Assembly (NCBI RefSeq): GCF_000069945.1
Contig: NC_010545.1
Span: 372,001 to 436,000 of the forward strand
Direction of reading: 5' to 3'
DNA length: 64,000 bases
Source of the DNA: Corynebacterium urealyticum DSM 7109
GTDB taxonomy: Bacteria > Actinomycetota > Actinomycetes > Mycobacteriales > Mycobacteriaceae
Of the stretch, positions 1-64,000 are shown one piece after another. The position numbers and the translations under genes are program-made. Each line of letters begins with the position of its first letter. Position 1 is the first letter of the stretch. The notes under the pieces are model-generated. The model saw only the letters and a program-made list of their open reading frames with translations. It was not told the DNA's origin and did not search any database.

Positions 1-1778
1 CCGCGATGATTCCGTTCCTGGAGCACGACGACGCCAACCGTGCCCTCATGGGTGCGAACATGCAGCGTCAGGCTGTGCCACTGCTGCGCGCCGAGGCCCC
101 GTACGTCGGTACCGGTATCGAGCAGCGCGCTGCGTACGACGCCGGTGACCTGATCATCGCCCCGAAGGCTGGTGTGGTGGAGTACGTCTCCGCTGACTAC
201 ATCACCATCATGGACGATGAGGGCATCCGCGATACCTTCATGCTGCGCAAGTTCGAGCGCACCAACCAGGGCACCAGCTACAACCAGAAGCCACTGGTCA
301 ACCAGGGTGACCGCGTCGAGGCCGGCCAGGTCATCGCCGACGGTCCGGGCACCGATAACGGTGAGATGGCGCTGGGTAAGAACCTGCTCGTCGCCTTCAT
401 GCCGTGGGAGGGCCACAACTACGAGGATGCAATCATCCTCTCCCAGCGCATGGTTGAGGAAGACGTGCTGACCTCGATCCACATCGAGGAGTACGAGATC
501 GATGCCCGCGACACCAAGCTGGGCCCGGAGGAGATCACCCGCGACATCCCGAACGTCGGCGAGGACGTCCTTGCTGACCTGGATGAGCGCGGTATCGTCC
601 GCATCGGTGCGGACGTCCGCGACGGTGACATCCTCGTCGGTAAGGTCACCCCGAAGGGTGAGACGGAGCTGACCCCGGAGGAGCGCCTGCTGCGCGCCAT
701 CTTCGGTGAGAAGGCCCGCGAGGTTCGCGATACCTCCATGAAGGTTCCGCACGGTGAGACCGGCAAGGTCATCGGCGTGCGCGTCTTCTCCCGCGAGGAC
801 GACGACGACCTCGCCGCTGGTGTCAACGAGATGGTCCGCGTCTACGTCGCCCAGAAGCGCAAGATCCAGGACGGCGATAAGCTCGCCGGCCGCCACGGCA
901 ACAAGGGTGTCGTCGGCAAGATCCTGCCGCAGGAGGATATGCCGTTCCTGCCGGACGGTACCCCGGTGGACATCATCCTGAACACCCACGGTGTGCCGCG
1001 TCGTATGAACATTGGTCAGGTCCTGGAGGTGCACCTGGGCTGGCTGGCGAAGGCCGGTTGGCAGGTCGACACCAACTCCGACGACCCGAAGATCAAGGCC
1101 ATGCTGGAGACGCTGCCGGAGGATCTCTACGACGTTCCGGCCGACTCCCTGACCTCCACCCCGGTGTTCGACGGTGCGTCCAACGCCGAGCTGTCCGGTC
1201 TGCTGCGCTCCTCGCGCCCGGACCGCGACGGTATCCGCCTGGTGGATGACTTCGGTAAGGCGCAGCTGATCGACGGCCGTACTGGTGAGCCATACGAGCA
1301 CCCGATCTCCGTGGGCTACATGTACATGCTGAAGCTGCACCACCTGGTCGATGAGAAGATTCACGCCCGTTCCACCGGTCCTTACTCCATGATTACCCAG
1401 CAGCCGCTGGGTGGTAAGGCCCAGTTCGGTGGCCAGCGCTTCGGCGAGATGGAGGTGTGGGCAATGCAGGCATACGGTGCCGCCTACACCCTGCAGGAGC
1501 TTCTGACCATCAAGTCCGATGACGTGGTGGGCCGCGTGAAGGTCTACGAGGCGATCGTGAAGGGCGAGAACATCCCGGATCCGGGTATCCCAGAGTCCTT
1601 CAAGGTCCTCCTCAAGGAGCTGCAGTCCCTGTGCCTGAACGTTGAGGTTCTGGCTGCGGACGGCACCCCAATGGAGCTGTCCTCCGATGATGACGACGAG
1701 CTTGAGTCCGCAAACGCAGCGCTGGGTATTAACCTGCAGCGCGATGAGCGTCCAGACGCCGACATCGACGTCGGCTAA
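1..1778 (+). CDS. rpoB: RNA polymerase beta subunit, 3' part only
   Basis: The frame is open from the first base (frame of position 3), so the true start lies before the window. About 590 C-terminal residues are present. The visible part contains the RpoB landmarks [20 protein letters not shown] near the edge, [14 protein letters not shown] (active-centre lysine region) and [20 protein letters not shown] near the C terminus. It is the catalytic beta subunit of RNA polymerase and pairs with beta' encoded 86 bases downstream, very probably in one transcript. The acidic tail ([16 protein letters not shown]) is typical of actinobacterial RpoB. The rifampicin-binding cluster lies upstream, outside the window. 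Confidence 0.98.
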
Positions 1779-1864
1779 CGCTCAAGGCTTCGCACACTTT
1801 CAGATTCTGACCTAGGTTCACCCACAATGGCCCTCCACATTCTTGGAGGGGAAAGGAAGTCCAC

Positions 1865-5836
<3,972 letters not shown>

Positions 5837-5870
5837 GGCTTAGGGTTTCTAGGCTTGGGCCTAGAGGTTT

Positions 5871-5905
5871 AAGGCCTCAGGGTTTTTAGAACCCTGAGGC
5901 CTTTT
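5871..5905 (+). terminator. rho-independent terminator of rpoBC
   Basis: A perfect 14-bp stem (5871-5884 with 5890-5903), loop TTTAG, ending in TTTT. It begins 35 bases after the rpoC stop and separates rpoBC from the convergent DUF1707 gene. Confidence 0.93.
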
Positions 5906-5960
5906 GCTGTGCTTTGCGGAAGGGGAGAGCCGGAGGGGCGGGGTAGTGGGCGTCCGGCGG

Positions 5961-6698
5961 CTAGTTCAGGCGGCGGACGTGCACGGCGACAGAGCCAAAA
6001 CTGTGGGACCCCGTGATGCGCAGTGTGGGAGCGTTCTCGGGGAGCCGCTCCGGTGGCACAGCCCCACGGGCGACCTTGAAGGTCGTCTCCCCGAAGAACC
6101 CTTCCGTGTCGATGCGCACGCGGATGCCCTCTGGAACAAGGATTTTGACATCCCCAAAAACGGCCCCCACGTCGATGGTGGTGTGATGCGAGGCCAAACG
6201 TGCCGAAAGCAGGTCGACAGTCACTGTTCCGGCGTGTGCTCGGACCTCCTGGTAGGCAGGGACGGTCCAGTGGTGGAGCCGGCGGTCAGAGAACAGAGCC
6301 TGCACCCTGTTGTTGGGTAGGTTCTCCCCGGTGACCAGCTGGTTGGTGAAGTAGGTGACCTCTTCCGGGGATCGTGCGGGTACCGCCGGACGGTTGAAAT
6401 TAGTGAGCTTTTCCCAGAAGCTTTGCCCATTATTTTTGGGCGCAGGACGCTGCGTGGCAGGGCTCGGGCTCGTCGGGGCAGTAGGGGCCGACGGGTGGCC
6501 GTAGAGTGCCGCGCGCGGGTCGAGGAAAAGATCTGTCAGCGGCACGAGCAGCTCGCCTCGGGTCTGGGCGACGATGCACTGCTGCACTCGCTCATCGAAC
6601 TCCGCGATGCTGATCTGGCCGCGGCCGAGTGCGTCGTGGAGGAGAGCTTGGGCGCGGTTGCGGTCGTTGTCATCGCAACGGAGGGCGTCGTCGTTCAT
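5961..6698 (-). CDS. DUF1707 protein with C-terminal LiaF/YvqF-like domain
   Basis: 245 residues from the chosen ATG at 6698 (MNDDALRCDDNDRNRAQ). An upstream ATG at 6821 would add 41 residues without family similarity. The N-terminal ~55 residues match the DUF1707 pattern of actinobacterial proteins (LxDALGRGQISIAEFDER). A Pro/Ala/Ser-rich linker follows. The C-terminal ~110 residues resemble the 'cell-wall-active antibiotic response' domain seen at the end of LiaF/YvqF (VDLLSARLASHHTTIDVGAVFGDVKILVPEGIRVR). No transmembrane segment is visible. There is no clear Shine-Dalgarno site; a TATCCT hexamer lies 7 bases before the ATG, so a leaderless transcript is possible. Function in this genus is unknown; an envelope-stress role is only inference. 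Confidence 0.75.
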   Translation of the reverse strand: MNDDALRCDDNDRNRAQALLHDALGRGQISIAEFDERVQQCIVAQTRGELLVPLTDLFLDPRAALYGHPSAPTAPTSPSPATQRPAPKNNGQSFWEKLTNFNRPAVPARSPEEVTYFTNQLVTGENLPNNRVQALFSDRRLHHWTVPAYQEVRAHAGTVTVDLLSARLASHHTTIDVGAVFGDVKILVPEGIRVRIDTEGFFGETTFKVARGAVPPERLPENAPTLRITGSHSFGSVAVHVRRLN

Positions 6699-6839
6699 GG
6701 CTAAGAGGATAGTGGAGCTTAGCGTCAGCAGTGTTGGGCAGACCAATACGTGGTCGATAACACAACCGGGCGAGGCCACAACCGGCACAACGAGACAGGA
6801 AAGAGCTCCCCTCCGCTTCACCCGCTAGACTCTGAGCCC

Positions 6840-7037
6840 ATGGGAATCTTTTTTCGTGAGTCCAAGAAGGTCGGCCGCAACGGCCGCATCAACGTCTCCA
6901 GTGGCGGGGTGGGCGGCTCCTACAAGCTGGGGCCGGCCCGCATCACCCAGAAGGCCAATGGGCAGCAGATGATCCGCATCCAGACCGGCATCCCGGGCCT
7001 GAATTTCACCAAGACCTTCGGCAAGAAGCCCCGTTAG
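6840..7037 (+). CDS. small DUF4236 protein
   Basis: 65 residues, ATG at 6840. The sequence MGIFFRESKKVGRNGRINVS followed by the glycine-rich GGVGGSYKLGP and the C-terminal pattern IRIQTGIPGLNFTKTFGKK matches the DUF4236 family, small basic proteins of unknown function. No signal peptide or membrane helix is seen. There is no clear Shine-Dalgarno site, but TAGACT 8 bases upstream could be the -10 of a leaderless mRNA. Its stop codon overlaps the stop of the convergent nrdG gene by three bases. Confidence 0.75.
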   Translation: MGIFFRESKKVGRNGRINVSSGGVGGSYKLGPARITQKANGQQMIRIQTGIPGLNFTKTFGKKPR

Positions 7038-7768
7038 GCCACGTAGCGCCCGGCGTCATCGACGTTCCGGGCCCACTGCAGGTGTAGCTCGTGCCCGAGC
7101 CTTGCGACCTCGCCCTGTAGCTCCTCAAGGTGCTGCTCGATCACCGAGCCCGGCCACAGTGTGGTGCGCATCTGCAGTTCCACGCCGTACTGCTCCGCCG
7201 CGGCGGCGGCTACCCGTAGCGAATCCCACATTCGCTCCGCGGCCCGCGGCGCCAGCCCCGTGACCGCAGCGGCATGACGGGGGAGCGCTTTAACGTCCAG
7301 CCCGATCCAATCCGGTCGTGTTTCCTCCGTGGCCAGCAAGGCGCGTAGCCGCGCGGGCGCGTACCCGCTCGTGTGCAAGCCCACCGGGAAGCCGGCAACC
7401 TTCGTGGCCGCAAGCGCTGCGGCCAGCCCGGCCGCCGCCAGTGGCTCACCACCAGAGATCACCAAACCATCCAGCATCCCTCGGCGCCGCTCCATGAGCT
7501 CCAGGGCATCCGAGAAGAGCGGTCGCCCCTCGGCTCCGCGAGTCCCACCCGAGCCTTCGCCAGCCCCGCCCAAATCTGCAGCAGGCTCGCCTCCGCCCAC
7601 CACCGGGAATTCCTGCAGCTGCGCATTGTGGCAGTACACGCAGCGCAGCGGGCAACCCTGGGTGAACACGGTCGCCGTCAGTTTTCCTGGCCAGTCAGTA
7701 GCAGAAAAGGGAATCAGCCCTGCCAAGGCCAAGCGGTTGGCGTCCTGAAAAGCGGCGGAACTACGCAT
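7034..7768 (-). CDS. nrdG: anaerobic ribonucleotide reductase activating protein (radical SAM)
   Basis: 244 residues from the ATG at 7768, which overlaps the nrdD stop by 8 bases (ATGCGTAG), implying translational coupling. The radical-SAM cluster CPLRCVYCHN (CX3CX2C binding the 4Fe-4S cluster) lies near residues 35-45, preceded by FSATDWPGKLTATVFTQG, as in NrdG-type activases. A downstream GGEPL motif (VISGGEPLAAAGL) is the usual SAM-binding strand. It uses S-adenosylmethionine and an electron to create the glycyl radical on NrdD. It is somewhat longer than E. coli NrdG, as in many actinobacterial and archaeal homologues. Confidence 0.92.
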   Translation of the reverse strand: MRSSAAFQDANRLALAGLIPFSATDWPGKLTATVFTQGCPLRCVYCHNAQLQEFPVVGGGEPAADLGGAGEGSGGTRGAEGRPLFSDALELMERRRGMLDGLVISGGEPLAAAGLAAALAATKVAGFPVGLHTSGYAPARLRALLATEETRPDWIGLDVKALPRHAAAVTGLAPRAAERMWDSLRVAAAAAEQYGVELQMRTTLWPGSVIEQHLEELQGEVARLGHELHLQWARNVDDAGRYVA

Positions 7769-9653
7769 GCGGTCGGGCTCCAACCGCGGACGGCGAGAAC
7801 TCGCCAACCTGCATCGCCACAGCCTCACGGAAGTACTCCCGCTCGCTGAACTCGCCGCGCTTGCCGGTGTTGAAGCTGCTCGTCGGGCGGAAGTATCCCA
7901 TCACACGCGTCCACACCTCGGTATCGGTGCCACAGCTGGGGCACTGTGGGTGCTCGCCGGACAGGTATCCGTGCTGCGGGCACACCGAGAACGTCGGGGT
8001 GACCGTCAGGTACGGCAGCTCGAAGCTCTCCAACGCCCGGCGTACCAAGGCCGCGCAGGCCTCCCCGGAGCTCATCGCGGCTCCCATGTAGAGGTGCAGC
8101 ACGGTGCCGCCGGTGTACTTCTTCTGCAGTTCCTCCTGCTCGGCCAGTGCCTCGAAGGGGTCCGGGGTGTGCGCCACGGGCAGCTGCGAGGAATTGGTGT
8201 AGTACGGCTGCTCTGCGGTGCCTGCCTGCAGGATATCCGGGTAGCGTGCGCGGTCCTCGCGGGCGAAGCGGTAGGTCGCACCTTCAGCCGGGGTGGCTTC
8301 CAGGTTGTAGAGGTTGCCGGTAGCTTCCTGTGCTTCGAGGAGCCGCTCGTTGAGGTGGTCGAGTAGCCGGGCGACGAGCGCGTGGCCCTCGTGGTCGGTG
8401 ATGTCGCGGGCCCCGCCGGTGAAGTTGCGAACCATCTCGTTGCAGCCGTTCACGCCGATGGTCGAGAAGTGGTTGTTCAGGCTGGGCAGCCAGCGGCTGG
8501 TGTAGGGGTAGAGTCCCCGTTCCATGTTCTCGGCGACGAACTGCCGTCGCCGCTCCAGCGTGTCGACCGCGAGGTCCACGAGTTCGTCGACTGCCGCGAA
8601 GAGTGCTGCTTCGTCGCCGCGGTGCAGGTAGCCGAGCCGCGCGCAGTTGATCGTGACGACGCCAATCGAGCCGGTCAGCTCGGAGGAGCCGAAAAGGCCA
8701 TTGCCGCGCTTCATCAGTTCACGAAGGTCCAGCTGCAGGCGGCAGCACATGGAGCGAACCATGCCTGGGTCGAGGTCCGAGTTGAGGAAGTTCTGGAAGT
8801 ACGGCAGCCCGTACTTGGCGGTCATGTCGAAGAGCAGTGCGGCGTTGGCGCTGTGCCAGTCGAGGTCCGGGGTTATGTTGTAGGTGGGAATGGGGAACGT
8901 GAACGGGCGGCCGTCGGCATCGCCGGCTCCCATGACTTCTAGGAAGGCGCGGTTGATCATGTCCATTTCCGTCTGCAGCTCGCCATAGGTGAAGTCCACG
9001 GGCTCACCCCCGATCAGTGGGGTCTGGTCGGCGAGGTCGGCGGGGCAAGTCCAGTCGAAGGTGAGGTTGGTGAAGGGGGTTTGGGTGCCCCACCGGGAGG
9101 GGACGTTGAGGTTATAGACGAACTCCTGCAGGCACTGCTTGACTTCATCGAAGCTGAGGTTGTCGAGCCGGACGAAGGGGGCCATGTAGGTATCGAAGCT
9201 GGAGAAGGCCTGGGCGCCGGCCCACTCGTTTTGTAGGGTGCCGAGGAAGTTCACGGCTTGGCCGCAGGCGCTGGAGAGGTGGCGGGGTGGGTGGGACGAG
9301 ATCGCACCCGGGACTCCGCCGAAGCCTTCCTCGAGGAGTTGGCGCAGGGACCAGCCGGCGCAGTACCCGGTGAGGCTGTCGAGGTCGTGAATGTGGATGT
9401 CACCGCAGCGGTGCGCCGCGCCAGCCTCGGGGGCGAAAACCTCGTCCAGCCAGTAGTTCGCGGCGATCTTTCCGGAGGCGTTGAGGATGAGCCCACCGAT
9501 TGAGTAGTCCTGGTTCGCGTTGGCGTTGATGCGCCAGTCCTGGCGGTGCAGGTATTCCTCGACCGTTCCGGTGGGGTCGACGGTGACTCGCTGCTGCTGG
9601 TTGTGCGTGCGGCATGTGCGGTGGGCTGAGGATCGAATGCTGGGGGCGGTCAT
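7761..9653 (-). CDS. nrdD: anaerobic ribonucleoside-triphosphate reductase (class III)
   Basis: 630 residues, ATG at 9653. The C terminus has the Zn ribbon (CPQHGYLSGEHPQCPSC) and the glycyl-radical segment RVMGYFRPTSSFNTGKRGEF, with the radical glycine at about residue 586. Central motifs such as YNLEATPAEGATYRFA and HIHDLDSLTGYCAGWSLRQLL are NrdD-like. It reduces NTPs to dNTPs without oxygen, so the organism should be able to make DNA anaerobically. The N-terminal ATP-cone found in many NrdD proteins is short or absent here (only ~60 residues precede the core). It forms a two-gene operon with nrdG. Confidence 0.95.
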   Translation of the reverse strand: MTAPSIRSSAHRTCRTHNQQQRVTVDPTGTVEEYLHRQDWRINANANQDYSIGGLILNASGKIAANYWLDEVFAPEAGAAHRCGDIHIHDLDSLTGYCAGWSLRQLLEEGFGGVPGAISSHPPRHLSSACGQAVNFLGTLQNEWAGAQAFSSFDTYMAPFVRLDNLSFDEVKQCLQEFVYNLNVPSRWGTQTPFTNLTFDWTCPADLADQTPLIGGEPVDFTYGELQTEMDMINRAFLEVMGAGDADGRPFTFPIPTYNITPDLDWHSANAALLFDMTAKYGLPYFQNFLNSDLDPGMVRSMCCRLQLDLRELMKRGNGLFGSSELTGSIGVVTINCARLGYLHRGDEAALFAAVDELVDLAVDTLERRRQFVAENMERGLYPYTSRWLPSLNNHFSTIGVNGCNEMVRNFTGGARDITDHEGHALVARLLDHLNERLLEAQEATGNLYNLEATPAEGATYRFAREDRARYPDILQAGTAEQPYYTNSSQLPVAHTPDPFEALAEQEELQKKYTGGTVLHLYMGAAMSSGEACAALVRRALESFELPYLTVTPTFSVCPQHGYLSGEHPQCPSCGTDTEVWTRVMGYFRPTSSFNTGKRGEFSEREYFREAVAMQVGEFSPSAVGARPHA

Positions 9654-10042
9654 GGTGGGTCCTCTCGTCGGGGGGGCGGTGGGGCGGGGCCGTGGCGGGT
9701 GGGTTGTCCCGCGCTCGTACCAAATAACATACGTGGAATTCCCGGCCTAGCAAGCAGCGAAAGCGCTAGATATGGAAGGTGACATATCTATAATGTCTAC
9801 ATATTGTGGTCCAGGGTTCGTGCTGTTCATTTGGTGTCCACGTGTAGTGAGGGCGTGATCTTAGCCTCATTGCGGTGTTGCGGTGGCCTTCCTGAGACTT
9901 GCGAGACTTCCCACCTGTCCGTGACGGGAAGGCGAGCTGGGGGTTAACTGAACATGGCCCTAAAGCCCCCTCTTCGGCTGCAATGTTGTCCGCCTGTGGT
10001 GCTAATCTCACGTGGTGGCAAATTGAGCCGGAGGGAGTAGAA
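9654..10042. promoter_or_regulatory. divergent control region between nrdDG and the acyltransferase gene
   Basis: 389 bases with no convincing gene. It holds an AT-rich island in GC-rich DNA. On the minus strand CTGGAC and TATAGA with a 16-base spacer could be the nrdDG promoter. An inverted repeat GACAT-N7-ATGTC at 9781-9797 overlaps it. ACAATATGT-like sequence next to it resembles half of an NrdR box, but the match is incomplete. A GC-rich stretch of G runs lies at 9669-9705 just before nrdD. Confidence 0.45.
9781..9797. promoter_or_regulatory. inverted repeat GACAT-N7-ATGTC upstream of nrdDG
   Basis: Perfect 5-bp arms separated by seven bases (ATCTATA), overlapping the candidate -10 of nrdDG. 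The position suits an operator for an anaerobic or NrdR-type regulator. The regulator is not identified from sequence. Confidence 0.4.
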
Positions 10043-11908
10043 GTGCACGTCCGAATTCGTCAGATCGCGGGTCTCGACGGGCTGCGAGGGGTCGCGGTGG
10101 CAGCCGTGGTGCTGTATCACTTTTTCGGCGACCTTCTGCCCGGTGGGTTCATGGGCGTGGACGTCTTCTTCGTGCTTTCCGGCTTCCTGATCACGTCGAT
10201 TCTGCTGCGCGAAGTCGCCCTCACCCAGGGTGTGAGCTTCCGGGTTTTCTGGAAGAGACGTCTGCGGCGTATCGCCCCGTTGGCCCTGTTCGTCCTCATC
10301 ATAACGACGGCGGTGGTGGGGACGATCGGCGGCGATCTTGCGGTGAAGCTGCGCACCCAGTTCTTCGGTACCGCGTTCTTCGTCAATAACTGGGTACAGA
10401 TCGCGAACTCCGAGTCCTATTTCGCGAAGTCGGATATCCAGGTCACCGCACACTATTGGTCGCTGGCGATCGAGGAGCAGTACTACCTGATCTGGCCAAT
10501 TCTGGTGTGGCTGGTGCTGCTCGCCGTTAAACGTAACGCAACCCGCTTCCGCCCGCGTATGGCGGTGTTGACGGCGGTGATGGCGGTCGCCTCGATGGTG
10601 GCGATGGCGTTGATCTTCGACCCGCAGCAGGATCCATCGCGGGTGTACTACGGCACGGATACCCACGCCTTTGGTCTGCTGATGGGCTCACTGGTTGCGC
10701 TCCTGCTGACCTCCCCGGTGCGGTCGCGGGTGGCGGATTCTCACCCCCGCCGCCTCAACTGGTTTAAGCATCAGCTGCTCGCGGACTGGATCCCCGCGCT
10801 CGCTTTTGTGGGGCTCGTGGCGATGATGATGACCGTGCACGCGGAAAGCGCATTCACCTACCGGGGCGGGTTGGTTATTGCCAGCCTGCTGACCTCCCTG
10901 GTGGTCATGGGTCTGGTGCGTGGCGATAATGCCATCGACGAATGGATGAACATTCGGGTGCTCCGTTGGCTGGGGCATCGCTCCTTCTCTATCTACCTGT
11001 GGCACTGGCCGATCGTGATGATCCTTCCAGTGCTGGCGCCCAAGGCGCCCGAGTGGTTGGTCGGCATCGTGGCTGTGGTGCTCACCGCCGTGATCTCGGA
11101 GTGGAGTTTCAATCACATCGAAACGCCGTTCCGCCGTCACGGTTACCGCGAGACGATCAAGGGCTGGTTTAGTGGTGGCGTGATGCGCAAACTGAGTGCC
11201 GGATTCGCCGTCGTCCTCGTGGGGGCGCTGACCGCCTGCGGGCTGGTCACCGCGCCCACCGAATCGAGCCTGGAATCGGATCTGAAGGAAAAGTCCGAGC
11301 GACTTCAAAAGGCCAATGAGGAAGCCGCGAAAACCACGCCGCCTGTCCCGAAGGATGGCAGCAAGATCCCGGTCGCAGAGCGCAAGATGCCTAGCGGGAA
11401 CAAGATCAGCATGGTTGGCGACTCTGTGATGTTGGCGTCCTCCGAAGTCTTGCAGGAAAAGTTCCCAGGAGCGACCGTCGACGCAGCGCAGAGCAGGCAC
11501 TACATCGCGGCCCTGCCGATCCTGCAGCAGATGGCGGATGCCGGGACGCTGCGCGAGTTCGTGGTGCTCGGCCTTGGCACCAATGGCCCCTCTGACGGTG
11601 CGGGGGACCCAGAGATGCTCAAGAAGATCCGGCAGACCGTGGGTAAGGATCGCGTCATCATATACGTGATGCCCTACGGGGACCGCGACTGGATGGCGCA
11701 CGCCAACGAGGAGCTCATCGAAGAGGCGAACAAGGCTCCCAACGTGTACCTCGCCAACTGGTGCGAGGCTGCGAAGGAGAATGACGACTTCGTCGACGGC
11801 ATTCACCCGGGGGCGAAGGGGGCGGAGCTCTACGCCGGTGCGGTGAAGGATGCGCTCAAGCAGTGGAAGGCTGGCAAGAAGGACATTCCGCAGAGCTGCA
11901 GCATGTAG
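10043..11908 (+). CDS. membrane O-acyltransferase with C-terminal SGNH domain (OatA-like)
   Basis: 621 residues from GTG 10043, chosen because GGAGGGAG precedes it and the product then starts VHVRIRQIAGLDGLRGVAV, the usual start of the acyltransferase-3 fold. Roughly ten membrane helices span residues 1-390. The conserved acyltransferase residues include DGLRG, YHFFGD and the ..HYWSLAIEEQYYLIWP segment. After a Lys/Glu-rich linker (SDLKEKSERLQKANEEAAK) an extracytoplasmic SGNH esterase-like domain follows, with GDSV near residue 458 and DGIHPGAKG near residue 585. Such two-domain proteins O-acetylate peptidoglycan or other envelope glycans; the substrate here is not known. It is monocistronic with its own terminator. 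Confidence 0.85.
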   Translation: MHVRIRQIAGLDGLRGVAVAAVVLYHFFGDLLPGGFMGVDVFFVLSGFLITSILLREVALTQGVSFRVFWKRRLRRIAPLALFVLIITTAVVGTIGGDLAVKLRTQFFGTAFFVNNWVQIANSESYFAKSDIQVTAHYWSLAIEEQYYLIWPILVWLVLLAVKRNATRFRPRMAVLTAVMAVASMVAMALIFDPQQDPSRVYYGTDTHAFGLLMGSLVALLLTSPVRSRVADSHPRRLNWFKHQLLADWIPALAFVGLVAMMMTVHAESAFTYRGGLVIASLLTSLVVMGLVRGDNAIDEWMNIRVLRWLGHRSFSIYLWHWPIVMILPVLAPKAPEWLVGIVAVVLTAVISEWSFNHIETPFRRHGYRETIKGWFSGGVMRKLSAGFAVVLVGALTACGLVTAPTESSLESDLKEKSERLQKANEEAAKTTPPVPKDGSKIPVAERKMPSGNKISMVGDSVMLASSEVLQEKFPGATVDAAQSRHYIAALPILQQMADAGTLREFVVLGLGTNGPSDGAGDPEMLKKIRQTVGKDRVIIYVMPYGDRDWMAHANEELIEEANKAPNVYLANWCEAAKENDDFVDGIHPGAKGAELYAGAVKDALKQWKAGKKDIPQSCSM

Positions 11909-11975
11909 CGCCCGGCGGGGGAGGGCGGCCTGAAGCTTAGGTGGCCCGTTCCGTCTGCCAACACCTGCAAATACC

Positions 11976-12010
11976 TGCGCCCGGAAGCACATCCGGGCGC
12001 ATTTGGTTTT
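11976..12010 (+). terminator. terminator after the acyltransferase gene
   Basis: A perfect 10-bp stem TGCGCCCGGA / TCCGGGCGCA (11976-11985 with 11992-12001), six-base loop, then TTTGGTTTT. Confidence 0.85.
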
Positions 12011-12278
12011 CGGTGGCCACTGCGGTAATCTGACCGGCGTAGATTGTATTGCTCCGATGGCGCGTACCGAAGGGTAAACGGCAGAGGGTGCTCAATACAG
12101 GGATCTTCGTGCCGAGTGCGCGGAGTGATACAAAACGGTAGTGGCCCCGGAAAGAGCCCCCATTTTTTGCTGTTCAAGGGTGTTTTTCCTCCCAGGTCAG
12201 CAAGTGGGTGTCCCACCAGGGGGTTCACGACATACCGAGGCTTCTGCAAGTTTAAAACCCAAAGAAGAAAGTCTATCT

Positions 12279-12650
12279 ATGCCAACTATTCAGCAGCTGA
12301 TCCGCAAGGGTCGCCACGATAAGCCGAGCAATGTTGCGACCGCCGGCCTGAAGGGCTCCCCGCAGCGTCGTGGCGTGTGCACCCGCGTGTACACCACCAC
12401 CCCGAAGAAGCCGAACTCGGCTCTGCGTAAGGTCGCCCGTGTTCGCCTGACCTCCGGCATCGAGGTCTCCGCATACATCCCAGGTGAGGGCCACAACCTC
12501 CAGGAGCACTCCATGGTGCTCGTTCGCGGTGGTCGTGTGAGGGACCTCCCGGGTGTTCGCTACAAGATCGTCCGTGGCGCTCTGGATACCCAGGGTGTCA
12601 AGGATCGTAAGCAGGCACGTTCCCGCTACGGCGTTAAGAAGGAGAAGTAA
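12279..12650 (+). CDS. rpsL: 30S ribosomal protein S12
   Basis: 123 residues, ATG at 12279, starting [15 protein letters not shown] and preceded by a purine-rich AAGAAGAAAG site. It carries the decoding-centre motifs [17 protein letters not shown] and [11 protein letters not shown]. Lysines at the usual streptomycin-resistance positions are the wild-type residues (PKKPNSA, RYGVKK). First gene of the str operon; rpsG follows after 3 bases. A longer in-frame extension upstream has no similarity to S12. The 267 bases between the preceding terminator and the start hold the operon promoter, which I could not place with confidence. Confidence 0.98.
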
Positions 12651-12653
12651 GCC

Positions 12654-13124
12654 ATGCCACGTAAAGGTCCAGTAGCACAGCGCCCACTCGTCAAGGACCC
12701 GGTGTACGGCGATGTCCTCGTCTCCCAGCTGGTCAACAAGATCCTGATCGACGGCAAGAAGTCCACCGCTGAGCGCATCGTCTACGGTGCCCTCGAGCAG
12801 TGCCGCGAGAAGACCGGCACCGACCCGGTCCTGACCCTGAAGAAGGCTCTCGACAACGTCAAGCCGGCCCTCGAGGTTCGCTCCCGCCGCGTCGGTGGCG
12901 CGACCTACCAGGTTCCGGTCGACGTCCGTCCGGGCCGTTCCACCACCCTGGCACTGCGTTGGCTCGTCACCTTCAGCCGCCAGCGTCGCGAGAACTCCAT
13001 GATTGAGCGTCTCGCCAACGAGATCCTCGATGCCTCCAACGGCCTGGGCGCTTCCGTGAAGCGTCGCGAGGATATCCACAAGATGGCTGAGGCCAACCGC
13101 GCCTTCGCTCACTACCGCTGGTAG
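12654..13124 (+). CDS. rpsG: 30S ribosomal protein S7
   Basis: 156 residues, ATG at 12654, three bases after rpsL. Typical S7 motifs are present: [20 protein letters not shown] at the start, [24 protein letters not shown] in the middle and [14 protein letters not shown] at the C terminus. It nucleates assembly of the 30S head and is a translational regulator of the str operon in other bacteria. Confidence 0.98.
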
Positions 13125-13167
13125 TCGCTTGACCGGCTGGCCGCGGTCGCTGCGGCTAGCCCAGGCG

Positions 13168-13201
13168 GGAGTAGTGGGGGAGGGAAAATTCCCCCTACTC
13201 C
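13168..13201 (+). promoter_or_regulatory. stem-loop between rpsG and fusA
   Basis: GGAGTAG (13168-13174) pairs with CTACTCC (13195-13201), and the stem extends through a G run and C run with one bulged T. No T tract follows, so this looks more like an attenuator or processing hairpin than a full terminator. About 190 bases separate rpsG from fusA, enough for a separate fusA promoter. Confidence 0.5.
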
Positions 13202-13322
13202 AGACGGCCATAAAAATGGCAAAATAGAACCTGAACAGACCAATGCGGCTCGCTAGGCCTTATGCGACCATCAACCTTAAGGTCCGGGCCGCTCGACAAC
13301 GATTGAGCGGAGTTTTTAACCA

Positions 13323-15431
13323 GTGGCACTCGAAGCACTGACCGACCTGAAGAAGGTCCGCAACATCGGCATCATGGCCCACATCGATGCCGGTAAGACC
13401 ACCACCACCGAACGCATCCTCTTCTACACCGGTATCAACCGTAAGGTGGGCGAGACCCACGACGGTGCATCCACCATGGACTGGATGGAGCAGGAGAAGG
13501 AGCGCGGCATCACGATTACGTCCGCCGCGACGACCTGCTTCTGGAACGACAACCAGATCAACCTGATCGATACCCCGGGCCACGTCGACTTCACCGTTGA
13601 GGTCGAGCGTTCCCTGCGTGTCCTGGACGGCGCTGTCGCTGTCTTCGACGCGAAGGAAGGCGTTGAGCCGCAGTCTGAGCAGGTCTGGCGCCAGGCTGAT
13701 AAGTACGACGTCCCACGCCTCTGCTTCGTTAACAAGATGGACAAGCTGGGTGCGGACTTCTACCACACCGTGCAGACCATCATCGACCGCCTCGGCGCGA
13801 AGCCGCTGGTCATGGAGCTGCCGATCGGCGCTGAGGACGACTTCGAGGGTGTTGTCGACCTGCTGCAGATGAAGGCCCTGATGTGGCCAGGCGTCGTTGC
13901 CGCAGGCACCGAGCCGACCATCGAGGAGATCCCGGCCGACCTGCAGGAGAAGGCTGAGGAGTACCGCGAGAAGCTGATCGAGGCTGTCGCCGAGTCCGAC
14001 GAGGAGCTCATGGAGCGCTACTTCGCCGGCGAGGAGATCACCGTTGACGAGATCAAGAAGCAGATCCGTCACCTCACCATCAACGGCGAGGCATACCCGG
14101 TCTTCTGTGGTACCGCCTACAAGAACAAGGGCATCCAGCCGATCCTGGACGCCATCATCGACTACCTGCCGAACCCGATGGACGTCGGCTCGATCAAGGG
14201 CTTCGACCCGAAGGATCGCGAGATTGAGCGCAACCGCAAGCCGTCCCGCGACGAGCCGTTCTCCGCTCTGGCGTTCAAGGTCGCTGTTCACCCGTTCTTC
14301 GGCAAGCTGACCTACGTCCGCGTCTACTCCGGTTCCGTGGAGACCGGTGACAAGATCATCAACTCCACCAAGAACAAGCCGGAGCGCGTCGGCAAGCTGT
14401 TCCAGATGCACTCCAACAAGGAGCAGCCGGTTGACCGCGCATCCGCCGGTCACATCTACGCCTTCATTGGCCTGAAGGACACCTCCACCGGTGACACCCT
14501 GTCCGACTCCGCTAACCCGGTCGTCCTCGAGGACATGGACTTCCCGGATCCGGTCATCGAGGTGGCCATCGAGCCGAAGACCAAGTCTGACCAGGAGAAG
14601 CTGGGTACCGCTATCCAGAAGCTGGCGGAGGAGGACCCGACCTTCACCGTGAAGCTGGACGAGGAGACCGGCCAGACCGTCATCGGCGGTATGGGCGAGC
14701 TGCACCTCGACGTCCTGGTTGACCGCATGAAGCGCGAGTTCAAGGTCGAGGCAAACGTTGGTGCTCCGCAGGTTGCTTACCGCGAGACCATCAAGAAGCC
14801 GGTCGAGAAGCTCGAGTACACGCACAAGAAGCAGACCGGTGGTTCTGGTCAGTTCGCTCGCGTCATCATCGCTCTGGAGCCGCTGGTTCCGGAGGAGGGC
14901 TCCGAGGAGACCTACGAGTTCATCGACGAGGTCACCGGTGGCCGTATTCCGAAGGAGTACATCCCGTCGGTCGACCAGGGTATCCAGGACGCCATGCAGT
15001 ACGGCTACCTCGCTGGCTTCCCGCTGGTGAACATCAAGGCCACCCTGCTGGACGGTGCTTACCACGAGGTTGACTCCTCCGAGATGGCCTTCAAGCTGGC
15101 TGGTTCCATGGCTCTCAAGGAGGCCGTGGCGAAGGCTAAGCCGGTTCTGCTGGAGCCGATGATGGCCGTTGAGATCATCACCCCTGAGGAGTACATGGGT
15201 GAGGTCATCGGTGACGTCAACTCCCGCCGTGGCTCCGTGTCCTCCATGGAGGACCGCTCCGGCGCGAAGGTCGTTAAGGCCCGCGTCCCGCTGTCCCAGA
15301 TGTTCGGCTACGTTGGCGACCTGCGTTCCAAGACCCAGGGCCGCGCCAACTACTCCATGATCTTCGACTCCTACGCTGAGGTTCCTCAGAACGTGGCTGA
15401 GGAGATCATCGCCGAGCGCACCGGCAAGTAG
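13323..15431 (+). CDS. fusA: elongation factor G
   Basis: 702 residues from GTG 13323 (GAGCGGAG upstream). The GTPase motifs are intact: [13 protein letters not shown] (G1), the switch segment [24 protein letters not shown] (G3) and NKMDKLGAD (G4). The five-domain length is normal. It drives ribosomal translocation and, with RRF, ribosome recycling. It belongs to the str operon with rpsL-rpsG; tuf follows after a 430-base gap that carries its own signals. Confidence 0.98.
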
Positions 15432-15446
15432 TTCCCGAGGCGGGTG

Positions 15447-15471
15447 GGCTAGCTGGTACCGCTAGCTAGCC
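15447..15471 (+). promoter_or_regulatory. inverted repeat after fusA
   Basis: Perfect 8-bp arms GGCTAGCT (15447-15454) and AGCTAGCC (15464-15471) with a nine-base loop, 15 bases after the fusA stop. No T run follows, so termination is uncertain. Confidence 0.45.
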
Positions 15472-15861
15472 TCCCGGCATCGAGGTTCTACACCTTCAAG
15501 CCCGCCTGGGTTGCGATCCACGCCAGTGGAACTGCAAGAAACCTGGGCAAACACCGACCCCGCACCTGCGGGGTGGGGTAGGGGCTTGCACGTCGCACCA
15601 TCAAAGTTTTTAAAGTACTTCACATTTGAGTATGATGCGGTGTGCTGGCCGTTACCCACTTGGAGAGCCTTAAGGGTTCTTCAGGGTGGCTGAGATCAAG
15701 CGCCAGCGCGTCTGGTTGCTGATTTCAGGACAGTATGTAATCGGCATAATAAATTTCGGTTTGTCAGCTACCTGCCTTTAAGAGGTAAAATGGTGAACCG
15801 GAGAAGTAAATCAATGTGGCTGCGAGAGTCGTAGCCACCGAGAAGTCCAGGAGGACACTAA
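15472..15861 (+). promoter_or_regulatory. tuf promoter/leader region
   Basis: 390 bases with no credible gene. It contains AT-rich promoter-like sequence. The best candidate is TTGTCA (15761-15766) and TAAAAT (15786-15791), but the spacer is long (19 bases). A second AT-rich block lies around 15600-15635. The Shine-Dalgarno sequence AGGAGG sits just before the tuf GTG. Confidence 0.45.
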
Positions 15862-17052
<1,191 letters not shown>

Positions 17053-17110
17053 TACTGCTTCTCTAAGCGGTCGGCTTGCCGCTAGCCCCTAGGGGCCGGC
17101 GGAAAGCTTT

Positions 17111-17153
17111 AACCCCCGGAGCTTCGCTTCACAGCGAGCTACCGGGGGTTTCT
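17111..17153 (+). terminator. tuf terminator
   Basis: AACCCCCGG (17111-17119) pairs with CCGGGGGTT (17142-17150), with inner pairing GCTTCGCT/AGCGAGC, followed by TCTTG. Confidence 0.88.
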
Positions 17154-17232
17154 TGCGTCTAGAGGGAGATTGGGGAAAAGACCAGAGGCAAAGGACCAGG
17201 GGGCAGGAACCCAGGGGCAAGTGGTGAGGCCG

Positions 17233-17307
17233 AGGGGCTAAGGGACGGAGGGGCGATGGGTAGGGGATGGGGGACTGGGATGGGAAACGGGGACTGGGGA
17301 CGGGGAA
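17233..17307 (+). repeat. G-run cluster (quadruplex-prone)
   Basis: More than eight runs of three to five G separated by short spacers lie within 75 bases, in the convergent gap between tuf and the J-domain gene. The preceding 60 bases are also purine-rich, with imperfect repeats of the type ACCAGGGGCA. The motif fits the formal G-quadruplex rule on the + strand; whether it folds in the cell is unknown. Confidence 0.6.
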
Positions 17308-17324
17308 GCCCAGGGTGCGGCGGG

Positions 17325-17780
17325 TTACTTGCCGTTCTTGAAGCGCTTTGTGGCGCGGTTGAGGACGTCCTGGGCGGTCTTCTCGACCTTCTGCTTCACC
17401 TTGGGTGGGACCTTGGACTCGTAGAGGCCCTGGCCTTTCTCTTTGAGCCACTTGCCGCCCTTCTCGCCGCGCTCGACGAGGTAGTCCGCGGTTGAGACGA
17501 CGGGGTCCGCGTAGCGCTCTGCGAACTGGATGGCCTGTTCTGTGGCCTTCGGGTCGATGAAGGAGGGGCGGTGCTCCTGGAGCTGTTCCCGCAGGGCTGC
17601 GCTGAACGCAGTTTTGCGCTCCCAGCGCTCGTCGAGCTTCTTGAGTTCCGCGATGAGGGCCGCGTTAGACCCGCCGTGGTCCGGGTGGTGTTCGCGGACG
17701 ATGGCGCGGCGTGCCTTGACGTATTCCGGGTTCTTGCGGAAGCTCTGGTTGCCGCCGGTGTTGCGGGCCTGGTTGGCCAT
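17325..17780 (-). CDS. small J-domain-like protein
   Basis: 151 residues, ATG at 17780. The N-terminal half has a helix, then AIVREHHPDHGGSNAALIAELKKLDERW, with the J-domain HPD triad at residues 32-34 followed by the usual HGG and helix III. The fold looks like a truncated J domain without zinc-finger or substrate-binding regions. The C terminus is Lys-rich (KGGKWLKEKGQGLYESKVPPKVKQKV). J domains stimulate the ATPase of DnaK-type chaperones; the client is unknown. It is convergent with tuf and stands alone. Confidence 0.65.
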   Translation of the reverse strand: MANQARNTGGNQSFRKNPEYVKARRAIVREHHPDHGGSNAALIAELKKLDERWERKTAFSAALREQLQEHRPSFIDPKATEQAIQFAERYADPVVSTADYLVERGEKGGKWLKEKGQGLYESKVPPKVKQKVEKTAQDVLNRATKRFKNGK

Positions 17781-17936
17781 GGAAGCCTCTTCTCGATGGT
17801 TGTGTGCCCTTGTTGGGTGCTTTGGAGCCCTGGTGGCGTGCTGGCGCTACCGGGCTGGCTCTGACGCTGCCGTTTCTTCTCGGTCTGTGTACGCAATGCC
17901 TTTCAGGTTATCGCAGTTGGGAGCTCGTGTGGGTAT

Positions 17937-17983
17937 AGAAAAGCCCACCCCCTCCGCCGGATGGTCCGGGGGAGGGGGTGGGC
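17937..17983 (-). terminator. terminator of the surface-protein gene
   Basis: A perfect 13-bp stem GCCCACCCCCTCC / GGAGGGGGTGGGC (17943-17955 with 17971-17983). On the minus strand the stem is followed by TTTTCTATA. It lies 75 bases after the stop of the minus-strand gene at 18058. Confidence 0.85.
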
Positions 17984-18057
17984 CGGGGTGTTAACTACCC
18001 GTTGTGCCTAGAGCGTTGCGCTCGGCGGGTGAGGGGCTGTTAAGCGTTGATGCCGTT

Positions 18058-18927
18058 TTAGGCGAACAGCTTGCGGGAAGCTGCGAATGCGCCAGCTGCA
18101 ACCATTGCGACGACTGCGAGTGCAGCCAGGCCGCGTGCGGCAGCGTTGGAGCCGGTCTCGGCTGCGATACCACGGTCGGTAGCTGCGGCGTCTGCACCCT
18201 GAGCGCCCTCAGCCAGCTGACCGCCCTGTGCGATGACCTCGTCCTTGTTCTCGCCGAGCAGCTTGTCGGAAGCAGCCTTCTCCTCAGCGGTCGGGTCCTC
18301 GTTCTTGCGACCCTCGTCCGGGGTGTAGGTCTGGCCGTCCTTCATCAGGTGGTAGACGATGCCACCGATGATCAGGGCTGCCGGCAGAGCCAGCCAAGCG
18401 AGCTTCTTCTTGTCGAAGTCGGAGCTGCCCTGGTTATCCGGGGTGTCCGGCTTAGCGTCTGGGAAAGCCTCGTAGTAGGCGTTGCGGAGCTCGTCGGTGA
18501 CCTCGGCGTTCCAGTCGTTCTTGTCCTTGACGTAGATCTCGCCGTTGTTGTGCAGGTACCAGGTGTTGCCCTCGGAGTCCTGCTTGGTAGCCGGTGCCGG
18601 GATGTCGGACTCGTCGACCTCGTTGTCGCCTTCGCCCTCGGCCGGGTTGTTGCCCTCGTCGCCCTCGGCTGGGGCCTCCGGGTCCTCGTTCTCAGCCTGC
18701 TGCTGCTCCCAGATCTCCTGAGCCTGCTCCTCGGTCAGGTTCGGGCCGGGCTCGCCAACGAAGCCCTCGACAGGCTTGTACTCGCCGTTAGCCTGCTTCT
18801 GGTACTTGACACCTTCAACGGTGAGCTCGGCAGGTGCAGGAATCTGAGCCTGTGCGACGGTTGCGCCACCGACGGCCAGGGCGCCTGCCATGACGGCGGC
18901 GGTCAGAGTGCGTGGAAAACGCTTCAT
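18058..18927 (-). CDS. secreted/surface protein with degenerate C-terminal sorting signal
   Basis: 289 residues from ATG 18927, chosen because it gives a signal peptide MKRFPRTLTAAVMAGALAVG..AQAQ with likely cleavage after AQA. An acidic Glu/Pro-rich stretch (EDPEAPAEGDEGNN) follows, then a small domain (NTWYLHNNGEIYVKD). A possible membrane helix (WLALPAALIIGGIVYHLM) lies around residues 180-200. The C terminus reads AAETGSNAAARG, then a hydrophobic helix, then SRKLFA, which is the tripartite layout of a sortase signal (LPXTG-like, here AAETG). The next gene upstream is a sortase-like enzyme, which supports the idea. No homologous function recognised. Confidence 0.65.
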   Translation of the reverse strand: MKRFPRTLTAAVMAGALAVGGATVAQAQIPAPAELTVEGVKYQKQANGEYKPVEGFVGEPGPNLTEEQAQEIWEQQQAENEDPEAPAEGDEGNNPAEGEGDNEVDESDIPAPATKQDSEGNTWYLHNNGEIYVKDKNDWNAEVTDELRNAYYEAFPDAKPDTPDNQGSSDFDKKKLAWLALPAALIIGGIVYHLMKDGQTYTPDEGRKNEDPTAEEKAASDKLLGENKDEVIAQGGQLAEGAQGADAAATDRGIAAETGSNAAARGLAALAVVAMVAAGAFAASRKLFA

Positions 18928-19081
18928 GGTCTCTCCTTGAAAGAAATTGGTGTTGCGTAATGCCAAACATCGGGGGCGGCATCAACAGGGTCAACTATAA
19001 GCGCTTCCTTAACTCTCGCAACAAATTCTGCACACACAATGAGAAACGCCCTCAAAAAGGGGTGGAATTCTCAGCTTGTCA

Positions 19082-20569
19082 TTACTCCGCTTCTTGGGGT
19101 GCTTGCTCCTCCGCGCCCTTGCCCACCGTTGTGGAGGTGCCCTGGAACTGCCAGCCCACCACCGCATTGCGGACCGCCGGGGCGAGCAGGTTCGCCGGCT
19201 GAATGCAGCTGATCGTCAGCAGTCGGCCCGGCATGGGGCCCTCGCCCCAAATCTCAGGGCTTTGTGAGAGCCCCTCCTTCTCCGGGTCGTGGAGGTCGGT
19301 GGCGGAGTATACGAGCCAGGTGTCGCCAGACGCCTGGGTGCGCAGGTAGAGCTTGTCGCCAATGCTGACCTTGTGCTTATCCTTCGCGCCGTCGTAGAGG
19401 TCGTTAAACACGGCTGGAACGCCCGCGCCCGTGTGGCCCGTAATGACCACGATGTCCTTGGCGTTGGTGCCGGGTAGGGAGTAGGGCTTGTCCTCCGAGG
19501 TGTAGGTGCAGGCCTTATCCATCGTGTCTGGATTGATCGCACCGTCCTTCACGCGGCACGGACCCTCCTCGAAGGTGGCGTGCATCTTCAATGCGGGTAC
19601 GTACATCTCGATCACAGGGGAGGGGTCGATGGGAGGCGACTGCTCTGCGACTACTTCGTTATTCTCCAAGTCCTCCGGAGGGGAGAACTTGCCCGAGGGC
19701 CAGAGCGCAAACACGAGCACCAGGGCCAATGCGGCGGCGCCGAGTTTCAACCACAGTGGCTTCTTCTTGCCATCGCGCGAAGAGGTCTCCCGCCAGGCAG
19801 AGCCAAGCTGCGGTTCCGGCCGCCGGTGCTGAGCTCTCTCTTCATCCCGGCGGGCGCGGCGCTGCTGCACAGCGGTCATCTCCGGGCCAAGGGTGCGACC
19901 CTGCCGAGGGCCGCGGTGCTCATGGTCAGGGCTACTGGACGTCGCGGTGCGCCGACGAGGAGCCGAGCCTACGGGCTGGTCATCCCTGCGGTAACGAGGT
20001 TGCTCCCCGGCAGGGCGCGGGTGACGCGGGCGGCGAGCGCCCGGTTGCCCGTCAGCGGGAACTTGCGGCCGGCGGCGTTGGAGTTCGCCTTGCGGGCGGA
20101 GACGCTGAGGTTCGCCCTGCAGACGGGGACGCTGGGGTTCGCCCTGCGGACGTGGACGGCGCTGGCTCGGCGGAGTGGGGCGGCCCCCTTCTGATGCCTG
20201 GGGGCGGGGACGGCGCTGCGGTTGGCCCTGGCGTGAACGGGGAGTGCCGGCCTCTTCTTGGGAAAGCGGGCAGCGGCGCTGGGGCCCACCCTGCGAGCGG
20301 GGGCGTTGCTCACCTTCCGGGATGGGTCGACTGCCGCGTGGCTGCTGCGCGCGAGGGCGCGGGCGAGACCCGTGAGCGGTGCCGTGATCTGCGGAGCGAG
20401 GGTCGCGGGTTGATCGCTGCCCTGCCTTCCGCTCCGGCGCCGGTGTGTTCGCGCGCCGGTAAGTCGGCGGCTGCGGGCCACCCTCATCGGACGGCGCGGA
20501 ACGTGGGGCAGGCAGAGGGGATCGCCGCGGGGCCGAGGGGCGCCGACGGGGATCCATAGAATCGCTCAC
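19082..20569 (-). CDS. sortase-family transpeptidase with long low-complexity N-terminal region
   Basis: 495 residues from GTG 20569, chosen for AGGAGGG 8 bases upstream. Residues 1-265 are Arg/Pro/Gln/Ser-rich, with repeated QGEPQRPR-type units and probably cytoplasmic. One membrane helix (WLKLGAAALALVLVFALW) lies near 273-291. The extracytoplasmic C-terminal domain carries the sortase triad in order: His379 in VITGHTG, Cys455 in LLTISC and Arg467 in AVRNAVVGW. The TLxTC motif is LTISC. Sortases link substrates with C-terminal sorting signals to the cell wall; the neighbouring gene at 18058 is a candidate substrate. The enzyme class (E or F) is not settled here. Confidence 0.78.
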   Translation of the reverse strand: MSDSMDPRRRPSAPRRSPLPAPRSAPSDEGGPQPPTYRRANTPAPERKAGQRSTRDPRSADHGTAHGSRPRPRAQQPRGSRPIPEGEQRPRSQGGPQRRCPLSQEEAGTPRSRQGQPQRRPRPQASEGGRPTPPSQRRPRPQGEPQRPRLQGEPQRLRPQGELQRRRPQVPADGQPGARRPRHPRPAGEQPRYRRDDQPVGSAPRRRTATSSSPDHEHRGPRQGRTLGPEMTAVQQRRARRDEERAQHRRPEPQLGSAWRETSSRDGKKKPLWLKLGAAALALVLVFALWPSGKFSPPEDLENNEVVAEQSPPIDPSPVIEMYVPALKMHATFEEGPCRVKDGAINPDTMDKACTYTSEDKPYSLPGTNAKDIVVITGHTGAGVPAVFNDLYDGAKDKHKVSIGDKLYLRTQASGDTWLVYSATDLHDPEKEGLSQSPEIWGEGPMPGRLLTISCIQPANLLAPAVRNAVVGWQFQGTSTTVGKGAEEQAPQEAE

Positions 20570-20580
20570 TGTTTTGCCCT

Positions 20581-20594
20581 CCTTATATATAAGG
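20581..20594. promoter_or_regulatory. 14-bp perfect palindrome CCTTATATATAAGG at the sortase start
   Basis: The palindrome ends in the AAGGAGG Shine-Dalgarno of the sortase gene on the minus strand. Its TATATA core could also act as a -10. Either an operator or an RNA element that hides the ribosome site is possible. Confidence 0.45.
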
Positions 20595-21294
20595 TGTCAG
20601 CAACGATCACGCCTGAAACCTCTACGAGAAAACTATGTGGCGATTCTAATGCGTGTTGCACACGCTGTGTTAAAGCTCCCGTCGTGCGCCGCCCACCGTG
20701 AACGAGCCACCGCGGGCTCAGAAAAATAAATTTGGCCTCGCGCGTTCGATGTGGTTGAATACTTGACGTTGCTTTAACACGGCACATGAGGCCATGCGTG
20801 CTTGATTAAGCCTAACCGGAACTGATCAGGATAAAACGCCCAGCCAAGAAGGTGCTGATGGTGAAGCGAGCATGAACCAACACAGTGGGGGATAACTCTG
20901 CTGTGCGGTACTTCGCGCGGGAACGGCGACACGCCCGACCGCGGGTGCCGGAGTGGGACATGGTAAATGAACAGCGGCAGTAAGCATAAGGAAAGAACCT
21001 TTTGCCTCCTCTGCGTCCACAACTGCAGATAACCAGCAGTATTTAGGCGCATGAGCACTAGTCCCCACGCGGGGAGGGTCTCTTCCAACACACAGTGTGT
21101 GCTTTGTGAACAACGCAAACGCGATCGTTTACCACCCCAACCGGTGCAACGAAGTGAACAGAGAAGACACTGAGCAAACTGGCGTCTGGACCAGGCCCCA
21201 CGGCCGGACAGCGTTAAGACAAGAAAAGAAGCGTGTTCGCTCACAAGCTCGACAGCAGGTCGAGAACGTGGGCACGCTGAGGAAGAGGACAAGC
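20595..21294 (+). promoter_or_regulatory. non-coding region and leader upstream of rpsJ
   Basis: 700 bases with no gene I can support; open frames on both strands lack similarity and good starts. It must hold the divergent sortase promoter and the S10-operon promoter. TTGACG at 20763 is a possible -35. A 13-base inverted repeat ACACACAGTGTGT lies at 21088-21100, about 200 bases before rpsJ. The length suits an S10 leader used for autoregulation. Confidence 0.45.
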
Positions 21295-21600
21295 GTGGCG
21301 GGACAGAAGATCCGCATCAGGCTCAAGGCCTACGATCACGAGGCAATCGACGCTTCTGCCAAGAAGATTGTTGAGACGGTCACTCGTACCGGCGCCCGTG
21401 TAGTCGGCCCGGTGCCGTTGCCAACTGAAAAGAACGTTTACTGCGTCATCCGTTCGCCGCACAAGGACAAGGACTCGCGCGAGCACTTCGAGATGCGTAC
21501 TCACAAGCGCCTGATCGACATTCTCGACCCAACCCCGAAGACCGTTGATGCCCTCATGCGCATCGACCTTCCGGCAAGCGTCGACGTCAACATTCAGTAA
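21295..21600 (+). CDS. rpsJ: 30S ribosomal protein S10
   Basis: 101 residues from GTG 21295 (purine-rich GAGGAAGAGGAC upstream). It begins [26 protein letters not shown] and has the S10 signature [41 protein letters not shown]. First gene of the S10 operon. A longer in-frame extension has no S10 similarity. The protein is also part of the NusB-S10 antitermination module. Confidence 0.97.
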
Positions 21601-21651
21601 GCCTGAGTCGAGTCTGAATACAGCAGCTTAAAGGCAGCGGAGAACAAAACT

Positions 21652-22308
21652 ATGAGTGATATTGAGATCAAGGGCATCCTGGGCAAGAAGCTCGGCATGA
21701 CCCAGATCTTCGATGACGAGAACCGCGTCGTACCGGTCACCGTCGTCGAGGCTGGGCCTTGTGTCGTAACCCAGGTGCGCACCAAGGACATCGACGGCTA
21801 CGAGGCCGTCCAGATCGCATTCGGTGAGATCGACCCACGTAAGGTCAACAAGCCTGAGTCTGGCCACTTCAAGAAGGCCGGCGTTACCCCTCGTCGCCAC
21901 GTCGCCGAGATCCGCGTTGCGGATGCTTCCGGCTACGAGGTTGGCCAGGACGTAACCGTCGAGATCTTCAACGAGGTCGACTTCGTGGACGTCACCGGCA
22001 CCTCCAAGGGTCACGGCTTCGCCGGCGGCATGAAGCGCCACGGCTTTGCTGGCCAGGGTGCAGCACACGGTAACCAGGCAGCGCACCGTCGCGTCGGTGG
22101 TATCGGCGGAGCCGCTACCCCGGGCCGCGTCTTCAAGGGCAAGCGCATGGCAGGTCGCATGGGCAACAACCGCGTGACCATGCAGAACCTGAAGGTTGCC
22201 AAGGTCGATACCGATTCCAACCTGCTGCTCATCAAGGGCGCAGTTCCGGGTATCAACGGCGGCATCGTCGTTGTCAAGACCGCAGTGAAGGGCGGTGCTA
22301 AAGCATGA
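21652..22308 (+). CDS. rplC: 50S ribosomal protein L3
   Basis: 218 residues, ATG at 21652, 51 bases after rpsJ. It contains [27 protein letters not shown] at the start and the long-loop segment [27 protein letters not shown], which reaches the peptidyl-transferase centre. Its stop overlaps the rplD start by four bases, a coupled S10-operon arrangement. Confidence 0.98.
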
Positions 22309-22982
22309 GCAATCTGAAGCTTGATGTACATACCGCTGATGGTAAGACCAACGGCAGCGTAGAGCTCCCAGCATCCATCTTCGATGTTGAGGCGTCCGTC
22401 GCGCTGATGCACCAGGTCGTTACCGCTCAGCTCGCAGCGAAGCGCCAGGGCACGCACGCAACCAAGGGTCGCGGCGAGGTCCGTGGCGGTGGCCGCAAGC
22501 CATTCCGCCAGAAGGGCACCGGCCGCGCACGGCAGGGCTCCATCCGCGCACCACACTTCACCGGTGGTGGCACGGTCCACGGCCCGCAGCCGCGCGACTA
22601 CTCCCAGCGCACCCCGAAGAAGATGAAGGCTGCCGCACTGCGCGGCGCCCTGTCTGACCGCGCACGCCACTCCCGCATCCACGTGATCGAGGAGCTCGTG
22701 CCGGGCCAGATCCCATCCACCAAGTCTGCACGTTCCTTCCTGGAGCGCCTGACCGAGCGCAAGCAGATCCTGGTCGTCCTCACCCGTGAGGACCTGACCG
22801 CTCGCAAGTCCGTCGCCAACCTGCCGAACGTGCACGCACTGCCGGCAGACCAGCTGAACACCTACGACGTTCTGCACGCAGACGACGTCGTGTTCTCTGT
22901 CGAGGCACTGGACGCCTTCATCAAGGCCGCAAGCGGCGCCAACAAGGCTGAGGACCAGAACACGAAGGAGGAGGCTAAGTGA
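22305..22982 (+). CDS. rplD: 50S ribosomal protein L4
   Basis: 225 residues, ATG at 22305 overlapping rplC. The tentacle segment [39 protein letters not shown] lines the exit tunnel and is intact. A short acidic tail ([13 protein letters not shown]) is present. In enterobacteria L4 represses its own operon; whether it does here is unknown. Confidence 0.98.
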
Positions 22983-23287
22983 GCAACAAGGTTGTAGATC
23001 CTCGCGACGTCATCATCGCTCCGGTCGTGTCTGAAAAGTCTTACGCCCTGATGGAGCGGAACGTTTACACGTTCCTCGTCGCACCAACGTCCAACAAGAC
23101 CCAGATCAAGATTGCCGTCGAGCAGATCTTCGGCGTGAAGGTCGCCAGCGTCAACACCGCTAACCGTGAGGGTAAGCTCAAGCGCTCCCGCTACGGCTAC
23201 GGTCGTCGCAAGGCCACCAAGCGCGCCATGGTGACCCTGGTCGCCGGCAGCGATCCGATCGACATCTTCGGTGGCACCGTCGCGTAA
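22979..23287 (+). CDS. rplW: 50S ribosomal protein L23
   Basis: 102 residues, start at 22979 overlapping the rplD stop by four bases (GTGA). Motifs [25 protein letters not shown] and [26 protein letters not shown] match L23. It sits at the tunnel exit and docks trigger factor and SRP. Confidence 0.97.
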
Positions 23288-23324
23288 GCGCCGGCAAACC
23301 GACAGGTAAAGAGGAAGCAAAAGT

Positions 23325-24161
23325 ATGGCTATTCGTAAGTACAAGCCGACTACGCCGGGTCGCCGCGCGAGCTCCGTCTCCGAGTTCAGCGAGATCACTC
23401 GCTCCACTCCAGAGAAGTCTCTGCTGCGCCCGCTGTCGAAGACCGGTGGCCGCAACGTTCACGGCCACATCACCACCCGTCACAAGGGCGGCGGCCACAA
23501 GCGTCGCTACCGCGTGATCGACTTCCGTCGTAACGACAAGGACGGCGTGGTCGCTAAGGTCGCACACATCGAGTACGACCCGAACCGCACCGCAAACATC
23601 GCACTGCTGCACTACCGCGACGGCGAGAAGCGCTACATCATCGCGCCGCGTGGTCTGAAGCAGGGCGCACTGGTTGAGTCCGGCCCGAACGCAGACATCA
23701 AGGTTGGTAACAACCTGCCGCTGCGTAACATCCCGGCTGGTACCACTATCCACTGCGTCGAGCTGAAGCCAGGTGGGGGCGCCAAGATGGCCCGCTCCGC
23801 TGGTGCCTCGATCCAGCTGCTGGGTAAGGAAGGCAAGTACGCAGTCCTGCGTATGCCGTCCTCCGAGATCCGCCGCGTCGACATCCGTTGCCGTGCAACC
23901 GTCGGCGAGGTCGGTAACCAGGAGCAGATCAACATCCGCTGGGGCAAGGCCGGCCGTATGCGCTGGAAGGGCTGGCGCCCGACCGTCCGCGGTGCTGCTA
24001 TGAACCCGGTCGACCACCCGCACGGTGGTGGTGAGGGCCGCACGTCCGGTGGCCGCCACCCAGTGTCCCCATGGGGTCAGCTGGAGGGCCGCACCCGCCG
24101 CCCGAACCGCCCAAGCGACAAGATGATTGTCCGCCGTCGCCGTCCCAACAAGAAGCGCTAA
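23325..24161 (+). CDS. rplB: 50S ribosomal protein L2
   Basis: 278 residues, ATG at 23325 after AGAGGAAGC. It has the family start [14 protein letters not shown], the RNA-binding stretch [15 protein letters not shown] and the C-terminal [29 protein letters not shown] with the conserved histidine near the peptidyl-transferase centre. Confidence 0.98.
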
Positions 24162-24177
24162 GAGGAGGTAGCAGAGA

Positions 24178-24456
24178 ATGCCACGCAGCCTTAAGAAGGG
24201 CCCATTCGTTGACGAGCACCTCCTCAACAAGGTGGATGCTCAGAACGAGAAGGGCACCAAGCAGGTCATCAAGACCTGGTCCCGCCGCTCGACTATCTTG
24301 CCCGACTTCATCGGTCACACCTTCGCCGTCCACGACGGTCGTAAGCACGTGCCGGTGTTCATCGATGACTCGATGGTTGGTCACAAGCTGGGCGAGTTCG
24401 CACCGACGAAGACCTTCAAGGGTCACGTCAAGGACGACATGAAGGGTCGTCGATAA
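24178..24456 (+). CDS. rpsS: 30S ribosomal protein S19
   Basis: 92 residues, ATG at 24178 with AGAGGAGG upstream. It starts [19 protein letters not shown] and contains [29 protein letters not shown], the S19 signature. It forms a head-domain pair with S13 and contacts tRNA. Confidence 0.98.
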
Positions 24457-24458
24457 TC

Positions 24459-24821
24459 ATGACTGAAACTGTGAATTCCGCACGCGCCACCGCGCGCTTC
24501 GTGCGCGTCAGCCCGATGAAGGCACGCCGCGTGATCGACCTGGTCCGCGGTAAGTCCGTCGAGGACGCCCTGGCGATCCTGAAGTACGCCCCGCAGGCTG
24601 CTTCCGAGGACGTCGCCAAGGTTGTTGCCTCCGCAGCGGCTAACGCAGAGAACAACTTTGGTCTGGATCCGCGCACCCTGGTCATCTCCGAGGCATACGC
24701 CGACGAGGGCCCGACCATGCGTCGTTTCCGTCCGCGCGCTCAGGGTCGTGCTTTCCACATCCGTAAGCGCAGCAGCCACATCACCGTGGTAGTCGAGAGC
24801 CAGAAGGGAAGTGCTCAGTAG
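24459..24821 (+). CDS. rplV: 50S ribosomal protein L22
   Basis: 120 residues, ATG at 24459, two bases after rpsS. L22 motifs [20 protein letters not shown] and the tunnel hairpin [29 protein letters not shown] are intact; no insertion is seen in the macrolide-resistance loop. Its stop overlaps the rpsC GTG by one base. Confidence 0.98.
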
Positions 24822-25567
24822 TGGGCCAGAAGATTCAACCCCACGGCCTCCGGCTGGGTATCACCTCCGATTGGCGGTCCCGCTGGTACGCCGACAAGCA
24901 GTACGCTGACTACCTTGCCGAAGACATCAAGATCCGCGAGTTCCTCTCCGAGGGCCTCGAGCGCGCGGGCATCGCGAACGTGGTCATCGAGCGCACGCAC
25001 GACCGTGTGCGCGTCGACATCCACACCGCACGTCCGGGCATCGTGATCGGCCGTCGTGGCTCCGAGGCTGACCGCATCCGCGGCAAGCTCGAGAAGCTCA
25101 CTGGCAAGCAGGTCCAGCTCAACATCCTCGAAGTCAAGAACGTTGATGCCAACGCTCAGCTGGTGGCTCAGTCCATCGCCGAGCAGCTGGTGAACCGTGT
25201 TGCATTCCGCCGCGCTATGCGCAAGGCAATCCAGGGTGCAATGCGTCAGCCACAGGTCAAGGGCATCAAGGTTGTCTGCTCCGGTCGCCTGGGCGGCGCG
25301 GAGATGGGTCGCACCGAGCGCTACCACGAGGGTCGCGTTCCGCTGCACACCCTCCGTGCCGAGATCGACTACGGCACCCACGAGGCCCACACCACCTTCG
25401 GCCGCATCGGCGTCAAGGTGTGGATCTACAAGGGTGACGTCGTCGGCGGTCGCCGCGAGTCCCTGATGAACGCTCGCGACGAGCGCCCGTCCCGCGGTGG
25501 TCGCCGTGAGCGCCCGCGCCGCGGTGGTGCACGCCGCCAGCGCGCCGAGAAGAAGCAGGAGGGCTAA
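24821..25567 (+). CDS. rpsC: 30S ribosomal protein S3
   Basis: 248 residues from GTG 24821, overlapping the rplV stop by one base. It starts [23 protein letters not shown] and contains the KH-domain motif [35 protein letters not shown]. The C-terminal tail is Arg-rich ([27 protein letters not shown]), longer than in E. coli and common in actinobacteria. Confidence 0.98.
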
Positions 25568-25573
25568 GAACAA

Positions 25574-25990
25574 ATGCTTATCCCCAAGCGCGTTAAGTTC
25601 CGCCGCCAGCACCGCCCGAACCGTAGCGGTATGTCCAAGGGCGGCAACCGTGTGACCTTCGGCGACTACGGCCTGCAGGCCCTGGAGCCGACCTACATCA
25701 CGAACCGTCAGATCGAGGCTGCACGTATTGCCATCAACCGCCACATTAAGCGTGGTGGCAAGGTGTGGATCAACATCTTCCCGGACCGTCCGCTGACCCA
25801 GAAGCCGCTCGGCGTGCGTATGGGTTCCGGTAAGGGCCCGGTTGAGAAGTGGGTCGCCAACGTCAAGCCTGGTCGCATCCTGTTCGAGATGTCGTACCCA
25901 GATGAGCAGGCTGCCATGGAGGCTTTGCGCCGCGCCGGCGCGAAGCTGCCATGCAAGGTGCGCATCGTGAAGAAGGAGGATCAGTTCTAA
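25574..25990 (+). CDS. rplP: 50S ribosomal protein L16
   Basis: 138 residues, ATG at 25574. Family start [39 protein letters not shown] and the [23 protein letters not shown] motif are present. It shapes the A site and the peptidyl-transferase region. Its stop overlaps the rpmC ATG by one base. Confidence 0.98.
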
Positions 25991-26223
25991 TGGCTACTGG
26001 TATCCCAGCCTCTGAGCTCCGCGAGCTCAGCAACGAGGAGCTGACCACCCGCCTGAAGGAGAGCAAGGAAGAGCTGTTCAACCTTCGCTTCCAGATGGCG
26101 ACCGGCCAGCTGACCAACAACCGTCGTCTGAGCGTTGTCAAGAAGGACATCGCTCGCATCTACACGGTCCTGCGCGAGCGCGAGCTCGGGCTGTCGACCA
26201 ACCCTGGTGGTGACGCAGCATGA
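25990..26223 (+). CDS. rpmC: 50S ribosomal protein L29
   Basis: 77 residues. The start is ATG 25990 ([24 protein letters not shown]), preceded by AAGGAGGA inside rplP and overlapping its stop. A longer frame from further upstream is not L29-like. The two-helix motif with [19 protein letters not shown] is typical. It overlaps rpsQ by four bases. Confidence 0.96.
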
Positions 26224-26498
26224 GTGAGGCTAACGTGAACAAGAAGGAAAAGGGCCAGAAGAAGGTCCGCACCGGCTACGTGGTCTCCGACAAGATGGCT
26301 AAGACCATCGTCGTCGAGCTGGAGGACCGCAAGCAGCACGCACTGTACGGCAAGATCATGCGCCGTAACTCTCGCGTGAAGGCTCACGATGAGGAAGGCC
26401 TCGCCGGTGTCGGCGACCGCGTCCGCATCGAGGAGACCCGCCCGCTGTCCAAGGACAAGCACTTCCGTCTCCTGGACATCGTAGAGAAGGCTCGCTAG
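26220..26498 (+). CDS. rpsQ: 30S ribosomal protein S17
   Basis: 92 residues, ATG at 26220. It has an N-terminal extension ([16 protein letters not shown]) common in actinobacteria, then [33 protein letters not shown] and the C-terminal [22 protein letters not shown]. It is the last gene of this S10 transcript: a strong terminator follows, and rplN, which normally comes next, is 30 kb away. Confidence 0.97.
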
Positions 26499-26575
26499 TT
26501 TTCTCTAAGACTTTCCGGTCTTTGCCGGTGTGCTGATGTAAGTCAGTCGTGGTAAGGTGGAAATTCGCACTATAT

Positions 26576-26610
26576 ACCCGCCGTAGGCAACCGCCTATGG
26601 CGGGTCTTTT
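26576..26610 (+). terminator. terminator of the S10 operon
   Basis: 13-bp stem ACCCGCCGTAGGC / GCCTATGGCGGGT (26576-26588 with 26593-26605, one G-U pair), loop AACC, then CTTTT. It lies 78 bases after rpsQ and ends the ribosomal transcript before the siderophore island. Confidence 0.9.
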
Positions 26611-26641
26611 GCTATCCACGCCCCTTCTCAAAAGCTGCATA

Positions 26642-26660
26642 TTAGGTTATGCTAAGTTAA
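26642..26660. promoter_or_regulatory. DtxR-like iron box before the mbtH-ABC operon
   Basis: TTAGGTTATGCTAAGTTAA matches the DtxR consensus TTAGGTTAGCCTAACCTAA at 15 of 19 positions, with a perfect left arm. It lies 84 bases before the MbtH-like gene. Confidence 0.75.
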
Positions 26661-26743
26661 TTCACGCTTGCTGCACTTGTGCCACCACTTTGGCCAACGC
26701 AGCCCATAAACCCGTTATTTCCGCATCATGAGACAAGGAGCGC

Positions 26744-26974
26744 GTGTTGTCTAGCAACCCGTTTGATGACGAACAGGGCAGCTTCTTCGCCCTTATCAAC
26801 GACGAGGGACAGTACTCGTTGTGGCCTACGTTCGCCGCCGTGCCAGACGGATGGACCGTGGCTCTGGGAGACCCTTCCCGTGGCGTAGACGGCGGGGTAT
26901 CGCGGGACGAGGCGATGGAGTTCATCGACCGCGAGTGGACCACCTTGCAACCGGCAGGAAAGTCTCACGCTTAA
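26744..26974 (+). CDS. MbtH-like protein (NRPS adenylation partner)
   Basis: 76 residues from GTG 26744 (AAGGAG upstream; the adjacent TTG at 26747 is equally possible). The MbtH signature is complete: NPFDD near the start, N-D-E-G-Q-YSLWP, then VPDGWTVALG and ..DEAMEFIDREWTTLQP. MbtH proteins bind adenylation domains and are needed for their solubility or activity, so this one should serve the NRPS at 32111. The ABC gene begins immediately after its stop. In the coelichelin cluster of Streptomyces the equivalent is CchK. Confidence 0.93.
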   Translation: MLSSNPFDDEQGSFFALINDEGQYSLWPTFAAVPDGWTVALGDPSRGVDGGVSRDEAMEFIDREWTTLQPAGKSHA

Positions 26975-28792
26975 GTGAGTGCCGTACTTCCCACTGCTTC
27001 GCCTGGTGAGTCCGCTGCGGAGATTGGCCGCCTGCTCCGTCGCACCGCAACTCCAGCAATTAGTGCGGTGCTGTTCACTTTCGCCGGTGCCTTGCTCTCT
27101 CTGGTGCCCATTTATCTGCTGGCCAGCGTCATCGATGCGGTAGCCGCCGGTGACGGCAAGTCTGGCGTGCTGAAGGTGATTGTGTGGGCTGCCGTGGCGT
27201 GTGTTGGTACTGCCGTTGTCGCTGGCCTTGCGGAGGCGCTGACGGGTGTGACGATTGCCCAGGTAGTTGCGAAGTTGCGTGAGCGCGCCGTCGCCGCGGT
27301 GCTGAATCTGCCTTCCACCACGGTGGAGTCCCTGGGCCGGGGAGAGGTGCTGGGCCGAGTTGGTGCGGATGTCGCCGCGCTGGTGAGCAGTGCCCGCAAG
27401 TCGGTTCCATCGACCCTCAGCGCGCTGGTGATGGTCGTGGTGGCCAGCGCTGGAATAGCGGGGTTGGATTGGCGCCTCGCGTTGGCGGGGCTGTGCGGGA
27501 TTCCGTTCTATGCGCTGGGGTTGCGATGGTATCTTCCTCGTTCTGCCCCTTTGTATCGACGCCAACGCGAATTAGAAGCCGGTGTCATCGGTTCCTTGCA
27601 AGGTTCTATGGAGGGCATTCGTTCGGTTCGTTCGCATCGGCTGGTGGATAGCCGCCAAGGTCTCACCAGGCGCTACGCGCAGGCTTCGCGGGACGAATCA
27701 ATCGCTGCGTTTCGTGTGTTTTCCGGGCTGGTGGCGCGGGAGAACTTCGCGGAGTTCATGGGGTTGTCAGCCCTGTCTGTCGTAGGCTGGTTGCTCTTCC
27801 GCGAAGATGCGGTGACGGTGGGCGAGATCTCGGCAGCGTTGATTCTGTTCCACCGTCAGTTCGTGCCGATCGGCACGATTCTGTTCACCTTTGATGAACT
27901 GCAGCGCAGCGGGGCGGCCTTGGGGCGCATCGTGGGACTCATTCGCTTCGCGGGTGCGGATACGCCACAGCCGATTGATGACTACTCCTCGCATCGGCAG
28001 AGTCCAGCTGTAGAGGTCAAGGGCCTGAATTATCGGTACGAGGATGGCCCAGAGATCTTGCATGACTTGGCGTTCCACATCCCTGCGGGGTGCACGGTAT
28101 GCGTGGTCGGCGGATCGGGAGCTGGCAAGTCCACGGTTGCGGAAATTGTCTCTGGAACCCTCGAGATGGCAGAGCCGGGTGTGATCACCGTTGGGGGGTG
28201 CGACGTGGTGGGAATGAGTGCGCAAGAAAGAAGCTCGATCTTTTGCGTTGCCTCCCAGGAAAACTACGTCTTCGCGATGAGTTTGCGCGATAATCTCCTG
28301 CTGGCAGCCGAAGGTGCCAGCGACGCAGAAATATGGGATGCGCTGCGCCGAACCGGTGCGGAAGATTGGTGCACATCCTTGTCCCATGGCGACAAGCAGG
28401 GCTTAGACACAATGCTGGGCGAAGGGGGCCTGCACGTAGATGCGGTGGCGGCACAGCGTCTGGCGCTGGCCAGGGTGGCATTGTCTCGGGCTGGCGTCGT
28501 CATTCTTGACGAATCAACGGCCGAAGATGACGGTGACCTCGAGGAAACACAGCAATCACACGAGGCCTTTTCGATGTCCTTGGAGGACGCTGCCCGCGCG
28601 GCGATCCGCGGACGGACGGCGATGGTGATTGCGCACCGGCTCAGCCAAGCAACCTCCGCCGATAGCGTGGTGGTGATGGAGCGCGGGCGCGTGGTGGAAA
28701 CAGGTACGCACGAGGAGCTGGCAGCAAGAAACGGAACATATGCCGATATGTGGACCGCCTGGAATGAGCAGGGGAGGCAGGCGCGTGTCTGA
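26975..28792 (+). CDS. ABC exporter half 1 (TMD-NBD), degenerate signature motif
   Basis: 605 residues from GTG 26975, directly abutting the mbtH stop. Residues 20-310 hold about six membrane helices of the exporter type. The nucleotide-binding domain has Walker A GGSGAGKST near 380, a Q-loop (SQENYVFAMS), Walker B VVILDEST with its catalytic Glu and the H-loop AHRLS. The place of the LSGGQ signature reads GLHVDAVAAQRLALAR, so the signature is lost. The partner encoded next has the opposite defects, implying an obligate heterodimer. Inferred role: export of the siderophore, like CchG/CchI. An IrtAB-like import role is the main alternative. Confidence 0.85.
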   Translation: MSAVLPTASPGESAAEIGRLLRRTATPAISAVLFTFAGALLSLVPIYLLASVIDAVAAGDGKSGVLKVIVWAAVACVGTAVVAGLAEALTGVTIAQVVAKLRERAVAAVLNLPSTTVESLGRGEVLGRVGADVAALVSSARKSVPSTLSALVMVVVASAGIAGLDWRLALAGLCGIPFYALGLRWYLPRSAPLYRRQRELEAGVIGSLQGSMEGIRSVRSHRLVDSRQGLTRRYAQASRDESIAAFRVFSGLVARENFAEFMGLSALSVVGWLLFREDAVTVGEISAALILFHRQFVPIGTILFTFDELQRSGAALGRIVGLIRFAGADTPQPIDDYSSHRQSPAVEVKGLNYRYEDGPEILHDLAFHIPAGCTVCVVGGSGAGKSTVAEIVSGTLEMAEPGVITVGGCDVVGMSAQERSSIFCVASQENYVFAMSLRDNLLLAAEGASDAEIWDALRRTGAEDWCTSLSHGDKQGLDTMLGEGGLHVDAVAAQRLALARVALSRAGVVILDESTAEDDGDLEETQQSHEAFSMSLEDAARAAIRGRTAMVIAHRLSQATSADSVVVMERGRVVETGTHEELAARNGTYADMWTAWNEQGRQARV

Positions 28793-30512
28793 CAACAAGG
28801 TGGTGACGCTGCGCGGGCTGGTCAGAAAAAATTCTCGCGCGATGGCTCTGAGTGGCTTGTTGCTGAGCATCTACCACGTGGCAGAAGCCATGATTGCGGT
28901 GTTACTGGGATGGTTGGCGCACAGTCTTATCGCTAGCGAGAATGTGTGGCACCTGGTGGGTGGAATCGCAGCCTTAGGCGCTACGCTGGCGACGGTGTCT
29001 GTGAGCTGGCAGACAGGGTTCCGGATACTGCAGGCTACGTCGGCTCGGAACGTATGTGAATTGCGGGCAGGCATCACCTCGCAGGTGGTGAGCCATGGTG
29101 GGCATTCCGACGATGCGGACAGTCTGCCTCGCCAGGAATTGCCCACGGTGGTGGGTGAAGACGTGGTGCAGGCGGTAGACATCATCGAAGTGGTCCCGGT
29201 GGGGATCAGTGCGCTGGTGGGAGCCATTTTCTGCACGATTGTTCTGGCGCTGATTGATCTGCCACTGGGAGTGGTGGTGTTGGTGCTCAGCGCGGTGGTG
29301 TTGATAGTCCTGCACCGGCTGTCTCAGATCATTGAACGCCGCGCGGAGCGGCAACAAACTCTGCTCGCGCGAGTGACCGCGCGCATGACCGACATTCTGC
29401 AGGGGCTGCCGGTGATCTCGGGAGTGGCTGGCGCGCATCCGGCCTACCGTGGATATGCGCGTAAATCTGAAGAGGCGTGTGCGGATGCTCGGAAGCTCGC
29501 GTGGGTCAGCGGAGGTTATGAAGCCGTGGCGATGGGCAGCAATGTGCTGTTGCTGAGTGCGGTGGGCCTGTACGCGGGCTATCGAACCATTTCCGGCGAT
29601 GTGACGTTGGGGGAGTTGGTCACCGTGGTGGCGCTGTCACAATTTATCGCGGAGCCGATGCGGCAGTGCAGCAGAATGCCGCGCTTCATTGGATTGGCGA
29701 GGGCTTCCGTTCGGAGGCTGCAGCGCGTGGCGGAAGCTCAGCGGCTGCGTGAGGGGCAGGGCGTGCCATCTGCTCAGATTGGCACGCCTGCCATTTCCAT
29801 GCGCGGTGGAGACGGTGAGGCCGAAGGAGACGGCGAGGTCGAGGGATCAGAGCAGGCTTCCGTGGCGTTCGCAGAGGGGCGACTGACGGTGGTGCACTGT
29901 TCAGCCGCATGGGCAGATGCTCTGGTGGATGCGTTGGTCGCGGGGGAGTCGATGGAGCTTGGCTCCCTGACTAGGCCACAAACTCAACAACTGTGGATCC
30001 GGGGGCGCGATATTTGCGAGATCTCGGTAGACGATGTGCGTTCCGCTGTGCTTGCCGAGCCTCGGAAGCCGGCATTGTTTGGGGACACAGTGGGGCAGGC
30101 GGTGCTGCGGAGCTCTGGAGAGGGCAGGGCGGAGGATGCAGTAGACATTCTTAACGCCTTAGGGCTCGATGAACTGGCGCCGGGGGCGGCTCATTCAGCC
30201 GGGGTATTGGATCACGAGCTGACCGAAGGTGCGCGCAATCTTTCCGGTGGTCAGCGGCAGCGGCTGGGATTGGCACGAGCGCTACTGGCTGAGCCGGAGA
30301 TGTTGGTGATGGTTGATCCGGTCTCGTCAGTGGATTCAATGACGGGCATGAAAGTGGCGCGTGCGGTGAGAGATATTCGCCGCGGGCGTACCACGGTGGT
30401 CCTGTGTGTGGGGAGGGCCTTCCAGTCGGTAGCCGAGGACGTAGTTGATGTGAAGCCTCTAGCTGGGAGTTTGCGGACGCGGGGTGAGCAATTCCCGCTA
30501 GGGGGTTGTTGA
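28785..30512 (+). CDS. ABC exporter half 2 (TMD-NBD), degenerate Walker A and B
   Basis: 575 residues from GTG 28785, chosen for GGGGAGG seven bases upstream and an 8-base overlap with the previous gene. The membrane domain spans about residues 10-310. In the NBD the Walker A position reads VVHCSAAWADALVDAL with no GxxGxGKS/T. The signature NLSGGQRQRLGLARALL is perfect. Walker B is LVMVDPVSSVD, with Pro in place of the catalytic Glu, and the H-loop His is missing (VVLCVGRAF). It should pair with the protein encoded upstream so that only one ATP site, built from that protein's Walker motifs and this signature, is active. Same operon as mbtH. Confidence 0.85.
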   Translation: MSDNKVVTLRGLVRKNSRAMALSGLLLSIYHVAEAMIAVLLGWLAHSLIASENVWHLVGGIAALGATLATVSVSWQTGFRILQATSARNVCELRAGITSQVVSHGGHSDDADSLPRQELPTVVGEDVVQAVDIIEVVPVGISALVGAIFCTIVLALIDLPLGVVVLVLSAVVLIVLHRLSQIIERRAERQQTLLARVTARMTDILQGLPVISGVAGAHPAYRGYARKSEEACADARKLAWVSGGYEAVAMGSNVLLLSAVGLYAGYRTISGDVTLGELVTVVALSQFIAEPMRQCSRMPRFIGLARASVRRLQRVAEAQRLREGQGVPSAQIGTPAISMRGGDGEAEGDGEVEGSEQASVAFAEGRLTVVHCSAAWADALVDALVAGESMELGSLTRPQTQQLWIRGRDICEISVDDVRSAVLAEPRKPALFGDTVGQAVLRSSGEGRAEDAVDILNALGLDELAPGAAHSAGVLDHELTEGARNLSGGQRQRLGLARALLAEPEMLVMVDPVSSVDSMTGMKVARAVRDIRRGRTTVVLCVGRAFQSVAEDVVDVKPLAGSLRTRGEQFPLGGC

Positions 30513-30522
30513 GCAATAGAAG

Positions 30523-30541
30523 ATAGGTTAGCCTACCCTTT
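30523..30541. promoter_or_regulatory. DtxR-like iron box before the monooxygenase-NRPS operon
   Basis: ATAGGTTAGCCTACCCTTT matches the DtxR consensus at 15 of 19 positions, including the whole core AGGTTAGCCTA. A partial second copy (GCCTACCCTAAG) follows at 30547-30558. The boxes lie 50-70 bases before the start of the monooxygenase gene. Confidence 0.8.
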
Positions 30542-30591
30542 GCATTGCCTACCCTAAGAAGTTGGTTGGCGCATCCTACAGAGAGGCCATA

Positions 30592-32010
30592 GTGACCATC
30601 ATCGATCGTCAAGCTCAGACATCCGCAGAGCGCAGTACCCACGAAAATTCCGTCCGCGACATCGTCGGGATCGGCATCGGCCCCGGAAACCTCGGGCTCG
30701 CGGTAGCTATCGAAGAGCAAGCTCCAGAACTCGATGCACTCTTTGTGGAAGCCCGCCCGGAATTCAACTGGCACCCAGGCATGCTCCTCGAAGGATCCAA
30801 CATGCAGATCAGCTTCCTTAAAGACCTGGTTACGGTGCGCAATCCGCAGAGCCGCTTCAGCTTCATCAACTACTTGCATCACAGCGACCGCTTGATTGAT
30901 TTCATTAACCGCCAAACCTTCACCCCGGAACGCGTGGAATTCGCCGATTACCTCCGATGGATCGCGGATCACATCACCGTGGACACGCAGTACAACACCA
31001 CCGTGACGTCCATCGAGACGCTTCCGGAACCGGCCGCAGACGGAGCTCGTTTTGTGGTGCACGTCCGCAGGAAGTTAGGAAGCGGTGAGTCCGAAGGGCA
31101 GCGAGCTCAGCAGTCGGAGTCCATTCGCTGCCGCAACGTGGTGGTTGCCCGCGGTCTGGAAGCCAAGATGCCTGCGTGGGCAGAGGACAGCTCCTTGGAC
31201 ACCTCGCGCATCTTCCACAACATCGATTTGCTCCCGCGCACCAAGAAGCTGCTGAACAGTGGGTGGGATATCCGCCGAGCTTTGGTGATCGGCGCGGGCC
31301 AGTCCGCAGCCGAGGCCATCCGGTACTTCCACGATTGCCCGCATATCGATACCGTCACGGGCAGCTTGAACAGCTACGGCTTCATCCCCGCCGATGACAG
31401 CCCCTTCGCCAATCGGGTGTTCGACCCGGAGGCCGTTGATGACTTCTTCCATGCGCCCGATGCGATCCGCAACGAGCTGTTGATCCGCCACCGGTACACC
31501 AATTACGCCTGCGTGGAATCTGAGCTCCTCGATGAGCTCCACGACCGTCAGTATCGGGAAAGCGTCACCGGGCGTCAGCGGCTCGATATTCGCCGGACCA
31601 CGGAGGTGCTCGGTGCGCGTAATTGTTCCGACGGCAGCGTCGACGTGGACATTCGCCACCGAGTAACCGGAGACGTGGTGACAGAAAACTTTGACGTGGT
31701 GGTGTGCGCCACGGGCTTCCGATCTCGCGGTCTTGCGGGGATTCACGCTGATAGTCACGGCAGTGAAGAATTCACCGTCACTAGGGATTACGGCGCCGTG
31801 CTCAATGGCGAGCGCGTGCCAGGACTCTTCGTGCAGGGAGCAACTGAGGCCACGCATGGACTCGGTTCCACGTTGCTCTCCAACATCGCGACCCGCTCCG
31901 GGGAACTGGTGGAGGCCATCACGGGACAGCAACGCACGCATCGTGCGCCGGCGGATGAAGATCTCCGCTCCGAGCAACATCGGGATTCTTCGCACCTGAT
32001 CGCAGGCTGA
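30592..32010 (+). CDS. L-ornithine N5-monooxygenase (siderophore; CchB/PvdA/SidA family)
   Basis: 472 residues from GTG 30592 (GAGAGG upstream). The FAD-binding motif GIGIGPGN is at residues 26-33. FNWHPGMLLEGSNMQISFLKDLVTVRNPQSRFSFINYL is the family's conserved active-site block. The NADPH motif VIGAGQSAAEA lies near 232, and the C-terminal ATGF motif (CATGFRSRGL) is present. It hydroxylates the side-chain amine of free ornithine (or less likely lysine) before activation by the NRPS; the adenylation codes next door argue for ornithine. Probably cotranscribed with the NRPS, 100 bases downstream. Confidence 0.92.
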   Translation: MTIIDRQAQTSAERSTHENSVRDIVGIGIGPGNLGLAVAIEEQAPELDALFVEARPEFNWHPGMLLEGSNMQISFLKDLVTVRNPQSRFSFINYLHHSDRLIDFINRQTFTPERVEFADYLRWIADHITVDTQYNTTVTSIETLPEPAADGARFVVHVRRKLGSGESEGQRAQQSESIRCRNVVVARGLEAKMPAWAEDSSLDTSRIFHNIDLLPRTKKLLNSGWDIRRALVIGAGQSAAEAIRYFHDCPHIDTVTGSLNSYGFIPADDSPFANRVFDPEAVDDFFHAPDAIRNELLIRHRYTNYACVESELLDELHDRQYRESVTGRQRLDIRRTTEVLGARNCSDGSVDVDIRHRVTGDVVTENFDVVVCATGFRSRGLAGIHADSHGSEEFTVTRDYGAVLNGERVPGLFVQGATEATHGLGSTLLSNIATRSGELVEAITGQQRTHRAPADEDLRSEQHRDSSHLIAG

Positions 32011-32110
32011 TTTTCCCGAGCCGTGCTCCGCGCGAGGTTGGCTGACACCTAGCCCGACGTCCGCCATCCGCGTCTGATTCCCTGTTTCCCCATCAACCGA
32101 AAGGCTCTTT

Positions 32111-35100
32111 GTGCCCACCCGATCGTCTGCTCACACTCCGTTTTCCTCTGGCGATACGCTTGCTTCTCGAGATGGCGGCGCCGTCATCGGTCATGGCCGC
32201 AGTGAACAGGATCGGATCGCCCAGCAGCGCATATGGAATGACACGGATCAGGATCGCGATCGCCCGGACCTGATTAGCCTGCTCCTGCAGCATGCGCAGG
32301 AGACCCCGGATGCGCTCGCAGTGGTGGATGACCGGCACAGACTGACCTATGCGCAGCTCGTCGCCCATGCAACTGCTGTAGCGCGAAATTTGCGGGAACA
32401 CGGTATTGACGCTGGTCAGAGTGTGGGAATCTCCCTGCCGCGCAGCGCGGAGATGGTGGTGGGTATCGTCGCCACGTTGCTCGCCGGTGGCAGTTTTGTC
32501 CCGCTAGACCCCTCGTGGCCGCAGGCGCGCCGGGAATCCGTCACCCACGATGCCAGCCTGAGCTTCGTACTCACGCCGGACAACTGCGCGCTCACCGAAG
32601 ACGCGCTATTCGACCTCGATGCCACCCGCGAGCTGTTCACCCCGCCGTCCACGGACAGCGTTGCGTACGTCATCTTTACCTCTGGCAGCACCGGCCGCCC
32701 AAAGGGCGCAATGATCCGCCACGGTGCGATCGTGGAGCGCTTGCTCTGGCAGCGCGATCAGATCCTGTTCTTCGGCCGCGATGATGCCTCCCTGTTCAAG
32801 GCACCGCTGGCTTTTGATATCTCCATCAATGAGATCTTCCTGCCGCTGGTTTGCGGGGGCCGCGTAGTGGTGGCCGCGCCGGGCGTGGAGCAAGACCCCC
32901 AACGCTTGGCCCGCCTCATCCATCGCGAGGGCGTGACGTTTGCGTATCTGGTTTCGAGTGTTCTCGACGTCATGCTCAAACAGGCCGAAGGCACGAATCT
33001 ATTAGACAGCTTGCGGCATGTCTGGTGTGGCGGAGAGATGCTCACCCAGGCGCTGTTCCGTCGCTTTCGCCAGCAGCTGGCCATCCCGCTGTACCACGGG
33101 TACGGGCCAGCGGAAGCTACCATCGGTGTCTCCCACGTCATCTACCGTGACGACGAGGATCGCCTCAACACGAGCATCGGTGTGGCCAATCCCAACTGTC
33201 GGCTCTATGTGCTCGATGAGCACCTGCGGGTGGTTCCAGACCAAGAAATTGGTGAACTCTATGTGGCCGGATTCCTGCTGGCCAAGGGGTATATCAATGC
33301 CCCAGGACTCACGGCCAGCCGCTTTGTTGCGGATGTGTTTGCGTCGGACGGAACCCGGATGTACCGCACGGGAGACCTGGTGCGCCGGCACAACGACGGC
33401 TCGCTGGAATTCGTGGGGCGGGCCGATAATCAGGTGAAAATCCGTGGCATGCGTCTGGAGTTAGAGGACGTGGAATCTGCGCTGGTGGGACACCCAGATG
33501 TGGAGGCGGCGAGCGTGATTGCTCGGGAGGGGCGACTGCTGGGCTACGTGACGGTGACTGCGGGCCTCGTGGGTGCTGCGATCCGTAGTTGGTGTGCCGA
33601 GGTACTGCCCGAATACATGGTGCCCGCGATTATCACCGTCATGGATGAGTTGCCGCGGACGGCCAACGGAAAAGTGGATCGGAAGGCACTGCCGGAACCT
33701 GATTGGAGCTCGCTCACTGATGCCCCGGCCGATGCTGAACGTGACGGGGAAACCGTTGCTCTGCTCGCGGAGGCAATGGCTGAAGCATTGGGGGTTAGCG
33801 CGGTGGGTGCGGAGACGGACTTCTTCGATATCGGTGGCGATAGCCTGCGGGCCATCACCCTGGTCTCGGCTCTGGGACGGCGCGGGGTGGAGGTGAGTGT
33901 GGGAGATATTTTCTCTGCGCGCACTCCACAGCAACTGGCTCGGTGCGCCGAAGAGCGCGGAACCTTCGTGCAGGATCCAGACGATGAACCAACCGGTGAG
34001 GTGCAGTCGCTGCCGATTCTGCGCTGGTTCGATTCCATTACTGATCACGTGGACGGCTTCATTCAGTCCGTGGAGTTTTCAGTTCCAGAAGATGTGGATG
34101 CGCAGCTGGCCGGGCGAATGGTGGCTGACGTGCTGCAGGCGCACCCTGCACTGCGGGCCCGTGTGCAGCGGAATCCCTTGCGGCTGGAACTCCCGGAGGG
34201 TCCTGGCGAAGAAGCGGTGGCGATCCACCCCACCACGGACATCGCTGCGCTTTCTGAACTGCTGGATCCGGCAGTCGGAGTGGTGGTAGCGGCTGGGCTG
34301 GTGCCCGGAAGATTGCGCCTGGTGGTGCATCACCTGGTGGTCGATGGCGTGTCATGGAACATTATCGGCGAGGACCTCGCCGCGGCGTATCGCGGGGAAC
34401 AGCTCGCGCCGGAGCGGACGTCCCTGCGCCGATGGACGCAGCTGCTGCAACAGGCCGTTGATACTGGCGAATTCGCGGAGGATGCCAATAGTTCCCTGCC
34501 CCCATTGCCGAGTGCGGATGAACCTCTGCGGGACCCGCAGGTGCCAGCGCTTGCTGATAGTCCCGAGAAAGCGCCCACAGTCCGTGAGGAGCGCAGCGTG
34601 GTACATGAGGCATCAGTGCAGATCACGGACGAATTACTGGGTGCGGTGCCCCACGCTTTCCGCACGGGGGCGAATTCCGTATTGCTTACGGCATTGAGCG
34701 TGGCGTTGGCGCGTTGGCGTCGAAACAAACAAACATGGACCCTGGTGGAGATGGAGGGGCACGGCCGCGAAACCCGATTCGTACCCGGGCCACAGGGCAG
34801 GGAAGCGGACCTCTCACGCACCGTGGGCTGGTTCACCTGCCTATATCCCATGCTGATCGACCCCACCCGGGCGGCAGTGCAGGAGGCTTCCGCGGCGACC
34901 GAGGGCCACATCGCGCCGCTAGCGCTGGCACTCAATGCAGTGAAAGACCAGCTCGCGGCCATCCCCGGCAACGGCGTTCCTTACCAGGCCCACACCTGGT
35001 TGCATCAGTCCGCGAAGACCCCTCCGCAGGCACAGGTGCTGTTCAACTACTTGGGGCGCGTATCCGCAGGAGCACAAGATTTCGCTCCCGCGGGTTCCAC

Positions 35101-38100
35101 CGGCCAACTCGGCGAGCAACGCGACCCGGACCAGCCGTTGGTCCGCGAGCTGGAGTTCAACGCGATCGCCGAAGACACCGGCGAGGGATACGTCCTGCGC
35201 ACCACGATCTCCTGGGCGCGCGGCAGGATCTCCCCCGAACGGATCGACGAATTGGTCGCGCACTGGGATGTGGCATTGCGCGAGGTGGCAGCGCTTGCCG
35301 ATCACGGCGTGTTGTCCGTGGGCGACGTTGCCCCCGCAACCGTGAACTCTGCGGACCTGGCACGAATCACTGCACAGAGCTCCGCGGAGCTGCAGGACGT
35401 GCTGCCGCTGACCCCGCTGCAGCACGGCATGTACTTCCACTCGCTATTCGAGGAATCGGCCAGTTCGTATGTGGAGCAACAGGTCTTGCGGGTGGAATGC
35501 AGCGAACCGTTTGACCGGGAGCGATTCGCTCGCGCTGCGCGTAATTTGATCCGACGCCACCCCGCACTGAGCACCCGCCCTTGGGAAACTGACGGTGGCG
35601 ATGTGGTTGCCGTGATTGATCCGGGGATTGCCGAGCATCTGCGGGTGGACTTTCGGGAGGTGACGGTGCCTGCTGAGTTGGCTGAGGCTGGATTGGAGGG
35701 TTGGCTCGCGCAGCGTGCGGAGGAGATTGCCGCTGACGACATCTCGCGGGGAATCTCCTTGCAGCCGCCCGGTGATGCCGCGCCCGAGCCTCTCATGCGA
35801 TGGACCGTTGTGCTCCCGACCAGTGTCGATGGTGCGGTGTGTGGCCAGGACATCGCCGTGATCCAGACGGTGCATCACCTGATCGCCGACGGATGGTCCG
35901 TGCCCATCATGCTGCGGGATCTCCTGGAGATCTACCGGGATGACGATGCCCGGATCCCGCGCTACGACCCGGACGCCGGAATGGCCGGCAGCGTGCGATG
36001 GGTGGCGCGCAGAGACGCGGAAGCCGATATGTCCGTCTGGCGCGAGGAAATGCGCGAGGTACGCCCCACGGTGCTGTGCCCTAATCCTTCGAGTTCGCTC
36101 GAGCGCCGGGAGTTGCTGGTAGACGATCCGCGGACTGTTGGCTTGTCTGAGCGTGCTCGGGCAGCGGGTGTGGGCCTGCCGGATGTGGTGCACGCGGCGT
36201 GGGGGCTGGTCCTTCGCACCTTGGTGGGCTGCGAACCTGGGGCTGACGTGGTGTTTGCCACTTCCGTTTCCGGCCGCGACATTCCCGTTCCTGGCGTGGC
36301 CGATGCCGTGGGCATGCAGCTCAACACCATCCCGGTGGTCGCGCCGGGGCAATCTGATCCCACCCTGCCGGTGACCAGCATGCTGCACGCCATGGTCCAT
36401 CACAACAATCAGGTCCGCGATGTGCAGCACGTCAGCCTGGCTGATATTGCCCGAGACCTAGGAACCAACGCCAGCGAACTGCTGGATACGTTGATGGTGG
36501 TGGAGGTGCCGCTATCTCCACAGGACGTGGGCTGCCCCGGCTCGCCACTACAGGTTGCTGACGTGCGCAACAATGGCGCGCCGCACTTTCCCCTGTCCGT
36601 CGTGGTCAACCCTTCCGCTGAGCACCCACTGCGCCTGATCTACGATCCGCAGCGAATCACCGAGGTACGTGCCGAAAGGATCGCGCAGATGCTCGCGGTG
36701 AGTGTGGATTCTTTGCTGTCTGAATCCGGTGCGGTGGCGACCGTGGGTGAGGTTGCAGAGGCGTTGGGTGCGGTATCTGGTGTGGACACGCTTCCTTCTT
36801 TGTGGCGACGCAGCTTCGAACATTTCCGCGACCGGCCCGCCCTGACCAGCATCGGAGAAGACGGTGCTGCGGAGCATTGGACCTACGAAGAACTAGACGA
36901 CGCCGCTCAGCGTATACGCGCTGTGCTGGACCGGAAGGTTGCCATCCACACCCCGAGAGTAGCCCTGCTCATGGAGCGCGATGCGTGGCAGGTTGCGGCC
37001 ATTCTGGCGACCACGATGTCCGCCGGCACCTACGTTCCCGTGGATCCGTTGTCCCCGCAAGCGCGGGTGGAATTGATCCTGGAGGATTGCCAGCCCGATG
37101 CCGTGCTGGTGTCTCCCAGCGCGGAAAAAATGGTCTCTGAGCTGGTAGATTATCCCGTCCTCGTGGTCAGTGAACAGACGATGAGCGGGGAAGCGAAGCC
37201 GCCTGCGGGCCGGTCGGCAAGCGTGGCCCGTGCCAATGACATCGCCTACGTGATCTACACCTCCGGCTCCACAGGGCGGCCGAAGGGCGTGGCCGTCACA
37301 CACGCCAACGTGACCGCGATGCTGGGCAATGCTCGCAGCCACGTGGAGTTTTCGCAGGAGGACGTGTGGTCGATCAGCCACAGCTTCGCCTTTGACTTTT
37401 CGGTGTGGGAGATGTGGGCAGCGCTGAGCTCCGGCGGGCGTGCCGTGGTGATGCCGTATGCGCTGATGCGCTCGCCCGAGGATGCCGCAGAGGTGTTGCG
37501 TGCCGAAGCCATCACGGTGCTGAGCCAGACCCCAACCGCCTTTGCCGCGTTGGAGCCGCACCTCGGGCAGGACTCTGCGGTGCGCACGGTGATCTTCGGC
37601 GGCGAGGCCTTGGAGGCCCGCGCAGAGGCTGCCTACTGCAGTGCTCATCCGAATGTTCGGTTTATCAACATGTATGGCATCACGGAGACGACAGTGCACG
37701 TCACAGCACACGAATGCTCCGAGAATGCAGGGGAGGCCCGCAGCCCGATCGGCCGCCCGATGGACGGGTTGCGTACCTATGTTCTGGACGCGCAATTACA
37801 GCCGGTGCAGCCTGGAGAGACCGGCATGATGTACGTTGCCGGGCCGCAGGTCACCGCGGGTTATTGGGGGCTTGCTTCTACCACGGCCTCCCGCTTCGTG
37901 GCCGATCCTTTCGTTGGCGGCGGCGCGCGGATGTACTGCAGCAATGACATGGCAAAGGTGCTGAACAACGGTCATCTGGATTACGTGGGCCGCGCCGATA
38001 GGCAGGTGCAGCTGCGCGGTTATCGCGTGGAGCTGGGGGAGATCGAGAGCGCGCTGGAGAAGGTCAGCGGTGTGCGGGAGGCCACCGTGGTGGTCGTCGA

Positions 38101-41100
38101 TCTGCCCGAAGGCCAGGTGCCGGGTGCGTTGTTGATTACGGATTCTCGTGCCGACGCAAAGGCGATCACCTCCCGAGCTGCCGCAGCGGCCCGAGACGCG
38201 CTCCCTGCCTACATGGTTCCGCAGCTATTCGCGGTGAGTACGCAGGTGCCGCAGACCATCAATGGCAAGCGGGATGAGCGCGCGATCCTGGACCTTCTGG
38301 GTGAGATTCCTGCTGCTCAGGAGGCTTCGGGCACCTCGGATCTGGTGGAGGCGATCTCGCAGGCAATTGCTGATGGACTTCGCTTGGACCGCGCCGAGGT
38401 GGAGCCGGACTCGGACTTCTTCCGCTTAGGTGGAGACAGTATTCTTGCCATCCGCGTTACTCACGCGCTGGCGCGCGCTGATCTCAACGTGACTCCGCGG
38501 GACTTCTTCTTGGGCCGCACGCCACGCAAGATTGCCGAGCGGGTCACGCCGCAGGCCACCCAGCAGAAAATCCAGGAAACAAGGCAGAGCCAGGAAGAAG
38601 CCCTGCCCAAGGACGGGCACCAGGAGATCTCGGGGGCTTTCCCCATCCCGGCGATGCTGCGCAGGCAGATGGAAAGAGGCATGAGCGACCGCTTTGTGCA
38701 GGCGCGCCGCTTGGATCTGGGGCCAGTCGCTGTGGAGGACTTGGAACAGGCCCTGCAGCAGGTAGCGCAGGCACATCCGATGCTTCGTACGCGCGTGGAC
38801 ACCAGTTCTGCGTTCGCGCACTTTGTTGGTGCCGAGGGAGACGGCCCTATGGTTGTGCGGGCTTTGGACGTGGATGCATTGATCGATCACATCGATATTG
38901 CTGCTGGTCGTAGCGTGGTGCTCGGGTGTGTGGATGGGTACGTCAAGGCCGTTGCTCATCACGCGGTGATCGATAGCGCCAGTTGGATGATTCTGGAAGA
39001 CGATCTGCGCGATGCGCTCGCAGGGCGCAGGATTCTCTCCGGGCAGGCGAGCTACAAGGATCTTTGCCTGCAAGAACTGCACGATGCTCACACCGCAGCA
39101 GCTCAGGATGCCCTGCACTGGAGTGAACTGGCTACGCTGCCACGGCCCGTCGAGGACTCGAACCAGTGGAGTACGGATCATGTGAGCACGCTCGAAGTGA
39201 ACATTGACGGACAGACCGCGCAGGTCCTGCAGAGCGTTGCACCCGACGTGATGGGTGTGGACGTTCAGGACCTCGTGGCAGGACTGGTGACCGTCGCGGT
39301 GGCTCGAACAATGGGCACGGACGCGCGGAGCTGGGCCGTGGACGTAGAAGGCCACGGACGTCCGGCTGATCATTCCTATGGTCGAACCCTCGGATGGTTT
39401 ACCACCATCGCGCCGGTGGAAATCCCGTTGGCTGATCCAGCGGATGCAGCACGTGCCGCAGCGGAAATGCGCGCGCTCCACGAGGACGGCACAGCCCCGG
39501 ACCGCCGCACTTATCAGGCACTGCGATACACACACCCGCAAGGGCAGCGAACCCTGGCCCATGGGGCACAGATCCTGGTCAACTACCTCGGACGGGGAGA
39601 GACTGGCGCTGTCCTCCACGCGCCGGGCGATGCCGCCTGCCAGTGGACGGATTACCTGGTGGAGGCCGATGTGTGGTCTAGCGAGCGGGCCGTAAGCATG
39701 GAGCTGTCCGTGGTGAATGCGGTGATTTCCGCCGAGCGTTTGCGCAGCGCCATCGGCGAGGTTGCTCGCGAGTTGCAGGAGCACGTCAGCCGCGAGCAAT
39801 CCTCAGGACGCCGCGCTCCGCTGAGCGTGCTGCAGCGCGGAATCTGGTTCCAGTCACAGGTGGCAGCACCGGGTGCCTACGTTGCACAGACTGCGTTGAC
39901 GTTTGACCGGAGACTGGATGCCGAGGCCGTGGTGGAAGCCTTCCGGGACACAGTGACCGTGCATCCAGCCATGGGCGCGGAGTTCCACACCGATGCTTCC
40001 GGCCAACCCGTGCAGAACTTGCCGTGGAGTGGACAGGGCATTGACCTCCCCGTCGAGACCACCGAAGGGGATCTCGAGGCGATCATGCACGCTGATCGCA
40101 GCGCGGGCATCGATCTCGCATCCGTGCCGCTGGCGAAGGCAACCATCGTCACCGGCCGAAGTGACGGACAGCCTGGCGACACGCTGCTTCTTACCTACCA
40201 CCTGGTTCTGGTCGATGGTTGGTCGCGTGCAGTGATGCTGCAAACCTTCCTCGAGAGGCTGACGTTGAGGTCCGGCCAGGCCCGCACGCAGGGTGCGGGA
40301 GAGTTGGTTCCTCGCGGTTGTTCTATTGCTGACGCCCTGCTCGAGTCCGTTGACACTCGCAAAGAGCAGGCAGATAGCGACTATTGGGTACATCGCCTAG
40401 AGACGTTGTCTCAGCCCACGCTCGTTGCCCCGCAGGCCGCGGATATCTCTTCAGAGCACGCTGGTAGCGAGTTGCCTCGCCAGGTGTTTGCCGAGGTCAG
40501 CGAGCAGCTGACCGGCGCACTGCAGGAAAAGATCCGGGCGCAGGCCGTGACGTTTACCTCCGTGGTCAACGCAGCCGTGGCCGTGGCCTTGGGTGCTGTC
40601 ACAGGGGATTCGGATGTGGTGTTTGGTCAGTCTGTCAGTGGCCGCGATGCCTTGAGCGACCCCGCCATGTCTGATGTGGTGGGAGTGCTGCTCAACACAG
40701 TGCCAGTGCGAGTGACAGCTCGGCCCGGCCAGAGCATAGAAGAACTGGTCCAGGATGTTTATCGCCAGCGCATCGAGGATATGGACCACGATTCCGCGGA
40801 CCTCGGCGCCATCCAGCGGCAGCTGGGGGTAGGCACGCTGTTCGATTCCATGGTGGTGGTGCAGAACTTCCTCGATCCGCAGGCAGCAGCGGAACTTCGG
40901 GAACGCCACGGGGTTGTGGAGGAGCGCGCGGAAGATTCCACGCACTTCCCTCTGACCTGGGTATTCACTCCGGGGCCGAAGCTGGGCATCAAGCTGGAAT
41001 TCCGCCACGACGTGGTGGACGAGTCCCTCGCACATTCCGTGCTCAAGGCCGCGACCGAAGTCCTGACCGCGTTTGTGGACACACCAGAGGTCCCGCTCGC

Positions 41101-42967
41101 TCAGCTGGCCCAGTTGGCGCCAGCCCGAGCGGAGGATTCTTCCCCGCAAAGCACGACGGAGCAGATGGCTTCCTGGCAGAAGGCCGAAGGCATTGACCGC
41201 ACCATTGCGGATGAGCTCAAGGACACCGCCCAGCGCTTCCCAGATCGCATCGCGCTAGCGGATGACGCACAGCAGTGGACGTTCGGTGAGCTGATTGCTC
41301 GCTGTTCCGACATTGCGGAAAAGATCAAGAATTGCGGCGTGACCAGCGGCGATACTGTCGCCATTGCGGTGGAGCGCTCCGCGCATTCGGTGGTGGCTCT
41401 GCTGGGAGCCCTGTGGGCAGGGGTGCGCTACGCGCCGCTTGATCTGACGCACCCCGATGGGCGGCTCCGGGTCCTCGTGGAGGACAGCCAGCCCGCAGCC
41501 GCGCTGGTGGACTCGAGTTCTCGGGAGCGCATGGAGCGGATCGGTGCGCTTCCTTGCGTCGACGTCACCACTGCCGATTCCCACGCCACCACCCACACGC
41601 CTGCGGCGGTGCCCGGGGACGATGCCTACCTGATGTACACCTCCGGATCGACCGGCAAGCCCAAGGGCGTGGTGATCAAGCATCGCGGGCTGCACAACAT
41701 GCTGGACAATCACCGGCGCAAGATCTTCGCCCCAGCTGCTGCCGATGGGCGGACGTTGCGGATCGCGCATGCCATCAGCTTCGCCTTCGATATGTCGTGG
41801 GAAGAGCTGTTTTGGCTGGTGGAAGGCCACGAGGTGCGGATCTTCTCCGAGGATTTGCGACGCGATGCTGCGGCCATGGTTGAGGCCATTCGCGCGCATC
41901 AGGTGGATGTCATCAACGTCACCCCGACCGTTGCCGAGCAGCTGCTCGCGGAGGGGATGCTGGAATCCGGCGCGCATCGCCCGCGGCTGGTGCTCTTGGG
42001 CGGCGAGGCTGTCTCGCACGGCGTGTGGGAGACCTTGCGAAAGGCCGATGACGTGCGCGGATACAACCTCTATGGACCCACCGAGTACACCATCAACGCC
42101 CTGGGTGCTGGCACGGATGAGAGCGCCACGCCCGTGATCGGAATGCCGGTGGATCGCACGGCGGCGTTCGTTTTGGACCCGTGGTTGCGCCCCGTTCCTA
42201 CAGGAGCGCCGGGTGAGCTCTACCTCGCGGGCAGCGGCTTAGCGCAGGAATATCATGGGCTCGCGGCGCGCACCGCCAGCTCCATGGTCGCCTGCCCGTG
42301 GGGCGCCCCGGGTGAGCGGATGTATCGCACGGGAGACATCGTCCGCGTGCGTGCGGATGGCATGTTCGAGTACCTCGGACGCAGCGACGATCAGGTGAAA
42401 ATTCGTGGTCACCGCGTGGATCCCGGCGACGTCTCGGCCGCCGTGTCCCGCGGCGTTGATCCCCGCATCCTCCACTGCGTGACCGTTCCTGTTCGTATAT
42501 CCGACGCCACACTCCTGGCCTGTCACCTCGTGGCCCCACAACTGCGCGATGCGGACCAGGGGGAGCGGCAGAGTTTCCTGACTGGCGTGCGTAATGCATT
42601 GCGCGAGGAACTGCCCAGCTACATGATCCCGGATCGATGGTCGATCGTGGATGAGTTGCCGGTGACGTCGAATGGAAAGACCGACCTTGCTGCACTGGGT
42701 GAGGGAGAAAGGATCACGGAGAAGGGCCGCGAACCGGCGAACGAAACCGAGGAGATCACGGCGGAGCTGTTTGCCGAATCGCTAGATATTGAGCCCGAGG
42801 ACGTGCCGGTGGATGCTGATTACTTTGACATGGGTGGGCACTCCATGGCGGTCATCAAGCTCTGCGCACTGCTGCGTGGAGAGCTGGGAGTGGAGGTTGG
42901 CGTGCGCGAATTCTACGGTCTGCGGACAGTCGAGCGCGTGGCGGAGTTTGTGGAGGCGCGCTCGTAG
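32111..42967 (+). CDS. trimodular siderophore NRPS A-T-E-C-A-T-E-C-A-T (coelichelin synthetase CchH-like)
   Basis: 3618 residues from GTG 32111. Approximate domains: A1 50-530, T1 (FFDIGGDSL, Ser578), E1 615-1050 (HHLVVDG at 740), C1 1095-1530 (HHLIADG at 1255), A2 1560-2050, T2 (GGDSI, Ser2110), E2 2180-2560 (HHAVIDSASW at 2283), C2 2570-3000, A3 3030-3520, T3 (GGHS, Ser3578). The protein ends 40 residues after Ser3578 with no thioesterase. Hand alignment to GrsA gives specificity codes A1 DINYWGGIGK, A2 DFWSIGMVHK and A3 DMENLGLINK. From memory these fit N5-formyl-N5-hydroxyornithine, threonine and N5-hydroxyornithine, as in coelichelin synthetase. E domains predict D residues from modules 1 and 2. 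The C2 active-site motif is abnormal: Tyr2696-His-Leu-Val-Leu-Val-Asp-Gly2703 instead of HHxxxDG. Coelichelin is a tetrapeptide made by three modules, so module 1 would be used twice. Confidence 0.95.
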   Translation: MPTRSSAHTPFSSGDTLASRDGGAVIGHGRSEQDRIAQQRIWNDTDQDRDRPDLISLLLQHAQETPDALAVVDDRHRLTYAQLVAHATAVARNLREHGIDAGQSVGISLPRSAEMVVGIVATLLAGGSFVPLDPSWPQARRESVTHDASLSFVLTPDNCALTEDALFDLDATRELFTPPSTDSVAYVIFTSGSTGRPKGAMIRHGAIVERLLWQRDQILFFGRDDASLFKAPLAFDISINEIFLPLVCGGRVVVAAPGVEQDPQRLARLIHREGVTFAYLVSSVLDVMLKQAEGTNLLDSLRHVWCGGEMLTQALFRRFRQQLAIPLYHGYGPAEATIGVSHVIYRDDEDRLNTSIGVANPNCRLYVLDEHLRVVPDQEIGELYVAGFLLAKGYINAPGLTASRFVADVFASDGTRMYRTGDLVRRHNDGSLEFVGRADNQVKIRGMRLELEDVESALVGHPDVEAASVIAREGRLLGYVTVTAGLVGAAIRSWCAEVLPEYMVPAIITVMDELPRTANGKVDRKALPEPDWSSLTDAPADAERDGETVALLAEAMAEALGVSAVGAETDFFDIGGDSLRAITLVSALGRRGVEVSVGDIFSARTPQQLARCAEERGTFVQDPDDEPTGEVQSLPILRWFDSITDHVDGFIQSVEFSVPEDVDAQLAGRMVADVLQAHPALRARVQRNPLRLELPEGPGEEAVAIHPTTDIAALSELLDPAVGVVVAAGLVPGRLRLVVHHLVVDGVSWNIIGEDLAAAYRGEQLAPERTSLRRWTQLLQQAVDTGEFAEDANSSLPPLPSADEPLRDPQVPALADSPEKAPTVREERSVVHEASVQITDELLGAVPHAFRTGANSVLLTALSVALARWRRNKQTWTLVEMEGHGRETRFVPGPQGREADLSRTVGWFTCLYPMLIDPTRAAVQEASAATEGHIAPLALALNAVKDQLAAIPGNGVPYQAHTWLHQSAKTPPQAQVLFNYLGRVSAGAQDFAPAGSTGQLGEQRDPDQPLVRELEFNAIAEDTGEGYVLRTTISWARGRISPERIDELVAHWDVALREVAALADHGVLSVGDVAPATVNSADLARITAQSSAELQDVLPLTPLQHGMYFHSLFEESASSYVEQQVLRVECSEPFDRERFARAARNLIRRHPALSTRPWETDGGDVVAVIDPGIAEHLRVDFREVTVPAELAEAGLEGWLAQRAEEIAADDISRGISLQPPGDAAPEPLMRWTVVLPTSVDGAVCGQDIAVIQTVHHLIADGWSVPIMLRDLLEIYRDDDARIPRYDPDAGMAGSVRWVARRDAEADMSVWREEMREVRPTVLCPNPSSSLERRELLVDDPRTVGLSERARAAGVGLPDVVHAAWGLVLRTLVGCEPGADVVFATSVSGRDIPVPGVADAVGMQLNTIPVVAPGQSDPTLPVTSMLHAMVHHNNQVRDVQHVSLADIARDLGTNASELLDTLMVVEVPLSPQDVGCPGSPLQVADVRNNGAPHFPLSVVVNPSAEHPLRLIYDPQRITEVRAERIAQMLAVSVDSLLSESGAVATVGEVAEALGAVSGVDTLPSLWRRSFEHFRDRPALTSIGEDGAAEHWTYEELDDAAQRIRAVLDRKVAIHTPRVALLMERDAWQVAAILATTMSAGTYVPVDPLSPQARVELILEDCQPDAVLVSPSAEKMVSELVDYPVLVVSEQTMSGEAKPPAGRSASVARANDIAYVIYTSGSTGRPKGVAVTHANVTAMLGNARSHVEFSQEDVWSISHSFAFDFSVWEMWAALSSGGRAVVMPYALMRSPEDAAEVLRAEAITVLSQTPTAFAALEPHLGQDSAVRTVIFGGEALEARAEAAYCSAHPNVRFINMYGITETTVHVTAHECSENAGEARSPIGRPMDGLRTYVLDAQLQPVQPGETGMMYVAGPQVTAGYWGLASTTASRFVADPFVGGGARMYCSNDMAKVLNNGHLDYVGRADRQVQLRGYRVELGEIESALEKVSGVREATVVVVDLPEGQVPGALLITDSRADAKAITSRAAAAARDALPAYMVPQLFAVSTQVPQTINGKRDERAILDLLGEIPAAQEASGTSDLVEAISQAIADGLRLDRAEVEPDSDFFRLGGDSILAIRVTHALARADLNVTPRDFFLGRTPRKIAERVTPQATQQKIQETRQSQEEALPKDGHQEISGAFPIPAMLRRQMERGMSDRFVQARRLDLGPVAVEDLEQALQQVAQAHPMLRTRVDTSSAFAHFVGAEGDGPMVVRALDVDALIDHIDIAAGRSVVLGCVDGYVKAVAHHAVIDSASWMILEDDLRDALAGRRILSGQASYKDLCLQELHDAHTAAAQDALHWSELATLPRPVEDSNQWSTDHVSTLEVNIDGQTAQVLQSVAPDVMGVDVQDLVAGLVTVAVARTMGTDARSWAVDVEGHGRPADHSYGRTLGWFTTIAPVEIPLADPADAARAAAEMRALHEDGTAPDRRTYQALRYTHPQGQRTLAHGAQILVNYLGRGETGAVLHAPGDAACQWTDYLVEADVWSSERAVSMELSVVNAVISAERLRSAIGEVARELQEHVSREQSSGRRAPLSVLQRGIWFQSQVAAPGAYVAQTALTFDRRLDAEAVVEAFRDTVTVHPAMGAEFHTDASGQPVQNLPWSGQGIDLPVETTEGDLEAIMHADRSAGIDLASVPLAKATIVTGRSDGQPGDTLLLTYHLVLVDGWSRAVMLQTFLERLTLRSGQARTQGAGELVPRGCSIADALLESVDTRKEQADSDYWVHRLETLSQPTLVAPQAADISSEHAGSELPRQVFAEVSEQLTGALQEKIRAQAVTFTSVVNAAVAVALGAVTGDSDVVFGQSVSGRDALSDPAMSDVVGVLLNTVPVRVTARPGQSIEELVQDVYRQRIEDMDHDSADLGAIQRQLGVGTLFDSMVVVQNFLDPQAAAELRERHGVVEERAEDSTHFPLTWVFTPGPKLGIKLEFRHDVVDESLAHSVLKAATEVLTAFVDTPEVPLAQLAQLAPARAEDSSPQSTTEQMASWQKAEGIDRTIADELKDTAQRFPDRIALADDAQQWTFGELIARCSDIAEKIKNCGVTSGDTVAIAVERSAHSVVALLGALWAGVRYAPLDLTHPDGRLRVLVEDSQPAAALVDSSSRERMERIGALPCVDVTTADSHATTHTPAAVPGDDAYLMYTSGSTGKPKGVVIKHRGLHNMLDNHRRKIFAPAAADGRTLRIAHAISFAFDMSWEELFWLVEGHEVRIFSEDLRRDAAAMVEAIRAHQVDVINVTPTVAEQLLAEGMLESGAHRPRLVLLGGEAVSHGVWETLRKADDVRGYNLYGPTEYTINALGAGTDESATPVIGMPVDRTAAFVLDPWLRPVPTGAPGELYLAGSGLAQEYHGLAARTASSMVACPWGAPGERMYRTGDIVRVRADGMFEYLGRSDDQVKIRGHRVDPGDVSAAVSRGVDPRILHCVTVPVRISDATLLACHLVAPQLRDADQGERQSFLTGVRNALREELPSYMIPDRWSIVDELPVTSNGKTDLAALGEGERITEKGREPANETEEITAELFAESLDIEPEDVPVDADYFDMGGHSMAVIKLCALLRGELGVEVGVREFYGLRTVERVAEFVEARS

Positions 42968-42969
42968 AT

Positions 42970-43974
42970 TCAGCCCAGCAATTCGGCGAGTGCCGGGATG
43001 ATCCCGTGGCGCCACATCGCAGGGTCGTGGCCACCGGGCGTGCGGTGATTGGTGGTGGGAAAGCCGCGGCGTGTCAGGGCATCGGCCACTGCATCCACGT
43101 GTCGTTGCATGGGCGGCTCTTCTGCACCGCACGTCAGTACGATGCGTGCCAGACCGGAGCCACTGTGAGCCGCAGGATTTTCGAGTGAGGGGCCAGTGAG
43201 CTGTGCGGCAATGTCGCCTCCTGCGGGCCCGTCCGAGAGCGTGTCCGCGAGCTCTGCAGAACGGTCAGCGGACCACCAGACGGCAGGGGACTGGGCGATG
43301 GCTCCTTTGATTGCAGGCGTGGTTTCGGTGGAAGCCGTAAGAGCTGCGCGCAGGGCGGAGAGACCGCCGAAGCTTTGCCCCACCAGGACTATGTGGCTGC
43401 TGTTGATGATCGGCGGAAGCTCGGTGGCCAGTGCGCTGGCGAATGTTTGGGAGGTGTACTCCTCGCTGCGGTCTTTGGCTGCCGGCAGGAAGACGCGGTT
43501 GATCTGGGGGATAAGCCCTGCCGTGACTGCCCGGTCCAGTGCGCCCGTGAGGTCATGCAGATGGATCCAGTCATCGCCATCCAAAAACACCACGGTGGTA
43601 TCCGCACCGCGGTCATCGAGGCGCGCGGTGCAGCGCCTGCCGAATACCTTCCGGTCGATGGACAGGCGTGCGCCGGGCAAGTCCGCGATGACTTCTGGGG
43701 AGCGAGGCGGCCAGAGTGTCTGGTCCACAGAATCGCCGCTCAATAGGCTCGCCTGTGGGCCTGCGCCGTGTGCGTTATGTGGATCGGGATATTTCAGCTC
43801 GCCGGATTGAAAGCTATAGGTCACTGCTGAGTGCGCCGGGATGCGCACATCGACGGTGGACATCGATTCGGTGAGCTCGACGTTCGAGCGGTAGGGGTCC
43901 GGGAAAACGAGGGCTTCCGCATCCGCGGGCACCGAGATTCGGTGAAGGGTGGTCACGTCCGGGGAGTCTGGCAT
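42970..43974 (-). CDS. siderophore esterase (Fes/IroE/CchJ-like alpha/beta hydrolase)
   Basis: 334 residues, ATG at 43974. The esterase nucleophile motif is GQSFGG with Ser201, and the catalytic His is probably His316 in PGGHDPAMWRHGI. The N-terminal part (VFPDPYRSNVE) and VVFLDGDDWIHLHDL follow the enterobactin-esterase layout. No signal peptide is seen, so it should be cytoplasmic. It is convergent with the NRPS (stops 2 bases apart) and divergent from the formyltransferase, sharing an iron box. In the coelichelin pathway a related protein (CchJ) is thought to free the peptide from the thioesterase-less NRPS. Alternatively it hydrolyses the ferric siderophore to release iron. Confidence 0.82.
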   Translation of the reverse strand: MPDSPDVTTLHRISVPADAEALVFPDPYRSNVELTESMSTVDVRIPAHSAVTYSFQSGELKYPDPHNAHGAGPQASLLSGDSVDQTLWPPRSPEVIADLPGARLSIDRKVFGRRCTARLDDRGADTTVVFLDGDDWIHLHDLTGALDRAVTAGLIPQINRVFLPAAKDRSEEYTSQTFASALATELPPIINSSHIVLVGQSFGGLSALRAALTASTETTPAIKGAIAQSPAVWWSADRSAELADTLSDGPAGGDIAAQLTGPSLENPAAHSGSGLARIVLTCGAEEPPMQRHVDAVADALTRRGFPTTNHRTPGGHDPAMWRHGIIPALAELLG

Positions 43975-43996
43975 GAAAATTGCGCCACTTTCATCA

Positions 43997-44026
43997 TTGA
44001 CTACATAGGTAAACCTAAGCTAACAT
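43997..44026 (+). promoter_or_regulatory. iron-regulated promoter of the formyltransferase gene, probably leaderless
   Basis: TTGACT (43997-44002) and TAACAT (44021-44026), spacer 18. The ATG lies 7 bases after the -10 and has no Shine-Dalgarno, so transcription probably starts at or next to the start codon. The spacer is filled by a DtxR-like box. Confidence 0.6.
44005..44023. promoter_or_regulatory. DtxR-like iron box shared by esterase and formyltransferase genes
   Basis: ATAGGTAAACCTAAGCTAA matches the consensus at 15 of 19 positions and lies in the 59-base divergent gap, so one site could control both directions. Confidence 0.78.
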
Positions 44027-44033
44027 CCCCTGC

Positions 44034-44978
44034 ATGCGAGTTGCTGTTTTCGGCTATCAGTCGTGGGGACACCGGACGTTGTCTGCGGTCATCAATGCTG
44101 GTCATGAAGTAGTTTTGGTAGTTACGCACCCTGCCAGCGATCACCCTTATGAGCAAATGTGGGCAGACTCCGTTGAGGAGCTCGCCAGCGAACATGAGCT
44201 CCAGGTGTGTGTCACTGAGCGCGTGGGTCAAGACGTCATTGAGGCGTTGCGCGATGCTGCACCAGACATCATCGTGGCCAACAATTGGCGAACCTGGCTT
44301 CCTCCCGAGGTTTTCAGCCTGGCCAAGCACGGCGCATTGAATGTCCACGATGGTCTCCTGCCCGAGTACGCCGGATTTTCGCCCATCCTGTGGGCGCTGT
44401 TGAACCGGGAAACTCACGTGGGCGTCACTGTGCACGAGATGGATGAAGTGCTGGACGGCGGACCCATCGTTGCCCAGCGCGCGATCCCCGTGGGTCCGCA
44501 GGACACCACCACGGATCTCGTGGCCAAGACCATCGACCTCATCGAGCCCCTCGTGGAACGCGCATTGAGTGACGTCGCCCAAGGCACCGCCACTGCGCAA
44601 CCTCAAGATCCCACCCGCGCTACGTACTTCCACAAGCGCGGCGAGCAGGAATCTCGCATAGATTTCACCCAACCTGCGGAAGATATCGCCTTGCTGGTCA
44701 GGGCGCAGTCCGACCCGTACCCCAATGCTTACTTTGAATTCCGAGGCCAGCGCGTCCGCGTGCTTTCCGCGCACGTCTCGCTGGGCCGCTTCGGCGGAAC
44801 CCCCGGCCGAGTCACCATCCCTCACGAGGGAGGAATCGCGGTGGTCTGTGGATCGCCCCGTGCCAACGTGCCGGCGCCGGCGATTGTTCTGGATCGTGTT
44901 CGTCTCGACGACAACTCGGAACTGACCGCCACCGAATTCTTTGGACATAGGGCTGGATATATCCAACCAAAGGTTTGA
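44034..44978 (+). CDS. N5-hydroxyornithine formyltransferase (CchA-like, Fmt family)
   Basis: 314 residues, ATG at 44034. The catalytic trio of the formyltransferase fold is visible: Asn103 and His105 in LNVHDGLLPEYAGFSPILWAL, and Asp141 in MDEVLDGGPIV. The C-terminal domain (YFHKRGEQESRIDFTQPAEDIALLVRAQSDPYPNAYFEFRGQRVRV) matches the Fmt/ArnA C-terminal region. It transfers a formyl group from 10-formyl-tetrahydrofolate to N5-hydroxyornithine, making the substrate of NRPS module 1. Its place in an iron-regulated NRPS locus rules against the housekeeping Met-tRNA formyltransferase. Probably cotranscribed with the binding protein gene 65 bases downstream. Confidence 0.9.
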   Translation: MRVAVFGYQSWGHRTLSAVINAGHEVVLVVTHPASDHPYEQMWADSVEELASEHELQVCVTERVGQDVIEALRDAAPDIIVANNWRTWLPPEVFSLAKHGALNVHDGLLPEYAGFSPILWALLNRETHVGVTVHEMDEVLDGGPIVAQRAIPVGPQDTTTDLVAKTIDLIEPLVERALSDVAQGTATAQPQDPTRATYFHKRGEQESRIDFTQPAEDIALLVRAQSDPYPNAYFEFRGQRVRVLSAHVSLGRFGGTPGRVTIPHEGGIAVVCGSPRANVPAPAIVLDRVRLDDNSELTATEFFGHRAGYIQPKV

Positions 44979-45043
44979 CCTTTCCCTTTTGTGTACGGGC
45001 CACACCTCGCGCGGAAATCCGTCACCAGTAACAACGGAGAAAA

Positions 45044-46060
45044 ATGACACTCAAGAAGATTCTCGTTAGCACCGCTGCTGTGCTGACCTTGGGCGCGGCA
45101 CTGACCGCTTGCTCGACTGATGACCAGTCCGGAAATTCCGGGGACTCCCAGGCAGTCAACGCCGAGCAGGGCGCATTCCCCACCACCATCGAGCACCGCT
45201 ACGGCTCCACCGAAATCAAGGAAGCCCCGCAGCGCGTGGTCTCCTTGGGCTACACGGATCAGGACGCACTGCTGGCGCTGGGAGTTACTCCTGTCTCCGT
45301 GAAGTACTGGGACGGAATGACCCCGGATGGTCAGGCTGCGGGCAACTGGTCCAATGACAAGATCGAGGGCGACACTCCTCGGATCGACAAGGACACAGAA
45401 GTCAACGCGGAAGCCATCGCCAAGGACAATCCAGACCTCATCGTGGCCGTGTACTCGGACATCGATGAAGACACGTACAAGAAGCTGTCTGAGATCGCCC
45501 CTGTCGTCGTACAAAAGGGCGAATACGAAGAACTACAGCAACCATGGGACGTGACCACGGAAGAGATCGGGCAGGCCGTGGGCAAGCCTGAAGAGGCAAA
45601 GCGCCAGGTGGAGCAGGTCAAGGAGAAGTTCGCAGAGCTCAAGGGCCGCCACCCAGAATGGGCCGAAAAGGAACTCGGCGTGGCCACTGTCTCCGACGAG
45701 AGCCTGGCTGTCTTTGCCGAGGGCGATCCGCGTAGCCGCTTCTTCACCGAGCTGGGATTCAAGATCAACCCGGCCTACGCGGGCATCACCAAGGACAAGT
45801 TCTACGGTGAGGTCTCCAAGGAAAACGCAGACCAGATCAACTCTGACGTGCTGGTGTGGGATCAACTGTCTTACTCTCCGAAGCAGAGCAAGGCTTCTGT
45901 GACCGAGGATCCGATCGTGGGCAAGCTGCCCGCCGTGAAGGACGGACACAGTGTCTACCTGGAAGGCGACCTGGAAAAGGCCTTCGGATGGCAGACCGTG
46001 CTGAGCCTGAACTACCTGCTGGACAAGATCGAGCAGCCGTTGGCAGACGCCACGAAGTAG
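45044..46060 (+). CDS. siderophore-binding lipoprotein of ABC importer (FhuD/FecB type)
   Basis: 338 residues, ATG at 45044 after CAACGGAGAA. A lipoprotein signal MTLKKILVSTAAVLTLGAALTAC with lipobox LTAC is followed by a Ser/Asp-rich linker. The periplasmic-binding-protein-2 (class III) fold is indicated by PQRVVSLGYTDQDALLALGVTPVSV and PDLIVAVYSDIDEDTYKKLSEIAPVV. It should capture the ferric siderophore at the outer face of the membrane and pass it to the two permeases encoded at 48223-50435. In Streptomyces the equivalent coelichelin binding protein is CchF. Confidence 0.92.
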   Translation: MTLKKILVSTAAVLTLGAALTACSTDDQSGNSGDSQAVNAEQGAFPTTIEHRYGSTEIKEAPQRVVSLGYTDQDALLALGVTPVSVKYWDGMTPDGQAAGNWSNDKIEGDTPRIDKDTEVNAEAIAKDNPDLIVAVYSDIDEDTYKKLSEIAPVVVQKGEYEELQQPWDVTTEEIGQAVGKPEEAKRQVEQVKEKFAELKGRHPEWAEKELGVATVSDESLAVFAEGDPRSRFFTELGFKINPAYAGITKDKFYGEVSKENADQINSDVLVWDQLSYSPKQSKASVTEDPIVGKLPAVKDGHSVYLEGDLEKAFGWQTVLSLNYLLDKIEQPLADATK

Positions 46061-46076
46061 TCTGAATCAACCGCCG

Positions 46077-46109
46077 AACCGCCCCGCATGAACGTGCTAG
46101 GGCGGTTTT
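46077..46109 (+). terminator. terminator after the binding-protein gene
   Basis: AACCGCCC (46077-46084) pairs with GGGCGGTT (46100-46107), with inner GCA/TGC pairing, followed by TTGCTGTT. It starts 16 bases after the stop. Confidence 0.8.
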
Positions 46110-46157
46110 GCTGTTGCTGGCTAGGGGACGGGCACTCACGGGGATAACGGATGCACG

Positions 46158-46694
46158 CTAGGGGCGAGCCTTGCCGACGAACCAATAAGGGCACCACAGG
46201 ATGTTGTCCTTGTTGAGCTGCCAAGTCTTGATGGCGTGGGAGCGCACCACCTTGCAGAAATCCCCCTCCCCGGCGACCCACACATAGTCCACGTCTGGGT
46301 GGGGCTTGTGCTGTCGATTGCGCGAGGACTCAACGTCAATGTTGGCGAGATGCTCGGCGATGGCCTGCGCATAACCGTCAGAAGGTGCGGAGATCCGGGT
46401 GAGGCTGCTTAGACGGTTGCGCCAATCTTCCAGGTGGGGCTCTGAATCGGAATCGGTACTGGTGACCGCGATGACGTGCGTGGAAGCGAGCTGTTCGGGA
46501 TAGAGCGTGGCGAGGTACTCTAGGATCGCGCGCATGGAAGGCAGGGAGGTGGGATCTGCCACCAGTAGTTGTGTGCGGTGCTCGCGATGCCACAGGCCTT
46601 GGCAAGTCCACAAGCCAGCAGGGTCGCCCGGCTGTGCGGACAAACACCACGAGAGCCCTGGGCCGGAGGTGGAGTGGACATCTTCCGCAGACAC
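46158..46694 (-). CDS. truncated siderophore-interacting protein, C-terminal half only (probable pseudogene)
   Basis: 178 residues from GTG 46694 with no Shine-Dalgarno. The sequence (GPGLSWCLSAQ..GLW, LLVADPTSLPSMRAILEY, VWVAGEGDFCKVVRSHAIKTWQL, WCPYWFVGKARP) is the NAD(P)H-binding half of the siderophore-interacting ferric reductase family. It is closely similar to residues ~145-309 of the intact protein at 55085. The N-terminal FAD-binding domain is missing. Similarity continues in frame a few codons upstream of the GTG (LFLPHG against IVTHG), up to a TAG at 46725-46727, showing that the 5' end was cut off at the dedA-side junction. Without the FAD domain it should not reduce iron. Confidence 0.78.
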   Translation of the reverse strand: MSAEDVHSTSGPGLSWCLSAQPGDPAGLWTCQGLWHREHRTQLLVADPTSLPSMRAILEYLATLYPEQLASTHVIAVTSTDSDSEPHLEDWRNRLSSLTRISAPSDGYAQAIAEHLANIDVESSRNRQHKPHPDVDYVWVAGEGDFCKVVRSHAIKTWQLNKDNILWCPYWFVGKARP

Positions 46695-46740
46695 CCCGTG
46701 CGGTAAGAATAGACCAGTTGTTTTCTACAAGGGATTCCCT

Positions 46741-47379
46741 GTGCACTTAAGCGACCTCATGGACGCCACCACCCTGCTCCAGAACTTTGGCGGCTGGGCG
46801 CTCGGCGGCATTGCGCTGATTATCTTTATTGAATCCGGCGTGCTCTTCCCGTTCCTCCCCGGCGATTCCATGCTGGTCACCGCGGCAATCTTGCGCGATC
46901 AGCTGGGCTTGAACGTTCCGATTCTGGTGGGCGTGGCCATCGTCGCGGCGTTCTTGGGCGACCAGGTAGGTTTCTGGCTCGGCCACCGCTTTGGCCGCAA
47001 GTTGTTTAAGCCCGACGCCAAGATCCTCATAACCGAGCACCTCGAACAAGCCGAGGCTTTCTTCCTGAAGTACGGGCCGTTGGCTCTGGTACTGGGGCGC
47101 TTCATCCCGATCGTGCGTACCTACATTCCCGTGGCCGCTGGTACCGCGGAGATGCCGTACAAGAAGTTCGTGGGATGGAACGTCACGGGTGCAGTGCTGT
47201 GGATTGTCAGCATGGTCGGCATTGGCGTGCTGCTGGGGGATATCCCGGGCATTGCGGATCGCATCGACATGATCGCCATCGTCATCGTGCTGGTGTCTGT
47301 GACTCCGGTGGTGATTTCCGCGATGATCAACTGGCGGAAGTCCAAGAAGACTCCCGCCCAGGAGCTGATGGAGGACTAA
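46741..47379 (+). CDS. DedA-family membrane protein
   Basis: 212 residues from GTG 46741, chosen for AAGGGA eight bases upstream; the longer open frame has no similarity before this point. The DedA pattern is clear: FIESGVLFPFLPGDSML, then FLGDQVGFWLGHRFGRKLF, then GPLALVLGRFIPIVRTYIPVAAGTAEMPYKKFVGWNVTGAVLW with the conserved Arg residues. Four to five membrane helices. DedA proteins are lipid-transport/membrane-homeostasis proteins (several act as undecaprenyl-phosphate or phosphatidyl flippases). No evident link to iron; it looks like a bystander within the island. Confidence 0.88.
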   Translation: MHLSDLMDATTLLQNFGGWALGGIALIIFIESGVLFPFLPGDSMLVTAAILRDQLGLNVPILVGVAIVAAFLGDQVGFWLGHRFGRKLFKPDAKILITEHLEQAEAFFLKYGPLALVLGRFIPIVRTYIPVAAGTAEMPYKKFVGWNVTGAVLWIVSMVGIGVLLGDIPGIADRIDMIAIVIVLVSVTPVVISAMINWRKSKKTPAQELMED

Positions 47380-47382
47380 GCC

Positions 47383-47407
47383 CTGATCGTCACTTGGGGA
47401 CGATCAG
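47383..47407. promoter_or_regulatory. perfect hairpin at the dedA / importer ATPase convergence
   Basis: CTGATCGTC (47383-47391) pairs with GACGATCAG (47399-47407), loop of seven. It overlaps the last codons of the minus-strand ATPase gene and lies 4 bases past the dedA-family stop. Lacking a T run it may be only a weak bidirectional terminator. Confidence 0.45.
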
Positions 47408-48172
47408 CGGACCGCCGGTGACAGGATCCTCGATGACTAGCGCGTTGAGGGCAAACGCCTCGAGCAGTAGCTCTGGGGTAATGACCTCGCTGGGACGCCC
47501 GGTGGCGAGGACCTGTCCATCCTTCATCACCACGAGATTATCGCTGTAGCGTACAGCCAAGTTGAGATCGTGCAGCACCATCACCACAGTCCGATCCAGC
47601 TCTCGGCGTAGACGCTGCACCAGCTCCAAAATCTCTACCGACGTGGCCAGATCCAGGTAGGTGGTGGGCTCGTCCAGGAACAGGATGTCCGTGTTCTGCG
47701 CAAGAACCATGGAGATCCACACACGCTGCCGCTGCCCTCCGGACAGAGAATCCAGGGTGCGCTCCGCCAGCCCCATCGAGCCAGTCATTTCCAGCGCCTT
47801 GTGCACCTCGGCTTCGTCCGTGGACGACCACTGACGGATCCACGATTGGTGTGGGTGCCGACCGCGCGAGACGAGATCAGCCACGTTGAGTCCCTCCGGG
47901 GCGGTAGGGGTTTGTTGCAGCACGCTGATGGTCCGTGCGAGGTCCTTGCGCCTGATGGATGAGATATCGGCGCCGTCTAACAGCACTTCGCCCTCATTCG
48001 CCGGAAGGAGACGAGACATGGCTCGCAACAACGTGGATTTGCCGCAGCCATTGGGGCCGATGATTGTGGTGATCTGCCCGCGAGGAAAGTCCACGTCCAA
48101 GCCTTCGATGACCGTCCGGTCGCCGTAGCCCACGGCGAGGCCGCGTGCGCTCATGCTGTGCTTCTGAGTCAT
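47390..48172 (-). CDS. iron-siderophore ABC importer, ATP-binding protein (FecE type)
   Basis: 260 residues from ATG 48172, preceded by AAGAAGGA. An upstream in-frame ATG at 48226 overlaps the permease stop (ATGA) and would add 18 residues, but has a weaker ribosome site. Walker A GPNGCGKST, Q-loop LQQTPTAPEG, signature LSGGQRQRVW, Walker B ILFLDEPTTYLDL and H-loop VLHDLNLA are all intact, as in FecE/FhuC/FepC proteins. It powers uptake of the ferric siderophore through the two permeases encoded upstream. Confidence 0.93.
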   Translation of the reverse strand: MTQKHSMSARGLAVGYGDRTVIEGLDVDFPRGQITTIIGPNGCGKSTLLRAMSRLLPANEGEVLLDGADISSIRRKDLARTISVLQQTPTAPEGLNVADLVSRGRHPHQSWIRQWSSTDEAEVHKALEMTGSMGLAERTLDSLSGGQRQRVWISMVLAQNTDILFLDEPTTYLDLATSVEILELVQRLRRELDRTVVMVLHDLNLAVRYSDNLVVMKDGQVLATGRPSEVITPELLLEAFALNALVIEDPVTGGPLIVPK

Positions 48173-48222
48173 GTGTCCTTCTTTGTTCGCGGCACTGCTA
48201 ACTTCCAGGGTGGGATCTTTTC

Positions 48223-49317
48223 TCATGCCGTGGTTGACCTATTCCGTTGGACCAGCAAATAAATAAGGAACGCACCGCCGATTGCCGAGGTGAGAATGCC
48301 CACCGGCAGCTCTACGGGCAGAAGAGTTTGGGTGCTGATATCTGCCAGCAGGAGTAGCGCAGCGCCGGTCAGCGCAGAGGCCAGAAGCGGTGGTGCAGAG
48401 CAGTTGCACAAGCGCAGCGCCACCTGTGGGGCCACGAAGGCGACGAACCCGATGGGGCCAGCGGCCGAGACCGCCACTGCTGCCAAAGCCACGGCAGCGG
48501 CGAGCAGAAGCACCTGCACACCCTGGACGTTTTGTCCCAAAGCCCGTGCAGTATCCGAGCCCAGCAAGGTGGCTAAAAGTTGGTGACCAATCCAGGCCAG
48601 CAGCGGTGTAAACACCAACACAACAATGGCGATGGGCCACATCTTGGACCAGTCCGCAGTGCTCAGGGAGCCAGTCAGCCAGAACTGCGCGGCCGCGGCA
48701 TCGCGCAACTCCGTGCGGATCATCAGGAAGTTGATATACGAGGTCAACAGAGCAGAGATGATGATGCCGAACAGCACTAGCCGGAAGGAATCAGTCGATC
48801 TCCTCCACGCCAGAGCCCACATCACCGTTGCGGTGACAGCCGCACCAAGCACCGCGGCCAAGGGAATGCCGATGCTGCTGAGCCAGCCGAGGAAACCACC
48901 AGCGCCACCACCCAGAGTGATGACGGTGACCGCGGCCGCGGACGCGCCCGTAGTGAAGCCCAAGATATCCGGGCTGGCCAGCGCATTGCGAGTCACGGAC
49001 TGAGTGAGGGCTCCGGATAATCCCAGCGCACAGCCCACCAGAATGGCCGTCAGCGCACGAGGCATGCGCCAATCCAAAACCACCAGACGCTCAATGCGGG
49101 TGCCCTGGCCGGTGAACAGCACCTCCAGCACACGAGCCGGGGACACAGGATAGTCACCCAGGCCGATGGAGACCGCCGCTAGCAAGACGATCGCCACGAG
49201 CAGCAATAGAGACACCGTCAACGCGCGAGGGCGCCAGACCACAGAAAATGAGCCCACGCGGAATGGCGGGCGCCCAGGGATAGTGGAAGAGGTAGGGCGG
49301 GCAAGGAGGGAACTCAT
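48223..49317 (-). CDS. iron-siderophore ABC importer, FecCD-type permease 2
   Basis: 364 residues, ATG at 49317. About nine to ten membrane helices. Family motifs are RMPRALTAILVGCALGLSGALTQSVTRNALASPDILGFTTGASA and the coupling-helix region AGPIGFVAFVAPQVALRLC (usually GxIxFVGLxxPHxxR; here PQ for PH). It forms the channel with the permease encoded just upstream, whose stop overlaps this start by one base. Confidence 0.92.
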   Translation of the reverse strand: MSSLLARPTSSTIPGRPPFRVGSFSVVWRPRALTVSLLLLVAIVLLAAVSIGLGDYPVSPARVLEVLFTGQGTRIERLVVLDWRMPRALTAILVGCALGLSGALTQSVTRNALASPDILGFTTGASAAAVTVITLGGGAGGFLGWLSSIGIPLAAVLGAAVTATVMWALAWRRSTDSFRLVLFGIIISALLTSYINFLMIRTELRDAAAAQFWLTGSLSTADWSKMWPIAIVVLVFTPLLAWIGHQLLATLLGSDTARALGQNVQGVQVLLLAAAVALAAVAVSAAGPIGFVAFVAPQVALRLCNCSAPPLLASALTGAALLLLADISTQTLLPVELPVGILTSAIGGAFLIYLLVQRNRSTTA

Positions 49318-50435
49318 TAAATGGCCACCACCCGGCGTCGATAAATAAGGGCGATGAAGAACGGCGCGCCCACGAACGCGAGGATGATGCCTACTTGCAA
49401 CTCGCCCGGACGAGCGATCAGACGGCCCACCACGTCTGCGAACAGCATCATCACCGCACCCGTCAGGGCAGAGTAAGGGAGAATCCAGCGGTAATCAGGG
49501 CCCGTGATGGCGCGCACGAGGTGCGGGACCACCAGGCCGATGAAGGTGATGGGGCCGGCGGCAGCTGTCGCGGCACCGGCCAGCAGTGCGATCAGAGCCA
49601 TGCCAATCAGGCGGGCGCGCTGGGTGTTGATGCCCAGTCCGGAGGCGATGTCATCGCCCAGATTCAGGAGGTTTAGCTGCGGTGCCGTGATGAACGCCAG
49701 CAGGAGGCCCACCAGGATAAACGGCAGCACGCCGTAGAACACGGTGAGATCCCGGCCCGCGATGGAGCCGACGGTCCAGAAGCGCATGCGATCCAGATTG
49801 GCATCGTCAGTGAGGATAAAACCGCTGATGATGGCGCTGAGGACCGCGGACAAAGCCGCGCCGCCGAGGACCAGCGTCATTGGATTGGCCTGTCCTCCTC
49901 CTATGGACGCCAAACTAAACACCAACGCAGTAGCAGCGATGGCCCCACCGAACGCCCACATGCTGGTAGCCCACACGGACGTCACCCCCAGCAAGGAGAA
50001 GCTGGCAACCACGGCCAGGGACGCACCGTAGTTGATGCCGAGAATGCCCGTGTCCGCGAGAGGGTTGCGCGTGTGCCCTTGGATCAATGCACCGGAGGCG
50101 CCAAGGGCAGCACCGGCGACTAGGCCCAACAGGGTGCGGGGAATGCGGAGCTCGACGATCACGCGCTGATCCACATTCAGCCCCTCCGCGTGGCCGAACG
50201 CCGTGCCGAGATCGCGGAACACGGCGGACACTTCTCCAAAAGGGATCTGCCGTGATCCAAACACGATGCTGGCAACGATGCTGGCGAGCAATAGGAGGAA
50301 AAGGACGCCGAGGCCGACGAGGCGACGCGGGATTTTACCTGATGGAGCGCTGGCAGAAGCGTCCGCAGTAGCGTCCGCGCGAGACCCCAGGTGTGATTGA
50401 GAAGGGGATTGCGCATGCGGGGTAGAGATAGCCAT
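49317..50435 (-). CDS. iron-siderophore ABC importer, FecCD-type permease 1
   Basis: 372 residues, ATG at 50435, with GGAGGG upstream. After a Ser/Ala-rich cytoplasmic head, about ten helices follow. Conserved segments RIPRTLLGLVAGAALGASGALIQGHTRNPLADTGILGINYGAS and GPITFIGLVVPHLVRAITGPDYR (the loop that docks the ATPase) are present. First gene of the importer operon, with a DtxR-like box overlapping its promoter. In the coelichelin locus this set corresponds to CchC/CchD/CchE. Confidence 0.92.
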   Translation of the reverse strand: MAISTPHAQSPSQSHLGSRADATADASASAPSGKIPRRLVGLGVLFLLLLASIVASIVFGSRQIPFGEVSAVFRDLGTAFGHAEGLNVDQRVIVELRIPRTLLGLVAGAALGASGALIQGHTRNPLADTGILGINYGASLAVVASFSLLGVTSVWATSMWAFGGAIAATALVFSLASIGGGQANPMTLVLGGAALSAVLSAIISGFILTDDANLDRMRFWTVGSIAGRDLTVFYGVLPFILVGLLLAFITAPQLNLLNLGDDIASGLGINTQRARLIGMALIALLAGAATAAAGPITFIGLVVPHLVRAITGPDYRWILPYSALTGAVMMLFADVVGRLIARPGELQVGIILAFVGAPFFIALIYRRRVVAI

Positions 50436-50482
50436 GCATCCCTCCTTGACGCGTGAAAGTACATGATCTTAACGGGAGCAAG

Positions 50483-50511
50483 CTTATATGAGCAAGGTAA
50501 GCCTAATCAAA
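50483..50511 (-). promoter_or_regulatory. importer operon promoter with DtxR-like box
   Basis: On the minus strand TTGATT (positions 50510-50505) and TATAAG (50488-50483) are 16 bases apart. The sequence CAAGGTAAGCCTAATCAAA at 50493-50511 matches the DtxR consensus at 14 of 19 positions and covers the -35 and spacer. Confidence 0.7.
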
Positions 50512-50690
50512 GTACTACAAGGAGGGATTGTGGAGCTGTGCAGGTGAGTGTGTGAGCCAGCAGGTGCGGCTAGTGAGGTCGGTCGGCCCTGAATGGCGCC
50601 GACCCTACACCTCAGCTCTATGCTTCTGAGCAGGGATTTGGACATGTTTTAGCTGGTTGCTAGGCTAGTCAGGTCTTGCCGTAGGTGAGG

Positions 50691-52123
50691 GTGTCAGGAA
50701 GTTTGTGTGTGAGGCTCTGATCGAGAAGGAGTGTCACCGATAATGACTACGGTGTCACCGAAGAAAGGCCATGACCCGGCGAGGGTCAACGAGATCAGCG
50801 AGAAGCTGATGGAAAATCCTGAGCTGGCTAGCCTGATCAGCGAGCTGTCGACCTCCGCTGATGATGCCAGCGAGCTGGTCAAAGGCCTGCTGCAGGCATC
50901 AATCAACGCTGGTCTGCAGGCGGAGATGGATGCGCATTTGGGCTATAGCCACTCCGACCGCAAGTCCAAAGCCCAGGTTGAACCCGTGCACGGCGGCAAT
51001 CACCGCAACGGGTCGTACACCAAGACCGTCAATTCTGGCTACGGCGCGGTGGAAGTGACCGTGCCCAGGGATCGTGCCGGCACGTTTACTCCGAAGATGG
51101 TGCCCAAGGGCGCACGTCGGCTCACAGAGCTCGACGACATGATCGTCTCGCTATACGCCGGTGGGATGACAGTGCGCGATATTCAGCATCACCTCGCGAC
51201 CACGCTCGGGGTGGATATGAGCCCGGATACGATCAGCACGATCACCGATGCGGTGTTAGACGAGGTCATGATCTGGCAAAACCGCCAGCTCGACGAGTTT
51301 TACCCGGTGATCTTCCTCGACGCGCTACGCGTGAAAATCCGTGACGGTCACCGCGTGGTCAATAAGGCCTGCTACATGGCGGTTGGTGTCGACATGGACG
51401 GCATCAAGCACATCCTGGGATTGTGGATTGCCGATAATGAAGGCGCTGCCTTCTGGGCATCGGTGTGCGCGGATCTGGCCAACCGTGGCGTCCAGGACGT
51501 GTTCATCGTGTGCTGCGACGGGCTGAAAGGCTTGCCGGAAGCTGTCGAGGCAACCTGGCCGAATTCCATGGTGCAAACCTGCATTGTGCACCTGATTCGG
51601 GCTTCGAACCGGTGGGTGTCGCATCAGGACCGCAAATCTGTCTCCCGTGCGCTACGTGAGGTCTACACGGCCGCCAACGAGGACACCGCCCGCGACGCCC
51701 TGGACGCGTTCGAAGCCAGTGAACTGGGCCGTAAATACCCGCAATCGGTCAAAGTCTGGCGCGACGCCTGGGACCGGTTCGTGCCGTTTTTACAGTTCCC
51801 GCCAGCGGCCCGCCGGGTGCTCTACACCACGAATTCGATCGAATCGCTCAACGCTGAACTGCGTAAAGCTACCCGTAACCGCGGGCAATTCCCGAACGAC
51901 ACCGCGGCGCTGAAAACGCTGTGGTTGATGATCTGCAACATCGAGGACAAGCGCGCTGCCCAGCGAGCGAAAAAAGCGAAGCGCGACATCGAATGCAATG
52001 GCTATATTGAAGGAGCGAAAGCCACCGGGTGGAAACAAGCCATCAACCAACTAGCCGTGGCTTACCCCGACCGATTCGCGGACTACTTGTAAACCAAGCC
52101 TCCGCACACAAACAATCGGACAC
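50691..52123 (+). mobile_element. IS256-family insertion sequence
   Basis: About 1.43 kb. Imperfect terminal inverted repeats: left end 50691-50716 (GTGTCAGGAAGTTTGTGTGT then GAGGCT), right end 52097-52123 read in reverse (GTGTCCGATTGTTTGTGTG then CGGAGGCT), one gap and a few mismatches. Weak similarity may extend four bases further out on each side. It encloses one mutator-type transposase gene. I see no matching 8-base target duplication in the flanks. Confidence 0.82.
50743..52092 (+). CDS. IS256-family (mutator-type) transposase
   Basis: 449 residues from ATG 50743. The in-frame GTG at 50731 directly abuts the GAAGGAG site and cannot use it. The DDE catalytic residues fit FYPVIFLDALRVKIRDG (D1), VFIVCCDGLKGLPEAVEATWP (D2) and YTTNSIESLN (E). 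The C-x2-H-like QTCIVHLIRASNRW and the N-terminal QAEMDAHLGYSHSDR are also typical of IS256 transposases. The frame is full length and uninterrupted, so the element may still be active. Confidence 0.95.
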   Translation: MTTVSPKKGHDPARVNEISEKLMENPELASLISELSTSADDASELVKGLLQASINAGLQAEMDAHLGYSHSDRKSKAQVEPVHGGNHRNGSYTKTVNSGYGAVEVTVPRDRAGTFTPKMVPKGARRLTELDDMIVSLYAGGMTVRDIQHHLATTLGVDMSPDTISTITDAVLDEVMIWQNRQLDEFYPVIFLDALRVKIRDGHRVVNKACYMAVGVDMDGIKHILGLWIADNEGAAFWASVCADLANRGVQDVFIVCCDGLKGLPEAVEATWPNSMVQTCIVHLIRASNRWVSHQDRKSVSRALREVYTAANEDTARDALDAFEASELGRKYPQSVKVWRDAWDRFVPFLQFPPAARRVLYTTNSIESLNAELRKATRNRGQFPNDTAALKTLWLMICNIEDKRAAQRAKKAKRDIECNGYIEGAKATGWKQAINQLAVAYPDRFADYL

Positions 52124-52239
52124 TCTCGTTATGGTGGCATGCGGACACACTTTTCTTTACTTAACCCCGTAGCGTGGACAACCGTCTTTTTTTAGTGATG
52201 CGTCACAGCACCAGAATCTTTGAAGGAGGCCTATCCGAA

Positions 52240-53475
52240 TTGACTGAGCAGACCACCGCCACACCCCAGCCTCCAGCAGAGGACAAGCTGGTCACACCCG
52301 CCTTCGCCCTCGCGTGGGTCATTAACTTCACGCAGTACCTGGCTTTCTACATTCTGGTCACGACGATGGCCCTCTACGCGGTGAAGCAGTTCGCGGCCTC
52401 GGATGCGGCGGCTGGTTTCGCCTCCAGCTCCTTCGTGGTCGGTGCCACGGTGGCGCGCTTGTTCTCCGGATACCTCGTGGACGCCTTCGGCAGGCGGCGG
52501 GTGCTGTGGATCTCCCTGGCAGTGGTGGCGGTCAGCAGCGTCGGCTACCTGCTGGAGGGCTCCTTCTGGGTACTGATCCTGGTGCGCATGCTGCACGGCC
52601 TGAGCTACGCGATCGCCTCCACGGCGGTGATGACCACCGCCCAGCGGGTTATCCCGCCGGCTCGCCGCGCGGAGGGCACCGGCTTCTTCGCGCTGGGTAA
52701 TACGCTCTCCACGGCGCTGGGCCCGGCCTTCGGGCTGTTCCTGGTCGGCCAGTTCAGCTACCGCGCATTGTTCACGACGACGATCGCGGTTGCGGTGGTC
52801 AGCCTGGTTCTCGGCGTCCTCCTGGGAATGACGGCGGGGGAGCGCGCCGCGGCGGAAGAATCCCGCGGTGGGGAACGTCCGAGCTTCCACGCCTCCGATA
52901 TCGCGGACGGCCGGGTGGTGCCGATCGGTGTGTTCATGCTGATTGTGGGTGTGAGCTACTCGGGCGTCATCACCTTCCTGATGAGTTATTCGGAGCAGCG
53001 CGGCACGCAGACGGGTGCCTCGGTGTTCTTCCTGGCTTATGCCGCCGCGATGTTCATCTCCCGCTTCTTCCTGGGCCGTATCCAGGATGAGCGGGGCGAT
53101 AATGCCGTGGTGTACTTCGGCGTGGCCATGTTCATCCTGGCGCTGGTGGTGCTGGCGCTGGCGGGTAACGACGCGCTGGTCATCGTTGCTGGTGTGTTGA
53201 GTGGTCTGGGTTATGGGACGCTGATGCCCGCCTCGCAGGCTATCGCGGTGCGGTTGGTGGACGCCTCCCGGCTGGGCACCGGCGTCTCAACCTTGATGCT
53301 GCTGGTTGATGTGGGCGTGGCCCTGGGGCCGATCTTCCTGGGCTCCCTGATCAGCGCGACGGGGTATTCGGCGATGTACCTGCTGCTCGCGGGCCTGGTC
53401 GCGGTGGCTGGGGTGTTCTACTTCTTCGTCCACGGGCGGCGGCCGCAGGCCAGGCAGGGGTACGCGGAGGCTTAA
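52240..53475 (+). CDS. MFS transporter 1
   Basis: 411 residues from TTG 52240, chosen because AAGGAGG lies 10 bases upstream; an upstream GTG at 52174 has no such site. About twelve helices. The MFS loop 2-3 motif is present (GYLVDAFGRRRVLW), as are the arm motif GNTLSTALGPAFGLFLV and a second-half FLGRIQDERGDNAVV. It is a drug/metabolite exporter-like MFS protein; siderophore export is possible from context but not shown. It starts 117 bases downstream of the IS element, so its native promoter may have been displaced. Confidence 0.85.
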   Translation: MTEQTTATPQPPAEDKLVTPAFALAWVINFTQYLAFYILVTTMALYAVKQFAASDAAAGFASSSFVVGATVARLFSGYLVDAFGRRRVLWISLAVVAVSSVGYLLEGSFWVLILVRMLHGLSYAIASTAVMTTAQRVIPPARRAEGTGFFALGNTLSTALGPAFGLFLVGQFSYRALFTTTIAVAVVSLVLGVLLGMTAGERAAAEESRGGERPSFHASDIADGRVVPIGVFMLIVGVSYSGVITFLMSYSEQRGTQTGASVFFLAYAAAMFISRFFLGRIQDERGDNAVVYFGVAMFILALVVLALAGNDALVIVAGVLSGLGYGTLMPASQAIAVRLVDASRLGTGVSTLMLLVDVGVALGPIFLGSLISATGYSAMYLLLAGLVAVAGVFYFFVHGRRPQARQGYAEA

Positions 53476-53519
53476 GCCGACGCCTGGCTGCACAACGCGG
53501 TGGGCTAGCGTTAGTTGAT

Positions 53520-54881
53520 ATGGCACATGATGGTGGAGAGTTAACGCGGGGGCCAGGAGCACGAAGGGAGTCCGGCGGGGAGGCCGGCGGCGCGCAAGCG
53601 CTGGCGGCTGGCGGGGAGTCGAGCTCGGTGGCTGGGCAGAAGCCCGATGCGGGAGCTGACGAGAGGCCGGGCTCGGCGGTAGCCGAGAAACCAGCTGTAC
53701 CGCAATCGATCTGGGTACTCGTGGCTGCGGCCTTCATCATCGCGCTGGGCTATGGGCTGATTGCGCCGATCCTGCCGCAGTTCGCGCAGTCCTTCAACGT
53801 GGGCGTGGCCGCCGCTGGTGCGGTCATTAGTATCTTTGCCTTCTCCCGCCTAGCGTTTGCTCCGGTTTCTGGCCGGCTGGTGGACCGCCTGGGCTCGCGG
53901 CGGATTTACCTATCGGGTTTGCTGATTGTGGCGGGAACCACCGGCCTGGTGGCTTTCGTGGGGGAGTACTGGCACATCCTGCTGCTGCGCCTGATCGCGG
54001 GTATTGGTTCCACGATGTTCACGGTCTCCGCGATGGGGCTGATCGTGCGCCTGTCCCCACCCGAGATCCGCGGGCGATGCTCCAGCCTGTATGCCACCGC
54101 CTTCCTGCTGGGTAATGTGCTGGGGCCGGTGCTGGGCGCGATGCTGACGGTGTTGGGCATGCGAGCGCCCTTCGCGATCTATGGCGCAGCGGTCTTCATC
54201 GCGGCTGTGGTGGTGTGGTGGCGCATGCCCGCCTCTGTCGGGCTGCAGCCCACCGAGGGTGGGCGACCGACCACCCCGATGCGTTTCCGGGAGGCCTTCG
54301 CGGACTCCGCCTACCGCAGCGCCTTGGTTGGTGGCTTCGCCAATGGCTGGCTGAACTTCGGCGTGCGCGTGGCGACCCTGCCGCTGCTCGCGGCGGCGAT
54401 CTTCGAATCCGGGGCCGCCTATGCCGGGCTGGCGATGGCCACCTTTGCTGCGGGCAATGCGGTGGTGCAGCAGTTCAGCGGGCGGGCGGCCGATCAGGTT
54501 GGCCGCAAGCCGCTGATCTTGGTGGGGCTGCTGGCCAATGGTACGTTCACCGCGGCGCTGGGGTTCTCCGACCGGGTCTGGTCCCTGCTGCTGCTCAGCG
54601 TGCTGGCGGGTGCCGGTGCCGGGCTGTTCAACCCGGCGCAGCAGGCGGTGCTCGCGGATGTGATCGGGGCGGAACGTTCAGGTGGCCGGGTGTTGGCGAA
54701 CTTCCAGATGGCGCAGGATACCGGCGCGATCTTGGGGCCGATCATCGTGGGGCTGTTGATCCAACAGGCCGGCTTCCGCGCGGGATTCCTGGCCTGCGGC
54801 GTGGTCGCGGGGATAGCGGTGGTGGCCTGGTGCTTTGGTAGGGAGACACTGCGCAAGCAGAGCTCGGTCTCCGCGCTCTAG
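53520..54881 (+). CDS. MFS transporter 2
   Basis: 453 residues, ATG at 53520, without a clear Shine-Dalgarno, 44 bases after MFS transporter 1. Residues 1-60 are a Gly/Ala/Glu-rich disordered head. About twelve helices follow, with GYGLIAPILPQFAQSFNV, the motif GRLVDRLGSRRIYLSG and RGRCSSLYATAFLLGNVLGPVLGA (drug:H+ antiporter-like). Substrate unknown. An internal ATG is not needed, since the whole frame has good coding composition, but a later start inside the head cannot be excluded. Confidence 0.83.
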   Translation: MAHDGGELTRGPGARRESGGEAGGAQALAAGGESSSVAGQKPDAGADERPGSAVAEKPAVPQSIWVLVAAAFIIALGYGLIAPILPQFAQSFNVGVAAAGAVISIFAFSRLAFAPVSGRLVDRLGSRRIYLSGLLIVAGTTGLVAFVGEYWHILLLRLIAGIGSTMFTVSAMGLIVRLSPPEIRGRCSSLYATAFLLGNVLGPVLGAMLTVLGMRAPFAIYGAAVFIAAVVVWWRMPASVGLQPTEGGRPTTPMRFREAFADSAYRSALVGGFANGWLNFGVRVATLPLLAAAIFESGAAYAGLAMATFAAGNAVVQQFSGRAADQVGRKPLILVGLLANGTFTAALGFSDRVWSLLLLSVLAGAGAGLFNPAQQAVLADVIGAERSGGRVLANFQMAQDTGAILGPIIVGLLIQQAGFRAGFLACGVVAGIAVVAWCFGRETLRKQSSVSAL

Positions 54882-55084
54882 GGGCCGGCAGATTGCTCTT
54901 CAGGATCACTGTGCGGGGGATGGGAGCCCGGGGTGCAGCGCGGGCTACGGCGACGGCCCGCCATCGTGAAAGATGTATCGCTCACCGCGCCGCGGTCGGG
55001 GATCTAGCAACGCGCTGCCCGCGACATGGGGCTCAAAGTGTGCGGCGGTCGCGCGCTCCGGTCGCCGCCGAGCAGCGGCGGCCC

Positions 55085-56014
55085 CTAAGGGCGGGCTTTG
55101 CCGAGGAACCAATATGGGCACCACTGCACCTCGGCGGGGCTGAGCTGCCACGTGTTCACGCAGTGCCGGCGCACCTGCTTGCAGAGACTGCCCTCGCCGG
55201 CAACCCAGACGTAGCGGGCGAGGCGGGCGGGGTGCTCGAGGTAATCTATGCGCTCGAGTAGGCGCGCGGTGTGCGTGGCGAATTCGGTGGCGGGGGAAAA
55301 TAGGAGCTCAAGGCTGCCGAGCCTGCCCTGCCATTCCGAGAGTAACTTCGGCTCAATATCCTCGGAGTTTTCCGCGACCGCAATCACGTGCATTTCCTGA
55401 AGCTGTTGTGGTGCGAAGGCTGCTGTGTACTCCAGGATCGCGCGCAGGGACGGCAGCGCGGAGGGGTCCGCGATGAGGGTCTGTGCCGAGCTAGCGCGGT
55501 GCCATAGGCCCTGGGCGGTCCAGATGCCCACTTCCGAACCCGCCTGGGCGGAGAGACACCATCGCAGGCCCGGGCCCACTTGCTCATCGGTGTCGAGGTT
55601 CTGTTGAGTGATGCCGTGGGTCACGATGTCGAAGGTGAGCTCGCCTTCGTGGGGGTCGAAACGGCGCACGGTGTACCAGCGCAGGTTCGGCCGGATGTGT
55701 TCGGGCATCGCGGCGACGGCGGCGCGCAGATTTTCGCTGCCCGGGTGCTGTGGGAGGTGTAGTGGCGCGCCGGGTTGTGGCATGAGCAGCCCGAAGAACT
55801 CATCCGGGCCGGAGAGTTGGTGCGTCGCAAAGGCGGGAGAGTGTAGCGTGATGCGACGCAGCCGGGGCGACGGTGCAGAAACTGGGCGGACTGTGGCGCG
55901 GAAAAGCCCATGCTCTCCGACCTGCGGCGGGGTGAGCAAGCTGTGATCGGAGAACGCGGCCTGCTGGCGGGAGCTGGACGTGAGCTTCGTGAGCGATGCG
56001 GCAGCAGTATTCAT
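55085..56014 (-). CDS. siderophore-interacting protein (FAD-dependent ferric-siderophore reductase)
   Basis: 309 residues, ATG at 56014. The N-terminal FAD-binding domain (SPRLRRITLHSPAF, RWYTVRRFDPHEGELTFDIVTHG) is followed by the NAD(P)H-binding domain (GPGLRWCLSAQ, LIADPSALPSLRAILEY, YVWVAGEGSLCKQVRRHCVNTWQL) and the C-terminal WCPYWFLGKARP. It is full length for the ViuB/YqjH family and reduces ferric siderophores in the cytoplasm. A DtxR-like box lies 9 bases upstream. There is no Shine-Dalgarno, and TAATCT 5 bases before the ATG suggests a leaderless transcript. It probably performs the step that the truncated copy at 46158 cannot. Confidence 0.92.
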   Translation of the reverse strand: MNTAAASLTKLTSSSRQQAAFSDHSLLTPPQVGEHGLFRATVRPVSAPSPRLRRITLHSPAFATHQLSGPDEFFGLLMPQPGAPLHLPQHPGSENLRAAVAAMPEHIRPNLRWYTVRRFDPHEGELTFDIVTHGITQQNLDTDEQVGPGLRWCLSAQAGSEVGIWTAQGLWHRASSAQTLIADPSALPSLRAILEYTAAFAPQQLQEMHVIAVAENSEDIEPKLLSEWQGRLGSLELLFSPATEFATHTARLLERIDYLEHPARLARYVWVAGEGSLCKQVRRHCVNTWQLSPAEVQWCPYWFLGKARP

Positions 56015-56022
56015 GATGGAGA

Positions 56023-56041
56023 TTAGCTTACCCTTACCTCC
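56023..56041. promoter_or_regulatory. DtxR-like iron box at the siderophore-interacting protein gene
   Basis: TTAGCTTACCCTTACCTCC matches the consensus at 14 of 19 positions. On the minus strand it overlaps the candidate -10 TAATCT of the gene starting at 56014. Confidence 0.6.
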
Positions 56042-56123
56042 CTTCCGCTGGAAAGGGGGGGCGGGCAGGTCTGATCCCCGCGATAGCTGGGCGGGGTATG
56101 CGGGATGGCTGAAACGCAGGCAA

Positions 56124-56161
56124 GAAAAAAGCGGGGCCCGAGGGTGATCCTCGGGCCCCGC
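56124..56161 (-). terminator. terminator of the small secreted-protein gene
   Basis: A perfect 13-bp stem GCGGGGCCCGAGG / CCTCGGGCCCCGC (56131-56143 with 56149-56161), loop GTGAT. On the minus strand it is followed by TTTTTTCTTG, 41 bases after the stop of the gene ending at 56203. Confidence 0.92.
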
Positions 56162-56202
56162 TGGGGCTCAGGCCGGCTGGCTAGCCGGGCAGAGAGGCAG
56201 TA

Positions 56203-56619
56203 TTACTTGCCGACCTTAGTGAACTGCTTGACGATCTTCTCGATGTTCGCGATCAGAGCAGAGATGGAGCCCAGCAGAGCGACGACAGCGGCGACAGCAG
56301 AGCCAATCTTGATCAGCTTCTCGAGGCCGGAGGCGTCGTCCTTCCAGCCGAAGAAATCCTGGGCGGAGGAGCCCTTAGGTTCCTTCTCGTCCTCGTTCTC
56401 TGGCTCGGTGACGTCCCCGCCCTCGGTCTCCTGGCCCTTGTCCTCTTCCTTGCCCTTCTCGGAGGAGCCAGCCAGCTTGTCCTTCAGCTCGGAGGAGCCG
56501 TTAGTGTTCTGCTCAGCGGCGGTAACCTTGTCGTCCTTGATTGGCTCCTCAGCGACAGCGACGCCGTGGGACAGAGCGACGGAGGAAGCAGCTGCGAGTG
56601 CGATGATGGTCTTCTTCAC
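56203..56619 (-). CDS. small secreted protein with acidic middle and C-terminal hydrophobic helix
   Basis: 138 residues from GTG 56619, chosen for AAGGA six bases upstream and because it begins with a signal peptide (VKKTIIALAAASSVALSHGVAVAEE, cleavage likely after AVA). A Glu/Lys/Gly-rich disordered stretch (EKGKEEDKGQETEGGDVTEPENEDEKEP) follows. The C terminus (LIKIGSAVAAVVALLGSISALIANIEKIVKQF) is a long amphipathic or membrane helix. A longer upstream frame is not supported. Function not recognised; a small envelope or pore-forming protein is a guess. Own terminator; a TATACT -10-like hexamer lies at 56774-56779. Confidence 0.65.
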   Translation of the reverse strand: MKKTIIALAAASSVALSHGVAVAEEPIKDDKVTAAEQNTNGSSELKDKLAGSSEKGKEEDKGQETEGGDVTEPENEDEKEPKGSSAQDFFGWKDDASGLEKLIKIGSAVAAVVALLGSISALIANIEKIVKQFTKVGK

Positions 56620-57106
56620 GAAGAATCCTTCCCGGCCCCTGATGTTGAGGACCGATTGTGTCAATGAAGTTTGAGGGCGATCCGGCGCTGAATCCTCATG
56701 CTTTCCCGGTTCCCCGGTGCCGTCACGAACCCGGGCGAAAAATTTCCGACCACGTCCAGCGCGTACGCAGCAAAGTATAAGCGAAAGATGATAAAAAAGC
56801 ATCTCTATTTTTAGGACTTTTCGGCGCTCCGTGCAGTTTGCCGGTAAAGCTCCAGCATGCGCTTGAAAATCTCCCCGAAAATGGCACCTTAAAGTGCTGT
56901 AAATCACAGCTCGTAGCCACCGCAATCAGGCGGGTCCATAGCATCTCGGCTCCCAAGATTTGGGAGGCCAGCCAGCCTGTGCCATAATGTGCAGGTTGCC
57001 TCGCGCGGGCACGCTTTGTCGTGCGCGCACAACCGAGGCAAGGACCGCGTGCGTGAGGGTCGGAAATCCCGCGCACACCAACTACTAGGTTCTAGGAGAC
57101 TCTAAA
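56620..57106 (+). promoter_or_regulatory. divergent region: small-protein promoter and rplN leader
   Basis: 487 bases without a gene I can support. It holds the minus-strand promoter of the secreted-protein gene (AT-rich block 56770-56815) and the plus-strand promoter of rplN-rplX-rplE; CATAAT at 56983-56988 is a possible -10. A long stem-loop follows it. Confidence 0.5.
56996..57041 (+). promoter_or_regulatory. leader stem-loop before rplN
   Basis: TTGCCTCG (56996-57003) pairs perfectly with CGAGGCAA (57034-57041). Inside it GCGGGCACG/CGTGCGCGC pairs with a small bulge. It lies between the candidate -10 and rplN, so it would be in the 5' untranslated RNA. No T run. Confidence 0.6.
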
Positions 57107-57478
57107 GTGCTTCAGCAAGAATCGCGCGTGCGAGTAGCTGACAACTCGGGTGCCCGGGAAATCCTGGTCATCCGCGTGCTCGGCGGCTCCGTCAAGCGCA
57201 GCGCTGGCATTGGCGATGTCGTGGTTGCAACCGTCAAGGAAGCAGCCCCAGGCGGCACCGTCAAGGAAAACGAAATCGTGCGTGCAGTCATCGTCCGCAC
57301 CAAGAAGCCAACCCGCCGCCCAGACGGTTCCTACATCGCTTTCGATGAGAACGCAGCCGTCATCATCAAGGCCAACGATAACGACCCACGTGGTACCCGT
57401 ATCTTCGGCCCAGTCGCTCGTGAGCTTCGCGAGAAGAAGTTCATGAAGATCGTTTCTCTTGCTCCGGAGGTGCTGTAA
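57107..57478 (+). CDS. rplN: 50S ribosomal protein L14
   Basis: 123 residues from GTG 57107 (TAGGAGACTC upstream). It begins [27 protein letters not shown] and contains [29 protein letters not shown] and [31 protein letters not shown]. It contacts 16S rRNA in an intersubunit bridge. Normally it follows rpsQ directly; here it starts a separate transcript after the 30-kb island. Confidence 0.98.
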
Positions 57479-57790
57479 ATGAAGATCCGCAAGGGCGATA
57501 CCGTCATTGTTATCTCCGGCCCGGACAAGGGTGCTAAGGGCAAGGTCATCGAGGCCTACCCGAAGCGCGACAAGGTTCTTGTCGAGGGCGTCAACCGCAT
57601 CAAGAAGCACGTAGCCAACTCCGCCCCTGAGCGTGGCGCAGAGTCCGGCGGCATCGTGACCCAGGAGGCGCCGATCCACGTCTCCAACGTGATGGTCATC
57701 GACTCCGACGGCAACCCGACCCGCATTGGTTACCGCTTCGAAGACGGCAAGAAGATCCGCGTATCCAAGCGCAACGGGAAGGACATCTAA
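57479..57790 (+). CDS. rplX: 50S ribosomal protein L24
   Basis: 103 residues, ATG at 57479 immediately after the rplN stop. KOW-motif start [39 protein letters not shown] and the C-terminal [20 protein letters not shown] are typical. It is an assembly initiator of the 50S subunit. Confidence 0.98.
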
Positions 57791-57792
57791 GG

Positions 57793-58374
57793 ATGAGCGA
57801 CAACTACACTCCTCGTCTGAAGGCTCAGTACCGTGAGGAAATCCGGGAAAAGCTGCAGGCTGAGTTCAACTTCGACAACGTCATGCAGATCCCAGGCGTG
57901 ACCAAGGTTGTCGTCAACATGGGCGTCGGCGACGCTGCACGTGACTCCAAGATGATCAACGGCGCAATCGCTGACCTGACCGCAATCACCGGCCAGAAGC
58001 CGCAGGTCCGCACCGCGAAGAAGGCAATCGCTAACTTCAAGCTGCGTGAGGGTATGCCGATCGGCGCCCGCGTCACCCTGCGTGGCGACCGCATGTGGGA
58101 GTTCCTGGACCGCCTGCTCACGATCGCCCTGCCGCGTATTCGTGACTTCCGCGGCCTCTCCGACCGTCAGTTCGACGGCCACGGCAACTACACCTTCGGC
58201 CTCTCCGAGCAGACCATGTTCTACGAGATCGACGTGGACAAGATGGACCGTCCACGCGGTATGAACATCACCGTCGTCACCACTGCCACGAACGACGAAG
58301 AGGGCCGCGCGCTGCTGCGCCGCCTCGGCTTCCCGTTCAAGGACAAGGACGGCAAGATGCAGCAGGCTGACTAG
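57793..58374 (+). CDS. rplE: 50S ribosomal protein L5
   Basis: 193 residues, ATG at 57793, two bases after rplX. L5 motifs [55 protein letters not shown] and [31 protein letters not shown] are intact. It binds 5S rRNA. A terminator follows, and the usual next gene (rpsN or rpsH) is displaced by two unrelated genes. Confidence 0.98.
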
Positions 58375-58399
58375 TTTCTAGTCTTCTGTAGCTTTCTGG

Positions 58400-58433
58400 C
58401 AGCGCCCCACCGTAACCGGTGGGGCGCTGTTGC
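58400..58433 (+). terminator. terminator after rplE
   Basis: A perfect 13-bp stem CAGCGCCCCACCG / CGGTGGGGCGCTG (58400-58412 with 58417-58429), loop TAAC, then TTGC. The weak T run lowers certainty slightly. Confidence 0.8.
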
Positions 58434-58577
58434 TATCTGGGGGAGCGGTATTCGCGGAACAAGGTGATATGTCATCGACAGGGGTGGGGTTTCGTCGCTA
58501 GGCTGGGAATCATTCTGCATTTATCAGCATCCCGGTGTTTCCGTGCCGGAGGTGCGAAGAAAAGCAAAGGAGCAAAA

Positions 58578-59066
58578 ATGTCCTTCCTGCCTAGCGCTAT
58601 CCTGCGTTCCGTCCCTGGCGCCTATATCGTTAACTCTGCCATCGAGAAGTTCGGTGCCGAGCCAGCCAAGTCCGCTGGCCTCCAGCAGTTCGCCGCCACT
58701 GGCGTCCCGGCTCTGAAGAAGCTGCCCAGCGATCAGTTCGCCAATATCCTCGGCGGCGCAGAGCTCGCCGTCGGCGGTGCACTGCTCGCTCCCTTCGTCT
58801 CCAATAAGCTCGCGGGCGCTGCCCTGACCACCTTCGGCGCCGGACTGCTCACGATGTACTTCCGCAACCCGAACATGACCCAGGAGGACGGCATCCGCCC
58901 GACCGAGGAGGGCCTGCAGCTCTCCCCGAACGTCTTCCTCGTGGCCATCGGCGCCGGGCTCGTCGCCATGGACGCTGCCGACGGCGCCAATAAGTTCGCC
59001 ACGAAGCGCAAGATCAAGAAGGCCGAGAAGCGCGCAGCAAAGCGCGCACTCAAGGAAGAAAACTAA
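58578..59066 (+). CDS. small membrane protein, DoxX-like
   Basis: 162 residues, ATG at 58578 with AAAGGAG upstream. Three to four hydrophobic segments are seen: around residues 55-75 (ILGGAELAVGGALLAPFV), 77-95 and 118-135 (NVFLVAIGAGLVAMDA). The C terminus is very basic (KRKIKKAEKRAAKRALKEEN). The GGAELAVGGALL segment resembles DoxX-like proteins, but the match is weak and the function unknown. The gene stands alone between ribosomal transcripts. Confidence 0.6.
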   Translation: MSFLPSAILRSVPGAYIVNSAIEKFGAEPAKSAGLQQFAATGVPALKKLPSDQFANILGGAELAVGGALLAPFVSNKLAGAALTTFGAGLLTMYFRNPNMTQEDGIRPTEEGLQLSPNVFLVAIGAGLVAMDAADGANKFATKRKIKKAEKRAAKRALKEEN

Positions 59067-59229
59067 AGCCGACCAGGTTCCGGCGTGGAGCACTCCGGGG
59101 TAAGTCCGGGGGTCAAGCCAGTAGGGGAGGCGGAGACAATTCACGCCGGGTTCACCCTGGCCTCCCTTGACGGTCACCTCCATTGCCTATCTTGTTGCTC
59201 GCAAGACCAACAAGTAGAAGGACAATTAC

Positions 59230-61293
59230 GTGGCAATCAAGGGCATGAACCTGCTGTTCCAATCTCGTCGCTCGTCCCGCACCTGTACCTACAAGTGCGG
59301 CAACGCCTGCTTCGGCGAGTGCGGAAACACCTCCTCGAACCCATACTTCGGGGACATTTCCCGCCGCAGCGTGCTGCGCGGTGCTGGCCTGGCAGCGCTG
59401 ACGATCGGCGGCGGCAGCGCACTGGCGGCCTGCGCCGACGGCAGCACCACCCAGTCCTCCGGCTCCTCCGAGGGCGGCAAGGCCTCTGGGCCGCTGAAGG
59501 GCATGCAGTTCGAGCCGGTGGAGCCCAATGAGAAGGACGAGCTCGTGGTCCCGGCGGGCTACGCCTCCGGCGTCCTGATCGCCTGGGGCGACCCGATCTT
59601 CCCGGATGCCCCGAAGTTCGACCCCTACAAGCAGACTGCCAAGGCTGCGGAGCGCCAGTTCGGCTTCAACAACGACTTCGCGGGCCTGCTGGAGCACCCG
59701 AAGGACCCGAACCGCCTGCTGTACGTGTGCTCCCACGAGTACACCACCGAGCCACACATGTTCCCGCGCTACGACGCGGACAACCCCACCGATGAGCAGA
59801 TCAACATCGGCCTGGCCAACCACGGCCACACCATCCTCGAGGTCTCCAAGGTTGGCAAGACCGGCGAGCTCAAGCGCGAATTCGGTCCGCTGAACCGCCG
59901 CATCACCGGCGAAACCATCTTCGAGATGCGCGGCGTGGCCGCCGGCCACGAGCTGGTGAAGACCAAGGCCGACCCGACCGGCAAGAAGGTTCGTGGCACC
60001 CTGAACAACTGTTCCGGCGGCATCACCCCGTGGGGCACCTTCCTCTCCGGCGAGGAAAACTTCGAGCAGTACTGGGCCAATGCCGATAAGGCGCAGGTCG
60101 AGGGCAAGGCCAAGGAAGACATCAAGCGCTTCGACGCCCCGGAGGGTGCTTCCGAGCGCAAGTGGGAGCGCCTCCACGACCGCTTCGACCTCTCCAAGGA
60201 ACCCAACGAGTTCCACCGCTTCGGCTGGATGGTGGAGGTCGACCCCACCGACCCGTACTCCACCCCGGTCAAGCACACCTCCATGGGCCGCTTCAAGCAC
60301 GAGGCCGGCAACATCTACGTCACCGATGATGGCACCGTCGTCTGCTACTCCGGCGACGACGCCCGCTTCGAGTACATCTACAAGTTCGTCTCCTCCAAGA
60401 AGATCAAGGAGGGGGACATGAAGCACAACATGACCATCCTCGACGAGGGCACTCTCTACGTCGCCACCCTGAAGGGTAACTCCCCAGACAAGGAGATCAC
60501 CGGCGACGGCGAGCTGCCAGAGGACGGCAAGTTCGACGGCACTGGCCAGTGGAAGAAGCTGCTGACCGTCACCGCGGACGGCGCGAAGTCCCACGTCGAG
60601 GGCTTCACCCCAGAGGAGGTCGCCGTCTACACCCGCATGGCTGCGGACAAGGTCGGTGCGACCAAGATGGACCGCCCGGAGGACTTTGAGGCGAACCCGC
60701 ACACCGGCCTGGTCTACGTTGCACTGACCAATAACAAGTACCGCGGTGCGACCGGCGAGAACGCCGAGAAGAACCAGGAGGACCCGAAGGAATACGCCCC
60801 GATCCGGGAGAACAAGAACGGCCTGGTCATGGAGCTCGACGACGAGCACGCGGGGGAGAAGTTCACCTGGAACCTGCTGCTGGTCTGTGGTGACCCGGAG
60901 GAGGCCGAGACCTACTTCGGCGGGTTCGATAAGTCCAAGGTTTCCCCGATCTCCTGCCCGGATAACCTGGCCTTCGATTCCCACGGCAACCTGTGGATCT
61001 CCACCGACGGCAATGCCCTGGACAGCAACGACGGCCTCTATGCGGTCGGCCTGAAGGGCGAGAACCGCGGTGAGACCCGCTGCTTCCTCACCGTTCCGGT
61101 GGCTGCGGAGACCTGTGGTCCGATTGTCACCGATGAGCGAGTCATGGTGAACGTCCAGCACCCAGGCGAGGACGACGACGCCACCTTCGAAAAGCCCGCT
61201 TCCCACTGGCCGGATGGCGGCAACTCGGTGCCGCGCCCGGCAGTGGCTGTGGTCTGGCGCCGTGACGGTAAGAAGATCGGCATCGAGGCCTAG
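59230..61293 (+). CDS. phoX: PhoX-family phosphatase, Tat-exported
   Basis: 687 residues from GTG 59230 (AAGGACAATTAC upstream). The cysteine-rich head CTYKCGNACFGECGN, then NPYFGDISRRSVLRG with the twin arginines at 45-46, a hydrophobic core and Cys68 in SALAAC, indicate Tat export and possibly lipidation. The body matches PhoX (DUF839): NDFAGLLEHPKDPNRLLYVCSHEYTTEPHMF, NNCSGGITPWGTFLSGEENFEQYW and RFKHEAGNIYVTDDGTVVCYSGDDARFEYIYKFVS. PhoX enzymes are calcium/iron-dependent alkaline phosphatases that free phosphate from organic esters outside the cell. No Pho box was recognised upstream. It separates rplE from rpsH. Confidence 0.9.
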   Translation: MAIKGMNLLFQSRRSSRTCTYKCGNACFGECGNTSSNPYFGDISRRSVLRGAGLAALTIGGGSALAACADGSTTQSSGSSEGGKASGPLKGMQFEPVEPNEKDELVVPAGYASGVLIAWGDPIFPDAPKFDPYKQTAKAAERQFGFNNDFAGLLEHPKDPNRLLYVCSHEYTTEPHMFPRYDADNPTDEQINIGLANHGHTILEVSKVGKTGELKREFGPLNRRITGETIFEMRGVAAGHELVKTKADPTGKKVRGTLNNCSGGITPWGTFLSGEENFEQYWANADKAQVEGKAKEDIKRFDAPEGASERKWERLHDRFDLSKEPNEFHRFGWMVEVDPTDPYSTPVKHTSMGRFKHEAGNIYVTDDGTVVCYSGDDARFEYIYKFVSSKKIKEGDMKHNMTILDEGTLYVATLKGNSPDKEITGDGELPEDGKFDGTGQWKKLLTVTADGAKSHVEGFTPEEVAVYTRMAADKVGATKMDRPEDFEANPHTGLVYVALTNNKYRGATGENAEKNQEDPKEYAPIRENKNGLVMELDDEHAGEKFTWNLLLVCGDPEEAETYFGGFDKSKVSPISCPDNLAFDSHGNLWISTDGNALDSNDGLYAVGLKGENRGETRCFLTVPVAAETCGPIVTDERVMVNVQHPGEDDDATFEKPASHWPDGGNSVPRPAVAVVWRRDGKKIGIEA

Positions 61294-61359
61294 CAGAAAG
61301 GGCCCAGCGGAAAAGGCCCGGCGAAAGAGGCTCAGCAGAAAGAGCCCAGCGGAAAGCCC
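61292..61359 (+). repeat. 14-base imperfect tandem repeat after phoX
   Basis: Five adjoining units: AGCAGAAAGGGCCC, AGCGGAAAAGGCCC, GGCGAAAGAGGCTC, AGCAGAAAGAGCCC and a final shortened AGCGGAAAGCCC. The first unit starts inside the phoX stop codon. Confidence 0.85.
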
Positions 61360-61760
61360 TATGGGGGATGGCCGCGGCGACCGTTATATCGGCGCCGCGG
61401 CTTTGGCGTCAGTTCTCCAGTCGTGGAACACGACGGTCGGAGTGGATGCTAGCGGGGGGTCAACAGACGCCGGCTTGGCAATAAATACGCAGGTTGCTAA
61501 GCTTGTTGAGTCTTGTTGCGGGAAAAGTGTGCCCACAGCACACTTGACGTGCGCAGATCTGCTCACACAGTCAACAAGAGCTAGTAAGAAAACATCCACT
61601 TTGTTGTAGGCCCCCTGCCCATAGCGGCCGCGGACACATCTTGGTAGCGAGCGCCCCAAGCTATTGGGCTTGGAAGTGCGTTAGTCGCCAGCGAGTCGCG
61701 GTGCACGCGAAAAGGGTGGGAACGGGAACCGCAACGAGAAAGGTAAAGGTCACCTAAACC
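61360..61760 (+). promoter_or_regulatory. promoter/leader region of the rpsH operon
   Basis: 401 bases with no supported gene. It contains AT-rich promoter-like sequence near 61480-61500 (AATAAATACGC), nested inverted repeats at 61502-61578, and a purine-rich ribosome site (GAGAAAGG) near 61737. Confidence 0.5.
61502..61578 (+). promoter_or_regulatory. nested inverted repeats upstream of rpsH
   Basis: Outer arms CTTGTTGA (61502-61509) and TCAACAAG (61571-61578) enclose a perfect 8-bp hairpin AAGTGTGC-CCACA-GCACACTT (61525-61545). This could be a leader RNA structure or an operator pair for the second spc transcript. Confidence 0.55.
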
Positions 61761-62168
61761 ATGACCATGACTGACCCGATCGCGGACATGTTGTCCCGCG
61801 TGCGGAACGCTTCCAACGCGTTCCACGACAGCGTCACGATGCCTTCCTCCAAGCTCAAGGCTCACATTGCTGAGATCCTGAAGCAGGAAGGCTACATCGA
61901 AGACTTTGCCGTCAACGACCGCAAGGATGGCAAGGCAGGCAAGGAGCTTGAGATCACCCTCAAGTACGGCCCGACCCGCGAGCGCGCACTCGCCGGTGTC
62001 CGCCGCGTCTCCAAGCCAGGCCTGCGTGTGTACACCAAGTCCACTAATCTGCCAAAGGTTCTCGGTGGCCTGGGCGTGGCAATCATCTCCACGTCCCACG
62101 GCCTGCTGACTGACCGTGAGGCCTCGAACAAGGGCGTCGGCGGCGAAGTGCTCGCCTACGTCTGGTAA
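61761..62168 (+). CDS. rpsH: 30S ribosomal protein S8
   Basis: 135 residues, ATG at 61761 (a second ATG two codons later is possible). It starts [46 protein letters not shown] and ends with the S8 signature [27 protein letters not shown]. It binds helix 21 of 16S rRNA, and in E. coli it represses the spc operon. It starts a new transcript after the phoX interruption. Confidence 0.98.
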
Positions 62169-62186
62169 TAGAAGGAGGAACCAAGC

Positions 62187-62723
62187 ATGTCTCGTATCGG
62201 CTTCGCTCCGGTGTCCGTCCCTTCTGGCGTCACCGTCACCATCAACGGTCAGAACGTTGAGGTCAAGGGTCCAAAGGGCACCCTCAACACTGACATCCCA
62301 GCGCCGATCGCAGTGGCACAGGAAGGCGACGAGATCGTCGTCTCCCGCCCGGACGATCACCGCAAGAACCGCTCCCTGCACGGCCTTTCCCGCTCCCTCG
62401 TCAACAACATGGTTGTTGGCGTGACCGAGGGGTACACCACGAAGATGGAGATCTTCGGCGTTGGTTACCGTGTGCAGCTCAAGGGCAAGGACCTCGAGTT
62501 CTCCCTGGGCTACTCCCACCCAATCCTGATCAAGGCTGACGAAGGTATCACCTTCGCCGTGGACGGAAACACCAAGTTCTCCATCTCTGGCATCGACAAG
62601 CAGAAGGTCGGACAGATCGCCGCCAACATTCGTGGCCTGCGCAAGGATGACCCATACAAGGGTAAGGGCATCCGCTACGAGGGCGAGCAGGTCCGTCGCA
62701 AGGTCGGAAAGACGGGTAAGTAA
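62187..62723 (+). CDS. rplF: 50S ribosomal protein L6
   Basis: 178 residues, ATG at 62187 with GAAGGAGG upstream. Motifs [56 protein letters not shown] and the C-terminal [30 protein letters not shown] are typical. Its stop overlaps the rplR ATG by one base. Confidence 0.98.
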
Positions 62724-63133
62724 TGAGCAACAACGATTCCAACAAGGCTGGCAAGCGCCTCCCGCTGGGCAAGGACATCTCCACTCGCCGTCGCGTTGCG
62801 CGCTCCCGCCGTCACAACCGCATCCGCAAGACCATCCAGGGCACCCCAGAGACCCCGCGTCTCGTCGTGCACCGTTCTTCTCGCCACATGCACGCACAGA
62901 TCATCGACGACACCGTCGGTCACACCCTGTGCGCTGCGTCCACCCTCGAAGCAGAGGTCCGTGGAGTCGAGGGCGACAAGAAGGCACGTGGCGCCAAGGT
63001 TGGCGAACTGATCGCACAGCGTGCGAAGGAAGCTGGCATCGAGGCAGTCGTCTTCGACCGCGCTGGCTACCAGTACCACGGCCGCGTCGCCGCTCTGGCA
63101 GACGCCGCCCGCGAAGGTGGTCTGAAGTTCTAA
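62723..63133 (+). CDS. rplR: 50S ribosomal protein L18
   Basis: 136 residues, ATG at 62723. 5S rRNA-binding motifs [42 protein letters not shown] and the C-terminal [28 protein letters not shown] are intact. Confidence 0.98.
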
Positions 63134-63173
63134 TGATCACCAACACCATGAACTCCAACGGAAGGAACGCGTG

Positions 63174-63815
63174 ATGTCGGAACGTGACCGTAACGGCGGA
63201 CGCTCCGCCGATAACAACCGCAACGATCGCAACGAGCGCGGCGGCCGCAACGACCGCGGTGGCCGTAACGATCGTCGCAACAACCAGCAGGACGAGCGCA
63301 ACCAGTACATCGAGCGCGTCGTCACCATCAACCGTGTGTCCAAGGTCGTCAAGGGTGGTCGTCGCTTCAGCTTCACCGCTCTGGTGATCGTGGGTGACGG
63401 CCAGGGCATGGTCGGTGTCGGCTACGGCAAGGCCAAGGAAGTCCCGGCTGCTATCCAGAAGGGTGCCGAGGAAGCTCGCAAGAACTTCTTCCGCGTCCCG
63501 ATGATCAACGGCACCATCACCCACCCGGTGCAGGGCGAGGCCGCTGCAGGCGTCGTCATGCTGCGTCCGGCTGCTCCAGGTACCGGTGTTATCGCCGGTG
63601 GCGCAGCCCGCCCGGTGCTGGAGTGCGCTGGCGTCCAGGACATTCTCTGCAAGTCGCTCGGCTCGCCGAACGCCATCAACGTTGTTCACGCAACGGTGGC
63701 CGGCCTGAAGGAGCTCGTGCGCCCAGAAGAGGTCGCCGCACGTCGTGGCAAGAGCCTCGAAGAGGTTGCTCCGGCAGCCATGCTGCGCGCCCGTGCTGCA
63801 GGACAGGGGGCATAA
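63174..63815 (+). CDS. rpsE: 30S ribosomal protein S5 with low-complexity N-terminal extension
   Basis: 213 residues from ATG 63174 (AAGGA seven bases upstream; the adjoining GTG at 63171 is also in frame). The first ~40 residues are made of Arg/Asn/Gly/Asp repeats ([21 protein letters not shown]). The S5 core follows: [50 protein letters not shown] and [33 protein letters not shown]. Actinobacterial S5 often has an extension, but its repeat character here is marked. rpmD follows after 3 bases. Confidence 0.97.
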
Positions 63816-63818
63816 CCC

Positions 63819-64000
63819 ATGGCACTGAAGATCCGTCAGATCAAGGGCACTGTTGGTAGGAAGCAGAACCAGCGTGACACGCTGCGTTCCCTCGGCCTGA
63901 AGCGCATCGGTCAGGAGGTCATCCGCGAGGACAACTCTGTCACCCGCGGCATGGTCCACACCGTTCGCCACCTGGTCGAGGTCGAAGAAGTGGCAGGGGA
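63819..64000 (+). CDS. rpmD: 50S ribosomal protein L30, cut by the window end
   Basis: ATG at 63819, three bases after rpsE. The visible 60 codons read [31 protein letters not shown], then [19 protein letters not shown], the full L30 pattern. The family is about 60 residues long, so at most a few codons and the stop lie beyond the window. Continuation of the spc operon. Confidence 0.95.

Follow-up and report, generated by a model that had tools for sequence, protein, structure and literature searches.

A complete coelichelin-type siderophore gene cluster in the chromosome of Corynebacterium urealyticum DSM 7109

The genome of Corynebacterium urealyticum DSM 7109, a single contig of 2,369,219 bp, carried what is best read as an intact coelichelin-type siderophore system, whose sequence makes coelichelin or a close analogue the likely product. 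Positions below refer to the window, the 64-kb stretch of DNA that was analyzed. The cluster forms a unit of 24,064 bp (26627..50690) common to several species, delimited by blastn and junction analysis as the part that the window shares with carriers having unrelated flanks. Profile searches and comparison with Streptomyces-like orthologues showed that each of the eleven cch genes has a counterpart within this one unit. The complete gene set claimed by the initial annotation was thus present, and every gene it had named was found in its place by family and domain searches.

On the forward strand, the unit starts with an MbtH-like protein (26744..26974, GTG start, PF03621), the counterpart of CchK. 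Two ABC exporter halves follow on the same strand. The first, the CchG counterpart (26975..28792, PF00664/PF00005), was 42–43% identical to five Streptomyces-like orthologues. The second, the CchI counterpart (28740..30512), was 32–34% identical to its five orthologues and lacked the Walker A pattern, which was missing from this exporter half in all nine aligned proteins. The L-ornithine N5-monooxygenase (CchB counterpart, 30562..32010, forward) gave 325.9 bits with PF13434 and matched solved ornithine and lysine monooxygenases. Behind the NRPS gene, described below, a Fes-like siderophore esterase (CchJ counterpart, 42970..43974, reverse, PF00756) showed 33–37% identity to five Streptomyces-like orthologues. 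The formyltransferase (CchA counterpart, 44034..44978, forward, PF00551/PF02911) showed 52–53% identity to three of them, and the ferric-siderophore binding lipoprotein (CchF counterpart, 45044..46060, forward, PF01497) 32–36% to five. The importer genes lie on the reverse strand: a FecE-type ATPase (CchE counterpart, 47390..48226), 64–68% identical to five Streptomyces-like orthologues, and two FecCD permeases, the counterparts of CchD (48223..49317) and CchC (49317..50435), both assigned by profile search and Streptomyces-like orthologues.

Two further genes inside the cluster had been missed earlier: a DedA/VTT membrane protein (46741..47379, forward, PF09335, start codon checked) and a truncated siderophore-interacting protein (SIP; 46158..46694, reverse), which retained PF04954 only. 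The SIP fragment was gone from seven of the eight divergent carriers with 99% identity and was retained in G184. Outside the unit, an IS256-family transposase (50731..52092, forward, NF033543) adjoined its end, and a full-length SIP (55085..56014, reverse, PF08021 and PF04954) may be an iron-release reductase. The genome held one phosphopantetheinyl transferase, Sfp-like by eye.

The NRPS (CchH counterpart, 32111..42967, forward) comprised 3618 residues with three A domains, three T domains and four C/E stretches. Mapping of the A, C/E and T positions, with the E motifs visible in the alignment, gave the coelichelin-type layout A-T-E-C-A-T-E-C-A-T that had been proposed. Codes extracted by alignment had the same letters as those first read by hand. 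The forward-strand A1 (32282..33694), A2 (36818..38290) and A3 (41216..42697) domains carried DINYWGGIGK, DFWSIGMVHK and DMENLGLINK, for which we take N5-formyl-N5-hydroxyornithine, threonine and N5-hydroxyornithine, respectively, as the predicted substrates. The literal code DINYWGGIGK had no match in the papers searched. In all five trimodular Streptomyces-like orthologues the A1 and A3 codes had the same letters as here, whereas A2 read DFWNIGMVHK in three and DFWNVGMVHK in two.

Coelichelin is a tetrapeptide that contains two formyl-hydroxyornithines and has one residue added iteratively. The passages of PMC9854754 give it two threonines instead, with cchA as the monooxygenase and cchB as the formylating enzyme, which conflicts with that structure and with the gene assignments used here; in PMC11078359, coelichelin appears only in a reference title. 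The unit resembles the coelichelin cluster cchA-K of Streptomyces coelicolor and S. ambofaciens in having counterparts of all eleven genes. It also shares the trimodular layout, the A1 and A3 codes and an unusual C2 motif with the coelichelin type, as compared through Streptomyces-like genomes rather than S. coelicolor itself. All eleven counterparts lay in one stretch in three of the five Streptomyces-like genomes with a trimodular orthologue; the formyltransferase and MbtH were not found in the retrieved stretches of the other two. The unit departed from the coelichelin clusters in the order of its genes, at one or two positions of the A2 code, in an NRPS identity of only about 41% and in its additional DedA gene and SIP fragment. 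The match to cchA-cchK stated in the initial annotation thus held for gene content, NRPS layout, A codes and iron boxes, with gene order differing, and its "coelichelin or a close analogue" remains a reasonable reading drawn from sequence alone.

Taken together, these genes would work as follows. When iron is short, DtxR would leave four operators, of which operator-like sites were observed. The monooxygenase, judged by its family, would produce N5-hydroxyornithine, and the formyltransferase would turn part of it into N5-formyl-N5-hydroxyornithine. With the help of MbtH, the NRPS would load formyl-hydroxyornithine, threonine and hydroxyornithine, as the codes are taken to specify, epimerize residues 1 and 2 and condense the residues. 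The C2 domain would most likely acylate the free N5-hydroxylamine of hydroxyornithine, giving the third hydroxamate, and another formyl-hydroxyornithine would be added iteratively, as in coelichelin. The two ABC halves may export the product, the lipoprotein-FecCD-FecE importer may return the ferric siderophore, and the esterase and the nearby SIP reductase may free the iron.

For the iron boxes, we scanned the 64-kb window with TWAGGTWAGSCTWACCTWA, which we take to be the DtxR box consensus, allowing up to 3 mismatches. Four operator-like sites were found, all at promoters of the siderophore cluster, against a mean of 0 sites per window in 20 first-order Markov control sequences. All four were on the forward strand with 3 mismatches: at the promoter of the mbtH/exporter operon (26642..26660), 5' of the monooxygenase-NRPS genes (30523..30541), in the gap between esterase and formyltransferase (44005..44023) and at the promoter of the permease operon (50493..50511). 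The cluster had been described as bracketed by iron boxes; the boxes were present, and two of them sit inside, so the arrangement is more than a bracket. A stricter pattern, TTAGGTTAGGCTAACCTAA, recovered only the 26642 box of the four at up to 3 mismatches. At the first cutoff, the genomes G184, G032 and G090 had four boxes (with other letters in G090), C. dentalis had three, and the more distant relative G021 had only one. The four sites match in number the four DmdR1 sites of cch given in the passages of PMC12161575. The cluster is probably iron-repressed via DtxR, as judged from these sites. Two more sites, with 4 mismatches to TWAGGTWAGSCTWACCTWA, lay outside the cluster at 56023 and 61739.

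A comparison of orthologous loci, proposed as a check in the initial annotation, revealed that 10 of the 242 genomes compared from Corynebacterium carry a near-identical system. In eight carriers the unit was 99.2–99.9% identical at the DNA level, while their rpoC was 79–88% identical to that of the window. Because the identity of the unit is far above that of rpoC, the unit must have reached the C. urealyticum lineage by recent horizontal transfer, and simple vertical inheritance is ruled out. Plasmid carriage was ruled out for the collection searched: megablast against 72,556 PLSDB plasmids found no carrier, and the best places in the three records returned spanned just 53–54 bases within the NRPS. 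Five of the eight carriers had a second rpsH and one had a second rplE, 98–99% identical to C. dentalis, and Pfam confirmed the names of these ribosomal relics. In C. dentalis, the siderophore cluster is split around rplN-rplX-rplE. Since the relics match C. dentalis, the unit probably came out of a ribosomal operon resembling the one in that species.

Some evidence would also fit other readings. The product might be a related tris-hydroxamate other than coelichelin, for example with serine for threonine or with no fourth residue; the serine in place of asparagine in the A2 code (and isoleucine for valine relative to two orthologues) and the modest NRPS identity would suit such a product. We consider this unlikely, as A2 shares nine of its ten pocket residues with three orthologues and eight with the other two, A1 and A3 have the same codes as in all five, the same unusual C2 motif recurs, and the esterase and other cch counterparts are present. 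That the cluster belongs with erythrochelin or some other class of hydroxyornithine siderophore is highly improbable. DINYWG and DMENLG modules do occur in other NRPS lines; however, G359, which we take to be erythrochelin-like, reads DVSHTSLVDK at its second code and has a longer open reading frame, and the present cluster follows coelichelin in both its trimodular layout and its gene set.

A different doubt concerns function: the cluster could be a transferred passenger, unexpressed or non-functional in corynebacteria. The recent transfer would allow this, the NRPS frame is broken in G158 (possibly an assembly fault), and the passages of a nasal survey (PMC11296517) describe siderophore-negative corynebacteria, which may or may not have carried the cluster. 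Against it, the NRPS frame was complete in nine of the ten genomes with at least 99% identity, dN/dS of 0.02–0.46 for ten genes showed that, across the longer distance to C. dentalis, selection has been purifying, and four iron boxes stand at promoters. We therefore regard a passenger as improbable, somewhat more so than a different tris-hydroxamate, and prefer a functional coelichelin-type system. The single box in G021 and the in-unit SIP being a fragment were counted against this preferred reading.

The C2 domain (39815..41143, forward), located by alignment, carries the motif YHLVLVDGWS, in which Leu2698 (codon 40202–40204) replaces the catalytic His. The motif aligned without gaps to the bacitracin synthetase C domain (9rde) and PvdL. 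Strain-specific damage was ruled out, as His-to-Leu occurred in every coelichelin-type orthologue aligned. Among C-A pairs from proteins gathered by searches with the C. urealyticum NRPS or its monooxygenase, a biased sample, the second His of HHxxxDG was missing in 202 of 212 pairs with hydroxyornithine, in none of 52 with formyl-hydroxyornithine predicted (N5 blocked, the alpha-amine alone free) and in 14 of 689 others, 8 of these 14 having hydroxyornithine-like codes. In 8 of the 202 His-less pairs, an HH pair stood one residue further upstream. The NRPSs that we take to be erythrochelin- and scabichelin-type likewise lack the second His in the C domain ahead of the hydroxyornithine A domain; they differ in module numbers and second-residue codes. 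A search for hydroxyornithine modules outside Actinobacteria returned 874 records, all below 60% identity.

In the tree, from which four doubtful leaves (NI, DI, DM or gap) were omitted for the clade test, all 21 representatives with HL, HF, QF or HV fell into a single clade with a support of 0.945, and this clade has near-invariant residues of its own. The single clade points to probably one loss, so repeated independent loss is not supported and Fisher test values overstate the evidence for a link between His loss and hydroxyornithine. HH was kept in 10 of the 212 hydroxyornithine C domains. Eight of these come from one line type (five Pseudonocardia, one Patulibacter and two others), which has three hydroxyornithine-type modules; they stand in front of the third, which an E domain follows, and acylation of the alpha-amine there would account for them. 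The other two were cut-off ORFs of Nocardia brasiliensis. For now, the HH-keeping domains count against a linkage rule.

Tentatively, and at slightly less than even confidence, we propose that N5-hydroxyornithine C domains are a distinct subtype, undescribed in the literature searched, which directs acylation to the side-chain hydroxylamine and not to the alpha-amine; the second His would be dispensable since at cellular pH the hydroxylamine is not protonated and is already a strong nucleophile. No description of such a domain was found in the titles and abstract starts of the CC-licensed PMC papers retrieved, among them PMC10212144, PMC10587159 and PMC4519757. If true, this would explain the internal hydroxamate bond in coelichelin-, erythrochelin- and scabichelin-type lines and make the linkage readable from C-domain sequence. 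If confirmed, the His-less C domain would be relevant to the way in which three modules assemble a tetrapeptide with a hydroxamate link, and the structures of actinobacterial siderophores could be predicted better.

The initial annotation knew of no description of such a cluster in corynebacteria; the literature settles this, and the coelichelin-like cluster itself is not new to Corynebacterium. In the passages available, the C. striatum pangenome (PMC10486106) reports a cluster similar to that of coelichelin, with no gene-level analysis or product among what they give. Those of PMC10210951 describe an NRPS-siderophore cluster, GCF-50, as highly conserved in several skin Corynebacterium species, flanked by mobile elements and recently transferred, and credit C. 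jeikeium K411 (Tauch 2005) for it. The near-identical NRPS in divergent Corynebacterium species and the mobile-element flanks found here agree with GCF-50, which we infer to be the 26627–50690 unit. The word 'coelichelin' is absent from the main text of PMC10210951, and its passages make no mention of a ribosomal-operon origin. The transfer out of a C. dentalis-like ribosomal operon and the His-less C-domain pattern look new. The ribosomal relics would be a readable record of the origin of a mobile cluster and of the fusion of two separated gene blocks. According to the passages of the nasal survey (PMC11296517), only C. propinquum among its Corynebacterium isolates produced siderophores, so that the others looked like consumers and not makers; given a near-identical coelichelin-type system in 10 of 242 genomes, recently passed from one species to another, a siderophore held in common within the nasal niche is likely. 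The record of C. jeikeium strain Cj47444 also carries the unit.

The window lies at 372001–436000 of a single-contig genome of 2.37 Mb. Open frames together with Pfam and NCBIfam scans bore out every gene that the initial annotation had listed for the coelichelin-type unit. The NRPS (32111–42967, 3618 aa) has the proposed A-T-E-C-A-T-E-C-A-T order, with three adenylation, three carrier and four condensation/epimerisation domains, and alignment-based extraction gave the same pocket codes (DINYWGGIGK, DFWSIGMVHK and DMENLGLINK). The epimerisation motifs are HHLVVDG in E1 and HHAVIDS in E2, with EGHGR in both. The whole genome holds one phosphopantetheinyl transferase (PF01648), which by eye appears Sfp-like.

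A class-wide search of 394 genomes (cutoff 1e-180) gave matches in 15, counting our own. Five Streptomyces-like genomes of one genus (g27) carried a trimodular NRPS of 3632–3652 aa, to which the NRPS of the unit is about 41% identical over its length. The A1 and A3 codes were the same in all five, whereas A2, DFWSIGMVHK in the unit, read DFWNIGMVHK in three genomes and DFWNVGMVHK in the remaining two. All eleven counterparts fell within one stretch in three of the five, in the order formyltransferase, monooxygenase, two permeases, ATPase, binding protein, exporter, NRPS, exporter, esterase and MbtH, which we take to be the cchA–K order. The formyltransferase and MbtH were not found in the retrieved stretch of the other two.

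The condensation domain before A3 (C2, 39815–41143) contains the motif YHLVLVDGWS, where Leu2698 (codon 40202–40204) occupies the position of the catalytic second His; at this motif no gap interrupts the alignment with the solved C domains of bacitracin synthetase (9rde) and PvdL. Leu likewise stood in place of this His in C2 of all coelichelin-type orthologues aligned. We surveyed 953 C-A pairs, grouped by the code of the A domain behind. The second His was missing from 202 of 212 pairs before DMENLG codes (predicted N5-hydroxyornithine), from 0 of 52 before DINYWG (predicted formyl-hydroxyornithine) and from 14 of 689 before other codes. These 14 comprised eight hydroxyornithine-like DMD codes, one orthologue (genome G021) with an unread code, two gaps and three doubtful domains, and eight of the 202 His-less domains had an HH pair one residue upstream. 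Ten domains before DMENLG codes kept HH; eight of these belonged to a single line type, at the final one of its three hydroxyornithine-type modules.

A 60% identity cut on a smaller sample of 584 pairs left 173 representatives, in which the second His was missing from 19/20 (DMENLG), 0/14 (DINYWG) and 6/139 (others). The 21 representatives with HL, HF, QF or HV formed one clade. Because certain residues are near-invariant within the clade and uncommon elsewhere (for example, an Arg in 21/21), the His-less domains appear to be a subtype under maintenance rather than a product of decay. One unproven reading, which we rate slightly below an even chance, is that they would acylate a free N5-hydroxylamine. 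Such a nucleophile would need no general base, making the second His dispensable; with N5 formylated, the alpha-amine would have to react and the His would be retained. Coelichelin and erythrochelin presumably contain an N5 linkage of this kind. No description of a His-less C domain was found among the PMC papers under CC licences that were searched.

The first 1500 NRPS residues were searched against 242 Corynebacterium genomes, our own included (cutoff 1e-150), and matched in 13: ten at 99–100% identity, C. dentalis (G037) at 95%, G090 at 76% and G021 at 73% over part. The protein cluster containing this NRPS has 560 member sequences. Named records among the carriers are Corynebacterium sp. 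HMSC27B11, C. kefirresidentii, C. jeikeium Cj47444 and C. dentalis. The initial annotation knew of no description in corynebacteria, but the cluster type is not new to the genus. Three papers report siderophore clusters there: a conserved NRPS-siderophore family with recent horizontal transfer among skin corynebacteria and flanking mobile elements, crediting C. jeikeium K411 (PMC10210951), a coelichelin-like cluster in C. striatum (PMC10486106), and putative siderophore clusters in several species, C. kefirresidentii among them (PMC12188740).

Eight of the ten carriers (G184, G081, G223, G032, G150, G238, G086 and G082) are divergent from the window, with rpoC identities of 79–88% and unit DNA identities of 99.2–99.9%. 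The left end of the common DNA was 26627 in all seven whose retrieved DNA extends there (the G086 contig starts within the unit). The right end was 50690 in six and 50491 in G081, and in G086 it was set by the end of the retrieved piece. Beyond these ends the flanks were unlike those of the window. The tenth carrier, HMSC27B11 (G158), had 98% rpoC identity and a common left flank; in this draft genome the NRPS match (L153/L154) was interrupted between residues 874 and 1171, either a real break or an assembly fault. An IS256-family transposase adjoins the unit in the window. Related genes were adjacent to the unit in three carriers (G081, G223 and G238) and lay about 5 kb off in G184, and none was found in the retrieved flanks of G032, G150 and G082. 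The dN/dS values against C. dentalis were 0.02–0.46 for ten genes.

Pfam identified S17 (rpsQ), L14 (rplN), L24 (rplX), L5 (rplE), S8 (rpsH), L6 (rplF), L18 and S5 in the window. The unit starts 128 bp past rpsQ and contains no extra ribosomal gene; rplN-rplX-rplE follow at 57107–58374 and rpsH at 61761. The S10-spc genes are broken twice, by 30.6 kb between rpsQ and rplN (26498–57107) and by 3.4 kb between rplE and rpsH (58374–61761).

In C. dentalis the cluster genes were split into two blocks within the ribosomal operon. One, from mbtH to a full-length siderophore-interacting protein (SIP), separated rpsQ from rplN; the other, dedA-fecE-fecD-fecD, separated rplE from rpsH. A second, distant siderophore importer gene set (26–49% identity) lay between rpsQ and the cluster (L114, 3990–7965 of the joined stretch). 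In G184 (L103) the blocks were joined, but an rplE remained between the SIP fragment and DedA. It shared 98.2% identity with the C. dentalis gene, against 81% for the native rplE, which was also present; this arrangement is possibly an intermediate of block fusion. In G032, G150, G238, G086 and G082 an rpsH copy came after the fused blocks (L110, L111, L118, L120/L121, L170); it matched C. dentalis rpsH at 99.0%, with 0/399 differences among four compared. Each had a second, native rpsH elsewhere (L171, L173, L174), 80–83% identical in the three measured. The C. dentalis-like rpsH is apparently a ribosomal gene that hitchhiked with a mobile unit. The relic stopped at the same point within rplF in G150 and G086. 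G081 and G223 had a single rpsH and a single rplE each, and therefore the relic was not retained by every carrier.

The simplest history starts from an ancestor resembling C. dentalis, with two blocks in its ribosomal operon; the genes between them would have been lost, and the fused unit would then have spread with ribosomal genes as hitchhikers. We infer that the transfer was out of such an operon. Because the cluster DNA differs from C. dentalis by about 4–6%, a related species may have been the donor instead. The relics are not mentioned in the parts of PMC10210951 consulted.

Within the unit the SIP gene is truncated (46158–46694); at this position it was full length in C. dentalis and missing from seven of the eight divergent carriers. 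A separate full-length SIP lies outside the unit (55085–56014). The second, CchI-type exporter half (28740–30512) has no Walker A pattern, as in 9/9 aligned proteins (four corynebacterial, five Streptomyces-like), which makes a heterodimeric exporter with a single active ATP site probable.

Four sites in the 64 kb matched what we take to be the DtxR consensus with three or fewer mismatches, each at a different promoter of the cluster, whereas 20 Markov controls averaged 0; a stricter single consensus retained only the first. Two of the four are inside the cluster, which therefore probably comprises four iron-controlled operons. All four sites were kept in G184 and G032, and also in G090 in other letters; at this cutoff C. 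dentalis had three and G021 a single one.
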